DNA of 64,000 nucleotides. Source: Micractinium sp. NFX-FRZ (Eukaryota > Chlorophyta > Trebouxiophyceae > Chlorellales > Chlorellaceae). The stretch lies in assembly GCA_029339195.1 (NCBI GenBank), contig JAPTJF010000003.1:434001-498000 (forward strand), written 5' to 3'. The notes below the pieces were generated by a model. That model was given only the letters and a program-made list of their open reading frames with translations. It was not told the DNA's origin and searched no databases. Shown one piece after another: positions 1-64,000 of this stretch (position 1 is the first letter of the stretch; the number at the start of each line of letters is the position of its first letter). Both the position numbers and the translations under genes were made by a program.

Positions 1-1186
1 TCCCTCAATCAGCTTGCAGGTCGACTCAAAAGCCAGCGCGTTGAGGGAGGTGCGCTCACGCCCCAGCATCTTGCCTGCGGGAGGGAGCGGGGGAGGGCAG
101 TGAGGGAGAACGGGATGGGTGAATGAGCGAGGTGCGCTCACGCCCCAGCATCTTGCCTGCGGGAGGGAGCGGGGCAGAGGCAGAGGGAGCAGGGCTGGGT
201 GGGTGAAGCAAGGTGTGTTTAGGGGCCAGCATCTTTCTTGCCTGCAAGCTGGGAGAGGTGGGGACACGAAGCACAGAGAGGCAGGGTGGGCGAGCGGGGA
301 GCCGGTCTCGTCCCAGAGTGATCACGCCCCACCCGTACTACAAACTATGGTGTGGAAAACCGTCCTGCCAGGCTGGATCGCTCTACCTGAGATGGTGGCC
401 GCTGACAGCACATCCGCCTCGTGTCCCAGCATGCCCTCTTCCCCCGCCGCAGCCTCCCGCTGTATCACGCTGAACAGGCGGTCCCGCTTGTCCTCGCTGA
501 GGGTCTTGGAATCCGCAAAACCCCTGCAAGTGGGGCGTGGCACAAGAGGGTCACGTGGGCTTGGATTGGGCCCAGCAGACAGGCACGCTTCTCTGTGTTG
601 AGAGTCTGCAGCACACGGGCCCGTGCAGAAAGGGATGACGCAAGAGCAGGGTTTTTGGGCGGTTGTGGTGCATGTGGTGGTCGCCACGCAAACCCCCCTC
701 CTCTCTGCCGACATGCCCTTGCCTTCTTCCCAGCTCAGCTCTCCCATGGCAGCCCCGCCCTGCTCACATGCCCTTCAAGTCCTTCACACGGCTTATGGGC
801 GCAAACGCCACGCCGTAGACCACTGCAGGTGGGGGAGCGTGAGACGGGGGGTGGGGGAAGAGGGCAGGAGGTGCAGAGACAGGCGGGAGGCTCCCAAGCA
901 CTGGCATCCCACACAGCGGGGTCAGGCTGCTGAGAACTTACTCGGTCCCAGCACCGGCCCACGCCCCGCCTCATCTGCACACAATTGACGGGAAGCAGGT
1001 CATACGTGTGGTTCAGGAGCCCTGTTGACATCACAATGAAACCCCTCCGCCTCCTCTGCTCGCCCGCTGCCGTCGCCCCACTGCCACTGTCCCTTTAGAC
1101 AGCAGGAAGCCCTCTCCAATCAGCGCTTCACCTATGCCGAGCATGCACGGCTCCTTGTACCATGCTGGTGCCCCTTCGCCGGCCAT
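1..1186 (-). CDS. RNASEH2A: Ribonuclease H2 subunit A (catalytic), 3' end outside window
   Basis: Catalytic subunit of RNase H2, which removes single ribonucleotides and RNA-DNA hybrids from genomic DNA in the nucleus. Five exons read on the minus strand: 1132-1186, 942-974, 768-822, 387-523 and 1-74. All have GT-AG borders and phases that join without error (118 codons seen; the rest lies left of the window). The spliced protein starts MAGEGAPAWYKEPCMLGI and runs into DEAGRGPVLGPMVYG, the family's catalytic Asp-Glu block, split between exons 1 and 2. Exon 4 gives the family signature ADSKTLSEDKRDRLF. Exon 5 gives MLGRERTSLNALAFES, matching the human MLGR-x-N-L-N stretch. It is divergent from the Pol5-like gene. 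The start is the first ATG of exon 1. The intron before exon 5 carries a duplicated acceptor (see the repeat at 47-174). Confidence 0.9.
47..174. repeat. 46-bp direct repeat duplicating the exon-5 acceptor of RNASEH2A
   Basis: The 46 bases at 47-92 recur without change at 129-174, offset 82 bp. On the minus strand each copy contains the polypyrimidine tract, the CAG acceptor and the first 28 bases of exon 5. A third, weaker copy sits near 218-250. Only the copy at 47-92 continues into open coding sequence, so the other two are decoys inside the intron. Confidence 0.9.
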
Positions 1187-1468
1187 GGCCGCGAGACGAG
1201 TGTTTGAAGGTGGTGGCCGGAGCTGCTGGCAGCTGACGGCTCTTGCGACGTATCAATGACAGGTGGATAGCGCTGTGGCGTCGGCAGGCCTGTGGGCCGA
1301 TCAGCAGGCAGTGGCGGTGGGGAGACGTGGCACTGCCACGCTGGCAAGTTTTCACTGAGCGCGCGAATGGAGGAGATGGCACGCCATCGCACTTAGAAGG
1401 GGAATTTTGACCTTTATAACACCGTCCAAAGCTCGGCTGCCGCCTCCCCCGCGCAGCGCTCGGGCGGA
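1187..1468. promoter_or_regulatory. Divergent promoter region RNASEH2A / POL5-like
   Basis: These 282 bp separate the two start codons, so the promoters of both genes must lie here or overlap the 5' UTRs. GCGCGAAT at 1361-1368 is, on the other strand, one base away from an E2F site (TTTCGCGC). A short AT-rich patch with TTTATAAC lies near 1414-1421. No core promoter element can be asserted from sequence alone. Confidence 0.45.
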
Positions 1469-2407
1469 ATGCCTGGCCAAGTGTCGGCGCTCACAGCGGG
1501 CGACACGGTGAGTGCAGGGTATTAGAACCCTCGCCATGCATTGTGCCGCGGGGCCTCCGAGCCGCATGCATGGCCCCCAGCCGCCGCCCAACCTGCTTGT
1601 TCTCTCCCCTGTGCCGCCCCTGCAGCTGCTGGGCCACTTCTGGGATCTAGCGTCGCTGGAGGAGGTGAGCATTAGCCGCCGGCGCTGCAGGGAATGGGGA
1701 GGCAGGTACCTGCCGCCACCACTGCCGCCGCCAGTCTGCCCGCCGCCTGCCAGCGTGCCCACTTGCGCCCTCTGAACCGCCTCCTGTTTACAGGACAAAC
1801 GCGAACGTGCTGCCCAGGCACTGGTGGAGGAGCTGTTGAAGAACCAGAAAGAGTTTGAGGACTCTGCTTCTGATGAGAGCGATGAAGAGGAGGGGGAGGG
1901 AGCCAAGGGCAGGGCCGTTGACCACGCCCTGCGCCGCTGCTCGCCACTGATGGTGCGCTTGCAGGCGCACAGCTGCTGCTGCTGGCTTGTGCCATTGTGG
2001 CATTTCATTGCTTGGGGCGACATTGCATGGCATGAAGCCCGGCCTGCAGGGCGCAGCGGTGGTATCGCACATGCTCTCGCCGGAGCCGCTCCTTCCTGCC
2101 TGCCCTGCTGCCTGCCGCCCTGCTGCTGCCAACCCTGCAGCCGCCCCCCATCAACCCCTTGTCATCAGGTCTATGCCTTCAAGCGGCTGTGCCGCGGGCT
2201 GGGGTCCAGCCGGCAGGGCGCGCGCCAGGGCTTTGCGCTCGCCATCACATCGCTGATGGCCAGCAAGCAGTGCCAGTGCATGGGGCCTGCAGAGGCTGTG
2301 GCGGCGATTGAGGGGGTGCTGGAGCCTGCGGGCAAGGTGAGAGACATGATATGTTATATGTTATAATTATTGTGTGTGGGCAGGCATGCTGCTGTTTCTC
2401 TGCACTC

Positions 2408-2440
<33 letters not shown>

Positions 2441-3846
2441 GCTGCTGCTGCTGCTGCTGCCGCTGCTGCTGCTGCTGCTGCCGCTGCTGCTGCTGCTGCT
2501 GCTGCTCGGTGCTATTGCTCGGTGCTGCCTGTGAAGGCGGCGGTGAGCGCCAAAGCGGCATGGCGCAGTTCAGGGCAGCGGCGATGGGCCCGCTTGCGCT
2601 GTGCATCCAGGCAACCTGCGCGCTGCCGCTCAGCCTGCTCACTTCCGCTTACGCGCCCCCTTGTGCCTCGCTTCCCCCTTCTGACTGTGCAGGGCACCGA
2701 GCTGCGTGATGCCCTGCTGGGACGCATCTTCGGCTATGCTGCTGTGGCGCGCTGTGGTCGGGCCCTGCCTGCTGAGCTGGTGCTCAGCATGGCGTCGGGC
2801 CTGGTGGGAGCAGCTGGCAAGAAGTCGTTCCTGCGGGAGGTGGCCGGTGAGTGACCCCTTCCCTGCCTTGCCCTTGCCTGGGGGCTGCTGTGCGGGCTCA
2901 GCTAATGCCGATGTGCCCCGGCCTAGCATGCCTCCCCAACTTCCCGCCTTCACCCCTGCTCCCGCCCCCGCACCTCCTCCCCCCTGCAGGCGCCGTGCTT
3001 TTGGAGCTCTGCCAGGCCTCTGATGACGCCACCCTGGCAGCGCTTGTGAGCGGGCCCCTGGCCCCCCTGGCGCCCTGGCTCACCGCCCCCCCGGCCGACG
3101 CCTCCCCCGATGCGCTGCTGCTGGCGCTGCGGCTGTGGCCGCGCCTGCCGCCGGCTGCTGTGGCCGCCTGCCCGCTGCTGCCTTCCGGGCTCAAGCCCAA
3201 GCAGCTGCCTGCCAACCTGTTCACCGACCCGGCAGCGGCGGTGGGCAGCAAGGCGGCGGCGGCTGTGGCGGCTGCTTTCTTCACCCGCCAGCACCTAGCG
3301 GCGCTGCTGCCCGTGCTGCGCGGCACCACTCAGTCGCACCCACGCCTGCACAGCGTGTGGACCACCCTGCTGGCCCTGCTGATCCCGGGATTCAGTGCCG
3401 ACAAGGTGGGGATTCGGGCGGGGATTGGGGCGGGGCGGGCGAGGGGATGTTGTGATCCGGGGGGCGGGGCACACATTTGTGTTGCTGCAGCGCTGTGTAA
3501 TGAATGAATGATAGAATGGGTGTGGGGGCAGCGCAGGTGAGCGGCTTGGCAGACAGGCGTCGTGCTCGGCAGCCGCCCTTCCCAGCCCAATGCCTTCACC
3601 ATTCCTGCTTCACGTCACCTCACCTCGCCTCACCTCACCTCACACCCGCCCCCGCTCCCTGGCTGTGTCCTCTTCTGCAGGAGCAGCGCAGCGCGGGCGG
3701 CGCCGCCGCAGCGCGCCCCGCCGCCCCCTGCCTGGAAGCCTTTTGGTCTGTGGTGGTTGATGGCGACCTGGTGCAGTCCTCACACGAGCGCAAGTACCTG
3801 GCGCTCACCCTCTTCCTCTTGCTGCTGCCGCACCTGGGGTGAGCCC

Positions 3847-3877
<31 letters not shown>

Positions 3878-6800
3878 TCACGGTTCTTTCTTCGCCCGCA
3901 GCGTTGGCTGGCATTGGCTGGCGTGCTGGGGCCCCTTGCGAACGGCGCTGCGCATGTCCATCCTTTGCATGGGTCGATGGATGGCGAGTGCCGCCTCCTC
4001 TCAACACCGCCCCATGCTGCGTTGCCCTCTCTTTTCCTTACGCCGCCCTTCTCCCACCTTCAAGCCGCGCCGAACCCATGCCCCTGATCTTCCACCCCTG
4101 CCCCCATCCCATCCTCTTCCCCACCGCCACTCACCCCACTCCCCTGCTCCTGTCCCCATCCTGCCCCCACCCCTGCAGCCCCGAGCAAGTGAGCATGGTC
4201 TTCACACCCGCCTTCCTGCGCTGCCTGGCCGCCAACCTCAAAAAGGGGGACAGCTACCTGCACGCCAGCGCCAAGAAGTGCCTGGAGCGGATTGCGGGGT
4301 ACTGCGACAAGGCGCCCCCAGGTAGGCCAGAAATTCCGTCTCCTTTTGTTGTAGTCCTCCAACTGGGTGCCTGCCAGCAGAGAGGGGTATTGCATGCCTG
4401 CAATCCGCTTCCTGTACCTGCCCGCTCATCGCTCGCCTGCCTGCCTCCCATCCGTGCTGTCCCGCCCGCCCGCCCGCCCACCCGTCCGCCTCCCCCTCCC
4501 GCCCTGCAGAGGTGCGTATCGCTGTCTCGCTGGCCCTGCAGCGCCACGGCGGCGGCGCTTTCGACAAATTCATAAAGGCGCACGCCAAGGGCGCCCCTGC
4601 GGGCGAAGCAGGCGACAAGGAGAAGGCTGGCGGGAAGGAGGGCGGCGCGGCGGCCGCGGAGGCTGCGACGGCAGAGCAGGCAGAGGGCCTGCAGCAGTAC
4701 GTGCGCCAGCTGCAGGACACCTTCCTCCAGGCCGGCGGTACCGCCGGCCAGTCGGAGGAGACCACCGAGGGCAGCGCCGGCGCCGGCGGAGCGCAGCAGC
4801 GGCAGTGGGCGGTGGAGCAGCTGTGCGGCGTGCTCAAGCAGGCGGCGGCGCCGGCGGAGGCCAAGCACTCTGTGCTGCGCTTCCTGGCCGTGCATGCGTT
4901 CTTCTCAGTGGACGGGGCAGCTGCCAAGAAGGTGCGAAGGCGGTAGTGGTGGTGCGGGTGTATGAGAGCGGACCGTTGAGCGTGTGTGTGCGCTGCTGCT
5001 GTCATGAGGGGCAGGTGCGGGCGCTGGCCAGCTGGTGACACCGGCTGTTCCTGGACTAATGCAGCAGCAGAGCACAGCACAGCACTGCACGCTTGCTGGC
5101 ACCCCACCTCTCCCCACCTGCCATCCACCCCTCACCTTGCCTGCCCCGCAGAGCAAGGACGCGGCGGTCAAGGCGGCGGCACGCTGCGTGGACGTCCCGC
5201 TGGCTCAGCGCCAGCTGTGCGCCGCCCGCCTGATCAGCCTGGCTGACTCCCTGGACAAGCGGCAGCAGCAGCACCCGCACGCGGGCAAGAAGCAGCAGGG
5301 GCAGCAGGGGCAGCAGCCGCCGGCGGCCCAGCAGCCGCAGCAGCAGCAGCAAGAGTATCTGGCTGGCGTGGCGGCGTTCGTCTCAAACCTGCGCCAGTCG
5401 GGTGCTGCACAGCTGGCCACGGCTGGTGATGGCCAGGAGGCGGCGGCGGAGGCAGCAGAGGCGGCGGCGGCCACCCTGCAAGACGCTCTGCAGCGGCTGC
5501 AGGCGCGGCAGGCCGGCGCCGGCGTCCCTCGTGAGCAGCAGCGCATGCGTGCGCTGGGTCACCTGCTGCGCCTGCTGCTGCTGCACTGCCTGGCGGACCC
5601 AGCGTCGGCAGATGCCTCGCTGGCGGCTGACCTGGCGACCGTGTATGACGTGGCAATCGAGGGGCAGGCGGCCCCGCAGGAGGATGAGGAGATGGCGGAT
5701 GCTGAGCTGGCAGACGGCGCTGACGTGGCGCCACCTCACTGGCACGACACGCTCATGGACGTCATGCTGAGCCTGCTGGCCCGCAACGCTGCGCCCCTGC
5801 CCTCGGCCCCGCTGCGCGACGCCGTGGAGCATGTGTTCCGAGCGTTTGCTGACGACCTGACACCCACAGGTGCATGCTGTCCACTTGCTTTCTGTGTGCT
5901 TGGGTGTGTTGATGGGGGTAGTGCATGCGCGGGGTAGGTGGGACGGGTGCAGGCATGCCCCGCCCACGGTGTCCCTCGGCGTGCACAGGTGTAAGGAGGA
6001 GCCTGTCTGTGTGCCACGCTGCCCGCCGCGCACGCGCCCCTGCCGCTGTTGCCTCGTCTGCCTGGAGGACATGCCACCCTGCTTCCTCTGACTCCTGGTT
6101 TGTCTTCCTTTGGTGTGCCTGCAGGCATGCAAGACATGCTGCGCGTGCTGGGCAAGCCGCTGGACAGCGGGGCGCAGGATGAGGAGGAGGATGTGTATGC
6201 CTCGGATGAAGAGGAGGAGGATGAGGAGGCGGCAGAGGAGGAAGAGGCAGAAGGGGAGGAGGCGGGCAGCGGATCTGATGATGACGAGGAGGAGGAGGAG
6301 GAGGAGAAGGAGGAGGGCAGCGGCAGTGAGGAGGAGGAAGAGGACAAGGAGAAGGAGGAGGCAAGCGGCTCTGGGAGCGACGACGAGGGCATGACAGGTG
6401 CGTGCCAACCGGGGCCGGCAGTGCTTGTGTGTGGGCGTGCAATCTCCTGGCACGTCAGTGGTGTGGGCGCGCGTGCGGTGTGCACAGGCCTTTGCGCTGC
6501 CTGTGCTGTGTGTCGTCACTCCTGCCAGCGCACGCCCCTGCCTCTGTTGCTCACTCCACCCAGTCACTCCCTCTCTCGCTGCAGGCGCCTGATCATGTTT
6601 GACGCAGCACCCTTGCCTCCTACCTTGTGCCAAGCTCCCTCCCCGTGCCCTAACAACTTCCTTTCCCATCTGCCGTATTGCAGACGAGGCCATGTTCGCC
6701 ATGGACTCCAAGCTCGCCTCCTACTTTGCCTCCCTCAAAGAGGGGCGGGGCGGCGGCGGCGCCGCGCGTGCTGCGCGCGACGAGCTCATCAACTTCAAGA

Positions 6801-9024
6801 TGCGGGTGGCAGGCCTGGTGGAGGCCTTCTGCAAGCGGGTGAGCCCCGGGTCTTGTTTCCCTCCTCTGAATCCCTGCGGGCCCATGGTTGCGAAGCTGGT
6901 GTCGATAGAAGCATGCCGGTTCAGCGCTGTGTGTCCGCTTAGGGGGCCGGCCTTTTGCAAGCCGGCCTTTGGCTGCCACCGCCGCCTTGCCTCAATGCCA
7001 CCGCCGCTCTGAGCCCCTGCCTGCCACCCTGCCGCTCCTGCCGTCACTGCAGATGCCCGCAAGCCCGCTGCTCCTCACCGCCGTGGCGCCGCTGCTGGCA
7101 GGCCTGGCGGGCGCCAGCCGGCCGGGAGGCCACCAGGCACTGGCGGAGCGCCTGTCTGGCCTCGTCACAAACAAGCTGTGCGGCAGCAAGGCTGAGGCAG
7201 CAGGTGGGCGTAGGCAGGGAGGCAGGGGAGGGGAAAGGCGAGGGCAGCGCGTGCAGAGGAGGGCAGCGCTTATGGAGCGGCTATCTTATGGCTGTAGGTG
7301 TGTGAGCTTCTATTGGGGGGGCGCAGGGGGGAGCAGGCGATACAGTAAGTGGCGGCGGATCCCAGCAGGGCAGGCCTGCCCGTGCACCCGTCGCCGCCTG
7401 CCGCCCCCAAACCCTCCCGCCCCTCTCCCCCTCGGCACCGCTGTTGAGCACAGGTGCGGGCGTGCAGGCAGAGGGGCTGGAGCAGCAGCTGCGGCGCACG
7501 CTGTACCTGGCCTCCCGCGCCACAGACAAGCGGGTGGCGACGGCGGCCAGCGCATGCTACGTGTTCCTGCAGCGCGCAGCGGCCGCTTCGCCCGACGCAG
7601 ATTGCCGGACCAAGGTGCGGGGGCCACCAGTGGCAGCTTGGGGCCGAGCCATGGGCTGGGGTTGTGGGGTGCGGTTGCTGCCCCCTAAGCGCATGCGGCT
7701 GGGGGCATGTGCGGTTTCGACGGCCAGCCGACCGCGCGCCTCCTCTGGTGCTGCCCGACCCCCCTTCCACCCTGCTCTCCCATGCCCCCCCATATCCCCT
7801 TTCCCACGACCCTCTCCCATCCTCCCCACCTCTCACCCCCTCTCCCACCTGCCTCCACCCTGCGCTGCCCCTTGTGCAAATCTGCAGGGTGCGGAGTCAG
7901 CGTGCGCAGCCGTCGCCGACTTTTTTGTCAAGAAGAAGACCCGTCTGCAGCGGACGCAGCTGGAGGGGCTGCTGCGCCGCGTGCCCGCCCTGCTGCCCGC
8001 TGTGCTCCCTGCCGTGCTCAAGCAGGCGGCGGCGGCACGCAACGAGTACCTGCAGACCGAGGCATTCCTGCTGCTGGGAGCGGTGGTCAAGGTGAGAGCT
8101 GTTGCATGGCGCTCCCGGGCCCTGGGCGGGTGGGCATGCAGGCAAGGTGATGTGGCCAGGGGTGGAGTGCAATGAGAGGAGGCGGTAGGGAAGGGTGCAG
8201 GGCGAGCAGGCCTCAGCATGGCATGGCATGGCACGGCTGAGGCCGGGCAGGGTGTGGCCGTGCCCAATTGTGTGCATGCATGCATGCACATGCTTCCCAC
8301 TCCCAGCATGCTCCTCACCCACCCGCACTGGCCCCCGGCCCCGCTTCCCCCCCGTGCCCGGCCACAGGCAAACGGTGCGGCGGTGTCTTCTGCGCTGGCC
8401 GGCTGCGCCCCCGCTGCCGCTCTGGCCGTCAAGGCAGCCGCAGGCGGCAAGTACAGCAAGCCCCAGCGGCAAGTGGAGGCACTCAAGGTGGCCTGCCAGC
8501 TGCTGGAGGCGGCAGCCAAGGGTGGTGCCAGCCTGGCGCCAGCTGGCAAGGGCGCCAGCTGGCAGGAGGCTCGTGCAGCGGCAGAGAGCGCGGCCGACGC
8601 GGCGGCCGGCAACCCGAAGCTCTCAGCGGCGCTGCAGAGGCTGGAAGGCCTGCTGGGGGCGCTGCCCGCTGGCACAGCAGGCAAGACGCCAGGCAAGGTG
8701 GCCAAGGCGGCGGCACAACCTGCGGGCAAGACGCCAGGCAAGACGCCAGGCAAGGCGGCCACGGCAGGGGCGGCAGAGCAGCCTGCGGGCAAGACGCCGG
8801 GGAAGACGCCGGGCAAGTTGGCCAAGGCAGCGGCGGCAGAGCAGCCTGCAGGCAAGACGCCGGGCAAGGTGCCAAGCAAGATACCCGGCAAGACGCCCGG
8901 CAAGACGCCTGGCAAGACGCCTGGCAAGGCGGCAACGCAGCCTGCAGGCAAGACGCCAGGCAAGCGCGGCAGCGGCGGCAAGCAGGCCACGCCCGGCAGC
9001 TCTGGAAAGAAGCAGAAGGTGTGA
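1469..9024 (+). CDS. POL5: Pol5 / MYBBP1A-type nucleolar protein
   Basis: HEAT-repeat-like nucleolar protein of the yeast Pol5 / animal MYBBP1A family, which works in rRNA synthesis and ribosome assembly; despite the name it is not a working polymerase. Sixteen exons sum to 1338 codons: 1469-1507, 1626-1664, 1794-1952, 2169-2336, 2693-2846, 2990-3405, 3681-3838, 4179-4321, 4510-4931, 5152-5869, 6125-6397, 6684-6838, 7053-7203, 7454-7614, 7888-8091, 8368-9024. Family hallmarks are VYAFKRLCRGLGSSRQGAR near residue 90, the SSHERKYLALTLF block, and a long Asp/Glu-rich stretch from exon 11. The C-terminus is Lys-rich with many TPGK units. Gln-rich and Ala-rich inserts sit in exon 10. The first ATG used (1469) gives a short exon 1 and is the least certain part. 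Confidence 0.9.
2409..2504. repeat. Interrupted CTG trinucleotide repeat in intron 4 of POL5-like gene
   Basis: Thirty-two consecutive triplets, nearly all CTG, with CCG interruptions that give a higher-order period of 18-21 bases. It lies wholly within the intron 2337-2692. It reads as Ala/Cys/Leu runs on plus and Gln runs on minus, none of which is part of a supported gene. Confidence 0.95.
3848..3874. repeat. Pure (CTG)9 just downstream of a 5' splice site
   Basis: Nine uninterrupted CTG units starting nine bases after the donor of exon 7 (3839) of the POL5-like gene. Intronic. Confidence 0.95.
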
Positions 9025-9697
9025 GTGCGCGAGCGTGAGCCGATTCAAGCGGCTCAAGATGGATTGCGCATGTGTGAGCTGCTGCGTATTGAGTGCGATT
9101 CAGTAATGTAGGCACAAGTGTGATGTAACTGCCCGTCTGACAGAGCAAGAAATTGGATTCATGCTGTGTGCCTGTCTGAAGTGGGGCAGTGGCGGTCGGC
9201 TGGGCCTGCACCTTCCCCTGGGAGGCACGTTTCCAGGCTTGGGCAGGTGGAGGAGTGGGGCGGCAGTGGCCAACTGCAAGCCCGCACGGTGCATGTCTTG
9301 ATGGTAAGCGCTGCAGGCAGGCTTGACAGTGTCCAAGCCATGAAGTAGTTGTAACAAAGCCGAAGGGCCTTTGAGCCGGGAGGTTTGAACCGCCAGCATG
9401 GCGGCGGGCAGCGGCGGGCATGGACATGGGGAAGGGGCTTTGCAGACTCGACAAGGCGTTCTGGTCGTCTCCAGTGCTTCCGGCATTATTTGCGCAGTGC
9501 CGGAAGGCCTCCCAAGCGTGTGTGGCGAATGCGACTGAGCTGCAGGCTCTGGCACACTGGTGGTGAGCATTGAGCAGAAGGAGATATTTACACCTGTGAT
9601 CAGCCCTTAATTCAATGTCGAGCTTCTGATCACCACCAGTCTGAAGCCGTCCCGACAGTCGCCGCCTTCCGCCTGTCTGCCTGCCTGCCTGCTGCAG
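9025..9697. other. 3' flank of POL5-like gene and unresolved 5' part of the lipase gene
   Basis: TGTAA at 9124-9128, about 100 bases after the stop, matches the polyadenylation signal common in green algae. The lipase reading frame stays open upstream of 9698 to 9574 but has no ATG, so a first exon with the start and probably a targeting peptide should lie here or overlap 9398-9560. ATG codons at 9398 and 9420 open short frames, but I could not join either to the lipase frame with a proper donor and phase. Confidence 0.4.
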
Positions 9698-12600
9698 CCA
9701 CGGGCGTCCTATGTCGAGCTCCTCGTGCAGCGCGCGTGCCCCTGCGCACCAGGGCGTACGTCGGGGCCCCAACCGGCAGCACCGCCACCCCGCCGCTGCC
9801 CACCGCCCCGCGGTCCTCCGACCTCCTGCACGACTCGCGTTTGGCGGGCCTGTCGGGCCTGGCATACGTGCCAGCACATGAGCTGGAGGAGCGTCTGGGG
9901 CGGCACGGCCTGGAGCTGCAGGCCCACGGTACCACGCACTTCACGCGCTGGTTTGTGGCGCGCAAAACGCCGGCAGCGGCGGCAGCGGCGGCCGCTGCGC
10001 CCGAGCCAGGCAGCCTGAGCGCCGACCCCGCCCAGCGCTTCATCTTCCTGCGGGGCGTATCGTGGCGCTCAGCGGACCTGGATGCCCTAAGGGTGAGGCG
10101 CGCTTTTCGTTGGCTGTGCTTGTGCCAAAGGCTCACCGTGCGCCGGTGCGCCTGTCAGCAGCCTGCTGTGAGCGGGCAGCGGTTAAGCGCTCTGGTGCGC
10201 CAGGTGGTGTGCTTCCAGGGTGCCCCCCACCCCCCACCCCGCCACCGCCCCCGCCCCCGCCTCACCCCCACGATGCTGCAGGTGTGGCAGGGGCTGATGA
10301 GGGCGCTGCCGACCCCATTTCTGCCCCACCTCACCTCACCCTCTGAGGAGCTCGTGGCGCACAGGTGGGTGGTGCGGGCAGGCGGGGGGACCTTTGAATG
10401 GGGGGTGGGGGCGGGCAGCTGGGAGTGAGTGAGTGAGTGAGTTTTGATGGTGAGGGAGGACAGGGTTGGTGGGAACGGGGGGATGGGTGCTTCCCCCACG
10501 GGAGCCTCGCACATCCCGCTACCTGATGCCGCAACACATGGCCAGCCAGCCTGGCCCTGCCCCCGCCCACTCTGCGCTGCCGCCTGCACTTCGTCGAATT
10601 TCGCACCCCACAGCATCGGTCCTCATCCCCCTCTGCCCCGTGCCGCCTCGCGCTACGCCCCTTCTCCGTGCAGCGGGGTGGCCGAGATGGCTGAAGAGCT
10701 GTTTGCCGTGCTGCGGCCGCACATGGAGGGCCAGACCCGCGTGCACCTGGCTGGGCACAGCCTTGGGGGCTCTTTGGCCACACTGGTGGCGCTCACCGCC
10801 CAGCTCAAGCTGGGGGGGTGCAGCGTGAGCAGCGGCGGCAGCGGCGGCAGCAGCGCAGGCGATGGCAGCAGGAGTGCAGGCAGCGGTGGTGCAGGCAGCA
10901 GTGTCGGTAGCAGCAGCGGTGGCGGCCGGCAGGGGCGGCAGTGCCTGGAGGTGCAGTGCACGACGTTTGGGTCGCCGCCGGTGCTGGCGCTGGCGCATGG
11001 GGCGGCGGAGGATGGTCGCTCCATCCTGCAGGTGGGTGCTTGCCACTGCTTACGTCTTGCTTCACGTCATGCACCGACTCCTGCCAGGGCTGCCACACGC
11101 TCCATCCGTGTGACAGGCTGCTGGCCGCCCTGGCAGGCTGCGCTTTGCTCCTGCTGGCTTGTGCGGCTTGCTCCTGCTGGGCTTGCCTTGGCTTCCGGGT
11201 CGATTCTGCGGTCACACCAGCAAGCGATGGCGGGGCATGCAGGGGTGCCGGAGAGCGCCCCTTGCAGTGTGCACTTTGCCACACCCTGGCCTGCCGTCTC
11301 CTGCCCGACCCTGCCTGCCCTGCATGCTATGCCCGCTGTGCTCTGCCGCAGGCCCTGAAGCTTCCGCTGAGCTCCGTGAAGAACTACGTGCTGCAGGTGA
11401 TTGGTTTCTCTTTGTGATGTGAGATCGGTTGCAATTTGAGATCTTTGATGTCGAACTGTGTGCCGCCAAGTGGGTGCCAACGCAGCGCTTGGGCAAGCAT
11501 CGTGCCACGCAGCGCCAGTGTGCTGGAGCGGAGGGCGTGGGCAGCCGGGCAGCGGGGCGGCGCTCGGGTCGAACACAGCTGGGCAGCTGCGGAGGAGACG
11601 CAGCTGTAAGGGTGCCCGGGGTGAAGGGAGTGAGGACATGTGATGTGGTCCATTAGCCCTAGGGGCTGCGCCAACCAGCCCCGCGCCATCCACGCCCGCA
11701 AACCTGCCCCTTAAACCTGGTTTGCTTGCTTGCCTGCGCAACCGCCCGCCCCGCCCCCCCACCCCTGCAGGATGACCCAGTCCCCCGAGCCCTGCTCAGC
11801 GCCGACCCCGCCTTTATGGCGCTGAAGCAGTACCCTGCGGTGGCGGGCCTGCTGCGCCTGCGGGAGCAGTGGCTGGGCCAGGGGGTGCTCAGCCCCACAC
11901 GCTTCCTGTTCCACCCGGCCGGCGACGTCTTCCTCGTCAGGTCCGCCAAAGGACGTGTTCTGTACCCGCTTTGGAGAAGCAGCTTTCAGGCTGTCTTCCA
12001 GTTTGCCAAGGCTGTCTTCCAGTTTGCCATGAATCACACTTGAGTTTGAAGTTTGATTAATCATCCGGCCCCGCGCAGCCGGCGCCAGCTGGGACCTTTG
12101 TCGCCTCCACTGGCCGCGTTGCATTGGAAACGCTGCTGCGCCTCCCAGGGTCTCCTTTAACAACCGTCTGCCCTCCCCTGCACCCAACCCGCCCTGCCCA
12201 CCCGCACACCTGCCCGCGCGCAGGTGGTCTGCCGAGACTGGCCACTCGGTGCGGCTGCTGGCGCCTCACACGCTGCAGGATGAGCTGGCGCTCGATGTGG
12301 ACACGCTGAGGAACAGCCCGGTGAGCATGGGCTTGGTTCTTGTGCGGTAGGGTTTAGCACGAGCTTTCAGGTGTAGGATGAGTTGAGCCATGATGTTGGC
12401 ACGCTGAGGAACAGCCCGGTGAACGCACGCTAGTATCACCCTAGTGAGCAAGGACTACCGTCCACTGTAGAGGTGAAGTGGCAGCGCACAGCATGAAGGG
12501 AGAGACTCTGAAGGGTGGACATAGACGGGCGTTGCAGAGACAAGGCCGCACGTCAATCAAACCCTGAACCTGGTTCGCTTACCCCTGCCCGACGGAGGCC

Positions 12601-12991
12601 CCCAACCCACCCCATGGAGGCCCCCTAACCCTGCCCAACGGAGGCCCCCAACCCACCCTGCGCTGCTGCTGTCTTTCGTACTGCCTCTCTAGGGTGCTGC
12701 TCCTGCCGCCGCTGCCTCTGCTGAGGCCGCTTCCGTCAACCAAATTGCACACAGACACGCCATGAAACCCGAACCCTTGCCCTAACTTAAGCTCCAATTC
12801 CCCACGGTACCGCTGCCACCTGGCAGATGGCGCTGATGCAGGCTGTGATGGACCACCACTACGGCTCCTATGCCACTGAGCTGCGGGCCGCTGCGGCTGC
12901 CTTGGCAAAGCAGGAGGCCGCAGCCGCCGCAGCAGCAGCAGCATCAGCGGGAGCGGCAGCAGAGGACGAGTTTTCTGTGCACAGAGCGTGA
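9698..12991 (+). CDS. Class-3 lipase (alpha/beta hydrolase), 5' exon not resolved
   Basis: Predicted acylglycerol/galactolipid lipase of the fungal-lipase (class 3) type; the closest plant analogues I can name are the plastid PLIP lipases. Exons: up to 10092 (from about 9698), 10282-10364, 10674-11031, 11352-11396, 11771-11940, 12224-12320, 12827-12991, at least 437 residues. The nucleophile elbow is VHLAGHSLGGSLATL in exon 3. The acid is probably the Asp of DDPVPRAL (exon 5), and the histidine probably lies in DHHYGSYATEL (last exon), which is the family order Ser-Asp-His. A low-complexity Gly/Ser insert splits the domain after the Ser motif. The last residues are Ala-rich. The protein must start upstream, because no in-frame ATG exists in the first recognised exon. 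Compartment is inference only. Confidence 0.75.
12374..12427 (+). repeat. Degenerate copy of lipase exon 6 end plus its donor
   Basis: Bases 12374-12427 repeat, with scattered changes, the end of exon 6 and its 5' splice site (12274-12326), about 101 bp downstream inside the intron. The last 25 bases, including CGCTGAGGAACAGCCCGGTG, are essentially unchanged. Confidence 0.85.
12585..12657. repeat. Short tandem repeat in lipase intron 6
   Basis: Two copies of a roughly 29-base unit containing ACGGAGGCCCCCAACCCACC (12585-12613 and 12629-12657), with a shortened third copy between them. Intronic, no coding role seen. Confidence 0.8.
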
Positions 12992-13811
12992 TAGTGGGGG
13001 CGCGCCCAGCGCCCCGCAACTCTGCCCGGTTTTGATCACCCCAGCTTTTTGTGCGAGCTGTTTTTTTTCCTGCACAGAAACCTGTCTGCGTGACGCCCAT
13101 TCTTTTGAACCATGCTGCAAGCCCCGCTTGCCCTCAGCTTGCCCCCATTGCTTGCACAGCTTTGTTGCCCATCCTCTGCCACACCCCAGGCCTTCAGACG
13201 CACTGCTCTCTGATAGCTCTGACTAGCATCTGCGTTCGTTCAGCGCATGCGAACCTCTTCCATTGCTGTTTGTACCCTGCACAGCAGTGTGTCGAAATGC
13301 ACCGCATCGGGCACTCTGGTGCGAGGCACCCATGGTGTGTGTGGGAAGGAGGTGCGGGAAGGGCACAACCGGAGCTTCAGCATCTGTTTGTTGGCAACCT
13401 AGGCAAGGCAGGTGCCTTCTGCAGTGACCCTCGGCAGGTGCATTTTGGCATGGCAGCTGGGGAGCATAGACAGTGGCATGGGCAAAGCTCGAACCCTAGG
13501 GCTGTCCAAGGCGGCAGGTGCCAGGTGGGCACCTTTCCTCACGCCCATGCAGCGCCAAGCCCATGAGCCAATTTGCTTGAACAGCCTGAATGCGGCGGCT
13601 TGCTTACACCTGCTGCTCCTTTCAAAGATAAACCACGATGGGACATGGGTGGCGACTATGAGGTATGGCAGGCTGATGGGGACAGGAACCAGCGCTGGCG
13701 CCCCACACATGCCGCCTGCTCCGCCTTAACAAGCGGTTTGCCTCCATCTGGGACGGTGTGCTGCAGGCACCCTGCTGTTGCATTCCTCCTGCTGTTGCAT
13801 TCCTCCCTGCT
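12992..13811. other. Convergent 3' flanks of lipase (+) and ECO1 (-)
   Basis: 820 bp between two convergent stop codons. I see only stop-broken frames, a T8 run near 13063 and no RNA gene or repeat. Presumably 3' UTRs of both genes. Confidence 0.5.
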
Positions 13812-14431
13812 TCACTCGTAGACCAGGAAGCGCCGGGTGCCTGTGTATGCCTCAATGAAGCCCCGCCCATCGTCAGTAGGGGCGCTGCGTTCAGGCGGAG
13901 AGGGGGCGGAGGGAGGGGTTCGGGGAGGGCGGGCGTGTGCTGGTGTCCTGCGGCGGGCGAGGGGCAAGCACGGGTACCGGAGCGCTGGCAGGGGGCACAC
14001 ACACACAGACAGCATGGTGCAGGGGCACTATGAGTGACTCTTGATGCACACTCAGGCAAAGGCCGGCAAGCCACACGCATGTATTGGGGTGCACGCCTTT
14101 GCCTGCCCACTTCCTCCGACCGGCAACAACCGTTCTTGTGTCACCGGGCTCATACTCCCTCCACCAGCCTCCTCCGCCTGGCCCCCTCCTGCCCCCCGCC
14201 CCCCACCTGAATGCCAGCTCATGGCGCGGCACCACATAACCCGGCATGGCCTGGCAGCGGCAGCAGTCCAGCAGGCGGGTGGCCAGCCCCCGGCGGCGCG
14301 CCTCCACGGACACCCACATCAGCCGCACGCCGCACACGGCGCGCACACGCCGGCTGTGGTCCAGCTCTAGCGGCGGCGGCGCCGCAGAGGGAGGTGCCGC
14401 CTGCTGCGCCTGCCGCGCCTGCTGCTGCCCC

Positions 14432-14464
<33 letters not shown>

Positions 14465-16530
14465 GCCTGCTGTGGTACGCCGGCTGCTGCTGCCCGCTGC
14501 CCCTGCCCCTGCTGAGGCCCTGCTGCATGAGCAGGCTCTGCCTGGCGGCCCTCGTCTGCTGCAGGCGCACCGCTTCCACTGCCACCGCTGCCGCCGCCGC
14601 ACTCTGCGGTGGCCCCGCTGCTGAGCGTGACTGACAGCAGGGAGCGCCCAGACGTGGCCACCTGCGCCACCGCCGCCGCTGGCAGCGCCGCTGCTGCCTC
14701 CTCCTCGTCCTCTGCCCCTGCGCCGCCCTGCCCACCGCTGCCGCCTCTGCCGCTGGCCGCAGGCACCGCCGCTGAACCGCAGCTGCGCATGCTGTGCACC
14801 ACGCAGGGCGGCAGGCTGGGCTTCACGGGGAATGCCTCTCTCACCGCCTCCACTGCCACTAGCGCTTGGATGCGGCGGGCCGACGACACGTAGAGGAGCA
14901 GCGTGAGCGGCACGCGCAGCAGCCAGCCCCGGGGCAGCCCCATCTGCTCTTCTAAGAAAGCAGAGAGCTCCTGCAGGCGGCAGGGAGGGGCGTGGGGGAG
15001 GGAGCCCAGGGGGGTAGGTGGGCGAGCAAGGGGCAGTGGGGCAGGGCAGGGACGGGCCGGGCAGGTCGGGGCGGGGCAGGCTGCAGTGCTTGCACACGTG
15101 TCGACTTGCTCCCCAGATTCCGGCCCTAACCTAAACAAACCATACACCCCAGATCCCATACACTCAGCCTGGCTCGCCTGCCGGTTCGCCCGCCCGTCCG
15201 CCCCGGCTACCGTACGCCCCCACCCCACCCACCTTGCGCCCCCGCCCCTGCTGCTGGTCGGCGCTGCCAAACAGCAGCACGCGCCCCCGGCTTCCGTCCA
15301 GCTGCACAACCTTCTCGCCCTGCCACCCCTGGTAGCGGGGGCCCTCGGTGGCGCTGGCGTGGAAGGCTGCGTGCAGGCGGTCGTCTGTAGGGAGGAAGGC
15401 AGAAAGCAAAGGACAGGGAGCAGACATTCGGAAGGGTGAGCAAGGATGGGGGGCAGACGTCAGGGAGGGGGAGCGCGTGTGGGCGGGACGGGCAGAGGAG
15501 GGTGGGAGGGCAAGTGTGTGCAGGTCAGGAGGGCAAGCGGCGGGTGGGAGGCTGCGTGCAGATGATCTCAGGAGGCGCGGGGTGGGGGATGGGGGCAGGG
15601 GGCCAGGTGAGGGGCAGTTAGGCCCAGGAAGCAAGGAAGGGGCGGGCCAGAAAGCGATTGGCAGTGGCAACCTCAGAGGCGACGGCCGGGCAACAGGGAG
15701 GCTCACACAGCCAGGAATGCAAAAGAGTATGCATACACACCACGCTCCCAAAACCTAGCCAACTGGTGCACTCGCGGCAGGATGTCCCTCCTGGCATCAT
15801 GCCACCAGCCGGGTCTGTCTCCCTGCCCCGCCCTGCAACCCAGCCCGCCTGCCGGTGATTGGGATCACCTGCCTCGGTGCCGCGCGCATACAGCATGCCG
15901 CAGGTCGGGCAGCGAAAGGAGTGGAAGTGGCGCTGCCCTACGTCCAGGTACATTTGTGTGAGAGGCCGCTGCTGCTGTGGCGGCGGCGCACGTGGCGCCG
16001 GCTTGCCGCCGGCCCCAGCCTCGGCTGCAGCGGCTGCGGCAGCGGTAGCGGCAGCGGCAGCGGGGGCCGCTGCCCCCGCCTGCATTGATGCCGCATCTGC
16101 TGCGCTGCCGGCTGCGGCAGCAGGGGACGGCGTTGCGGGGTGTGCTGCTGCTGCTGCCATGCCGCCGCTGGGCCTGCAACCGGGCGGGCGCAAGGTTGGC
16201 GGTGCACGGTCAAGAAACGGGGAGCTGAGTAACAGCAGCCAAGGACGCCTTGAGCAGGGTGCGCTTTGACACTGTTGAAAATACTCACCGCTTGCGCTTG
16301 CGGGAAAACTGCTGCTGCACTCCTGCGCTGCTGCCAGCGTGCGGTGGCGGAGCCGGCGCCTCTCCCGCCGCGGGCGCCTCGGCTGCCGCCGCCGCTGCTG
16401 CCCCCTCCGCTCCGACTAGTGTCGGCGCTGCGTTGCCTCCTGCAGCAGCTCCAGGTGAGGCGTGCCGCCTTCCGGCCGGCTTGGAGCCCTTGGGTGGCAG
16501 GGCGCGGAAATACGACTTGATGGGCTGCAT
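13812..16530 (-). CDS. ECO1: Cohesin acetyltransferase Eco1/Ctf7 (ESCO family)
   Basis: Acetylates the Smc3 subunit of cohesin during S phase to lock sister chromatids. Five minus-strand exons, 511 residues: 16289-16530, 15869-16173, 15233-15384, 14207-14970, 13812-13884. The N-terminus MQPIKSYF resembles a PCNA-binding PIP box with Met in the first place. The zinc finger is split by an intron: C-P-T-C-G-M in exon 2 and H-A-A-F-H in exon 3. The acetyltransferase core has the CGVRLMWVSVEARRRGLATR coenzyme-A loop, then HELAFS, and the conserved end TGTRRFLVYE. About 150 low-complexity residues, including ten consecutive Gln, are inserted where animal proteins have a short loop. It is divergent from dUTPase. 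Exon sums and phases agree exactly. Confidence 0.93.
14434..14463 (-). repeat. (CAG)10 coding for polyglutamine inside ECO1
   Basis: Ten pure CTG units on plus, read as ten Gln codons in exon 4 of ECO1, flanked by further Gln/Ala-rich sequence. It lies in the insert between the two halves of the acetyltransferase domain. Confidence 0.95.
15546..15575 (-). repeat. Degenerate copy of ECO1 exon 3 start and acceptor
   Basis: On minus, this stretch repeats the beginning of exon 3 with its upstream splice region (15358-15395): GGCTGCGTGCAG is shared and the flanks are degenerate. It is 190 bp upstream in transcript direction, inside intron 2. Confidence 0.65.
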
Positions 16531-16692
16531 GTTTGAAGCTCTGCCCCTCCTTCAGTGATCGGACATGCCCTTTGTTACCAGGGGGTCTGAAGCTTATAAT
16601 GCGAACCTGCTTTGGCGCGCTTAGCCACGTCGGCTGCAACTCAAATGCAACTTCTCCCTGCGCCTTCCTTACACTGCTGTGTTCATTCCTGC
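16531..16692. promoter_or_regulatory. Bidirectional promoter ECO1 / dUTPase with E2F-type site
   Basis: 162 bp between divergent start codons of two S-phase genes. TTTGGCGC at 16611-16618 fits the E2F consensus TTTSSCGC exactly and sits near the middle. E2F-DP control of replication genes is established in plants and green algae. Use of this site is inference. Confidence 0.6.
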
Positions 16693-18210
16693 ATGCTCTA
16701 CGGCCTGCGATCTTCCCTTGCATACCGCTGCCTGCCGCTCTTGTGCATCAAGCCCAAGCACCACCGCACCGCCGTCATGGCCAGCACTCTGGCTGCCACA
16801 GGCCGGGAGAATGTTCCCGCAGAGCCCGCAGCCAAGGTGCAACGCACGGAGGGGCCAGCGGCAGCGGCACCCGTGGAGGCGCTCCGAGTGCGCCGCTTGA
16901 ATGAGCACGCGCTGCTGCCTAAGCGCGGCTCGGCGGGCGCCGCGGGCTACGATCTGGCCAGGTAAGGGTGAGAGCATCACGCGGTATGGTCGCCCTGGGA
17001 GGGCTGCAGCAGCAACTTGACAGGCCTTGCCGCCGGTCCCGCCCGCTGCGGCCCTTGCAAACACACCGCCCTTGCTCACCCCAAACCGACCCTTGAGCCC
17101 GCCTCCTCTCCCTCCTCCCTCTGCGCAGCTGCGAGGACACCGAGGTGCCCGCCCGCGGCCGCGCCGTCGTGAAGACAGGCCTGCAGATTGCCTGCCCGCC
17201 TGGCACCTATGCACGCGTGGCGCCGCGCTCCGGCCTGGCCGTGAAGCACTTTATCGACACGGGGGCGGGCGTGGTGGATGAGGACTACCGAGGGGAGGTG
17301 GGCGTGGTGCTGTTCAACCACGCAGACACCCCTTTCCAGGGTGAGTGAGTCGGGGGGCCGTGTTTCTTGGGCTGCAAGCAGCCAGGGGTGGGGGACTGAG
17401 GGTGGGCTCGAAGTGGTGGTAGGCGGCAGCAGGGTGGCGCGGGACAGGGTGGGCCCTGGGCTGCCCAGGGAAGTGTGTGGGTGCACAGTGCTGTCGGGAG
17501 GACCGGTGCTCTTACATGCACGCAGGCGCACCCCTGCAGCTTGCGCAAGGGGATTGGGGGGAGGGAGGCGGGAGGGAAGGGAGGGGGTGTGCCAGGGCAG
17601 GGGGTGTGAGACAGGCACAGCGGCGGCGGGTGGGCGGCAGGCGGGGCTGGCAGCGTGGCGTGCTGCGCTGTGCTGTGCTGTGCTGTGCTGCGCGCCTCAC
17701 CCCGCAGTTTGCGCCCAGGTCGAGTCGGAAGCTGGTGAGGCAGGTGGCAATGAGGTCGCTGGAGGCGTCTGTGGGGGCAAGGGGAGGGCAGGTGGGCTTG
17801 GTCCAGCCTTCCTCCTGCCTGGCATGCCAGCACCAGCCTGGCACCCCAGCACCCCCCTCCCCTGCTTGCTCTCACCCGCACGTCGCAGCCGCTCCGCGGC
17901 TGTGACCCGCTTGTCTTGCCCCCTTTCACCCTTCCTCCCCACCCTTCACCTGCAGTCGAGCGCGGCGATCGCATGGCTCAGCTGATCCCGGCACGCGTCG
18001 AAGCCCTGCCCCTTTACCCGTGTTGAGTGATCGCTGCCTTCGCACCCACGTTTTTGCCTTCCTCCTCACCCACGTGCAGTCAAGCGCGGCGACCGCGTGG
18101 CGCAGCTGATTCTGGAGCGCATCGCGACGCCTGATGTTGAGGAGGTTGAGAGCCTGGATGACACACAGCGGGGAGCGGGCGGCTACGGCTCCACCGGAGT
18201 GGCCAGCTGA
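16693..18210 (+). CDS. DUT: dUTPase (deoxyuridine triphosphate nucleotidohydrolase)
   Basis: Hydrolyses dUTP to dUMP and pyrophosphate, keeping uracil out of DNA and feeding dTMP synthesis. Three exons: 16693 (or 16777)-16961, 17129-17340, 18080-18210. All five motifs of the trimeric family are present: [38 protein letters not shown] and the C-terminal P-loop-like GGYGSTG. From ATG 16777 the protein has 175 residues. An in-frame ATG at 16693 adds 28 residues rich in Leu/Arg/Lys with no acid, as in an organelle presequence. So one gene could make nuclear and organellar forms, as in mammals. The intron before the last exon contains a decoy copy of that exon (17956-18026). Confidence 0.95.
17956..18026 (+). 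pseudogene. Duplicated decoy last exon of dUTPase
   Basis: Preceded by a good acceptor (CCTGCAG at 17949-17955), this 71-base stretch repeats the first 45 bases of the true last exon (18080-) with roughly 78% identity and in the same phase. Spliced to exon 2 it reads [20 protein letters not shown] and ends in TGA at 18024-18026. It keeps motif IV in altered form but lacks the glycine-rich motif V. The pyrimidine tract in front is also duplicated. Whether it is ever spliced in cannot be seen here. Confidence 0.8.
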
Positions 18211-19956
18211 GCAGGCACAGCAGGCAGCTCGTGTAGCACACTAAACACTTCCTTGCGCTGCGTTTTATTGCGAAGCAGCTTGTTCGGCTTGGCTGAGACG
18301 TGACGGGCACCCAGGCAGCTGAGAGGGCACAGCTGGGGGGCTGCCAGGGCCGACGGCGCGCCGCCTGCGCCGCCTGCGCTGGCCTCTGTGCCAGTATCTG
18401 TACACATGTTCAAGAGTCGTAACCTCTTTGGTTCCCTGCCCGCGCATGCCTGCGCCCACGCTCTCCCCCAAGCTGTATCGCGCCCCCTGCTCATTGCGCA
18501 CACTCACGTGTCTTTTTCTTCTGACCAACCTTACCAGAATGCAACACTGCGCCTCAGACCAAGACCACAGCGGGCGGCGGGGAACGGAGGCAGGTGGCGG
18601 GGTGACTTGACATGTGAGCTTGAGACTTGCGCATGTGAGCGCGAGCATGCGGCATTGAGGGGCAACCCCAGGGCAGCGGGCCTCGATTGTGGCTGGCTGC
18701 ATCCCCCTGTGGGCTTGTGCTGCACAGCGTGGGGCCGCTGCCCAGCCTGGAAGCAAGGCAGCTTTGGAGGTGACACGCTCGAAGCAAGCAAGTGGGCTCT
18801 ATCCTGTCCAGAGGACGGGTGCTCCCGCCACACCTGCACCCCATGCGCTGCTGCCACGTTGCCTCCTGGGCCCCTCTCAGAGCGCTGCCGTGCCTGCACT
18901 GACACTGCACTGCATTTCCAGCAGCCCGAGTACGTGGCGCAGCGAGCCGGGGGGTCTTGTAGTTACAAGAGTTACAGGATGGTGGGCGCCCAAGTACAGT
19001 GGCCGGCACCACCACTGGACGGGCGCAGGCTGGGGCAGGGCTGCCACACCCCCTCCTGGCTCACACCTTTTTGGGAATGCGGGGCAGTGTTTGGTTGCTT
19101 GGCAAACCTTCAAAGCTGGTGCACGGGAAGCCTGGAGAGTGCGGTGGGCGTCCAGGGCCGGGCACCTCTGCAGGCAGGTAAGGACAGCCTGTGGTACCGC
19201 GGCATGCGGTGTGGAGGGGAGGGTCACACCTCCTCCTCAGCACGGAACCAACAGCGTGCGCCGTGCTCCTTCCGGCAGAGTTACGCGCCTTGAAACGTCT
19301 TACTGAGACCAGCACCGAGGGTGGATGGCGCAAACACGATGTTCAACACTTCGCTACGGTCGCACGGTTCGCAGACAGGCACCCGCTGGGCACCGGTTCG
19401 CTGGCAGCATGCAGCCCGTGCATCCGGTTCCGCCCCGCCGCACGTCTAACGCCAAGTGAATACTATTGATGTGCACAATTGAAGCAAACTCAACGCTGTC
19501 GGGCCTGGTCACCGTGCCGCCGTGCTGCACTTGTTGGATACGCCCGCCACCGCCACCATGGCACGGTGGAAGGAGCCGCACGACAGCGAACATCCAGGAC
19601 ATTGAGCACAAAAGGAAAGGAGGCAGTCCCAGTTCAGCATTCTGTCTCTCTTTGGTGGAGCTCCCACTCCCACCGCTCACCTGCCTCAATCTCGAGGCTC
19701 CCTGCTCCTGCTGCGGGAAGGTTGCGTCTCGTACTCAGGTGCCAGCCATGAACTATCGCGGGGCTAGCACGCCCCGGCCAGCGCTCTTGCTTCATGGCCA
19801 TCTCTGCAGCATTGCAGGGTCCTCGGCGCGGCGCTGGCAGGCGGGAGTGCGATGTACTTGCACGCTGTCCTCATCCAGGATGGGCCGTCGGTCCTGGAGC
19901 GCTCGCACTGACCCTCTCCACGGTCTGCACTTGCTGCAGGAACCCCGCCCAGCACC
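18211..19956. other. Intergenic region before cysteine-rich gene 1
   Basis: 1.75 kb with no gene I can support on either strand. Frames are long only because the DNA is GC-rich, and none has splice-consistent neighbours or family motifs. It should hold the dUTPase 3' UTR and the promoter and 5' UTR of the next gene. The last 60 bases before 19957 resemble those before the start at 29612, so the 5' UTR was part of the tandem duplication. Confidence 0.5.
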
Positions 19957-22900
19957 ATGGTGCGCGCTGCCGCTTTGGCGGCCTGCCTGCTGGCCCTGGC
20001 CGCAGGCGCTGCCGCCCAGACCTGTACCCCGGGTGAGCATCCCGCCGCCGCTCTGCGCCCTGGCTCTCTGCCAGCCAGCCAGTCAGCCAGCGCCAGCAGC
20101 ACAGCACAGCACAGCCAGAGTCCTCACCTCCTGCTCCTTGTCTGGATTCAACCCTGGCTGCCGGGGCGGCAGACGCAGGACACCACTCGAGCAGAGCACG
20201 CATGGTTCCACCGCCGCCGGCACACCCGCCGCTGCTGCTGCCACCTGCTCCCTTCTGACCCCCTGACCTCTTCCCTCCTCCTGCACCCTGCCTGCTCCCC
20301 TGCAGGCCACCTCAAGCTCGACCTGGTGGCGCCCATTGGCACCACCGACATCCTGGCCCGGTGCCTCACCTCTTTCAACCTCAACATTGACGCGGCGTGC
20401 GGGGTGAGTGGGCAAAGCACACAGCCCAGGGCATGGCATACAGCGCAGGACGGGCAGCTCACACGTGGTTGCGCTTCAGACGAGGCCCATGCGGAGCAGC
20501 GTGCTAGGCGTGTGGAGAGTGCGGAGGTGCAGCGGAGAGGAGCCAGTCAGTTGCGGCAGCTGGCCCGGGCCTGACCTGGCCTCCCTTGCTGCCGTGAGTG
20601 AGGCAGGCCCTCTCTGGTTTGCCAGCCCAGCCACTGTCGCCGCACCCCCACGCCCCGCGCCCCACCAACCCCTTTCCCCCTCCCCCCCACACGCCCCCTG
20701 CAGATCTCCATCGTCGCCAACCAGAACCACGGCACCTTTGTCCCCGGCGTCTGGTCCTCCTCCCCCGACCCCCTGCTCATCTCCGAGTCTCGCATGGATG
20801 AGTGCCCCTCCTCCCGCCCCGCCGTCCCCATCACCATGGGCACCGGCACCAAGCTGGAGGCTGTGCGCCGCGCGGTGATCAAGGCCCTGGCCGGCTACGT
20901 GTATGGCCTGGATGTTGATGGCGAGTACAACTACGAGCTCTACGTGCCCGACCTCGACTGGAAGACCGGCCGCATTGTGGTGAAGCGCAACGACCAGCGC
21001 GGGTTTGGCCTGCTGAACATTGTGTATGCCATCACCGAGGTGGGTGGGCGGTGCCAGGGTGGCATGTGGTGAGGGTGGCATCTGGGTGTGGCATCGTGTG
21101 CCGCTGCCTGCCCGGCGGCGGGTGCGGGGTGCCTGGAGCGGGAGGCTGCCGTGGGGACCTCTCCGCAGCAAGGCAGCAAGGCCCAGCTGACCTGCCCGGG
21201 CACCGTTTACACAATGTTACAGCTCTGAAGGCACCGGGGCTCCCACGCTCCGCCCATCCCCTGCCCACCTCCCCGCTCCGCAACACCTTGCAACCCCACC
21301 TGCCGCCACGTCACCCTCCCCCTCCCCCTTTCCTCTCCCGTGCAGGCTGATGTGTCTGAGCTGGATTTCCTGGAGGACGACGACACTACCCCCCTGGGCG
21401 AGGTCATGTCTTGCACCAACCTGACCACCTCCGACCAGTACGACGCCTCTGGCCTGTGCTTCGAGAACGACCAGGCCGATGGCCCCTGCCCCGACCAGAC
21501 CTACCCCGTCATGATTGTGGAGGACAACGCAGTGAACGCCTGGAACGAGAAGCTGCAGGCATTCAAGCTCTGCGCCTGGTGCCCCGCCGGTGAGCCCCGC
21601 TGCCCGCTGCCGCCCGCTTGGCAGCGCAGCGGAGTGCACGCGCTGCTGCACGTGTGATGGCACAGTGCATGTGCTGGCACAGTGCACGCAACCTTCGTGC
21701 AGTGTGCTGTGCTGGCATGGATGTGCCAGCGACCCAGCCCCCTACTCTTCAGTGCCGCTATGGCTCTGCCGACACCCCAGCACACTGCGTTCTGACCTTG
21801 CGAGTGCCCTGTCCCCGCTTGTGCTGCAGGCACCTTCGGCGACGGCTACGGCTGCACCACCTGCCCCGCCGGCCAATTCTCCGAGATCGGAGGCCCATGC
21901 ACCGACTGCCCCGCCGGCACCTACTCCAACGCCGGCAGCGCTTTCTGCATCCCCTGCCCCACCGGCACCTACTCCGCCTCCGTTGGCACCAAGGAGTGCT
22001 CTGAGTGGTGAGCAAGGCTGCCTCTTGTGTGCACGTGTTGCTGCCTGCCAGGCTGCCAGGCTGCGCCTGCCTGGCTGCCCTGCAATCAACCATCCATGCA
22101 GCTAGCGCATCCCTCGACACACCCATGCCCTGACACACCCATTCCCTTTCACCGCCTGTGCAGCCCCGAGGACACCTATGCCTGGATCCCCGGCAGCACC
22201 GCCTGCCTGCGCTGCATCCAGGGCATCCCCGAGGTGTGCGACCCCGACAGCGGCTGCCCCAGCGGTGACGCCGCCCTCAAGCCCAACGAGACCATCTCCA
22301 CTGTCACCGGTGAGTCATCACTCCCGTGGCAGCGGAAGCTGCAACCCGTGGCTCCCTGCCCTGCTGTGCCTGCTGCCTGCCTGCGTTTTTCCCCCTGGAC
22401 ATGCCTGCCGTGTCCCACCGGCGGGGCATGCATCTTGCTTGCCAGCCTGCATCTGTTCCCCCCCTGCCAGTGGTGCTCCACTGCTCACCAAGATCCATGC
22501 CCATGCGCCCCACCCCCACTTGCAGCCACCCACATTGTTGACGTGGCCGCCATGACCGCCAACGACGGCACCTGCAACCTGAACGCCGCCAACCCCGACT
22601 ACGAGATCAAGGCCTTCACCAAGTGCAAGGACTGGGCGACCTCCATGCAGCTTGCCTTCACCGTGTACGGCGACTGCTCCATCCAGATCTCCCCCATCTC
22701 TGATGACACCTGCTCCCACCCCACCAACACCACCACCCACGAGTATGGCGCCATCCAGCAGCGCGCTTACTATACCGGCGTCAACGGCGACTTCAAGATC
22801 CGCTCCCTGTTCGACACCACCAGCGGCGTGACCAAGTGAGTGGGCGGGGCGAGCCGTCTCCTGTGCAATTCCCCTGTCGTCAAGCTTACTGGCCGACCGA

Positions 22901-25900
22901 CATGGGGCCCCCAGGCTGTTGTGCCTTTCCATGGGGTCTCAGCCAGCCGGCCGGGCACCACCTTGCTTGCTCTGCCTGACCGCCACGCCCCCCGTGCCCG
23001 CTCGCCTCCCGTGCAGGTCCGTCATGCTTTCCATTGACGCCGACCTGAAGGCCACCTGGTATGCCGTCACCACTGATGCACATGAGGCCTGGACCAACGG
23101 CCTCATCCGCGACCTGCCCCCAGCCCCCCTGATGCCCGAGGTAGGCGCCGTTGGTTGTGTTGAGACAGCAGCCCAACGTTGGCACTGTGCATGTCGCGCC
23201 TCCCCGGTATGCTCAGAGGCTTCAGCCGGGCACGCTTTGGTTGCATGCACCTGCGCGCTCAAGTCCCCTGTGCCTTTGAGCCCTTGCTCACCTGCGATGC
23301 TCCGGGTGGCTGACCCCTGTTGCAGGTGTGCACTGCTCAGCTGAGCATGGAGGGAGGCTCCATCCTGGGTGCTGGCCCTGAGCCCCTGCTCCCCTCTGCC
23401 GGCTGGAACTGCCCCCCCGGCACCTACTTCCACGCCGTTGAGATCTGCCCCATCTGCCCCGTTGGCTTCACCTGCCCCGGCGGCAGCCCCGCTGCCGCTG
23501 ACAAGATCCCCTGCCCCCCCAGTGAGTGCCCAGCTGCCTGCCTGTGTGCCCCAGGTGTGCTGCCTCCCGCTGTGTGTTGCATGCGTTGATGCGCGCTGCC
23601 TTGCGCATGCTGTGCGTTGCAATGCCGCACCCGCCTGACGCACCTCGCGCACCCTCCCATCCCTCCCTGCCCCTCAGACACCTACAACTGCATGCTCGGC
23701 AACTCTGCTGACTGCATCGCCTGCCCCGCCTCTGGCGCCTACACCAGCTATGCCGCCGCCCAACAGTGCGACGTCGAGAAACTGGACCTGGAGTGCAAGG
23801 GCGGCGTGTGTGAGTTATTATTTTTTGCTGTTATTCAGGCTTCAGCTCGGTGCTGCCACCGGGCCCTCTGCCTCCTGCCTGAGCTAGCCTGCCTTGATCA
23901 GGCCTGGTGGCTGCATCCTTTTGAGGACCCCTTTGAAATGGCTGACTGACGTACCTAGGTTCACCCCGCCGCCCCATGCTGCCGCAGACGCCGGCGAGTC
24001 CTGGGCATTCGACCTGGCCTCCCAGCAGTGCCAGAAGTGCCCTGCTGGCACCTTCCGTGACCTGACTGGCGACGTCTGCGTGGAGTGGTGAGGGCCAAGC
24101 TTGCGTGTGCCTGTGCGCCTGCCCATGCTGCTACCACTGCAGGTGCTGCGCTGCTGCCGTGGCTGTGCATCACTTCTGCGCTGCAGCTGCAGCTGTCTGC
24201 CAATGCCACGCTGGCTTGCCTTGTGCGGCAAGGCCTGACCCCCTTCGTCACTCGCTCACTCCTGCCCATCCGGGCGTGCAGCCCCGCCGGTTCTTTCTCC
24301 AAGGAGGGAGACGAGACCTGCACCCTGTGCCCCGCCGGCGAGGTGAGTCCTTGTTGATAGCCTGCGGCCTGGCTTGGTGCGGCGGTCATGGCTGCGCCCG
24401 CTGCCCGTGCGTCTTGAGTGCACCGCTCAGTGCGCACTGGGCACAGACTGCGCTCCCAACCCCGCAAGCAGCTGCCAGTTTGTGGCTCCCATTCCCTGGA
24501 AGCTCAATGCTGACCCTTAGCCCTTGCCACGTCCTCTCCCCACTCTGCAGTACTCCCCCTCTGCTGGTCTGGCTGACCAGAGCGAGCTGCTGGGCACCCA
24601 GGGCTGCGTCCTGTGCCCCGAGGGCTCCATGCCCGTTGCTGACGGCACCGTGGAGGCTGACACCACCACCCCTGTTGTGATTGGCGCCACCGCCTGCTCC
24701 GCCTGGTGAGTGGCCTGCGGCTGGCCATGAGCTTGTTTCCCTGGCGCTGACGGCTGGAAGCAAGGGGCTGCTGTCTGGTCAGGCAGTTGGGCAACTGCAG
24801 GCTCCTAATGTTGCCTAGCCGTGAGTCCAATCCATCCTGCCGGCCATTCACCTCCGACAGTACCTGTGGCACGCCCTCCCCCTCTGCAGCCCCGCCGGCA
24901 CCGTCCTGCCTGTCCAGACCCAGGCCTGCGAGCTGTGCGGCACGCACACCTACCGCACCGGCGACGCCACCCCCGAGAACAACAAGTGCAAGCCCGTGCC
25001 CGCCGGTCAGTGCTGCGTGTTGGGAGGGAGGGAGGCGACATGCAGGCAGCTGGTGTTTTGCCTGCAATTGTGTCGTGAGTGGAAGTGCACCACAGCTGTC
25101 TGCTGCCTCCATCTGCCCCCCCGCTGGTGCGCGCGCCTGCTCACCAGACGGCACGTCTGTACCAGACACCAACCGCTCGGCCCTGCCCTCCACCACCTGC
25201 AGGCTACTACCTGTCCGACGCTGACCACAGCAAGATTGACCTGTGCCCCGTGGGCACTGTGTCCTTCTATGATGACGGCAACCAGGACACCGGTGCCCGC
25301 ATCCCCAACGTTGAGGATGAGTGCGCTGCCTGCGCTGACCTGGACTCCCTCCTGGCCCTGACCACCCCCAAGTGGGCCCACACCTTTGCTCCCCGCAAGG
25401 GCATGACCCAGTGCGTCCCCTGCCCCGGCGGCACCAAGCCCGTCACCGGGCCCAGCTCCGTCAACCCCGCCGCTCCCAAGATCACTGGCTCTTGCTCCGC
25501 CTGCCCCGACGCCCAGTACCGCGACGCTTACACCGTCAGGTGCGGTGGTGTGTGTGCAAGCAAGGACACACTGCTGGCAGGCTCAGCCGTGCATTAGCGG
25601 CCGCATCACACAACACTGCGGGCTTGATTTGATTGGGACGTTGGCTGACTGTCGTGCTCGTGGTTGCCCCCTCCTGATTTGCTGCAGCAAGGACTGCACG
25701 CCCTGCCTGGCTGGCTACGAGGTGGGCCCCTCCACCAAGATGGACTGCACCATGTGGTGAGTGGGGGTGAGGGCCGCAGGGTGTGCAAGCTGCCGTGCAC
25801 AGCATGGCCCGTATGGGAGACGCCAGCTGCTCATTGCTGCAACAACCCCCCATCTCTCACCTAAACCCTCCCCCTCCCTTGCCCGCTCTGCAGCCGCCCC

Positions 25901-27030
25901 GGCACCTTCATGCCCGCTTCTCGTCGTGACCTCGGCACCACCGTGTCCAACACCTGCGACCTGTGCCCCAAGCACCAGTACCGCCCCACCTTTGGCGCCA
26001 CTTCCTGCATGAACTGCCCCCGCGGCACCCAGACCGCCAACACCGGCAACGTGGAGTGCACTGCCTGCCCCATTGGCTACCACAACAACCAGGCCGGTGA
26101 GTGCTAGCGGATTGCCAGCCTGGCAGTGTGCTGCACATGGTTGATATGGTCTGTAGATGGAGGTCAGCCACACTGCTAGCTTTGTGGGCTGCAGGCCCCC
26201 CCCCAGCTTGTCTACCCCTGCCACTCATGGTGACCACACCACATGCACCCTCCCGCCCCTGCCGCAGGCACTGAGTGCAAGCCCGCCCCGGCCGGCACCT
26301 TTGTGAACACCACCGGCGCGTTTGTGACCACCCCCTGCCCCAAGGGCTCCTGGAACAACGAGCAGGCCCAGGACAACTGCAACCCTTGCGCCCCCGGCAA
26401 GTACTCCAACACCCTGGGCTCCAAGGAGTGCAAGACCTGCCCCGCCGGCACCTACTCCGCTGGCCAGGCCATCAGCTGCCTGGACTGCCGCCCCGGCTAC
26501 GCCGCGCCCGCCGGCGCCGCCGCCTGCAGCCCCTGCAAGCCCGGCACCTTTGCCCCCAGCTTCAAGTCTGCCACCTGCCGCCTGTGCCCCAAGGGCTACC
26601 AGTGCCCCACCAACGCCATGAACAAGGAGGGCGCATGCCCCCGTGGCACCTTCAGCAACAAGGAGGGCAACCGTCTGTGCACCCCCTGGTGAGTAGGCCG
26701 TGGAGGAGGGCGTGGGTGAGGTGGGGTTGAGGGTGGGGGTAGTGTGGGGCTGGAGTGCTGCTGTGGCATGTGCATACATCCGACCGGCCTGCGTTTGCGC
26801 TGCTCACTGGCCCGCCCCCAGCCCTGTCCACTGACCACCACTGCCCTTCCCTGCCTCTTCCCTACTGCAGCCCGGTCAACACTGTCTCTGCTGGAGGCCG
26901 CGTGTCGGCCACCCTCATCCAGCCCGTGATGGCCTGCACCAAGTGCGCCCCCGGCACCAACACCCGCGGCCTGACCGGCCAGTCCAAGTGCCAGGTCATC
27001 CGCCCCCAGGTCAAGCGCCTGATGCTCTGA
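19957..27030 (+). CDS. Secreted cysteine-rich protein 1 with ephrin-receptor-like repeats
   Basis: Function unknown; predicted extracellular, perhaps in the cell wall. Nineteen exons, 1153 residues: 19957-20032, 20306-20403, 20704-21039, 21346-21589, 21830-22007, 22164-22309, 22526-22835, 23017-23140, 23326-23521, 23678-23809, 23988-24087, 24282-24342, 24551-24705, 24890-25005, 25203-25539, 25688-25756, 25894-26096, 26268-26688, 26871-27030. Signal peptide MVRAAALAACLLALAAGAAA. A roughly 200-residue N-terminal domain of no family I know follows, then many C-x-x-C-P-A-G-T-Y-S modules of the GCC2/GCC3 (ephrin A/B receptor-like) type. A Cys-poor domain in exons 7-8 interrupts them. N-glycosylation sequons occur (NLT, NTT). 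No transmembrane or GPI tail is visible (end VKRLML). Codons end overwhelmingly in C, unlike the neighbours, suggesting high expression. Paralogue of 29612-36498. Confidence 0.88.
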
Positions 27031-28000
27031 GCTTGCAGGCTTTGAGCACCTATGAACGATCTAGCGTTCAAGTAACACTCTAATTCCGCCCAGGCAGCGC
27101 TCGTCCTCCTGCATGCGGCGTCCAGTCCCTGTCCTGCTGTATCCTCCTACCCCCTTTGCTTTGAAGCACGTCTCTTCCAGCGTGGCCTCGCTCACCTAGT
27201 CTTCACCCTCCCTGCTGCTGGCTCCCTGCGCCTGTGTCCGCTGCCGACTGGGCAGGCCATGTGCCAGCTTCCTGACAGCTGCATGCCTGCCCAGTTGATA
27301 GCGGCACCTTACGGCACAGCCCCGGAGTTTCCTTCCCGCCCGCCTCCATCCCGCCCAGCACCCCTCCGCATGCTTTCACCCTCCCGTGGCCCCTATCTCT
27401 CGACTGCTTTTGGCTCCCAGCTGGCAACCGAGCACTCCTGTGCACTCTGCTGCGCCACTTGTGCATTGGCCAGTGACGCTGCACAATGCACTCCTTGCCG
27501 CTGTTGTAACCAAGCCATCCACCAACACGTGACCGACTCTTGGGAAGCTAGAGGGTTGGGGAATGCTGTGGGGGGTGTGAGATGTTGCCACGCTGGACAT
27601 TGGCTTGGTTGGCACTGGTGGTGGCCCCTTCTTCCCCTGCTGCGCTGCCCGGTACCAGCCGCCCGGGGGGACCATGGAAACAAGCACTACGGATCCAACG
27701 GCGCCCGAACCCAGCAGATGCCCGTGTCGGCCTTTCAGGATCGAGATGGGGACGGCAGACCCGCGTGTGCGCCACCCAGTGGTGGTCATGACAAGCGTGT
27801 GCGGGTATCCCGAGCGTCCGAACTGGAGCCCCCGGTTTGTCTCTCTGAGGCGCGCCGGCTGCGTTTGGTTTCCAATTGCTGTTGCCAAGGCCAAGATATT
27901 CCCTTGTTCCAACCCATCGTGGCCCTGCTCGTAGAGCGGTCATCGTGCTGTCTGGCCGGAAGAGGACGGGAGGGCCGTGCACACCCCCTGTCCTGGCAGG

Positions 28001-28070
28001 TGGCAATCGGCGGGAATTGGAGCCCGCAACCCTCGGGTCGGCTGTTCGGTTGCAGCTACAGAGCGACCAC
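28001..28070 (-). mobile_element. Decayed tRNA-like (SINE-type) sequence, candidate
   Basis: On minus the stretch has a D-arm-like part (GTAGCTGCAACC) followed 30 bases later by a T-arm-like hairpin, GCGGG-CTCCAAT-TCCCGC. This is the usual order of the A and B boxes. The acceptor stem does not pair, so it is not a working tRNA. A tRNA-derived SINE head is the best reading, at low certainty. Confidence 0.3.
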
Positions 28071-28380
28071 AAACTAGCAAACCGGGTCTCATCAAGCCAG
28101 CGGCTCGACCACAGACGCACCGGACATCCTGTCCTGCAGCCTGCCAGCGCAGCGTCACCGGCGGCAACCCGCCGTTGGCACCGCGCCTGGGAGAGAAAGG
28201 GGGTGCTGGTCCGAACCGGCAATCGCTTCCCAAGATCTCGAGCAGTCCCAAGCACTTTCAATGTGATGGGGCCGGTCTACCGAGGGTGGCAGGGCCCCTA
28301 GCTATCTATGTATGCTCCCGCCTCAGAGGGGAGGCGGGCAGGTACCACTCTTGCCGTGGCCGCTTTCAAACTAAGTGTTG

Positions 28381-28405
28381 CCGGGCCCGGCTGAGCCGGG
28401 CCCGG
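28381..28405. repeat. Direct repeat of a 10-bp palindrome
   Basis: CCGGGCCCGG occurs at 28381-28390 and 28396-28405, separated by five bases. Each copy is a perfect palindrome, so the pair can form several hairpins. Role unknown. Confidence 0.85.
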
Positions 28406-29611
28406 CTCGCAGCGTCTTGTTTACCTCTGATGCTGGGTACTGGGTGCTGGGTACAGTTACCTCCTCGATGGACTCACCAAGCCAGTATGCATGTCAGGCA
28501 CCTTGAGTGAGCCTGTCCCAATGTTCCGCAGACCCGGGTGCAGCCCTGTTTCCCGTCCCTGCACCACCCCTGGATTTCCGCCACTTGTATTGACGCCCAG
28601 GGCTCACAGGGGGCGGGGGGTATTCCCGAGCCGAATCCCCATCTGGTTTTGCGCAACAATGGGCCGACTGCTGGAAAAGCGGGAGGCTTTGCAGTCGGCA
28701 GCGCGGGAGCCGGGCGGTCACTCGCATGCCAACTTGACATAGAGAACACTGGCTGCAGCCGCATCAGTGATACTATTGTTCAATCAAGCCACAGCTTCAC
28801 CACACAGGGAGGTCAGACCAGTGCTGCACACGCTAGACACAGAGGGAAAGGTGCCAGGTGGGGCTGAAGCTTCCCCAGGCGTGGGGGTGGGGGCGCCCAC
28901 CTCGTGCGGCAAAGGGTTGTGCAGGGGCCATGTCCCACCTAGCCAACGAGGGTGCCACTATGGTCCTGGCGCCAGGAACACACGCCACCCGTTGGCAGCG
29001 TGCCGCTCCCGACGCCCTGCGACTCTTGGCCACCCTAGTGCTGTGCGAATTCCGACACCCTTCTCCAGGATCTTTCGTGGAACCGGAGGGCGGCGGATCC
29101 GTGTATTTACGGTGCAGTCCACAGAGCTCGGTCTCCCCTAGAATGGTTTTGTTCAATGTCATAAACGCATTCCGAAAGGGAGACCGAAGACAGGGAGAGG
29201 CGGTCCTCGGTACGCCCACCGAAGATTGACTGCACGACGCCAGCCTGGCAGGCCGGCCCGCCAGCGACATAAACTCCCACCCTCGCCGTCCTCTCCATTC
29301 CATTCTCCTGTGCAGCCTCCTCGGCGCACCTCTACACAGCCCTTGGGACCCCCGAGGCCCAGCCCTTCAGCCAGTGGCAGACTCGTACGCGGGTGCGCCC
29401 ATGGCAGCAGCGGGCTGCTCTGGCAGGCTTCGCCTTGCTGCTTGGAGCCAGCATCCCTAGCATCAACAATCTCTCTGCCGCCCTGCACGGCGCCCAGGAC
29501 ACGCCTCTTCCTCTGCACGGGTGGGGTACGATGGGCAGCAAGGATCACCCCTTCCGCGCTGAACACCTCCCTCGCCCTTGATCCGCACACGCAGGAATCC
29601 TGCTCAGCAAC

Positions 29612-32600
29612 ATGGCGCGCGCCGCCGCTCTGGCGGTCTGTCTGCTGGCCCTGGCCGCAGGCGCCGTCGCCCAGACCTGTACCCCCGGTGAGCCCGCCCT
29701 CCCCCGCCTGCTGGCCCCCGCCTTCCCGCCTGCCACTGCATGCCTGCTCCGGCGCAGCGCTTTCCCACTGCAGTGTCTCTTTCATGCAGCAGCAGCAGCA
29801 GCAGCAGCAGCCTCGTGTGCCCTCTTCAGCGTGCACCGAGTCTCCGCCGCCCTGCTGCCTGTGCTCGCTCACCCACCCGCCCCAACCCTCCCACCCACAG
29901 GCCACCTGAAGCTGGAGCTGGTTGCCCCCAGCGGCACCACCGACCCCATTGCCAAGTGCCTCACCTCCTTCCGCCTCGACATCGACGGCGCATGCGCGGT
30001 AAGCCCATGCCCCGCGCCTCCCGGTTGCCTTGTACTGTGCCGCCCGCCGCACTCTCAGCAGCAGCCCGCCCTCGCTTGCCCAGCCCCACACGCCTCTGCC
30101 TGTCTCCAAGCTGCTCAGCCCCCAGCCCTTTGCACCTTTGCAAGCCCTCCCCCACCCCCTTGCCCTCCTTCCCCTTCCCTCCCCTTCCCTCCCCCCCCCG
30201 CCGCCCTGCAGATCTCCCTCACCGCCCTGCAGTCCCATGGCTCTCACGTGGAGGGCTTCTTCTCCTCCGACATGGACCTGGCCGTGGGCGACAAGTTTGT
30301 GGAGTGCCCATCCGCCCGCCCCGCCGTCCCCATCGTCCTGGGCTCCGGCACCAAGCTGGAGGCCGTGCGCCGCGCCGTTATCAAGGCCCTGGCCGGCTAC
30401 GTGTACGGCCTGGACGGCGACCTGGAGTACAACTATGAGCTGCCCGTGCCCGACCTCGACTTCTTTGTCGGCAAGCTGGTGGTGAAGCGCAACGACCAGA
30501 AGGGCCAGGGCCTGCAGAACATTGTGTACGCCATCACCGAGGTGGGTGGGCGGTGGGATGGTGGGGTGGGGTGGGGTGGGGCCTCAGCCCTGCTTGCCGC
30601 ACTGCTCTTCAACCGCCCGCAGTGCCACCACTCCCACAGCTGCCCAATGCCCCTTCCTGCCTCTGCTCTCCCTCGACCTCCTCCCCCTCCCCCTCCCTCC
30701 CCTCCACAGGCTGACGTGGACGAGCTCGACATGCTGTGCGACGACGACAAGACCCCCCTGGGCGAGGTGCTGTCCTGCGCCAACCTCACCGCCCCCGCCG
30801 CCTTCCCCCAGTACGACGCCTCCGACCTGTGCTTCGCCAACGCCGACGCCGACCAGCCCTGCCCCGCCAACACCTACCAGGTGCGGGGGCGGGCGGGATG
30901 ATAGGGTGGGGGTGGGGTGCCGCGCTGCATTGCTCCCGGTAGTGGGGTGCCCCCACACAGGCAGTACTGCTATCCCCTCCTGCAAGCCACCTACCATACC
31001 CTGCCACTCGCCTGCACCTTGGCCTCACGGCTTGCCTTGCCTCCTCCCCCCTCCCCATCCCTCTCTGCCAGGTCATGGTGGTCACTGACCCCCACTTCCA
31101 GGCCTTCGACGAGAAGGAGGAGGCTTTCAAGGTCTGCGGCTGGTGCCCCGCCGGTAAGCCCCCAACCCCACCCCTCCCACTGCCTGCCTGCCTGCCTGCC
31201 TGCCTGTTTGCCTGTGTGCCTGCCTCCCATTGCATGCGTGCCCCAGGCATAGGCTGCCTCTGCCTGTGCCCCTGCGCCCCGCCTTTGTCGGATCCTCACC
31301 TCCACTTCGCCTCACCTCACCACCGCACTGCTCCCCTCCTGCCTGCAGGTACCTTCGGCAACGGCGACGGCTCTGGCTGCTCCACCTGCCCCGCCGGCCA
31401 GTACTCCGTGATTGGCTCTGGCTGCACTGACTGCCCCGCCGGCACCTACTCCAACGCCGGCAGCTCCATCTGCATCCCTTGCCCCACCGGCACCTACTCT
31501 TCCGCTGATGGCACCAAGGAGTGCTCCGAGTGGTGAGCAAGGCTGCCTCTTGTGTGCAGGTGTTGCTGGCCTGCCCACCCGCCTGCCAGATGACACTGCT
31601 CCCTGCTCTAACCTCCGCTTGCCTGTTGGGCTGTTACTACGGGCTCAGCTTGCCGCCCGTCTGCTTGTGACCTGCAACACCCATGCCCTATCCTCCCCAA
31701 CCTCTCTCTCACGGACCCACAAATGCTCACACCCCTGCCTGCCTGCAGCCCCGAGGACACCTACGCCTGGATCCCCGGCAGCACCTCGTGCCTGCGCTGC
31801 CTCCAGGGCATCCCCGAGGACTGCCCCAACGGCGTGTGCCCCAGCGGTGATGCCGCCCTCAAGCCCAACGAGACCATCTCCACCGTCACTGGTGAGTAGC
31901 GGAAGCCGCACTGCTTGGCGCCCTGCTGTGCCTTCTGCCTGCCTGCCTGCTGCACCAGCCTGCACGTAGCCTGCAGCAGCCTGCCAGTGCTCCACCGCTC
32001 GTGTACACCCTAAACTCACCCATGCCCCCGCGCCCCACCCCCCGTGCAGCCACCCACATTGTGGATGTGTCCGCCATGGGTGCCAACGACGGCGCCTGCA
32101 ACCTGAACGCCGCCAACCCCGACTACGAGATCAAGGCCTTCACCAAGTGCAAGAACTGGGCCACCTCCATGAAGCTCGCCTTCACCGTGTACGGCGACTG
32201 CTCCATCCAGATCTCCCCCATCTCCGACCCCACCTGCTCCGACCCCACCAACACCACCACCCACGAGTATGGCGCCATCCAGCAGCGCGCTTACTATACC
32301 GGCGTCAACGGCGACTTCAAGATCCGCTCCCTGTTCGACACCACCAGCGGCGTGACCAAGTGAGGGAGCGGGGCACGCTCTTTCCTTCTTTCCCATCTGA
32401 ACAGCAGCTGGCAGCCGTTGTTGGGCAGCAGCCTTTGCCTGCCGCTACTGCCTTACCGTGCCGCGCCCTACCTCGCATGCTCTGCCTGTTTGCCTCACCC
32501 CCGTGCCCACTCGCCTCTCATGCAGGTCCGTCATGCTTGCCATTGACGCCGACATGAAGGCCAAGTGGTACGTGGCCACCACCGACGCCAACGAGGCTTA

Positions 32601-35600
32601 CGACAACGCCCTCATCCGCGACCTGCCCCCCGCCGCCCTCAAGCCCGAGGTGGGTGGCTGCTGCTGGCATGAATTGGCTCCCCTGCATGGCTGGCCCTTG
32701 GCACGGTGCAGGCAAATGTCTTTCCTGCTTCAGCCGCCAAAAGGGTGCTGCATCCTCCATTTGCACGGCATCCCAGTGCTGACGTGGCTTGTTCTGCCGG
32801 TCACCCCTGTTGCAGGTGTGCTTCGCTCAGCTGACCGTGCTCGGTGGCAACGTGCTGGGCAACGCCGGCGTCGACGGCGGCCTGCCCCTGGTCCCCTCTG
32901 CCGGCTGGAACTGCCCCCCCGGCTCTTACTTCCACGGCGTCCAGGTCTGCCCCATCTGCCCCGTTGGCTTCACCTGCCCCGGCGGCGACAAGGATGCCGC
33001 CGACATCATCCCCTGCCCCCCCAGTGAGTGCCTACTCTGCCTGCCTGCCTGCATGCCTGCCCGCCTGCCTGGTCTAGATTGAGCTACCCATGTGCTGTCC
33101 CTCCCTGCATGCGGTGCAGAGCAGGCCGGGTGCGTGTGCTGCCTTATGTGTGGTGCCTGTCTGCCTGCCTGCTATCAGTTGCCTGATGGCTGCACGCACC
33201 CCCCACCCCTGTCCCGCAGACACCTTCAACGGCATGCTCGGTAACTCCGCCGCCTGCTCCGTGTGCCCCCCCGCCGGCCCCGGCACTTACACCAGCTATG
33301 CCGCCGCCGAGCAGTGCGATGTCGACCGCCTGGACCTGGCTTGCGATACCGGTGAGTGAGGGTGCCCACCGGACTTCTGGCGTGCTGACTGGGCTAGGAA
33401 GCCTCCAGCTGGCTGTGGCTGTAATGTGCTGTGCGCATATCTGCTAGGCCTGTGTCCAGTCATGCTCCTGCTCATGCCTGCCTGCTTGGCTGACGTGCCT
33501 CCCGGCCGCCCCCTCTCTTCTGCTGCAGACACCTCCAAGTCCTTTGCTTACGACAAGGGCTCCCAGGCGTGCCAGCTGTGCCCTGCCGGCACCTACCGCA
33601 ACTACGCCGGCGCGACCGAGTGCATTGACTGGTGAGCGCCACACCCTTGCCTCCCTCCCTGTGCAGCCTGTGCACCTAGGCTGCTGCGCCTGTGCCGCCG
33701 CTGCTGTGCTTCAGCTTCCGCAGGGCCCTGCATGGGCTCATGGCGATTGAGAACAACCAAGCCCTTGCTCACAGTGCCTACCCTCCCTCCTTTCCTGTCC
33801 TGCAGCCCCGCCGGCACCTTCTCCGCTGAGGGCGACGCTGCATGCACCCCCTGCGCGGCGGGCGAGGTGTGTGCCTGCCATTGGGCCTGCGCTTGACATG
33901 CAGCCGCCCTGACATGCATAGTCGCAAAACAAGGCGGCAGGCACGGTGGTGCAGGCACGGTGTTGATTGCTTACCTGTACCTGCCACCCCGCACCTCCCC
34001 ACTCTGCAGTACTCTCCCTCTGAGGGCCTGGCTGACCAGAGCGAGCTGCTGGGCACCAAGGGCTGCATCGTGTGCCCCGAGGGCTCCATGCCCGTCGCTG
34101 ACGGCACCGTGGAGTCTGACACCACCACTGCCGTGATCACGGGCGCCAAGGCCTGCTCCCCCTGGTGAGCTGAGTGGCTGATATGTGCGTGCTGCTGGGT
34201 GCCCCCTGGGTGCCCCCTGAGTGCCCCCTCTGGTGACTGGCTGGCTGTTCCCCTGCCTGCCTGGTGTCAGTATGCCCCAGGGTGCCCCCTTTGGTGGCTG
34301 GCTGGCTGTCCCCCTGCCTGCTCATCTCCACCTCACCACCAACCTCCCAACTATTCTACCACCTCTGCAGCCCCGCCGGCACCTGGCTGCCTGCCCCCGA
34401 CGCGACCTGCCAGCTCTGCGACGAGCACTTCTACCGCACCGGCGACGCCACCCCCGAGAACAACAAGTGCAAGCCCGTGCCTGCCGGTGAGCCCTGTGCC
34501 CATGTGCCCGGTTGCCTTCCATGTGGAAGCATGTGCCAGCCCTGTGTTAGCAGCTCATCGCTGGTTCCTTTCCTTGAGCGCCGCATCACCACTCTCTAAG
34601 CTGCCTCTTCACCACAGCCGCCCGCTCACCCGCCCTCATCCACCACCTGCAGGCTACTTCCTGTCCAACCCCGACCACAGCAAGATTGACCTGTGCCCCG
34701 TGGGCACCGTCGCCTTCTACGACAACGGCAACCAGGACACCGGCAACCGCATCCCCAACGTTGAGGATGAGTGCGCTGCCTGCGCTGACCTGGACTCCCT
34801 CCTGGCCCTGGCCACCCCCAAGTGGGCCCACACCTTTGCTCCCCGCAAGGGCATGACCCAGTGCGTCCCCTGCCCCGGCGGCACCATCCCCGTCACCAAG
34901 GCCGGCGTCGCCGGCTCCGCCGCCCCCAAGACCACTGGCTCTTGCTCCGCCTGCCCCAACGCCCAGTACCGCGAGCCTTACACCATTGAGTGAGTGTGGC
35001 AATGCGGAAGCAAGGAAGCTGTGGCAGACCGTGCGCTGTGCGTGCACCTGCTCTGCACTCCCCCCTGCACATTGCTGGCTGTATTGGGACATTCGCTGAC
35101 CGCACACACACGCGCCCTCATGTGCTGCAGCGACGTGTGCACCCCCTGCGCTGCTGGCTACGAGGTGGGCCCCTCCACCAAGATGGACTGCACCATGTGG
35201 TGAGTGGAGGCGAGGGCTGCAGTGTGGGTGAGGGCCGCAGGGTGTGCAAGCTGCCGTGCACAGCATGGCCCGTGCTGCTCATTGCTGCAACAACCCTTCA
35301 TTCCCCACCTAAACCCTCCTCCGGGCTACCCCTGCCTTGCCCGCTCTGCAGCCGCCCCGGCACCTACATGACCGCCGCTCGCCGCAGCCTGGGCACCACC
35401 GTGTCCAACACCTGCGACCTGTGCCCCATCCACACCTACCGCCCCACCTTCGGCGCCACCTCTTGCATCAAGTGCCCCCGCGGCACCCAGACCGCCAACA
35501 CCGGCAACATTGAGTGCACTGCCTGCCCCATTGGCTACCACAACAACCAGCAGGGTGAGTTGGATTTGTGGTGAAGCCTGGCAGGAGTTTCCAGGATGGC

Positions 35601-36498
35601 CGCACGTGTCGCCAGCGGCCTGGCATGTGCTTGCCATATCAACGTGCTGGCCCCTGCTGGCCTTCCCACTTTCCCTGCTGCCCTTCTCACTTTCCCCATC
35701 TTCACCTTGGCACCCTCCTCTCCCCTGCTGCAGGTGAGGCATGCAAGGCCGCCCCGGCCGGCACCTTTGTGAACACCACCGGCGCGTTTGTGACCACCCC
35801 CTGCCCCCGCGGCTCTTGGAACGACGAGCAGGCCCAGGACAACTGCAACCCCTGCGCCCCCGGCAAGTACTCCAACACCCTGGGCTCCAAGGAGTGCAAG
35901 ACCTGCCCCGCCGGCACCTACTCCGCTGGCCAGGCCATCAGCTGCCTGGACTGCCGCCCCGGCTACGCCGCCCCCGCCGGCGCTGCCGCCTGCAGCCCCT
36001 GCAAGCCCGGCACCTTCGCCCCCACCGGCAAGTCTGCCACCTGCCGCCTGTGCCCCAAGGGCTACCAGTGCCCCACCAACGCCATGAGCAAGGAGGGCGC
36101 CTGCCCCAAGGGCACCTTCAGCAACAAGGAGGGCAACCGTCTGTGCACCCCCTGGTGAGTGAGGGTGTGGGCTGGGCTGGGGGTGAGGGATGGGCTGCCC
36201 CGCTCTGCTCTCGAGGCTTGTGATGCTGTCTGTTCCATGTCAATGTGTTTTTTCGTGCCCCTGACGTGCATGCCAATCGTCGCACCCCCTGCCCCGTCAC
36301 TGACCAAAACACACCCTTCTTCCTTTCCCACACTACAGCCCGGTGAACACCATCTCCACCGGCGGCCGCGTGTCCAACACCCTCATCCAGCCCGTGATGG
36401 CCTGCACCAAGTGCCCCCCCGGCCAGAACACCCGCGGCCTGACCGGCCAGTCCAAGTGCCAGACCATCCGCCCCCAGGTCCGGCGCCTGAAGCTTTAA
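29612..36498 (+). CDS. Secreted cysteine-rich protein 2 with ephrin-receptor-like repeats
   Basis: Tandem paralogue of the gene at 19957; function unknown, predicted secreted. Twenty exons, 1160 residues: 29612-29687, 29901-29998, 30212-30541, 30710-30880, 31072-31153, 31349-31532, 31749-31891, 32050-32359, 32526-32649, 32816-33023, 33220-33351, 33529-33631, 33806-33866, 34010-34164, 34371-34486, 34653-34989, 35131-35199, 35352-35554, 35734-36154, 36339-36498. Signal peptide MARAAALAVCLLALAAGAVA. Same domain order: unknown N-terminal domain, GCC2/GCC3-type Cys modules, Cys-poor centre, more Cys modules. Exons 8, 9, 13 and 14-20 have the same lengths as in gene 1, although intron sequences differ. 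One extra intron (30881-31071) splits the exon matching exon 4 of gene 1. Codon bias is as strong as in gene 1. Confidence 0.88.
34195..34330 (+). repeat. Tandem copies of exon 14 donor region in intron 14
   Basis: The end of exon 14 and the intron start (34155-34180, CCCCCTGGTGAGCTGAGTGGCTG with short interruptions) recur as TGCCCCCTCTGGTGACTGGC near 34222 and TGCCCCCTTTGGTGGCTGGC near 34282. Shorter GGTGCCCCCT units lie between them. Confidence 0.7.
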
Positions 36499-37201
36499 GC
36501 GCTCGAAGCGGCCAAGCCGTGACTGCGCATCAGCACGAGTTGCCCCTTTTGATACCCCGCTTTCCTATCAATTTCCTCCGTGCCGTCTGTCCCGTGGCAC
36601 TCTCTAATGCATCCTGTCGGTTCCTCTCCTGGTTCCTTCCACTCTGACTGAGCCTGTGCTTGCTTCTAGACTGGTTGGCCATGCACCCTCCCTTGTTCTG
36701 GATGCATGCACCCCTTTTATGAGCAGCACCTTACGGCACAGCTCCAGCGATGCTCCCCTCCTGCTTGCTTGATCCACTCATCCACCTGTCATGCACCCGG
36801 TGTGCACCTAGCTTTGTGTAGCGCTGTGTGGCTCCTTGCACAGCTGCCTGTGCTGCACAAACACCATCCCTCCTGTAATACCAATGATCCATTGAGAGCA
36901 AGGCTGGGTGGGGGCCATGGTTAGGCCTGGGTGTCTGCTTGCCTCCGGCCTGGGTGCTCTGCCTTCTGCCAGCTCCACTGCGCCGGGGCACTATCACCAG
37001 CCACGCTGCTGTCAGTTCTTTGCACCCCTGCACCTCTTTGTTGCTGCCTTTGGGTTGGTGCTCTGACCAGTCGATGCTCTGGGCCAGTGTGTGCACTGTG
37101 TCCGGCACGGCTCCACTGTTGCCAGCTGCGGCCGCATGGGGCGGTCCAACCACCCTTCCACGGCCCGTTGCCCCACAGCACCGACCGATCTCTGGGTACC
37201 C
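36499..37201. other. Intergenic region, 3' flank of cysteine-rich gene 2 and 5' flank of F-box gene
   Basis: Homologous to the 3' flank of cysteine-rich gene 1 as far as about 36,745. No other feature is seen apart from an in-frame ATG at 37136 that could start the F-box protein 22 residues earlier. Confidence 0.5.
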
Positions 37202-40084
37202 ATGGGTTCACACGCCGTCTGCTGTGCCCACTCGGCCCGTCGTTGCTTCTGCTGTGTGCCCCGACCCGTCCGACGAGTCGTTGTGCGTGTGCCGCTATGG
37301 AGGAGGCTATGGAGGCAGTTCACCGAGGGCTGCGCCCTCGGCAGTCTTCCGGACGATCTGCTGTTGCACGTGTTCTCGTTTCTGGCGGAGGAGCCGGACA
37401 AGTGAGCCGGGGGCAGTCGTTGAGCCAGCGCTATACTTGGGACGTTGCGCTATGCTTGGGTCCCGTGATTGCTGCGAAACTGACAGGACGCGCTGCCTGG
37501 GCGCGAGCCATTCGGTTCGCTGGCAAGCCGCCGCCGCCGCCACAGCGCTGACCACCCTCTGCCGCTTTCACGTCGCACCCATCCGCCCCTCTGCCCTCTA
37601 CCCTCCCAGGTTCCGGAACTTGCCGATGGTATGCAAATGCTGGAACCACCTGGCACTGCGCTGCCCGGAGCTGCTGCGGGCGGTGCAGGCGACTCTGGCT
37701 GAGGACCTGGGTGCGTCCCACCTGTCAGACCTGCGCGCCTGGCTGGCGCGCCACGCGGCGCCTCATCTGCGCACGCTAGAGCTCACAGCGGAGCCCTACT
37801 ACCAAGCCACAGAACAAGACCGGATGAATGCTGCGGTGGAGCTGCAGCGCCTGCTGGCTGGGGACGGCCCCGCGGCCGGCGTGCAGCGCCTGTCGCTGCG
37901 CGGGTTTGCCTTCCCCGCGGGCGTGGGCCCCATGGTGGCGCAGCTGCGCGGCTTGCGCAGGTGTGCTGCGGGTGCTGGCGGGTGTTTCAGGGTAGGTGGG
38001 TACGGCAGGGCGTGCTGCAACATGCATGACGCAAGGGGCGGAGCGTCAGTAACTGGCGACTAGCGCATGCGCAGGCTGAACGTCGGTGCCGCACCGCACT
38101 TGTGCACATGCAGCACCGTCCATCCGCCAGACTGGCTGTCACACATGTACGCACAATGGCAGTGTGCCGCAGGCGGCGAGCCCACTGCCCTCGTTGGTGC
38201 ATATCAAAAGGGAAGTGGGCCGTCATCACCGGTCTCCGAACAGAGGCAGCGAGGGGCCTCAGCCGCCGATCGCGCCCACTCTCTATGCCCCCCCCCGCAC
38301 GCTCCCCTTTTACCCTCATGGCCTCGCCGCCCCCGCACACCCTGCGCTGCAGCCTGGCCCTGGCATCCCTGGAGCTCTCCTTCGAGGGGGTGCCTCTGGG
38401 GCAGATGGCGCAGCTGCAAGAGCTCCTGCTGGACGGCATTGTGATGTTTGATGCCAGCACCACCCTGCCACCCTCGCTGACACGGCTGCACCTGGGCAGC
38501 CTGCAGGCCGACTTGCTGCCGGAGCAGGTGCGGGGGCCCGCCGACAAAGGACGCGCTTGTTGTGGGGGCGGGCAGCGGGGGGGAGCTCACGGAGCGCCTG
38601 CGTGCATGCAGTGGCGGGTTGCTGCTTGGAGCTCTGCTGCCCGCCGCCTGCCTGCTTGCGGGGCCTGTTTGCCAACCCGCCACGTGCCTGCCTGCGTGCC
38701 TGCTTTCTTGCAACGTTTCACTCCCTGCCTGCCTACCTTCTCCCCTGCCGACGTGCCCGTCTGCCGGCCCACCCGCCTGCCTGCCCCACGCGTGCCTCCT
38801 GCCATCCCTCCCGCCTGCCCGCCTGCAGGTACTGGGCCTGTCCGCCCTGCAGTCCTTCTCCCTCACGTGCTCCCCCGTGGCTTCCGGGGGCTACGAAGCG
38901 CTTGCTGCGCTGCCCTCGCTGCGCACCCTGGACCTCCAAGACTGCTCCCACGCGCCAGCGTGCCTCTCTGCACTGACCCGCCTCACAGCCCTGAGGTGCG
39001 CCTGCCTTGCAACTGCAGTGCAGTGCAGTGCAGTGCAGTGCAGCGCAGGTGCAGATGCAGCGCAGGTGGCGAGCAAACCAGCTCTGCTGCAGGCGGCAGC
39101 GGTTGTGGAACAGAGCTGTGTGCCACTGCGGCCTGGCCTTGCTGAGCGCTGCTGCACATGCTGTGCATGCTACACGTCCGCCCGCCACCCGCGCTGCACA
39201 GCCAGCGCCCTCCCATGCTGCACCTGCTGCCCACCCCTGACCCCGTCCCGCGCCTCCCTCACCCCCCTTCCCTCCGCCCCGCCGTGTCGTGCAGGCTGAT
39301 CGACACGCCCAATAGCTGGGGCTCCACCGCCCAGGCGCACGCAGCCTTCCTGGAGGCCTCCCTGCCGCCCCTCACCTCCCTGGAGTGCCTGATCCTCACC
39401 CTGAGCTACGAAGACCAGCAGCGGCGGGAGTGGAGGCAGGCGCGGCAGCAGTGGGAGCAGGCGCGCGACGCCGAGCTGGCGGCGGCGGGCGTGCCGCCCC
39501 TCCTAGTGCCCAGGGATGAGCAGGAGGCACGCCTGCATGCCCTGGGGGCGCTCACGATGGCCGACTTGGGCGCCGTGGCAGAGCGGCGGGGCCCGGAGCC
39601 GGCGCGCCTTCGCCAACCCACCGTGGTCGTGCCCCGCCTGCCGCCGGCTCTGGCAGGCATGCCGCGCCTGCGCCGCTTGGTGTGGGACGGCCCGCCGCTA
39701 ACCGACCCCCGCCTGCCGGCGGGCGCCTGGCTGGGCGGGCTGCGTGAGCTGGCGCTGCCGCCAGCCGCCGCGGCCGCCAGCCTGCCGTTGCTTGCGGCGG
39801 AGGGCGCGCAGCTGCAGGCGCTGGCGCTGGTGGTGGGGCCCTGGGAGAAGGGCACGGCAGAGCAGCGCCACAACGTGCTGAGCTGGGCGGCCGGCCACGC
39901 CTCGCTGGCCCGCCTCAGCCTGGCGGTTGACTACAACGACGACTACCGCAGCGGCGTGCCGCCGCCGGCGTGGCCGGCGCTGGAGCGTGCCTGCCAGGAT
40001 GCGAAGGAGCGGCGGGCGGGCAAGCTGGCTATTGAGCAGCACGGGCAGGAGGTGTATCGGGACCTCCTGCGCCTGGAGGGCTGA
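37202..40084 (+). CDS. F-box protein with leucine-rich segments
   Basis: Likely substrate receptor of an SCF ubiquitin ligase. Exons: 37202-37401, 37610-37960, 38353-38527, 38829-38995, 39295-40084; phases fit, 560 residues. The F-box is LPDDLLLHVFSFL, then, across intron 1, FRNLPMVCKCWNHLALRCP, the usual LPxELL...CKxW pattern that binds Skp1. Irregular leucine-rich stretches follow (LASLELSFEGVPLGQMAQL; LPSLRTLDLQDCS; LPPLTSLECLILTLSYED), giving a probable substrate-binding region. The last exon is Arg/Ala-rich with a helical segment rich in Gln and Glu. Start: ATG 37202, or in-frame ATG 37136. The nearby ATG at 37297 is out of frame. The substrate cannot be told. Confidence 0.78.
39013..39047 (+). 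repeat. (TGCAG)n pentamer array in F-box gene intron 4
   Basis: About six tandem TGCAG units plus degenerate ones, within intron 38996-39294. TGCAG is also the core of the 3' splice site used by almost every intron in this window, so the array is a row of potential decoy acceptors about 260 bp before the true one at 39294. Confidence 0.85.
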
Positions 40085-40924
40085 CCCTGGGGCGCACCTC
40101 CCGTCGGGCACATGTCGTGTACAGCACCCTTTCTTTTGAAGCGAGAAACCGTTTCCAACAGCTGCTGAGCGGCTGCCCTGAGGGCCACCGTTGTTGAAAG
40201 CTCGCTGGTGCCCTGGGAGCTGCCCTTGATGTTCGCCCACCCACCCTGCTACTCTGCTCTGCCGCCTGCCCCCTTGCACTCCGTTTATGTTGTGTCATAC
40301 TATGTACTCTTCTCTGCCCTGGTCGTCCATCTGGGATCGGGGCGGGCTCGCACTTCCTTTGTAGTGTCCCGCCAGTGAACGCGGCAGAGCACTGCCTTCT
40401 GTCCACAGCCCTGCTCTCATGTGCTTTCCCAGGGCGGGCGGACTTTCTGGGACTGCAACTGTCCTGCTCTCTTGCCATCTGCGACAATGTTCAACTGTGC
40501 TTACCCCTCCTGATTGTGTGCGCCCTGCTCTCGGGCCTGCGACCATGCTGCCTGCCCGCTGTGGGCGCGATGTGAGCTGGAAGAGGAAGCGCCATCAGCA
40601 GGCAGCTCTGAGCTGCAGGGCAAAGTTAGCCAAGTATTAGGGCAATAATGGCTATAATGCACACACGCACACACACATGCACATGCACGCCCTCTGGCCA
40701 GCTCTTCTCCCTCCGCATGCTGCAACTGCTGCTGCCAATGCCGTGCCCCTGACAACTTGGGTTTACACGGGTGGATCTGCACAGCGGCTGCGACAAAGAG
40801 CTCAACCAGCCGTACCCAAATCAACAAGCGTGCCTGTGACCTCGAGCTCCGCCAGTGGCAGGCGCGCCCATCCGCCTGCGGGATGGGCAGCCCACCCTGC
40901 CGCCCAGGGCGCCGGCCTGCCGCC
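40085..40924. other. Convergent 3' flanks of F-box gene (+) and SAM50 (-)
   Basis: 840 bp with no gene. Contains a CA-rich microsatellite around 40658-40690. Otherwise nothing seen. Confidence 0.5.
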
Positions 40925-43900
40925 TCACCACGCGGGCGGCACAAACCCAAACTGCAGCCCGACCCGCGGCTGGTCGTGTGCCTGCTTGGCCAGCACTTGG
41001 CACACATTCAGCTCCAGCTTGCCCAGGCGGGTGGGCCACACCAGGCCTGCGCCCTGCAGCCACAACGCAGGAGGGGGGCACGGATGAAAGGCAGGCGTGA
41101 GGCAAGGGCGCACGGCGCGCTTCGGGCCTAGAGGTGGGCGGGTGGTGGTGGCATGAGCAGTGGGGCCAGCTGGCAGCACAACCGCTCCCCAGCAGCGGTG
41201 CCGGCGTGGCCGCTGGCACCCACAGTGCTGTGGCACGGCAGGTAGGCAGGCAAGGCAGACAACCACGCAGCAAGGCAGGAGTTGGGCAGGCAGGCAGGCA
41301 GGCGGCCATTCAGGCAGGGCAGGAGCTGGGCAGGCAGGCAGGCGGCCACTCAGCAAGGCAGCAGCTGGGCGGGCAGGCAGGTAGGACGGGCGGGGCCACG
41401 CACCACGGTCCAGCGGAAGGACGTGGCAAACTCGTGCCAGGCCGCCTGCAAGCTGCGCCCGCTGCCGCTGAGGCCCACCAGGCTGCCGCCGTTGAGGAAG
41501 ACGTGACCGTGGATGCCCGCCTGCGTGCGTGTGTGTGTGATGAGGCGGCAGGGGGGCACGTTCAGCAGGGGGGAGAGCGGGCAGGGGCGTGACCAGAGGT
41601 GGCCGCCTGATGGGTGATAATATGTGCGGCCAAAAGGGCAGGGCAGGGGAGTGAGGGGAGGGTAGCGGCGGGAGGGCGAGGGGAAGCAGGGGCTTGGGGA
41701 GCAGGGGAGAGGGGGGCAGGGCGGTGTCCCTGGATTCGTGGCTGTGCCAGGGAAGGGGAGGGTGGGATAGCCAAGTACAGTGCAGGAGAGCCACCAGCCA
41801 CAGTCCCCACCAGCCCTGCCTGGGTAGGGGGTGCACGCCCCGCTACGAGCTCACCCTGCCCTCTTGCACGCCGCCTGCATCACCTCCTCCTCCTGCACCC
41901 TGCAGGAACCTGCCTGCCCTCCTGCCGACTTGTCTGCCTCAACCCCTCCTCCAGCCCCCCACCTGCCCCCGCCTCCCACACCCTTCACCTGCTGCATCGA
42001 CTCGACTGGCAGCCGGAAGTTGAGGGCAGCCAGCAGCGAGCAGTACAGGTCGCCGCCCAAAGCGTCCCGCCGCTGCACCTGCCGCGCCGGCTGCCCGTCG
42101 CCGCCGCTGCTGCTGCTTGCCTGCAGAGGAGGACAAGGCCGCAGTCAGGGCAGGTGGAACGAGTTGGGCCGGGGTGCAAGGCACACAGCTTGTGGCCCCA
42201 AGTTATGCAGGCGAGGGTGTCACTGCCGAGGGCCTGGGTAGGCTGGCCCCAGCACGTGCGTGCCCCGGTTCCGCCGACACTCTGTGCGGGCGTCACACGC
42301 ACATTTGCAGCACCAAAGCATTGGCCCCAGCAGCGCCTGCCAGCCCCCCTCAGCTGCACCGACATGTGCGCGGGCAGGGGATGCGCCAAGCACCCCACCT
42401 TCCCCGTGTGCACCAAACCCTCGCCGCCCCCTGCTGCCTTCCCTGCCTGCCACACACGATGGGGCTCCCGCACACCTCCTCAAATCGCTCCCCGCCCTTC
42501 CACCCGGCCCCGCCCCGCCACCCTACACTGGCCCCACCGCCTGCGCACCTCTGCCGTCGGCCGCCGCGCCTCGCTGGGCCCCACCCCTTTCTGCAGGAAG
42601 CCGCGCAGCGCGCCCGCCCCTGTTCCTCCCAGAAAGAATCGGTCGCTGATAGACGTGGGTGTGTCCCAGGCACGAGCCCCCCAGGGCAGCAGCACCCCCG
42701 CCTCTGCGCTCAGCGTCAGCGCAGCTCCCTCCGACACCGCAAAGGCGGCCTTGCCCATGACGTGCTGCCGCACAAAGCGCAGCAGGCTGGCGTCGCTGCC
42801 CAGCCCCGCCACCTGCGTCTCCGCCCGGTAGCCGTAGCCTGCAGGCCAGGGGCGGGGGGAGGCCAGGCGCGGTGGCGTGATGAAGTGTTGGGGGAGTGTG
42901 GACCTAAGGGGACATAGACCATACAAACAGTGGGTCTTTATTTGTGACCCCCTCAAGTGACGCAAGGCGGGGCCTTCTTAAAAAAAAAACATACAGCATC
43001 CCCCAAAGCACCAGCTCTTTATCTCTCCCTGCACGGCACACAACTTGAGCGAGTGTGGACCACCCCACATTTCAGCCCGCCTGAAATGTGCTGCTCATCC
43101 TCCTTGTTTGGTGAGAAGGTGGGGGCCAGGTGTCCCCCGGCTGACACACTCGACACACACACTCAACACAGGCGCCAGCCTGTCGTGCCTCCCCACAGCT
43201 GCTGGCTGCTCACTCACCTCGCGTGGGGAAAGTGGGATCATCAAAAGTGTCCCCCCGCTGCACATACTTGACAGCAGACAGCAGCTTGTCCCCCAGCTGG
43301 GACAGCACAGCACGCGAAGCAGCGCGGGAGGGGTCGGTGAGCCGGCGCCAGCCCAGCTCGTAAGAAACCGCGTGCCGCCCGTCCTCGCTGCAGGCGCGGC
43401 ATGGCAGCATGGGCGGGGCACGGGGCGGGGCGGGGCAGGGAGCTTGAGTGGTGACCCTGGGGTGGGCTTTACTTGGAAACAGGGGCTCATCGTAAAGTAG
43501 GGAGGTGGCTGGCCCTTGTGCTACCTCACCCCCCAATCAGCCGCCGCACTGGTTGGCGCCAGGCTGGCAGCTTGCCCCGCTCCGCTGCTGCGCCCTGCAC
43601 GCCTGCCCCCCGCCCCTCTGCAAAGCACGCGTTCAGCTGGACATGCACGCCAAGCGGCAGCTCAGCACACGAGCTGCACTGCTGGTAACTGTGGGCAAGG
43701 CAGCATGGCCCCTCCCCCACCCCGCCGCGCACGCTTCGCACCTGCTCAGCGTGGCCTGCCCGCCGCGCAGCAGCTCGGCATAGCTGCTCCACTGCTGGTA
43801 GTTGTGTGCCAGCTGGTGCAGCCGCACGTCAGCCAGCACGGGCCGGCCAAAGGGCTTGGGCTTGGTGAGGGCCAGGGTGTAAGTGGAGGTGGACTGAGAG

Positions 43901-45210
43901 CCGTACTCGGCACCCACGCTGACCTGCAGGGAGGGAGATGGGTATTCAGGCGGGGAGGAAAGGACGGCATGGTTGCTTTTGCAGGGAGGCACACGGGCCA
44001 GGCCAGAGCAGGCAGGCAGGCCTGCGGGTGGGCAGGCAGGCAGGGAGGCAGTGAATCGCGAGCACCGGCACTAGCCGCAGCAGCACCGCTGTCACAGCCT
44101 TTCCCCACCCACAGAGCAGCTGCACGGCAGCTTCATGCAGTGCACCCTGCCAGCCTGGCGTGGCCGGCCTGGGCAGAGTGTACGAACACACGAGGGGCCC
44201 AGCTGCCCACCTGCTCTGCATATCCCAGGGGGTTGGTGAGGTTGAGGGACATCTCAACAGACCCTGCATGCCAGCGAAAAACAAGAAAGATATCTTCTTT
44301 GTGAGGCAGCAAGCAACAGGCAGGTGTGAGTAGGGCGCGGGTGTGGCTGGGAGCATTGGGTGGTTGCGCTGCGGGCTGGAGATGGGCCGGCAAGGCACGA
44401 GGACATGCCATGCGGGAGCGCTTGGCAGGGAATGGCTCCGTGAAAGGAGGCAGGAAACGCTGCCTGCTGCGACTAACATTGCTGCCACCAGCTCAGCGGG
44501 CCCCTCTGCAGCCATGGCTGTCGGACGCCCGAACGGGGTGCATCCTCCTGGCACAGGAGCGCTCGCAGCGCACGCACCTTCCGTGCCCTGCACATACGTG
44601 CCCGCGTGCAGCCGGAACAGCCCCTTCTCTTTGAAGCGAGCCACCACTGTGCAGGTGTCGCTGGACTGCACACGAGGCAGGCAGTTGCCAGCTTCAGTTG
44701 CAGCGGCAGGCGGTACAAGCGGGACAAGGGCAGGCATGCCGGAGAGGGGGAGGGGCGGTCTCGAGGCACCGGCGGCAACTGCACACTGCAGCGTCGTACG
44801 GTGGGCAGGTCACACCTGCGCACTGCCCCTTCTGTGGCGCACTCGCAGGAGCCACAGCATCCCCAGCACAGTCTTGATTGACTGGCCCCTGCCTGCTGCT
44901 CAGCCAGGGCCAGGCTGCCGCCGCTGCCGCTCACCTTGCCCTCCGCCAGCACCACGTCCACCGCCTCAAACACATCTAGCCCCATCAGCTCCTCGAACGC
45001 CTCCATCGCCGCGTCCCGGATCTCCTCCAGCGTGCGCGCCTCCTTGACGCGCCGCAGCTCCGCCTCCACCACCTCCTGCTTGGTGCGGTCGAGACCGACC
45101 AGCATGATGCGCTCCACCCGGAGTTGCGCTCCCGCTAGGCGATCAAAGGCTGACTGGAATTCAAACTCCGTCGCCTCGGCGGGCGCCGAGGCTTCCTCGG
45201 CGGCCGACAT
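40925..45210 (-). CDS. SAM50: SAM50 / TOB55, mitochondrial outer-membrane beta-barrel insertase
   Basis: Core of the SAM complex of the mitochondrial outer membrane (Omp85 family), which inserts beta-barrel proteins. Nine minus-strand exons, 478 residues: 44935-45210, 44578-44665, 44211-44263, 43742-43923, 43218-43387, 42549-42838, 41989-42120, 41404-41520, 40925-41053; all phases agree. One POTRA domain at the N-terminus (about residues 30-120, starting VERIMLVGLDRTK) is followed by the barrel. Barrel landmarks match plant SAM50: SYELGWRRLTDPSRAASR, RFFLGGTGAGALRGF (the Omp85 loop-6 region), and GAGLVWPTRLGKLELNVC near the end. There is no cleavable presequence, as expected for this family. 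The plastid homologues OEP80 and Toc75 fit less well. Introns contain junction copies. Confidence 0.95.
41222..41390. repeat. Tandem repeat in SAM50 intron 8
   Basis: Roughly three copies of a 55-60-base unit made of GGCAGG/GCAAGGCAG tracts with CTGGGCAGGCAGGCAGGCGG. Intronic (41054-41403). Confidence 0.8.
43629..43700 (-). repeat. Degenerate copy of SAM50 exon 4 end in intron 4
   Basis: On minus this reads like the last part of exon 4 (43742-43810). The exon peptide HNYQQWSSYAELLRGG is mirrored as HSYQQCSSCAELPLGV. Offset is about 110 bp, same orientation, directly downstream of the true donor. Confidence 0.8.
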
Positions 45211-46023
45211 GGCACTCGAGCGGCGTGCAGAGGGCTGCGGAAGCGCTGAAGAGCGGTGATCAAAGTCTGGCAGCCCGCTGACATGCACGATACCCGCAGG
45301 GGTTTGGGTTGAGAGCGCCTGGCGCCGCCCGCGCTGCTGCGCACGCTGCCGCCCTCGCCCGTGCTTGCAGAGCATTCAGCTTGCCTTGGCAATTGAGGCG
45401 GTGGATCAGTGCAGAGAGGACAATGGCAAACTATACAGAGAGCAGGGAAGCTTCAAGGACCGGTCAAGGACAGGTCTGGCTGGGCTGGGCGGCATTGAGC
45501 TCACCGCATGGACCTGTCGCTGTTGTGACAGAAGTGCAATGTTTGCCTCTGTCCGCAGCGTCTAGATGCCCCCCCCAAACATAGCATCAGGACACACACG
45601 AGAGTCAAGACTTGGGTGTTACCGCCTCAGCCTCGGTGCCAGTATCTGTCAAGGTCCCAGCGGCCCGGTACAGGCTGGGCCAGGCCGCACCCACACCGGC
45701 TGCCACTGCCCACGCCTTCTCCGCTGCCTCATTGCTGCGGTTGCAGGGCGTTACAAGTTTGCTCAGGTAGCTGGAGAAGCGGGAGGAGTAAGAAGAGTGC
45801 AGTGTGCAAGCAAGTATACAGGAGCAAGGGAGAGTCGAGCAGGATCAGGTCATAACAGCGGTCAAAGCAGGCTGGGTGGCTACGGGCGGATGTGCGGGGC
45901 CTCGGCTGGCCCACAAGTCAAGGTCGAAGGGCCCAGGCCCAGGCCCTCTCTGTTGCCTCATGCAAAGCGCCAAGCTGAGGCTGGAGCAGCATGTCACGCC
46001 ACGCTGGGCACGAGGGGCCGCCG
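45211..46023. other. Spacer between SAM50 start and ULP1 stop
   Basis: Two minus-strand genes follow each other here, so it should hold the ULP1 3' UTR and the SAM50 promoter and 5' UTR. No gene, RNA or repeat is recognised. Confidence 0.5.
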
Positions 46024-49000
46024 TCACGCCACGCTCAGCGTGAGCAGCTCGTGCACGATGCGCACGCGCCAGTCGTCAATCTGCTCCTGGCAGAAGGCCA
46101 TGGGCGCCCCCCGCCCCGCGTGGTTTGCAAACAGGAGGGTGAACACGCCGCAGTCGCAGCCGTTCTTCTGCTGGGGGATGCGCTTCGGGAACTCGCGCGG
46201 CCAGTCCAGCACGTCGGCGCGCTGCGCGGGCGGGCGAGAGATGAGGAGGAAAGGTCAGGTGAGGAGGCGGCGGGGACAGTGAAGGGGTGTGGAGCAGGGC
46301 GGGATGCCACGGAAGCGCACGGAAGCGCCACCTGGTGCACGCCCCGAAAACTCCCCCTCCCTGGTTTGTAAGACGCCTACCCAGCCCGCCCTCACCTCCC
46401 TCTCCCCTTTTGTTGCGGTGCACCGCTCTGACAAGAACCCGTGGAATGCAGTCTGCTGAAAACTGTAGACTCCCTCGAGCCGCCCGGCTGTGCACGCCTC
46501 GCGGTGGAATGCTGCTGTAAAGACTGGGCCAGGCTCACCTCCTCCCCCCGCTTGTTGCGGTACTCGTCCCGCAGGTACTCAGCCAGGTGCTCCAGGCAGC
46601 GGTGGTCCTCGCCCTGCAAGCACACACACAACACACACATGTTTCGGGCGTCACTGTCATTATAGATATGATTTGGCCGCCGGACATGTGACAGAGAAGA
46701 TGACACCCTGCCCGCACTCAGCCCCCCAGCTTGATCCCCACCCTGGTGCCCGGCAGGAGATGAACCCACACACACAACATGCCTCACACACACATCCTCG
46801 ATGAGGCTGAACAGCAGCCCGCCCCCCGCCCTCACCCTGAGCGAGTCGCACAACACGGAAAAGCACACGGCACACAACATGCCTACTAGATGAGGTGGCC
46901 AGCACCCCGTTCCCACCTAGAGTGAGTTGTAGTAGGCACAGCAGCACACAACACGCCTACAGGAGTTAGGTAGCCACAGGATTGATTGGCTGTTCACACC
47001 TTGAGCGAGTCGTAGTAGACAAACTTGCGGTGCTGCAGGTCGATGACGGCGCACACCCAGTGCATGCCCTGCGACGCGACGGTGGGGTGGGGTGGGCAGG
47101 TGGGTGTTGGGGGGGCCGAGGCCTGCGGAAGGCGGGGCATGCACGCAGGGAGGGGTGCTGGGGCCCAAGCGGTGGCCGGGCTGCCTCCCACACGCTGGCC
47201 GCCTCCCCCCAGATCAAGGCACACAACCATTGGTCCGAGCGCATAAGCCAGCCTCACTCCACCCCCGCTGGACTTGCTCAACGCTGCACTTTTCAACCAC
47301 CTGCACATGCACCCAACCACTCAGCCCAAACCCATCAATCCTACACACACCTGGTGCTTGCAGCACCACGACCCAATCACCAGCACAAGCACACCCTGAG
47401 CACCCGCTCAAGAGCATGCAAACAAACCCACACACGTACACACCTGATGCACCGGCACCACGATTCTGTCCACGTCCAGAATGCTGTCGCTGGCCTGCCC
47501 CGAGTTCTTCAACTTCTTGGGCATCGTCCAGCGGCGCACCTGGGAGAGGTGGGGAGGGGGGAGGGGAGGTGGAGAGGTGGGGGTCAACAGCGGGTGGATG
47601 TGAAAAGCGGGTCTGAAGCGGGTCAAATGAAGGGTGCTGTGCGCTGTGGCCTCCCACAGGCACGGAACCCAGCTCCCGAGCGCCACGCACTCGAATAACC
47701 CGTGTCCCGTGTACACACTCGCAGGCCCCGCAGGCCCCTTTCTCCCTCCCAAACACACATCCCCGTGCAATCCTCACATTGTTGTAGCCGGTGTCAGCCC
47801 AGGCCCCCCCGCCCCACCCCCGCTCACACACGCACACAAAGCCCACGCCGGCCCGAGGGGGAGGGAGAGAGTAGGCGCCTAAACTGAGGCACACAACACC
47901 CAGGAACCGCAGGCTTCTCTTCTCATTGGCGTAACCATGAAAGCACATCCTCTGTGATCCTCACCACATAATTGCACACACATGGGGAGGGGAGGGGGCA
48001 CCCACCCACCCACCTGGTCGTAGTTGTACCCGGTGTCCTTGTACAGCTTGTTGGCAAAGAAGGTGGAGAAGAAGTGGCAGCGGGGGCCGGCCACGCCCTG
48101 CAGGCGCGGAGCCCGTGCAGTGGGTTAGGGAGTGTAGGGTTTGTGGCGAGGGTTGCGGAGATGGGCCAGTGGGGGCACCAGCATATTCTTAAGACGTGGC
48201 AGAACAGAGGCGCCAGCCCGTGTGCCAGACTGGCGGCTGTTGCCCTCCGCAGCCCTTAAGCTGTTGCACCCCACCCCAGCATGCATCCAATCATCCCACA
48301 CCTCTTGCACCACGCAGCACTCCTTCTACCCTACATTCCCCACCTAATCCACCCCCCGCACACACACCTGTTGCGCCACGCAGGACTCCCCATTGCCCCG
48401 CACTGCCCCATATGACACCACCTATCATCCCTCCCCCTGCGCATGCACGCACCTCCTTGCGCCGCGCCGCGTCCCGCTCCAGCAGCAGCGAGATGTACAG
48501 GTTGATCACCTCGTCGTTCAGCCACTGCGGGGGGAGAGAGGGAGGGGGAGGGAGCAAACGTCCTTTGAATGATCAAGAAACGACTAGAAACGAGTGGCGG
48601 TCGCGAGGGGAGGGAAGGGACGTGGTGATGGAGCGGGTGAGGTGTTGAGGCTGTCACTTTGCAGGTCAGCCACATGGGGGGTGCGTGCTGTGTTGGACAG
48701 CAGCTGGAACATCCTACCCTCATACTTTCCTCCCGGCTGCAGTTGCACCCTGGTCCTGCACCCCCCTCACGAAAGGGTGGGCTCATGCACGCAATGCAGC
48801 GCCTGCTGGCACAGGCAGCCCCTCCCTGGGCACGCCTGGGCGGGGCGCACGCACTGACCTGCAGCCGCGCCATGCAGGCCATGTCCCTGCGCGTGATCTG
48901 GATGGAGGAGCGGGGGTGGTCCACCAGCACCTCCCCCGGGGGGCCTGCCGGGAGGGGAGGGAGAGAACAGGAGTCAGTATGCATGGGATGCATGGGAGAT

Positions 49001-52000
49001 TGGCAAAGCACGCGGCAAGGGGAAGTACCATGTGTGTGTACGCGTGAGGCAGGGGATCCATCCCCACCGGGCGGCTGGATGGGCGGGCAGAGGTGGGCGG
49101 CTGAGGCGGCGTTTGCAGCGGCGGTGGCGGAAGCGGTTGGGGCAGCAGCCTCAACCCTCCCCCGCAAGCAGGGGAGGCTGCAGGAGCAGGTAGGGAGCAA
49201 AGGGCAGCTGGCACGGCTGCAGGAGCAAGTGGGGTGCCGCCTCACCCGGGTCCAGAGACGACTGATACTCCTCCCGCCACACATCCGGGATGAACAGCGC
49301 AAACCTGGCAGAAAGGGGAGCAAAACCATGAGAGCAGGTGGGTGGGGGGCGGTTTGATTACACCAGGCGGGAGGGTCGGGCCATGGCACGCATGATGGTT
49401 GATCAACAGCTGAGTGATGCCCGCACTGCCGTGCCTGGCCCCCGCCCGGCCCTGCCCTGCCCTGCCCTTCCGGCACGGCCTGCCTCCGACCCACCCCTGC
49501 CCCTGCCCCGCTCACTCATCCTCTTCTAGCACCACCCGCTCCAGCTGCTGGCTGACTTCCGACTCCTCCTCCTCTGTGGCAGCTGCCGCCATGCTGGCAG
49601 ACGCCTGCAGGGCAGCACGGCACGCGAGACCGTGGCCAAGGGTGGCAGGGGTGGCAGGGGCACATGTGAGGCAGCAGTCAGGATAAAGTGCAGCAGCAAT
49701 TGCGGTTGCTTGAGAGTGGGAGTGCAGATTGGTGTGCACTGGCAGGCCTGGTGACTGTAGAAGCCTGCAGGGACTGATGGCAGCAGTGTACTGCACTGTA
49801 GCCTCCTCACGCATCCCTGTACTGCAGTGCATGCCCTCTCCCCAAGCCCTCACCGCTGGCTCCTCCTCATCGCTGCTCAGCAGCTCCACCACCTCCTCCT
49901 CCTCCTCATCTGCCACCGCCACTGCCGCCTCCGCCTTCTGCTGCCGCTTGGGTACTGCCTGCGAGAGCCAATGCTGCTGCGGAGAGGGCACGACAGCCGC
50001 TTGCTGCTTGCGCTGTAGATCCAACGCCAAAATCTGCTGCTGGAGCTGCAAGCAGGGCAGGCGGAGGGGGGAAGGCAGCACATTGCAGGAAGAGATGAAC
50101 ACTGGGCAGTGGGCAGCAAAACGGGAGGCATAAGCGGCTACACAGGCAGCCACGAGCGAGGCATATGCCAGGCGGGCATGCGGTGAAGGCAGAGATCCCT
50201 GGGACTGCAGCGAAGCCGTGCAGGCCCTGCAGAGGCTTGCCTGCTGGAGCTCCGCCTCGCCCTGCTGCGCGCGCTGCGGCTGCCCCTTCTCCAGCGCCGT
50301 GTGCGCCTGCTGCACAAACTGCACTTGCTGCTCGTCCGCCTGCAGCGCCTTGCGACGCGCCAGCGCCGAAGCTTCCACCTTCTCGAGGTATCGTTCTGCA
50401 AGAGTTGCAACGGGCAGCGGGAATGGGCATAGCGAGCGAGGGGAACCAGTCAGCAGCTTGCGAGAGGTCCAAACAGCTGGTTTGGGCCCGGCTGGGTGGG
50501 CATAGCAGCTGCCCCCTTTGCTGCCACAAAGCAGCAAGCAGTGGCCGGCAGGCGGCAAACCACCAAGCAGCATGCCCGCTGCGCCTCAGCATGCACACCG
50601 CACACAGCGCTCACTCTCTAGCTCAGAGGGCCCCATCAGCGCCGATGTGTCGCTGCTCATGTCATCAAACCCGTCCACGTGAGCTGCTATCACCTCCTGC
50701 AGCCGCTTCCGCCAGTCCACTATCAGTGACGGGAAGGCAGCTGCATTGGGTGCGGCCGCTGGCAGCTGCGCTGCTGCTGCCCCCTGCATTGTGTGCCCCA
50801 GGCCTGGCCCCCGCTGCTGCTGCTGCTGCTGCTGGCCCAGCAGTGGCAGCTGCGCTTGAGGGGGCTGCTGTGATGAGGAGGGCTCTCCCGTAAGATCCAC
50901 CTCTTCCACCCTGGCGGGAGCTGGCGGCTGCACAAGGGGAAGGCACCATGCGGGCAGGCCAAAGCAGGCGAGCTGCGTCAGTGTGGTAATGGGGATGAGG
51001 GAGGCGGGATCCACGCGACATACACAGGCTGGCACGGCAGTGAGGCAGCTGCTCCATGCATGCAGGCATGCAGGCTCGCCCTGCCTGCCGCACCCCGCGT
51101 CAAGGGGCAGCAGCACACATACCTGCTGCTGCTGCTGCTGCTCGATCAGCTCCTCCCGCCTCAGCTGGGCGTCAACCACATGCCTGAGCAGAACAGCATC
51201 CTGCATCTGCACATGGTCGTGATAGAGGAGTGGGGGGAAGGGACGTGGGCGCAGCGGTAGTCAGGTAAGGGTGCACTGCAATGGACGCACAGAAGCAGAC
51301 AACACACTGCATGCTGACGACCTGAGGTGGGGAACAAGGGGCAGCACGGTCCGCTGCTGCGGCCCAGCAGTTCCGGCAGCCGTACAGCAGCAGGGCCAGG
51401 CCACTTGCCTGCGAGGCGGTTGGGCTGTGCCCGGAGCCAGCCATGGCGCCGCCACCACCACCGACACGTTGTGCTAATGCGCCCATCGGCTGCAGCTCGA
51501 TGCCGCTGCCCTGGCGTGGCTGCAGCCGCTGCCGAGCGCCTGCCGCTGCCGGCCGCTGCCAGGGCCGCCGCTGCTGCTGCTGCTGGCCGGCCCGGCCGCT
51601 TGTGAACAGCCCCTGCACTTGGCCCAGCGACTGCTGTGCCTGTGCTGACCGCCGCCGAGCCGTGCCTGGCGTGAGGGACAGCTTGGCCAGCGAGGGAGGC
51701 GCCTCGCTTACCTGGCGCAGGCCATGGAACAGCGTCTGCAGCACAGCGGTGCAGGGAGGACTGGTGGGTGGGCTGGCGGGTGCAGCACCAACCGCCCGGC
51801 AACCGCAGCTGGGTGGTGTACGCCGCAGCGCCTTGCCCACTTACGCGCCACGGCTACGCATGGTGCATGCCCATGAAACCCACATGGCAGGCGCCCATGT
51901 CTCACTTACATTGAGCATGGGGCTGCTGCCACGCGGCGTGCGGGACACGTGGGGTGCGGGTGGCGCAAAGACTTTTGAGAAAGGTGCCGTCCCCCCAGAC

Positions 52001-52425
52001 GGAGGCCGCCCGGCGTTGGGCTGCCTGCCCAGCTGCGCGCCCCTATCGGCCGGCGCTGCCGCCCCGAGCGATGCATCCAGTCGTCGAGCGGCTGCAGGGG
52101 CAGCTGCATCTTGCTGAAGCGCATCCCGCGCTGCTCCTGCAGTCCTCAGCAGGGGCTTGGCGGCAGCAACGGCGCCACCGCCTTCCGCCGCCCGCCCGCG
52201 CAGCTGCTGCTGTCCGTTGACTGCCGGCGAGCTAAAGTCCAGGCGCTGTTGCACCCTGATGTCCGCCACCACCGGCTGGGGGTGGGCCGCAAGGCGCTGC
52301 CGAGAGTTGGATGTCGGGACCGGCGGCTCCAGGCTGTCCTCCTCCTGATCGCTGGCCTTGCGCTTGCGACCAGTGAAGCGCGCCACGCTAGCAATGGCGC
52401 TCTGCACAAAGTCCTTGAGCCCCAT
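46024..52425 (-). CDS. ULP1: Ulp1/SENP-type SUMO protease (C48 family)
   Basis: Cysteine protease that matures SUMO and removes it from proteins. Fifteen minus-strand exons, 804 residues: 51910-52425, 51409-51735, 51123-51206, 50615-50927, 50241-50395, 49854-50045, 49516-49604, 49246-49304, 48859-48944, 48453-48524, 48014-48097, 47444-47539, 47000-47068, 46539-46613, 46024-46221. The catalytic domain is the last ~250 residues: WLNDEVINLYISLLLER, HWVCAVIDL (His), YYDSLK (Asp), QKNGCDCGVFT (Gln and Cys). The N-terminal half is low-complexity, with basic KRKA near residue 22 (possible nuclear signal), Gln runs and two likely SUMO-interacting motifs, VDLTGE and VVELLSSDEEE. Exons 2 and 5 need GC donors (CAG|GCAAG) to join in frame; exon 2 could instead end after eight codons at a GT donor (51712). 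Several introns carry junction copies. Confidence 0.9.
46391..46424 (-). repeat. Copy of ULP1 exon 14 end and donor in intron 14
   Basis: Minus-strand CACCGCAACAAAAGGGGAGA followed by GGGAGGTGAG mirrors the end of exon 14 and its donor (46533-46562: TACCGCAACAAGCGGGGGG, AGGAG then GTGAGC). Offset about 140 bp, same orientation. Confidence 0.8.
46829..46939 (-). repeat. Two copies of ULP1 exon 13 end and donor in intron 13
   Basis: True junction on minus: TACTACGACTCGCTCAAG then GTGTGA (47000). Copies: CTACTACAACTCACTCTAG then GTGGGA at 46911-46939, and TTGTGCGACTCGCTCAGG then GTGAGG at 46829-46853. Offsets about 84 and 168 bp, i.e. two tandem steps of one length. Confidence 0.88.
47772..47981 (-). 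repeat. Two copies of ULP1 exon 11 end and donor in intron 11
   Basis: True junction: GACACCGGGTACAACTACGA, CCAG then GTGGGT (48014). A copy at 47772-47800 reads GACACCGGCTACAACAAT then GTGAGG. A weaker copy at 47959-47981 reads TGCAATTATGTG then GTGAGG. Confidence 0.75.
48296..48392 (-). repeat. Two copies of ULP1 exon 10 end and donor in intron 10
   Basis: True junction: GACGCGGCGCGGCGCAAGGA, G then GTGCGT (48453). Copies read CCTGCGTGGCGCAACAG then GTGTGT (48361-48392) and GCTGCGTGGTGCAAGAG then GTGTGG (48296-48323). Confidence 0.78.
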
Positions 52426-52688
52426 TTCACCGACCGGACTTGAAAGGGAGCGAGCTCAGGGCTGAGCCATCGCGATCACAGCCGCGCCAGAGCTCCAATA
52501 ATAGATGCCGATGCGCAGATAACCAGCAGGCTCTGCATGTTCACAATGCAGCGCGCCAAGTGTTTCTTTCGCTTTGCCCTGAGCCTGTGCATCATTTCCT
52601 TGCTCCCTTTTGCTTCTGCTCGCGCACTGGCCTAGCAGATTCGTTTCTGCCCCTTGCCAGCCGTCGCAGCCGTCGCAGAACAGGCACG
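52426..52688. promoter_or_regulatory. Divergent promoter region ULP1 / RPB11
   Basis: 263 bp between start codons in opposite directions; both promoters and 5' UTRs must lie here. I see no distinctive element. Confidence 0.4.
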
Positions 52689-53780
52689 ATGAACGCTCCT
52701 GACCGGCAGGAGAAGTTTGTGGTGCCGGAGGGCATGAAGAAGTGAGTGGCGGGACTGCAGGGGACGAAAGCGCAGGGCGACGGGCGCCTGCGCTGCGCGC
52801 ACATGCCTCACCGCCCGCTGCTGCCGCCACCGCCGCCGCCACCGCCACTCCGTCTCACCGCAACTTTCCTGCTGCCGCCAACACTGCCTCTGCACACAGG
52901 GTGGTCTTCAAGCCAGACACCAAGGTGGCCAACGCAGGCAGCTTCATAACACAGCGGGAGGACCACACGGTCGGCAACCTGGTCCGCATGTGAGCAGCGG
53001 GGGAAGGGGCGGCATTGAAGTTGCGCTGCTGTGCCTGTGTCGTGCTCGTCGCTGGCCTGCAGGCAGACACACGAAGGTGTGCTAGGTGCTGTCTGGCTCT
53101 TCTCAAGCAGCTGCCCTCAAATCGGCATCCTGCACCCACCTGGGCTGCTCGTCTGTGGCGGCGCCTTCGAGCCCTTCTTCATTACCACCCGGCGCTGCCG
53201 GCTGCGCATGTGCACCCCACATCCGATGTGTACTGGCATTGCCTTCTTTTCATGGGTGCAGGCAGCTGCACCGCGACAAGAACGTCATTTTTGCGGGCTA
53301 CCGCATCCCTCACCCGCTGGAGTATCAGATGGTGGTCAAGGTGGGCTGGGCCGGGACGAAAGGTGGGGCTGTAGGGTGAAGCATGGTGGTGAGTGCTGGC
53401 GAGTGCTGGGCTGCAGCTGGTCTGGGCTGCAGCATGGTGGTCGTCTTGATTACACCGGGCGCTCTTAGCTCGGATGCCGCATGGGCTGAAGTGGCAGTAG
53501 CAAAGGGCGCGGTGGTGGGCTGGGATGCTACGTGAGGGTGCAGGTGGTGCCAGCCGACCTGAGTCACCATCCACACCAAGCGCCCTCCCTCCCACCCTGC
53601 CCGTGCGCGCAGGTGCAAACCAACGGCAAGAAGACGCCCATCCAGGCGATGCAGACTGCGCTGCAGGACCTGGGGGATGAGGTCAGCGACATCCGAAACA
53701 AGTTCCAGGAGCAGCTCAACAGCTTCAGCGGCGGCGGTGCGGGAGGCGGCGCAGGCGGCGCGCCCCCGCCGCCCTACTGA
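52689..53780 (+). CDS. RPB11: RNA polymerase II subunit Rpb11
   Basis: Small subunit that pairs with Rpb3 in the Pol II assembly platform (alpha-subunit-like). Exons 52689-52741, 52900-52989, 53262-53340, 53613-53780; 129 residues, phases agree. It starts [18 protein letters not shown], like the human MNAP start. The family core is [14 protein letters not shown] and [20 protein letters not shown], close to human EDHTLGN and LFAGYKVPHPLEH. The C-terminal helix ([15 protein letters not shown]) is followed by a Gly-rich tail ending APPPPY, longer than in animals (117 residues). Confidence 0.95.
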
Positions 53781-54175
53781 GGCGTGCACTGTTGGCTGCC
53801 ACAGCCTGGTATTCACCTGGCACGCTTTTGCCAGGGTGCTGGCTGTAGGCGGCGTGCTGCGCGTGTGTAGAGAGCTTCATTGACGAGAGCCTGACTGTGT
53901 GTGGAGCGTGCGAGTGACCAACCCAACTGTTGACTGCAACTGCCTTTGAATGACGCTTTGAGACCCTTGACCTACGCACAACCCAATTCCTGATCCCCCT
54001 CGTTACAAGTCTATAAGAAGTACAAAGTACAAAGCAAAGTGAAGGCTGGCAATCAGCCGTGATGCAGGCAAGCATGTAGAGCGGACAGTGATGCAGATTG
54101 TGGGGTGGGGCACAGGCAAGCGGTCAGCACAGCAGCCTGGTTGCAGCAGCTGCGGCTGCACGTGCGGCGGACCAA
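53781..54175. other. Convergent 3' flanks of RPB11 (+) and coiled-coil gene (-)
   Basis: 395 bp, relatively AT-rich for this window (TATAAGAAGTACAAAGTACAAAGC near 54010, with a short repeat of GTACAAA). Presumably UTRs; no gene. Confidence 0.5.
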
Positions 54176-55774
54176 TCACAGCTGCTGCAAGCCGTCTGAG
54201 ACCGCAGCTGGGGTGCCGGGGGTGCCGGCCGGCAGCACCGGTGGCAGGCGCACGTCTGGGTGCTTGGCCAGCACTCCAAATGCCTGCACCAGCTCATGCG
54301 ACAGCCCATTGAAGTCCTGCACCAGGAAGGGTGGGGCGCAGTACAGGGAGGTGATTGTTGAGCAGCAATGGAGAGTGCGGCAGGCACATCTGCGCACCCC
54401 AAGGCCAGCTGCTGGGCAAGCGGCCTCAGTCATCACCGGCCAGCAGGGCTGAACCCAAGCACTCTTCAGGCCTCACATGCATCAACACAAGACCCTCCAC
54501 CCTCGCCTGTCTGCCAATCAAGGACGCCTGATGGGTGCAGCCGCACCCCACCCTCGGACCTGGCTCAAGTCCGTCAGCGCCTTCTTGCCCCTGCTCCGCA
54601 CGCTCTCCGAGTGCTGCAGCTGGTGTCGCAGCTTGCGGTTCTCCACCTGCAGCTGAAGCACCTGCGCCTGCAGCTGCTGCTCACGTGCATCTGCCGCCTG
54701 TGACTGCCGCCGCCGCAGCGCAGACAAGGGCTGCTGCTGCTTCTGCTCCTTTTGCTGCCGCTGTGCTGCCTCAGCTGCCTCTTCCTTCAGCCGCCGGGTC
54801 TCTGCCAGCAGCTCCTCCATAGCAGCCAGGGAGAAGCCTGCAGGCCAGAAGGAGGGATAAGTCGTAGAGTTCTATAAGAAGTGCCAGGTGGTGCAGTGGC
54901 AAATGTGCAGGGCCTGGCGAGGCATGCAAACAAGGCTTGTAAGGTGCTGCAGCACGTGTCAAGCGGTGCAGAAGCCTATGTATGATCAAGGCGTCCAGCT
55001 ACGCGGGCCAGCGCATGTGCAGCTCGCAGCAGATCAGCGGACACAGGCTGCCATTGCGCAGGCTGCCGCCACACGCAGCAAAGAGCAGCAGCAGGCGTGG
55101 GCCTCACTTGACTCTAGCACTTCCACCGCCACCCGTGAGCAGCCGGGCGGCAGGTCCTGCGGCCCCGCCACCTCCTGCAGCGCAAAGTAGCGCAGCCGCT
55201 CCGGCGGGACGCCCAGCTTGCCGGCGCAGTGCTGCGCCAGCTGCTGTGCCTGTGGCTGGTTGCGCTGCATGCTGAAGGCAGGCGACAGCACGTCTAGGGA
55301 CAGCAGCGCCGCCTGGCTGGCTGGCGCCGGCTGCTGTGGTGCCGCCTGAACCACTGATGCTGCCTGGGGCACTGGCTCAGGCGTCCGCTGTTGGCGCTGC
55401 TGGGCCGCCGGCGCTGCTGCAGGAAACGGCAGTGAGGGCGGGCCGCGAGCCGTTTGGGGCGGAGAGGCTGCAGCGGCCGCAGGGGCTGCCGCCGCCAGGC
55501 CCCCTAGCGACAGCCGGGGTATGGCGGTTGAGGCGGGCTGCCGCGCTGTGCTGCGTGCAGTGTTACCGCTGAGACCGCCGTCACGGGGCAGGCTGGCCAG
55601 GTTGGCACGCAGCGGGGGCACGCGCAGGGGTGCCGCACGCGCCGGCGGAGGGGCGCCACCGCCACCGCCACCCCGCGGGCTGGCCTCCCGGCTGTCGCCG
55701 TCCCAGCTGCTCGCGTCGCTGTTGCTGCTGCGGCTGGTCATCTCAGAGTCGCTGCAGCTGTCGCTCGTCTCCAT
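54176..55774 (-). CDS. Coiled-coil protein of unknown function
   Basis: Not recognised. Three minus-strand exons, 361 residues: 55108-55774, 54560-54837, 54176-54316, with phases that agree. The N-terminus is acidic and Ser-rich (METSDSCSDSEMTSRSSNSD), followed by a long Ala/Pro/Gln low-complexity region. A short ordered segment, SLDVLSPAFSMQ to LRYFALQEVAGPQDLPPG, follows near residues 150-215. A clear coiled coil covers about 225-310 (MEELLAETRRLKEEAAEAAQ; LQAQVLQLQVENRKLRHQLQ). The tail is DFNGLSHELVQAFGVL. The layout (disordered N-terminus, coiled coil, short tail) fits a scaffold or cytoskeletal linker, but no family motif supports a role. Confidence 0.7.
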
Positions 55775-57468
55775 TTGGCCCGGCCGTCCGTTCAAACAAG
55801 CCCCGCAACTGCCGGCAAAAGGGGAGCGCAACGGGCGTAGAGGGGCCTGCGGAAGGTCAAAGAATGGGGCGGACGGCGGGCGGGTGTGGACACGGGAAGC
55901 TGGAGCATTGGCCACCGCCCGCCAGGCGGGCGACGCCACACAGCACGCTGCAGCGGCGAGTCGCACTGTCCAATTGTCCTGTTCGCCTTTCCAAGTTTTT
56001 CTCACAGTGCTCGTTGATAGTCGCACGCACCTGAGTCGCCTGGTAACAGGGCCTATTGGGCTCCAGTGAGGAGGCTCCACGGTCGGAAGTTCACCGGCTG
56101 GGCATGCCCCTTCCCTAGGTGCACGCATCCGATGCTCACCCTTTCTTGGTAACAGTGCTGCAGTGAGGGAATTTCCATGGAAGCTGACAGTTTCACAGTG
56201 AATGCACAGACAGGCCGCTCCCAAGTAACACTTTGAGTTGCCAAGCGGGGGCACACTCAGCCGAGCGGTCGACGCCTCAGGTGTGGACGTCGCACTCTCC
56301 CCGGTGCTGTGGGGTGGGCCACATCACCAGGCAGCATTGCTGGAGGCGAGGATGCGCGGGGCTGTGTTGTGCAGCTGTTGTATGCCGGTTCACGGCTCCC
56401 CCTCTTCTCATCCGATTCAGCCCGCACTCGTGCAGCAGCCAAGCTCTCTCAGCCGGATGTACCACAGCTCTCTGAGCACACCAACTGTTCGAGTGATTGC
56501 AGGGCAGCCACAGAGCTGCAATCAAGAGCTTGTAGCGCGGGTGGGGGAAGCACAGCAGGCAGCCACCCGCGTGAGCTACCCCAGGCCCTCACCAGCCACC
56601 TTCTGTGAGCCTCCGCATGCCGTGAATGCCTTGAATCCTCTTTGCCATGGTCTTTTGCAGCACATCAGTTCTGGGCAGCGCGGGCAATGTAGACTGGCAG
56701 CCTTTGCCCATGGCCATGCACCAGTGCAATGCACTGCATGGTATGCACTTCAGTGTGACTCCAGCAAGGCAGCAATGCATGACATTACAGATTGAAGTGC
56801 AGTTTCGAGTGTACGCAGTGGACAGGGGTGTCCACAGGCAGCCAAAGTCCGGGGGCGGACCCTTAACCCCAACAGGGGTGCCCGCCTGTGTCCTGGGGCC
56901 TGGTTACAAGCCTGAGGCTTCGAAACGTGCTGTAGCCTGGATTTTGCTGCAAGCATATCTCTGGTGCCTTTCAGCGATCCTTCTCCAGCCTGCCATCTGC
57001 CAGGCCAGGCGCGTGTATCAGGTCGTTGCCTCTCCCCCGCCGCCGCACAGCCGCCGCCCCCGCCTGCCTCAGCAGTACTTGGTAGATGAGCACCCGCTTG
57101 ACGGCCTAAGTGGCGTTTGCAGCATGCCTTGTTGGTTGCAAGACTTGCGCCCAGGAGGGCGCAGCCCCGCTTGGAGGCTGGAATTTGAGCGCCATGAGAC
57201 CGGCACTGCCCCAGCCGACTTGTAGGGTGCTAGGCAGAGACTTGATAAGGTATGCAGAGCTCGGAATCGATGGCAGGCTGGCACCTGGGGAAACGATCGA
57301 GTTGCTGCGTGCCCTGTTGCGTAGTCTTCAGACACGCAGCACGCAGCAGGTGGATAGGCCATCATCTGAGCCAGTTCACTCACACAGCAGGCGGCACCCC
57401 GTGTCTTCTGCAGTTTTCTGCGAGCCCCCCAGGCTTCTTTGGCACTTCCTCAAGCTCCTAGCGCAGCC
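55775..57468. other. Intergenic region between coiled-coil gene and YCF54
   Basis: 1.7 kb between divergent genes. No open frame here has splice-compatible partners or a known motif, and no RNA gene is seen. Should contain both promoters and the YCF54 5' UTR. Confidence 0.45.
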
Positions 57469-58913
57469 ATGCAGGCCACCATCCAGTTGCAGGCGGCCGC
57501 CACGGCCCCTGTGGCCCGCCGCGTGCAGCAGACCCGTGCCGTGGCCGGTCACTGCACCGCTCCCCGGCCTGCTCGCGTCAATGCGCCAAAGGTTGGCGCC
57601 ATCACCCCCCAGCGGAACGTGGCAGCTCACGCCAAGGGCGCCATCAAGCCCATGGAGGCCACCTTCACTGATTTCAAGCTGGTGGACAAGAGCCACAAGG
57701 TAGGGGCAGCAGGGGAGACAGGGTTGGGGCCTGTGGGCGGCGGCGGCGGCGATGACTGGTGCCGCCGCCGCCGCCTGCAAGGCGCGGGTGCCAGCTGCCT
57801 GCCGCAGCTGTGGCACTCCGGCTCTTCCATACCTGGCCTGCCTCAGCGGCACGGTGCCTGTGCGCTCAACAGCAGCACAGGTGCCTGGCGAGCTGTCCTG
57901 CCCAGCCTCCGCTGCCACTGTGCGTCGCCAGCCGCGCTCACTCTCCCCTTCCTCCGCCCTGCCTCCCCCTGTGCAGACCACCTGGTACGCGCTGCTGGCC
58001 TCTGCCGAGTTCTTCTTCAACGACGCACAGAACGAGCAGGTGGCGGAGAACCTGCGCGAGCGCGTGCGCTACCTGAACGAGCAGGTGGGTGGTGTGATTT
58101 GCCTGACAGTGAGGAACCCAGCCACAGACGGTGGCGTAGGGTGCGCCGCTGCGCTGCCCAGCTGCGCTGCGGGTACTGGCAGCCCCCGTCTTGGTACTCT
58201 TAACCCTGGCTCGTTCCTCTGTACCGCCTCCCGGCTTGCTCCCTCCGTCCCTAACGGGACTGTCGGTTCCCTGCTGACTCACCTCCCCCTGACTTGCGCG
58301 CACTCCCCCTCCTCTCTGTTGTGTGGCTGGCTGGCGCAGGGCCGGGAGGTTGAGATGCTGTTTGCGTGTGAGCCCGCCTGGCTGGAGAAGATGTTCCCTG
58401 AGGAGGCCAAGAAGATTCGGCGCCCCGCTGTCGCCCTGCTGTGCCCCGACAAGAACTGGATGACGTGAGTGGGGGGTCCCAATGAAGGGGGGCCGGGCAG
58501 GAAGCGGATGCAGGCAGTTTGGCGAGAGGTGGGTTGGGGTGGAGCAAAGCGCGGGTGTGAATTCACGAACAGGCGCTGGATGGATGAACGTGAGCATGGC
58601 TTGGGGGCAGGGCAGAGGGTGTGGGGCACCCGCCATGCATGGCGCCCCTCCTGCCTGGCCTCGGCCTTCCACTTTCCTGGCAGCTTGATTCGCACCCGCT
58701 TGACGCTCCTCACGCCTTGCCCCCTCCCACCTTCCCCGCAGCTTCATGCGCATCCGCATGGACCGCGTCATCGAGGTCTCCCTGCCCGACATGACCGCTG
58801 AGGAGGTTGCCACCAGCACGCAGCCCGTGCCCAAGTTCCCGCCGCCCGCCAACTGGACCGCTCCCTACGTCCCCTACGCCTGGGGCTGGTGGGAGCGCTT
58901 CATGCTCAAGTGA
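57469..58913 (+). CDS. YCF54: Ycf54 (LCAA), Mg-protoporphyrin monomethyl ester cyclase subunit
   Basis: Plastid protein needed for the aerobic cyclase (CHL27/AcsF) that makes the fifth ring of chlorophyll. Exons 57469-57699, 57977-58084, 58340-58464, 58742-58913; 211 residues, phases agree. Exon 1 (77 residues) is an Ala/Arg/Thr-rich, almost acid-free transit peptide (MQATIQLQAAATAPVARRVQ) plus the start of the mature part. The conserved DUF2488 core follows: TTWYALLASAEFFFN, VAENLRERVRYLNEQGREVE, then the FMRIRMDRVIEVSLPDM strand. The C-terminus is Trp/Pro-rich (YVPYAWGWWERFMLK), beyond the cyanobacterial length. Cyanobacterial Ycf54 is about 105 residues, so the algal form is extended at both ends. 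Confidence 0.88.
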
Positions 58914-59678
58914 AGCGCCTGCCGCCCCGGCAGTTGTTGCAGCAGCTTGAGCGCGCCTCGCGATGCGTACGCGCCCCTCCCGCTTTTATCCCCCGACCCC
59001 CCACTCCCCCCACCCCATTCGCTTGCTTGCTGACACTGTAGGGTTAGGGTTTTGTTTGTGCTGACCGCTTTTCCCCCCTCTTGCGCTCCCTCCTCCCGCC
59101 GCTCGCCGCTTTGTTTTGACTCTCCTCGCCCCGCCCCCTCACGCATCTCCTTTGTGCGCGCTGCTTTTCCACCCCGAATGAACGCGAAATTCGCATGCCC
59201 CATACCACTGCGTGCCGGCGCCCCCTTTAATGCTTGTGTACACCCACCACCCTACACAAACATGTCTCTTCCAATACGCAACACTTGCCACACCGCCTCC
59301 TATCACACCACATCACACCACACGCGCTCCCATCCCCTCTCATCACAACACCGGATGGCGGAGCCCTTGCGTCCGTGTAAGACCAACTGTTCAATCGTGT
59401 ACTTAGGCCACTCGTGTCTTTAGGCAGCCAAGAGGTGCACAGGGTGTCGGGCGGGCCAAACGGCAGGTCATGCACTGGTGCGGGAGGCATGCACAGGGGG
59501 GCGGTGAAGCAAAAAACCGATGCCCTGCTAACAGTTGGATGGCCAGCTCCGCCTTCTGCCCTGCTGTAGAGGACGCGGGCACCCGCCTCAAGAGACTGAC
59601 CCCGCTTGCCATGCGTGCTTTGAGCATGGGCTGCGTGGGCAACCTGCACGCATGCAGTTGCTGGTAGATCCTGGCGGG
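58914..59678. other. Convergent 3' flanks of YCF54 (+) and CCB4-like gene (-)
   Basis: 765 bp, pyrimidine-rich, with a short CACACCA/CATCACACCACA tract near 59,305. No gene seen. Confidence 0.5.
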
Positions 59679-62600
59679 TCAAGAGGCCTGCTTGAAGCCG
59701 CTGCCGGGGCCCAGCCGCTCCAGCTGCACCTCCAGCTTGTCGCCAACCGCAGAGGCCCAGGCCTGCAAAGGTGGAGAAGCAACACAACAGCAAGACTTAA
59801 AAACAGGGTGCCAGGTGGCATGCCAGGTGGCAAGTGTGTGAACAGGCAGAGGATGGAGCAGAGGCCCAGGCCTGCAGGGATGCATGCATGGCAACACGGA
59901 GTGATGGTGTCGGCCAGCGTGCACAGCAGCAGGAGCGCAGGCCTGCGAGGGTGGAGCAGCAACACAACAGCAAGACGTTAGAACGGGGTGCCAGGTGGCA
60001 AGTGTGTGAACAGGCAGAGGATGGGATAGAGGCCCAGGCCTGCAGGAGGCATGAAGACAAGGAGTGGCGGTGTCGGCCAGCGTGCACAGCAGGACCAGGC
60101 CTGCAGGAGGCATGAAGACACGGAGTGATGACGTCAGCCAGCGTGCACAGCAGCAGGGGCGCAGGCCTGTGGGGCATGGGGTGTACAGAGACAGCCATTG
60201 ATCTGGGGTCCTCGTTACATTGCACTTGATAGTGGCAGCCATTGATTTGTACATGGGCTTCTACCATCTTCTAAAGGCACAACCGCTGGTGCCCCATCAG
60301 CTCACAGCGCCCTCGGCACCGCTGTCACACCTGACTCACATGGCCAACTCTCACAAGCACACCCCGCCCTCAGCACAGCTGCCCCACTGACTCGCACAGC
60401 CACCTCCCGCAAGCACACCGTCCCTCCCTCCTCCGCCCGCCCACCTGGTCCAGGCGGGTGAAGCCGCGCTGCGTGTCGGACCCCACCACCAGCACGCCCT
60501 GCGGCCCCACCGGCTGGATCAGCGCTGCCTGGCAGTTGGGGGGCAGGTAGGAGGAGAACTCCAGCCGGCCTGCACACCATACCACAGGCAAGCGTTGATT
60601 GCATTGGTGGAATGCAGATGCAGGAGGGGCCAGGACGGGCAGGGAGCACACGGCAGACGCCCCTGCCACTCACGCACACTCCGGGTAAGAATATGAAACC
60701 CTTGCTGTCTCACAATGTTCACTCACCCACCCATCCTGAGGAGCGCGCCAGACTTGCCAGATAGTTGCCTCTGCAGGCGGCACCCTCCACCCCATTTCGT
60801 CCATAACAAAACCTGCAGCCACCCCAACACACGGCGCCCACCCACCCACCCGCCCACCCTGGGAGCCTGGGGGGAGCGCCATACTTGCCAGGTCTTTCCG
60901 CTGCAGGCGGCACCCTCCACCCCATTTCGTCCACAACAAAACCTGCAGCCACCCTGACACACCCACCCACCCACCCACCCACCTGGGAAGAGCACCAGGT
61001 TTGCCAAGTAGTTGCCGCTGCACGCGGCGCCTCCACCCCATTAATCCCGTACAAACTTGCAGTCTTTTTATTACTTGCACTAATTCTACATCACCCGCCC
61101 ACCCACCCGGGAAGAGCACCAGGTTTGCCAGATAGTTGCCCGTCCCGCTCTTCATCGCCTGCTGGCAGATTGGCCCCGGGGAGGCGGCGCCCGCCGCCTG
61201 CCCTGCCGGCGCAACGCCCACCTGCACGTAAGGAAAGCGCCCACCAGGGCAGCAGCTGTGTGTGTGTGTGCATGGCATGCGCCCGCCTGCATCCTATGCC
61301 GCCTGCACCCCGCTCGGCAGCCTGGGTACTGACACAGGTGCGCTCAAACACGCAGACGGCGCCCAGACCACCGTGCCCTGCCGGCAGCAGCAGCAGCAGC
61401 AGCAGCCGGCACACAGCAGCCCAGGCGTTGACGCCAGCACATGCGTTTTGCTGGCAAGGCGGGGCAGCAGAGCAGCCCAAAAGCAGGCCCGTCGCATTTG
61501 CATGTATGTGCAGCTTGGCGCGCATGCGACTTAATTGCACATTGTTTTCAAAAAGCACCCACCTGCATGAGGCACCGCCCGCGGTAGAAGAAGACTAGAC
61601 ACCGGGCCCGGCTGGTGGACTGAAGAGAGTCCCACACCCTGCGGCAGGCGGCGGAAAGGCGGGGGTGCGTGTATGAGATGGGGCGAGGGGAGGGCGGGAG
61701 GGCAGGGATGCAGGTGGGCAAGCGCCGCACGGGGCTAGGGCCAGTGGGCAGATGGGGGCTGCTAATGGAGGGCAACAGGCGTGCAACGAGTGCTGGCATC
61801 TGCAGGGGGCCTGAACGTGCAACGACGCAGCCCTTTGGCGGTGGATGCCAGCCAGGCCTCGCATCGGGCCAGCCGCTGCAGCAACCCTGACGCCACCGCA
61901 ACATGTTGCACCGCTGCCTGTCGCCGTCGGCGGCGCAGGCCGGCAGGAAGGCCCTCCCTCTGCACTGCACCCCTGCTGCACCACGCCACTTGCCCATCAC
62001 ACCATTCACCCCTGCACCCCTGACAAGAGTGCCTCGGGCAGGCCTCTCACCCGCCTGCATACCCCTGCCTGCTGCGCAGCAACCCTCACCCCGGCCACCC
62101 ACAGGCGCCTCACCACTGCAGCTCCGCCACCAGCGCCTTGGGCAGGCCGGGCGCATAGAAGGCCACCTGCTCCCCCTCCAGCTCCACTTGCTTGGGCTCC
62201 TTGGGCTTCAGTGTGAGCCACTGCAGCCCCGTCAGCACCAGCACGGCCGACATGACGATGACCGCCACGTCAGCACGCGACTGCGCTGAGCCGGCAGACA
62301 CCACCGGCGCAATCTGCATAAAAGTGAGGTGGCAAGCAAGAGCTGATAATGGCTGCCATGTCGGCACGCGATTGCGCTGACCCCGCAGACACCACCGGCG
62401 CAATCTGTGCATGCAAGGGTGGAAGGGTGGGGGAGGGGCAGGTGGGGTGGCAGGGAGTAGCGCTGATGGCAAGGGCAGGGGCAGCACTGCGGGAAGGAGG
62501 TGCCACGGGGGGCCACCGTCCTTTTGGTACCAGCTGATGACGCGATGTGATTTGAGCGGAGCTCACCGCAGCCAGCCAGAGCGCGGCCAACCATCCTTCC

Positions 62601-63156
62601 AGGACACGCCAGCCCGGGCAATGGCGGCAGGACAGCGGGCACCATGGCCGCGCCATACTCGGCCAGGCGTCAGGTGAGGCCACCCAGCGGCCCACCCCAC
62701 CCCACTGCAGGAAGTAACCCAACAGACCAATGAGGTGCCTGCCCTGCCCACCCACCCCAGAGACCACTCGGTTGGCTACTACTCCAGCGATGCCGACGGC
62801 CCCCGCCGCCAGCGGCAGTGCTCGGAACACTTCAGGGAACCGAGCCACCAGGCTGCCCTCTTCACCCTGCATGGCAGCACCGAGTTCAATATCTTGCTCA
62901 AACACTGGTGTTTGACTGGTGCTTGACTGCTCAACAAGCAAAACGGCATCATTGTGATGGCGGGTGGAGGTGGAGGGTGGAGCAAACAGACCTGCGGGGT
63001 GGCGGCGGCGCGGGCGGGGGCTGGGCATTGCCGCTGCTGCTGGCGACGCTGAGCCCGTGCATTGCGGCCCAGCGGTCTGAAGGATGGTTGAAATGGTACA
63101 GGCCTGCGGTTGAGGGTCGCAGGGCCGCTACTGGCTGTTGCAGCGGAGACTCGCAT
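59679..63156 (-). CDS. CCB4: CCB2/CCB4-family cytochrome b6 heme assembly factor
   Basis: Thylakoid membrane protein of the CCB pathway that attaches heme ci to cytochrome b6. Seven minus-strand exons, 311 residues: 62992-63156, 62756-62926, 62114-62313, 61563-61638, 61107-61221, 60445-60569, 59679-59762; phases agree. Exon 1 is a Ser/Arg/Gln-rich transit peptide (MRVSAATASSGPATLNRRPV). Two hydrophobic segments follow: LPLAAGAVGIAGVVAN (exon 2) and VAVIVMSAVLVLTGLQWLTL (exon 3), then LKPKEPKQVEL. The family blocks are VFFYRGRCLMQVGV, GNYLANLVLFPGR, LPPNCQAALIQPVGPQGVLV and SDTQRGFTRLDQAW. CCB2 and CCB4 share this fold; I favour CCB4 from the NYLANL...FPGR and DTxRGFT blocks. Three introns are swollen by copies of the adjoining exon ends. 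Confidence 0.82.
59763..60180 (-). repeat. Tandem copies of exon 7 start and acceptor in CCB4-like intron 6
   Basis: The acceptor and first bases of exon 7, CTGCAGGCCTGGGCCTCTGC in the copies, recur near 59855-59880 and 60025-60050 with partial copies near 59940, 60095 and 60160. They sit inside a roughly 190-base higher-order repeat that also contains AACACAACAGCAAGAC and GTGCCAGGTGGCAAGTGTGT. Only the first copy leads into the open terminal exon. Confidence 0.88.
60721..61106 (-). repeat. Three tandem copies of exon 5 end and donor in CCB4-like intron 5
   Basis: Unit of about 115-125 bases. The exon 5 end reads GGCAACTATCTGGCAAACCT then GGTGCTCTTCCCGG and GTGGGT (61107). The copy at 60956-61080 keeps this almost exactly and would still encode GNYLANLVLFPG. 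Copies at 60836-60955 and 60721-60835 are more decayed but share CGGCACCCTCCACCCCATTT on plus and an identical arrangement. Confidence 0.92.
62350..62412 (-). repeat. Copy of CCB4-like exon 3 start and acceptor in intron 2
   Basis: A 57-63-base stretch nearly identical to the start of exon 3 and its acceptor (62257-62318), 94 bp upstream in transcript direction. It keeps a usable AG and the same reading frame locally (IAPVVSAGSAQSRAD). Because 94 is not a multiple of three, splicing to it would shift the frame of the true exon. Confidence 0.92.
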
Positions 63157-63518
63157 GATGTGCCGCTGCTGGGGGAAGTGCCGCCTGCTCACGAAGCTCT
63201 CAGAAAAGCAAAAAATCAGATGATCCTGTAGACGCCGGTTCTACCCGCAGATGAAGGCGGAAATGGCGGGGCTCGAGTTGCTGCTGGGCGTGCTTTGTGG
63301 GGCTCCCTCTGGCTCCCCTGGCCACCTGCGCCGCTGCCTCGATTGATGCCGAACTTGAAGACTTGCGTTAGGGATTGTGGAGCAGATTGTGACGTCCCAG
63401 CGGGCCACCACTCCCCAGCAGGGTTTGCAGGCCCGCTTGTGCTGCTTTGTTGCGTGCCGCAATCGTCTTGGTCAGCACGTGACGCGATTTGTGAACATCT
63501 GGGATCGCAACACAGCAC
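63157..63518. promoter_or_regulatory. Divergent promoter region CCB4-like / right-edge gene
   Basis: 362 bp between opposite start codons. No specific element recognised. Confidence 0.35.
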
Positions 63519-64000
63519 ATGCGGCAGCTGCTGGTGCTTTCGGCGGCACCGCTGCCGCCACTGACGGTCAGGCGGGCACTGACACCCGCAGAGCTGCGGG
63601 CTGCCGGCAGCTTGCGGGCGGCAGCCTTTAACAACGTGCCTGCTGACCGAAGCGAGTTTGCCCGGCAGGTGCGCTAGAGGCAGGTGCAGGGCAGGCCAGG
63701 GCAGGGCTGACGGGCGCTTGGCCTGGGGGCGCTGCCTGGCACTGCAGGTGCAGCCCTGAACCGTGCGATGCCTGCGCCTGTGCTGATGCAGCCATCTCTG
63801 GCAACACCTCCTGCTTGCACCTGCTTGCACCTGCTTGCACCTGCTTGCACACCACCCCGTGCCTGGCGTCGTTCCGTAGCACCCACCCACCCACCCGCCG
63901 GCGCCCACCTGCCTGCCCGCCCACCTGCCCTACCCGCAGAGCTTCCTGCGCATGCGGGCCGACACGGCCTGGCACACATTAGAGGCCAAGGTGGCAGGGA
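63519..64000 (+). CDS. Possible GNAT-type acetyltransferase, N-terminal part only
   Basis: Partial: exon 63519-63668 (50 codons) and a second exon from 63940 to the window edge, joined by GT-AG in phase 0. The protein begins MRQLLVLSAAPLPPLTVRRA, then LTPAELRAAGSLRAAAFNNV, PADRSEFARQ and, in exon 2, SFLRMRADTAWHTLEAKVAG. A pattern of helix, 'LRAAxF', then a charged helix before the expected first strand resembles the start of plastid GNAT proteins in algae and plants, but the coenzyme-A loop lies outside the window. The true start could be upstream in another exon. Confidence 0.5.
63811..63850 (+). repeat. (CTGCTTGCAC)4 in the intron of the right-edge gene
   Basis: Four exact tandem copies of a ten-base unit within intron 63669-63939. 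Confidence 0.95.

Follow-up and report, generated by a model that had tools for sequence, protein, structure and literature searches.

Decayed copies of exon edges, splice site included, in many introns of the alga Micractinium sp. NFX-FRZ

In many introns of Micractinium sp. NFX-FRZ (GCA_029339195.1), the edge of an adjoining exon recurs as a decayed copy that includes the splice site. Same-strand copies of this type were found in 78 of 491 introns of at least 150 nt (16%), covering 30 of 59 genes in 314 kb. They are probably fossils of ordinary tandem duplications of about 80-200 bp (most commonly 80-120 bp) whose endpoints chanced to fall on either side of an exon-intron junction. A preliminary description of the window analysed here (JAPTJF010000003.1 positions 434,001 to 498,000; 64,000 nt from the same strain) had proposed that introns across it are built from copies of their own junctions; the phenomenon was confirmed but its extent had been overstated, given the 16% above and the 6 of 91 introns within the window that carry a copy of their own exon edge.

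The 314 kb were annotated using a self-trained ab initio gene finder and all junctions are its predictions; some parts of copies were annotated by it as micro-exons (RNASEH2A, DUT and CCB4). Before counting, internal exons shorter than 30 nt were removed and genes with fewer than 4 exons were then dropped, reducing 596 introns in 76 gene calls to 546 introns in 59 genes and thereby placing DUT outside the counts. Introns shorter than 150 nt were excluded from the counts and short-period simple repeats (0.7-1.7%) were masked. A first pass was carried out on 264 kb (454 introns of at least 80 nt, 417 of at least 150 nt), scoring segments from -40 to +20 around 5' junctions and from -20 to +40 around 3' junctions with an HSP score of at least 30. 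The control counts (inverted, foreign and interior segments) and the spacing of intron-internal repeats are from this pass, and later figures are from the 314 kb. The junctions and copies located in the window are as follows (spacing in nt).

42-95, minus strand: RNASEH2A original of the duplicated segment, covering the true intron end and exon start (3' junction at 74/75)
124-177, minus strand: RNASEH2A copy of 42-95, spacing 82, 96% identical
211-241, minus strand: RNASEH2A weaker third copy, 74%
15359-15376, minus strand: ECO1/ESCO exon-start segment (gene identity assigned)
15544-15561, minus strand: ECO1/ESCO copy, spacing 185, 18 nt, 94%; weak, short of the junction
17947-18000, plus strand: DUT intronic copy of 18071-18124, spacing 124, 81%
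18071-18124, plus strand: DUT true 3' junction with the start of the exon
43625-43699, minus strand: SAM50/Omp85 copy, spacing 113, 72%; weak, dependent on the gene model (first run only)
43738-43812, minus strand: SAM50/Omp85 exon end and donor (coordinates derived from alignment offsets)
46909-46938, minus strand: ULP1 copy of 46992-47021, spacing 83, 83%
46992-47021, minus strand: ULP1 exon end and donor (5' junction)
58665-58702, plus strand: Ycf54 gene copy, spacing 58, 79%
58723-58760, plus strand: Ycf54 gene 3' junction with the start of the exon (gene identity assigned)
59749-59820, minus strand: CCB4-like gene, 3' junction of the last intron; copies at 59858-59876, 59929-60000 (86%) and 60028-60044
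60985-61140, minus strand: CCB4-like gene, mutual repeat of 61109-61140 and 60985-61016, spacing 124, 94% (coordinates from offsets)
62110-62148, minus strand: CCB4-like gene, 5' junction; copy at 62006-62044, spacing 104, 77%
62258-62316, minus strand: CCB4-like gene, 3' junction; copy at 62349-62407, spacing 91, 88%

Of the eight genes originally named as carriers, RNASEH2A, DUT, ULP1 and CCB4 were upheld and ECO1 and SAM50 gave weak cases, while no junction copy scored 28 or more in the lipase gene or in cysteine-rich gene 2, the latter containing an intron-internal repeat instead. The Ycf54 gene copy was absent from that list. In the CCB4-like gene, exons were predicted over both members of the mutual repeat, doubling a peptide in the predicted protein.

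In the 264-kb pass, copies in the own intron were detected for 34 of 402 5' junctions and 32 of 406 3' junctions, compared with 1 of 257 and 4 of 256 exon-interior segments. Intron-interior segments were repeated in their own intron in 11 of 417 and 8 of 417 cases (Fisher p 3e-4 and 6e-5 relative to the junction copies). Inverted junction copies in the own intron were absent at the same HSP threshold (0/402 for 5' and 0/406 for 3' junctions), one inverted match being obtained for a 3' intron-interior segment (1/417), and length-matched foreign introns matched junction segments in 1 of 4020 (5') and 7 of 4060 (3') comparisons. These counts agree with the earlier statements that the copies keep one orientation and that chance repetition in GC-rich DNA does not account for them.

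The position of the copies was equally restricted. Using internal exons of at least 60 nt and a score of at least 34, exon tails had copies in the next intron in 29 of 431 cases and in the preceding intron in 0 of 433, whereas exon heads had copies in the preceding intron in 26 of 433 cases and in the following intron in 0 of 431; the sole out-of-place tail match lay two introns downstream (1/380). The copies share the strand of the boundary copied and, with this one exception, sit in the intron at that boundary, which is the pattern of tandem boundary duplication. The copied piece had been described as always spanning the junction, and most ungapped matches do cross it, but about a quarter end at or before it (the intron part has lower quartiles of -2.5 and 0). 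Copy frequency varied among genes beyond chance. Exons of 120-219 nt also bore junction copies 2.6 times as often as other exons (42/302 compared with 36/680), with a within-gene permutation p of 0.0004 for a size class picked after inspection of the data; the tandem-duplication model does not predict this enrichment.

The spacing between copy and junction was 80-120 nt in 50 of 100 copies and below 80 in only 5, compared with 51 of 72 intron-internal repeats below 80 (46 of 72 at 20-80). Carrier introns measured 375 nt and others 250 nt, a difference of 125 nt that is near the median nearest spacing of 110.5 nt, and the intron remaining beyond the copied junction had a median of 245 nt, which is normal intron length. 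The proportion of carriers was 9/213 among introns of 150-250 nt, 19/160 at 250-350 nt and 50/118 (42%) at 350 nt or more. Introns with a copy have thus gained about one unit, as judged indirectly by comparison with copy-free introns. Several arrays, read by eye, were homologous across the whole unit. These results bear out the proposal that introns already in place lengthen through repeated tandem duplication at junctions, leaving arrays of decoy splice sites. Young long units are missing, since Tandem Repeats Finder (314 kb, minimum score 80) returned no array with a period of at least 60 and a match of at least 95%; one junction array, in C1, does have a period of 47 at a 100% match. Selection for reading frame on the spacing was rejected, with modulo 3 values of 0, 1 and 2 in 29, 38 and 33 of 100 copies and no overall signal (9, 8, 11 for 5' and 6, 10, 16 for 3' copies in a smaller set). 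An exon-definition limit, by which exon length plus spacing must exceed a threshold, was rejected as well (Spearman correlation of exon length with spacing -0.006 and 0.03).

Under tandem duplication across a junction, two equivalent splice sites would be left at a distance of one unit. With splicing at the outermost site, nearest the exon, the protein would stay unchanged and the intron would be longer by one unit, so that the event would be nearly neutral. The inner junction would become an intronic decoy and then decay, and repeated rounds would give arrays. Purely exonic duplications would be purged by selection, and purely intronic ones would soon become unrecognisable because both copies decay, so that junction-spanning events, recognisable for longer through their conserved exon anchors, would make up most of what can still be seen. 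Units below about 75 bp, and copies whose exon portion is longer than about 60 nt, would probably also be purged through selection on splicing.

A process directed at junctions (breaks, paired nicks, R-loops or replication stalls) that duplicates around 100 bp there far above the rate elsewhere is a less probable source of the same record, although several results favour it. Junctions exceeded intron interiors in the counts given above, the 80-120 nt spacing is unlike that of intron-internal repeats, and the enrichment on exons of 120-219 nt would fit a process of this type. In addition, a simulation in which breakpoints and ages were both drawn uniformly gave a junction:interior ratio of 1207:587 (2.1), compared with an observed 76:19 (introns with junction copies to introns with interior repeats, or 76:6 if the latter are confined to introns without any junction copy), and its exon parts spread much wider than those observed. 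A junction hot spot was later set aside as the reading of that simulation, as the ratio proved to depend on age and intron decay. With uniform breakpoints and units of 75-150 bp, four decay settings gave ratios of 1.5, 2.7, 4.8 and 417, bracketing the observed 61:17, which was reproduced by two of them (415:156, p 0.34; 803:168, p 0.35); the mildest setting departed from it (926:603, p 0.002) and the strongest yielded 417:1, with far fewer interior repeats than observed. For units of 150-250 bp, the observed 24:7 compares with simulated values of 3.8, 6.9, 11.8 and 728:0. A uniform process may therefore match the ratio, and the junction-linked cause suggested earlier, favoured by the uniform-age simulation, is not required.

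Two departures from uniform duplication persist in all of this: units below 75 bp are lacking, and more than 60 nt of exon is present in 4 of 85 cases (61 + 24, introns that fall into both spacing bins being counted twice) compared with 26-47% in simulation. Both could be explained by selection on splicing, under which they are also expected, or alternatively by a special mechanism. In the latter case junctions would attract duplication of a set geometry, with 15-50 nt of exon and 50-80 nt of intron (a range derived from the spacing), units rarely below 75 bp and a preference for exons of roughly nucleosome size, and introns would be built largely by successive rounds with the spliceosome keeping the outermost site; we regard this as doubtful.

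The intron side of the copies bears on a further reading, in which a short piece of 25-55 nt (exon edge plus splice motif) was copied into the intron, or a target site was duplicated around 50-80 nt of filler, by templated break repair or in an introner-like manner. Ungapped similarity drops sharply 5-15 nt inside the intron (264 kb), and intron-side similarity exceeded the 95% null in 16 of 51 5' copies and 12 of 49 3' copies, 72 of 100 being without significance; some copies that are well preserved (e.g. 54 nt at 94% and 41 nt at 98%) have hardly any homology on the intron side. When ages were derived from match identity, the intron sides of 48-80% of copies had diverged further than those of about 95% of the simulated copies, and with uniform ages (0-0.6) and equal rates intron-side similarity was expected in 82-84% compared with 29% observed. 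Plain tandem duplication was disfavoured by these two simulations and the copying of a short piece was initially favoured. It was demoted after nine settings of age and intron rate, simulated over other age ranges with the same detection step as for the data, brought some close to the observed 29%: 29% above threshold at rate 1 (t 0.20-0.50) and 38% at rate 2 (t 0.05-0.25), both also near the observed identities. This fit requires omission of the youngest events or faster introns, and other settings miss badly (e.g. 3% or 0%). Templated repair insertions are moreover expected in both orientations, whereas inverted junction copies were absent; whole-unit homology occurs in several arrays; and carriers are longer by about the whole spacing, which suits filler plus copy rather than a bare short copy. 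Introner-like spacers were not supported either, since 11 of 96 spacers matched outside their own locus within the 314 kb (0.5% of the genome), over 20-60 nt among the matches listed, unlike a dispersed family. Copying of a short piece is thus rather improbable, and tandem duplication is suggested also as the origin of copies with no detectable intron-side homology.

The copies decay like neutral DNA. Mismatches between copy and exon at codon positions 1, 2 and 3 numbered 99/873, 93/866 and 133/877 (314 kb), the spread to be expected when an unconstrained copy is compared with a constrained exon, and not when the copy itself is under coding constraint. Among copies ascertained blind to the junction, the decoy GT was retained in 15 of 28 and the AG in 18 of 32, dinucleotide loss being about as frequent as change at neighbouring bases; the T of GT was kept in 54% of the 28 compared with 71-82% at neighbours, no more than a weak hint of selection on decoys. 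Homologous solved proteins backed the outer junction in five of five hand-picked genes (DUT, RNASEH2A, starch synthase, acyl-CoA oxidase-like and SNF2-like), with the DUT homologue 3so2 and the aligned RNase H2A both lacking the residues of the micro-exons predicted here. It is therefore very unlikely that the copies are alternative exons or splice sites maintained by selection, even though 8 of 28 5' and 11 of 32 3' decoys score at least as high as the lowest tenth of matching real sites and parts of copies were called as micro-exons: mismatches spread across codon positions, splice dinucleotides are lost, spacing does not run in multiples of 3 and the homologues have no extra residues. Chance similarity in GC-rich DNA or a gene-prediction artefact, conceivable given the common low-complexity sequence and ab initio annotation, is contradicted by the foreign-intron and inverted controls and can be dismissed.

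Intron lengthening is usually credited to transposons and slippage; the exon-anchored record points to another route operating at high frequency, in view of the 42% of introns of at least 350 nt that carry a copy. Each carrier is a natural splice-site competition between two related tandem sites, in which the outermost was used in all five genes checked, so that tandem-site choice and the limits on unit and exon-copy length can be tested directly. Gene predictors may call decoy micro-exons in genomes like this one, as happened here. Intronic minisatellites are likewise same-strand tandem units, some in multi-copy arrays as here, but the present copies are anchored on an exon edge and differ in spacing (below 80 nt in 5/100 compared with 51/72 intron-internal repeats).

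Titles and abstract openings of open-licence PMC articles gave no report of junction duplications as a general intron feature in Chlorella or other green algae, and the portions consulted of PMC3488318 and of the Coccomyxa genome paper (PMC3446292) contained nothing on them; the Chlorella variabilis NC64A genome paper, outside this scope, may hold prior notice. In the potato RdRp gene, an intron was gained by a tandem duplication crossing an existing intron-exon boundary, which doubled the 3' splice signals and some exon sequence (PMC4974935). That event made a new intron in one gene, whereas here the copy lies within an enlarged intron, the protein crosses the outer junction as its homologues do (five genes checked) and 30 of 59 sampled genes are concerned. 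Intron gain by AGGT tandem duplication similarly hides an exon duplication by splicing and leaves the protein unchanged, but the two ends of the new intron are the two unit copies (PMC3443670, PMC4974935), whereas here the unit includes pre-existing intron and none of 100 copies lay 8 nt or less from the opposite splice site. The near intron pairs of Drosophila, attributed to sliding or tandem duplication, are likewise a case in which small regional duplications at intron positions would reshape genes, with new positions and no surviving footprint (PMC2891723), while in this alga the intron keeps its position and a plain footprint survives. Introners too enlarge or create introns with repeated DNA, but as one element copied across many genes (PMC9860276), whereas each copy here resembles its own exon edge. 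The kind of duplication is thus already known, and its scale in this alga is the new part.

Exon-intron junctions in Micractinium sp. NFX-FRZ are copied within their own introns more often than chance would give, as the preliminary description had claimed for the window. In a first pass over 264 kb, the own intron held a same-strand copy for 34/402 5' junctions (exon end plus donor) and 32/406 3' junctions (acceptor plus exon start), whereas the same segments gave only 1/4020 and 7/4060 matches, respectively, in length-matched introns from other genes, and inverted copies within the own intron numbered 0/402 and 0/406. The predicted excess over exon interiors was also present, with copies of only 1/257 and 4/256 exon-interior segments; intron-interior segments gave 11/417 and 8/417. 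For internal exons of ≥60 nt, tail copies lay in the following intron and head copies in the preceding one, with the exception of one match two introns away.

The analysis was extended to 314 kb (0.5% of the 66 Mb, 838-contig genome), comprising the window (C3:434001-498000), its upstream 50 kb, and 100 kb from each of two other contigs of the assembly, C1 and C2. A purpose-written gene finder, self-trained on the sampled DNA, gave 76 ab initio gene calls with 596 introns; splice motifs were sharp in its first 264 kb run (donor CAG|GTGAG, acceptor TGCAG|G). Window genes backed by Pfam and solved-structure matches were a class 3 lipase, an ESCO acetyltransferase, Omp85/SAM50, a ULP1 protease, Rpb11, Ycf54, CCB2/CCB4, DUT and RNASEH2A, the DUT having a near homologue in the solved dUTPase 3so2, a Chlorella protein. 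Copies were carried by 78/491 introns of ≥150 nt, at 80 junctions and in 30/59 genes (6/91 introns in the window, 14/76 just upstream, 36/171 in C1 and 22/153 in C2). Among introns with copies at a spacing (distance from true junction to copy) of ≥75, 2/76 had copies from both ends.

Across the 314 kb, matches reached a median of 29 nt (5') and 30 nt (3') into the exon (quartiles 21–42) and a median of 5–6 nt into the intron (upper quartile 8–12). Median spacing was 123 for 5' and 115 for 3' copies, with 50/100 copies at 80–120 and 5/100 below 80. Carriers rose from 9/213 introns of 150–250 nt to 19/160 of 250–350 nt and 50/118 of ≥350 nt. Since median intron length was 375 nt with copies vs 250 nt without, and the remainder past the copied junction had a median of 245 nt, the length of a copy-free intron, a carrier is most simply described as an intron of ordinary length with a single extra unit of about 110 nt.

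The gene models use the outermost splice site, i.e. that nearest the exon, and this choice was backed by a homologous solved protein in five genes picked by us (DUT, RNASEH2A, starch synthase, acyl-CoA oxidase-like and SNF2-like). The predicted DUT and RNASEH2A proteins carry extra residues missing from their homologues because the gene finder created micro-exons, of which the two listed below lie within copies.

Junction copies with an outer site backed by a solved homologue, and micro-exons within copies
Starch synthase gene: spacing 106, copy 93% identical, outer site backed
Acyl-CoA oxidase-like gene: spacing 102, copy 94% identical, outer site backed
SNF2-like gene: spacing 88, copy 100% identical, outer site backed
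RNASEH2A, window 142-156: micro-exon within copy
DUT, window 17956-17964: micro-exon within copy

Mismatches between copy and exon at codon positions 1, 2 and 3 numbered 99, 93 and 133, the distribution expected from free drift in the copy and constraint on the exon. Splice dinucleotides were retained in 15/28 (GT) and 18/32 (AG) of the copies ascertained without using the junction, close to the decay of neighbouring bases, and spacing modulo 3 was flat, with no reading-frame signal. The copies are taken as neutral decoys.

The junction itself is less special than it looks. Tandem duplications were simulated uniformly over genes, followed by decay and the same detection as for the real data. 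For units of 75–150 bp, the simulated junction:interior ratio was 1.5 with mild decay, 2.7 with older events, 4.8 with faster introns and 417 with both. The observed numbers were 61 introns with junction copies vs 17 with interior repeats (5 once every intron bearing a junction copy is set aside). Mild decay did not yield a ratio as high as 61:17 (p 0.002), whereas no difference was seen for the second (p 0.34) and third (p 0.35) settings; under the fourth, interior repeats should be much scarcer than they are. An earlier uniform-age simulation had given 1207:587, vs 76:19 observed. A junction-linked cause, as raised in the preliminary description, is not required by the ratio. Two departures from uniform duplication persist in all four settings. 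Units of 30–75 bp were nearly absent at junctions (4 introns, compared with 38 that have interior repeats; the simulations gave ratios of 0.64–1.5), and the exon part exceeded 60 nt in 4/85 cases (61 + 24, bins counted separately) vs 26–47% simulated (p 3e-7 against the lowest). A splicing filter probably accounts for both, as sites closer than a minimal intron would be harmful (2% of introns in the ab initio models are <78 nt), and so would exon copies long enough to be taken for an exon. Less probably, the same limits could come from a duplication mechanism with a geometry of its own, making few short units and few exon parts above 60 nt. Copies were also 2.6-fold commoner beside exons of 120–219 nt (42/302, vs 36/680 on shorter or longer exons), a class chosen after inspecting the bins (within-gene permutation p 0.0004); the splicing-filter model does not predict this excess, and genes vary in their copies by more than chance would give.

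In several arrays, homology judged by eye spans the whole unit, intron part included, which argues for tandem duplication. Intron-side similarity was significant in 16/51 5' and 12/49 3' copies and is no longer seen for most single copies, so that, with two simulations pointing the same way, the copies first looked like short pieces copied into introns; however, once the detection step was repeated in the simulation, tandem duplication came close to the data in 2/9 settings (older events with intron and copied exon decaying at one rate, or intron decay at double the rate of the copied exon), while the others missed. No tandem array of period ≥60 and match ≥95% was found in the sampled 314 kb; this absence of long, young units may reflect assembly collapse, although C1 does contain a 100%-match junction array with a period of 47. 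Two tandem paralogues encoding cysteine-rich repeat proteins (window 19957-27030 and 29612-36498) are 80% identical and have 18 intron positions in common. Identity at their 531 fourfold sites is 84%, yet for only 9/18 same-position introns does the alignment surpass that with the best non-matching intron, with a wide margin in 1 only, suggesting that introns here change fast.

Other repeats were also seen in the window. In the DUT gene region, 167 bp (17614-17780) are 100% identical to positions 25724-25890 of contig C282 of the same assembly, with apparently unrelated flanks on both sides, a match that points either to recent dispersal or to an artefact of assembly. An intronic dispersed repeat of about 40–80 bp (3468-3522) has at least 27 further genome matches among those listed, at 79–98% identity, and the CCB4-like gene contains intron-internal tandem repeats (60745-60980 and 60030-60153) of 130 and 61 bp (88%).

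The AGGT model of intron gain does not describe these copies, 0/100 lying ≤8 nt from the opposite splice site, and no published report of junction duplications as a general intron feature was found in the open-licence literature, a search outside which the Chlorella variabilis genome paper falls. Tandem duplication is an established source of new introns (reviewed in PMC3443670), and in potato a new intron was made by a duplication spanning an intron-exon boundary (PMC4974935). The potato event comes closest to what is described here; the alga differs from it in outcome, existing introns being lengthened from either end rather than a new one made, and in scale, half of the sampled genes (30/59) being affected.
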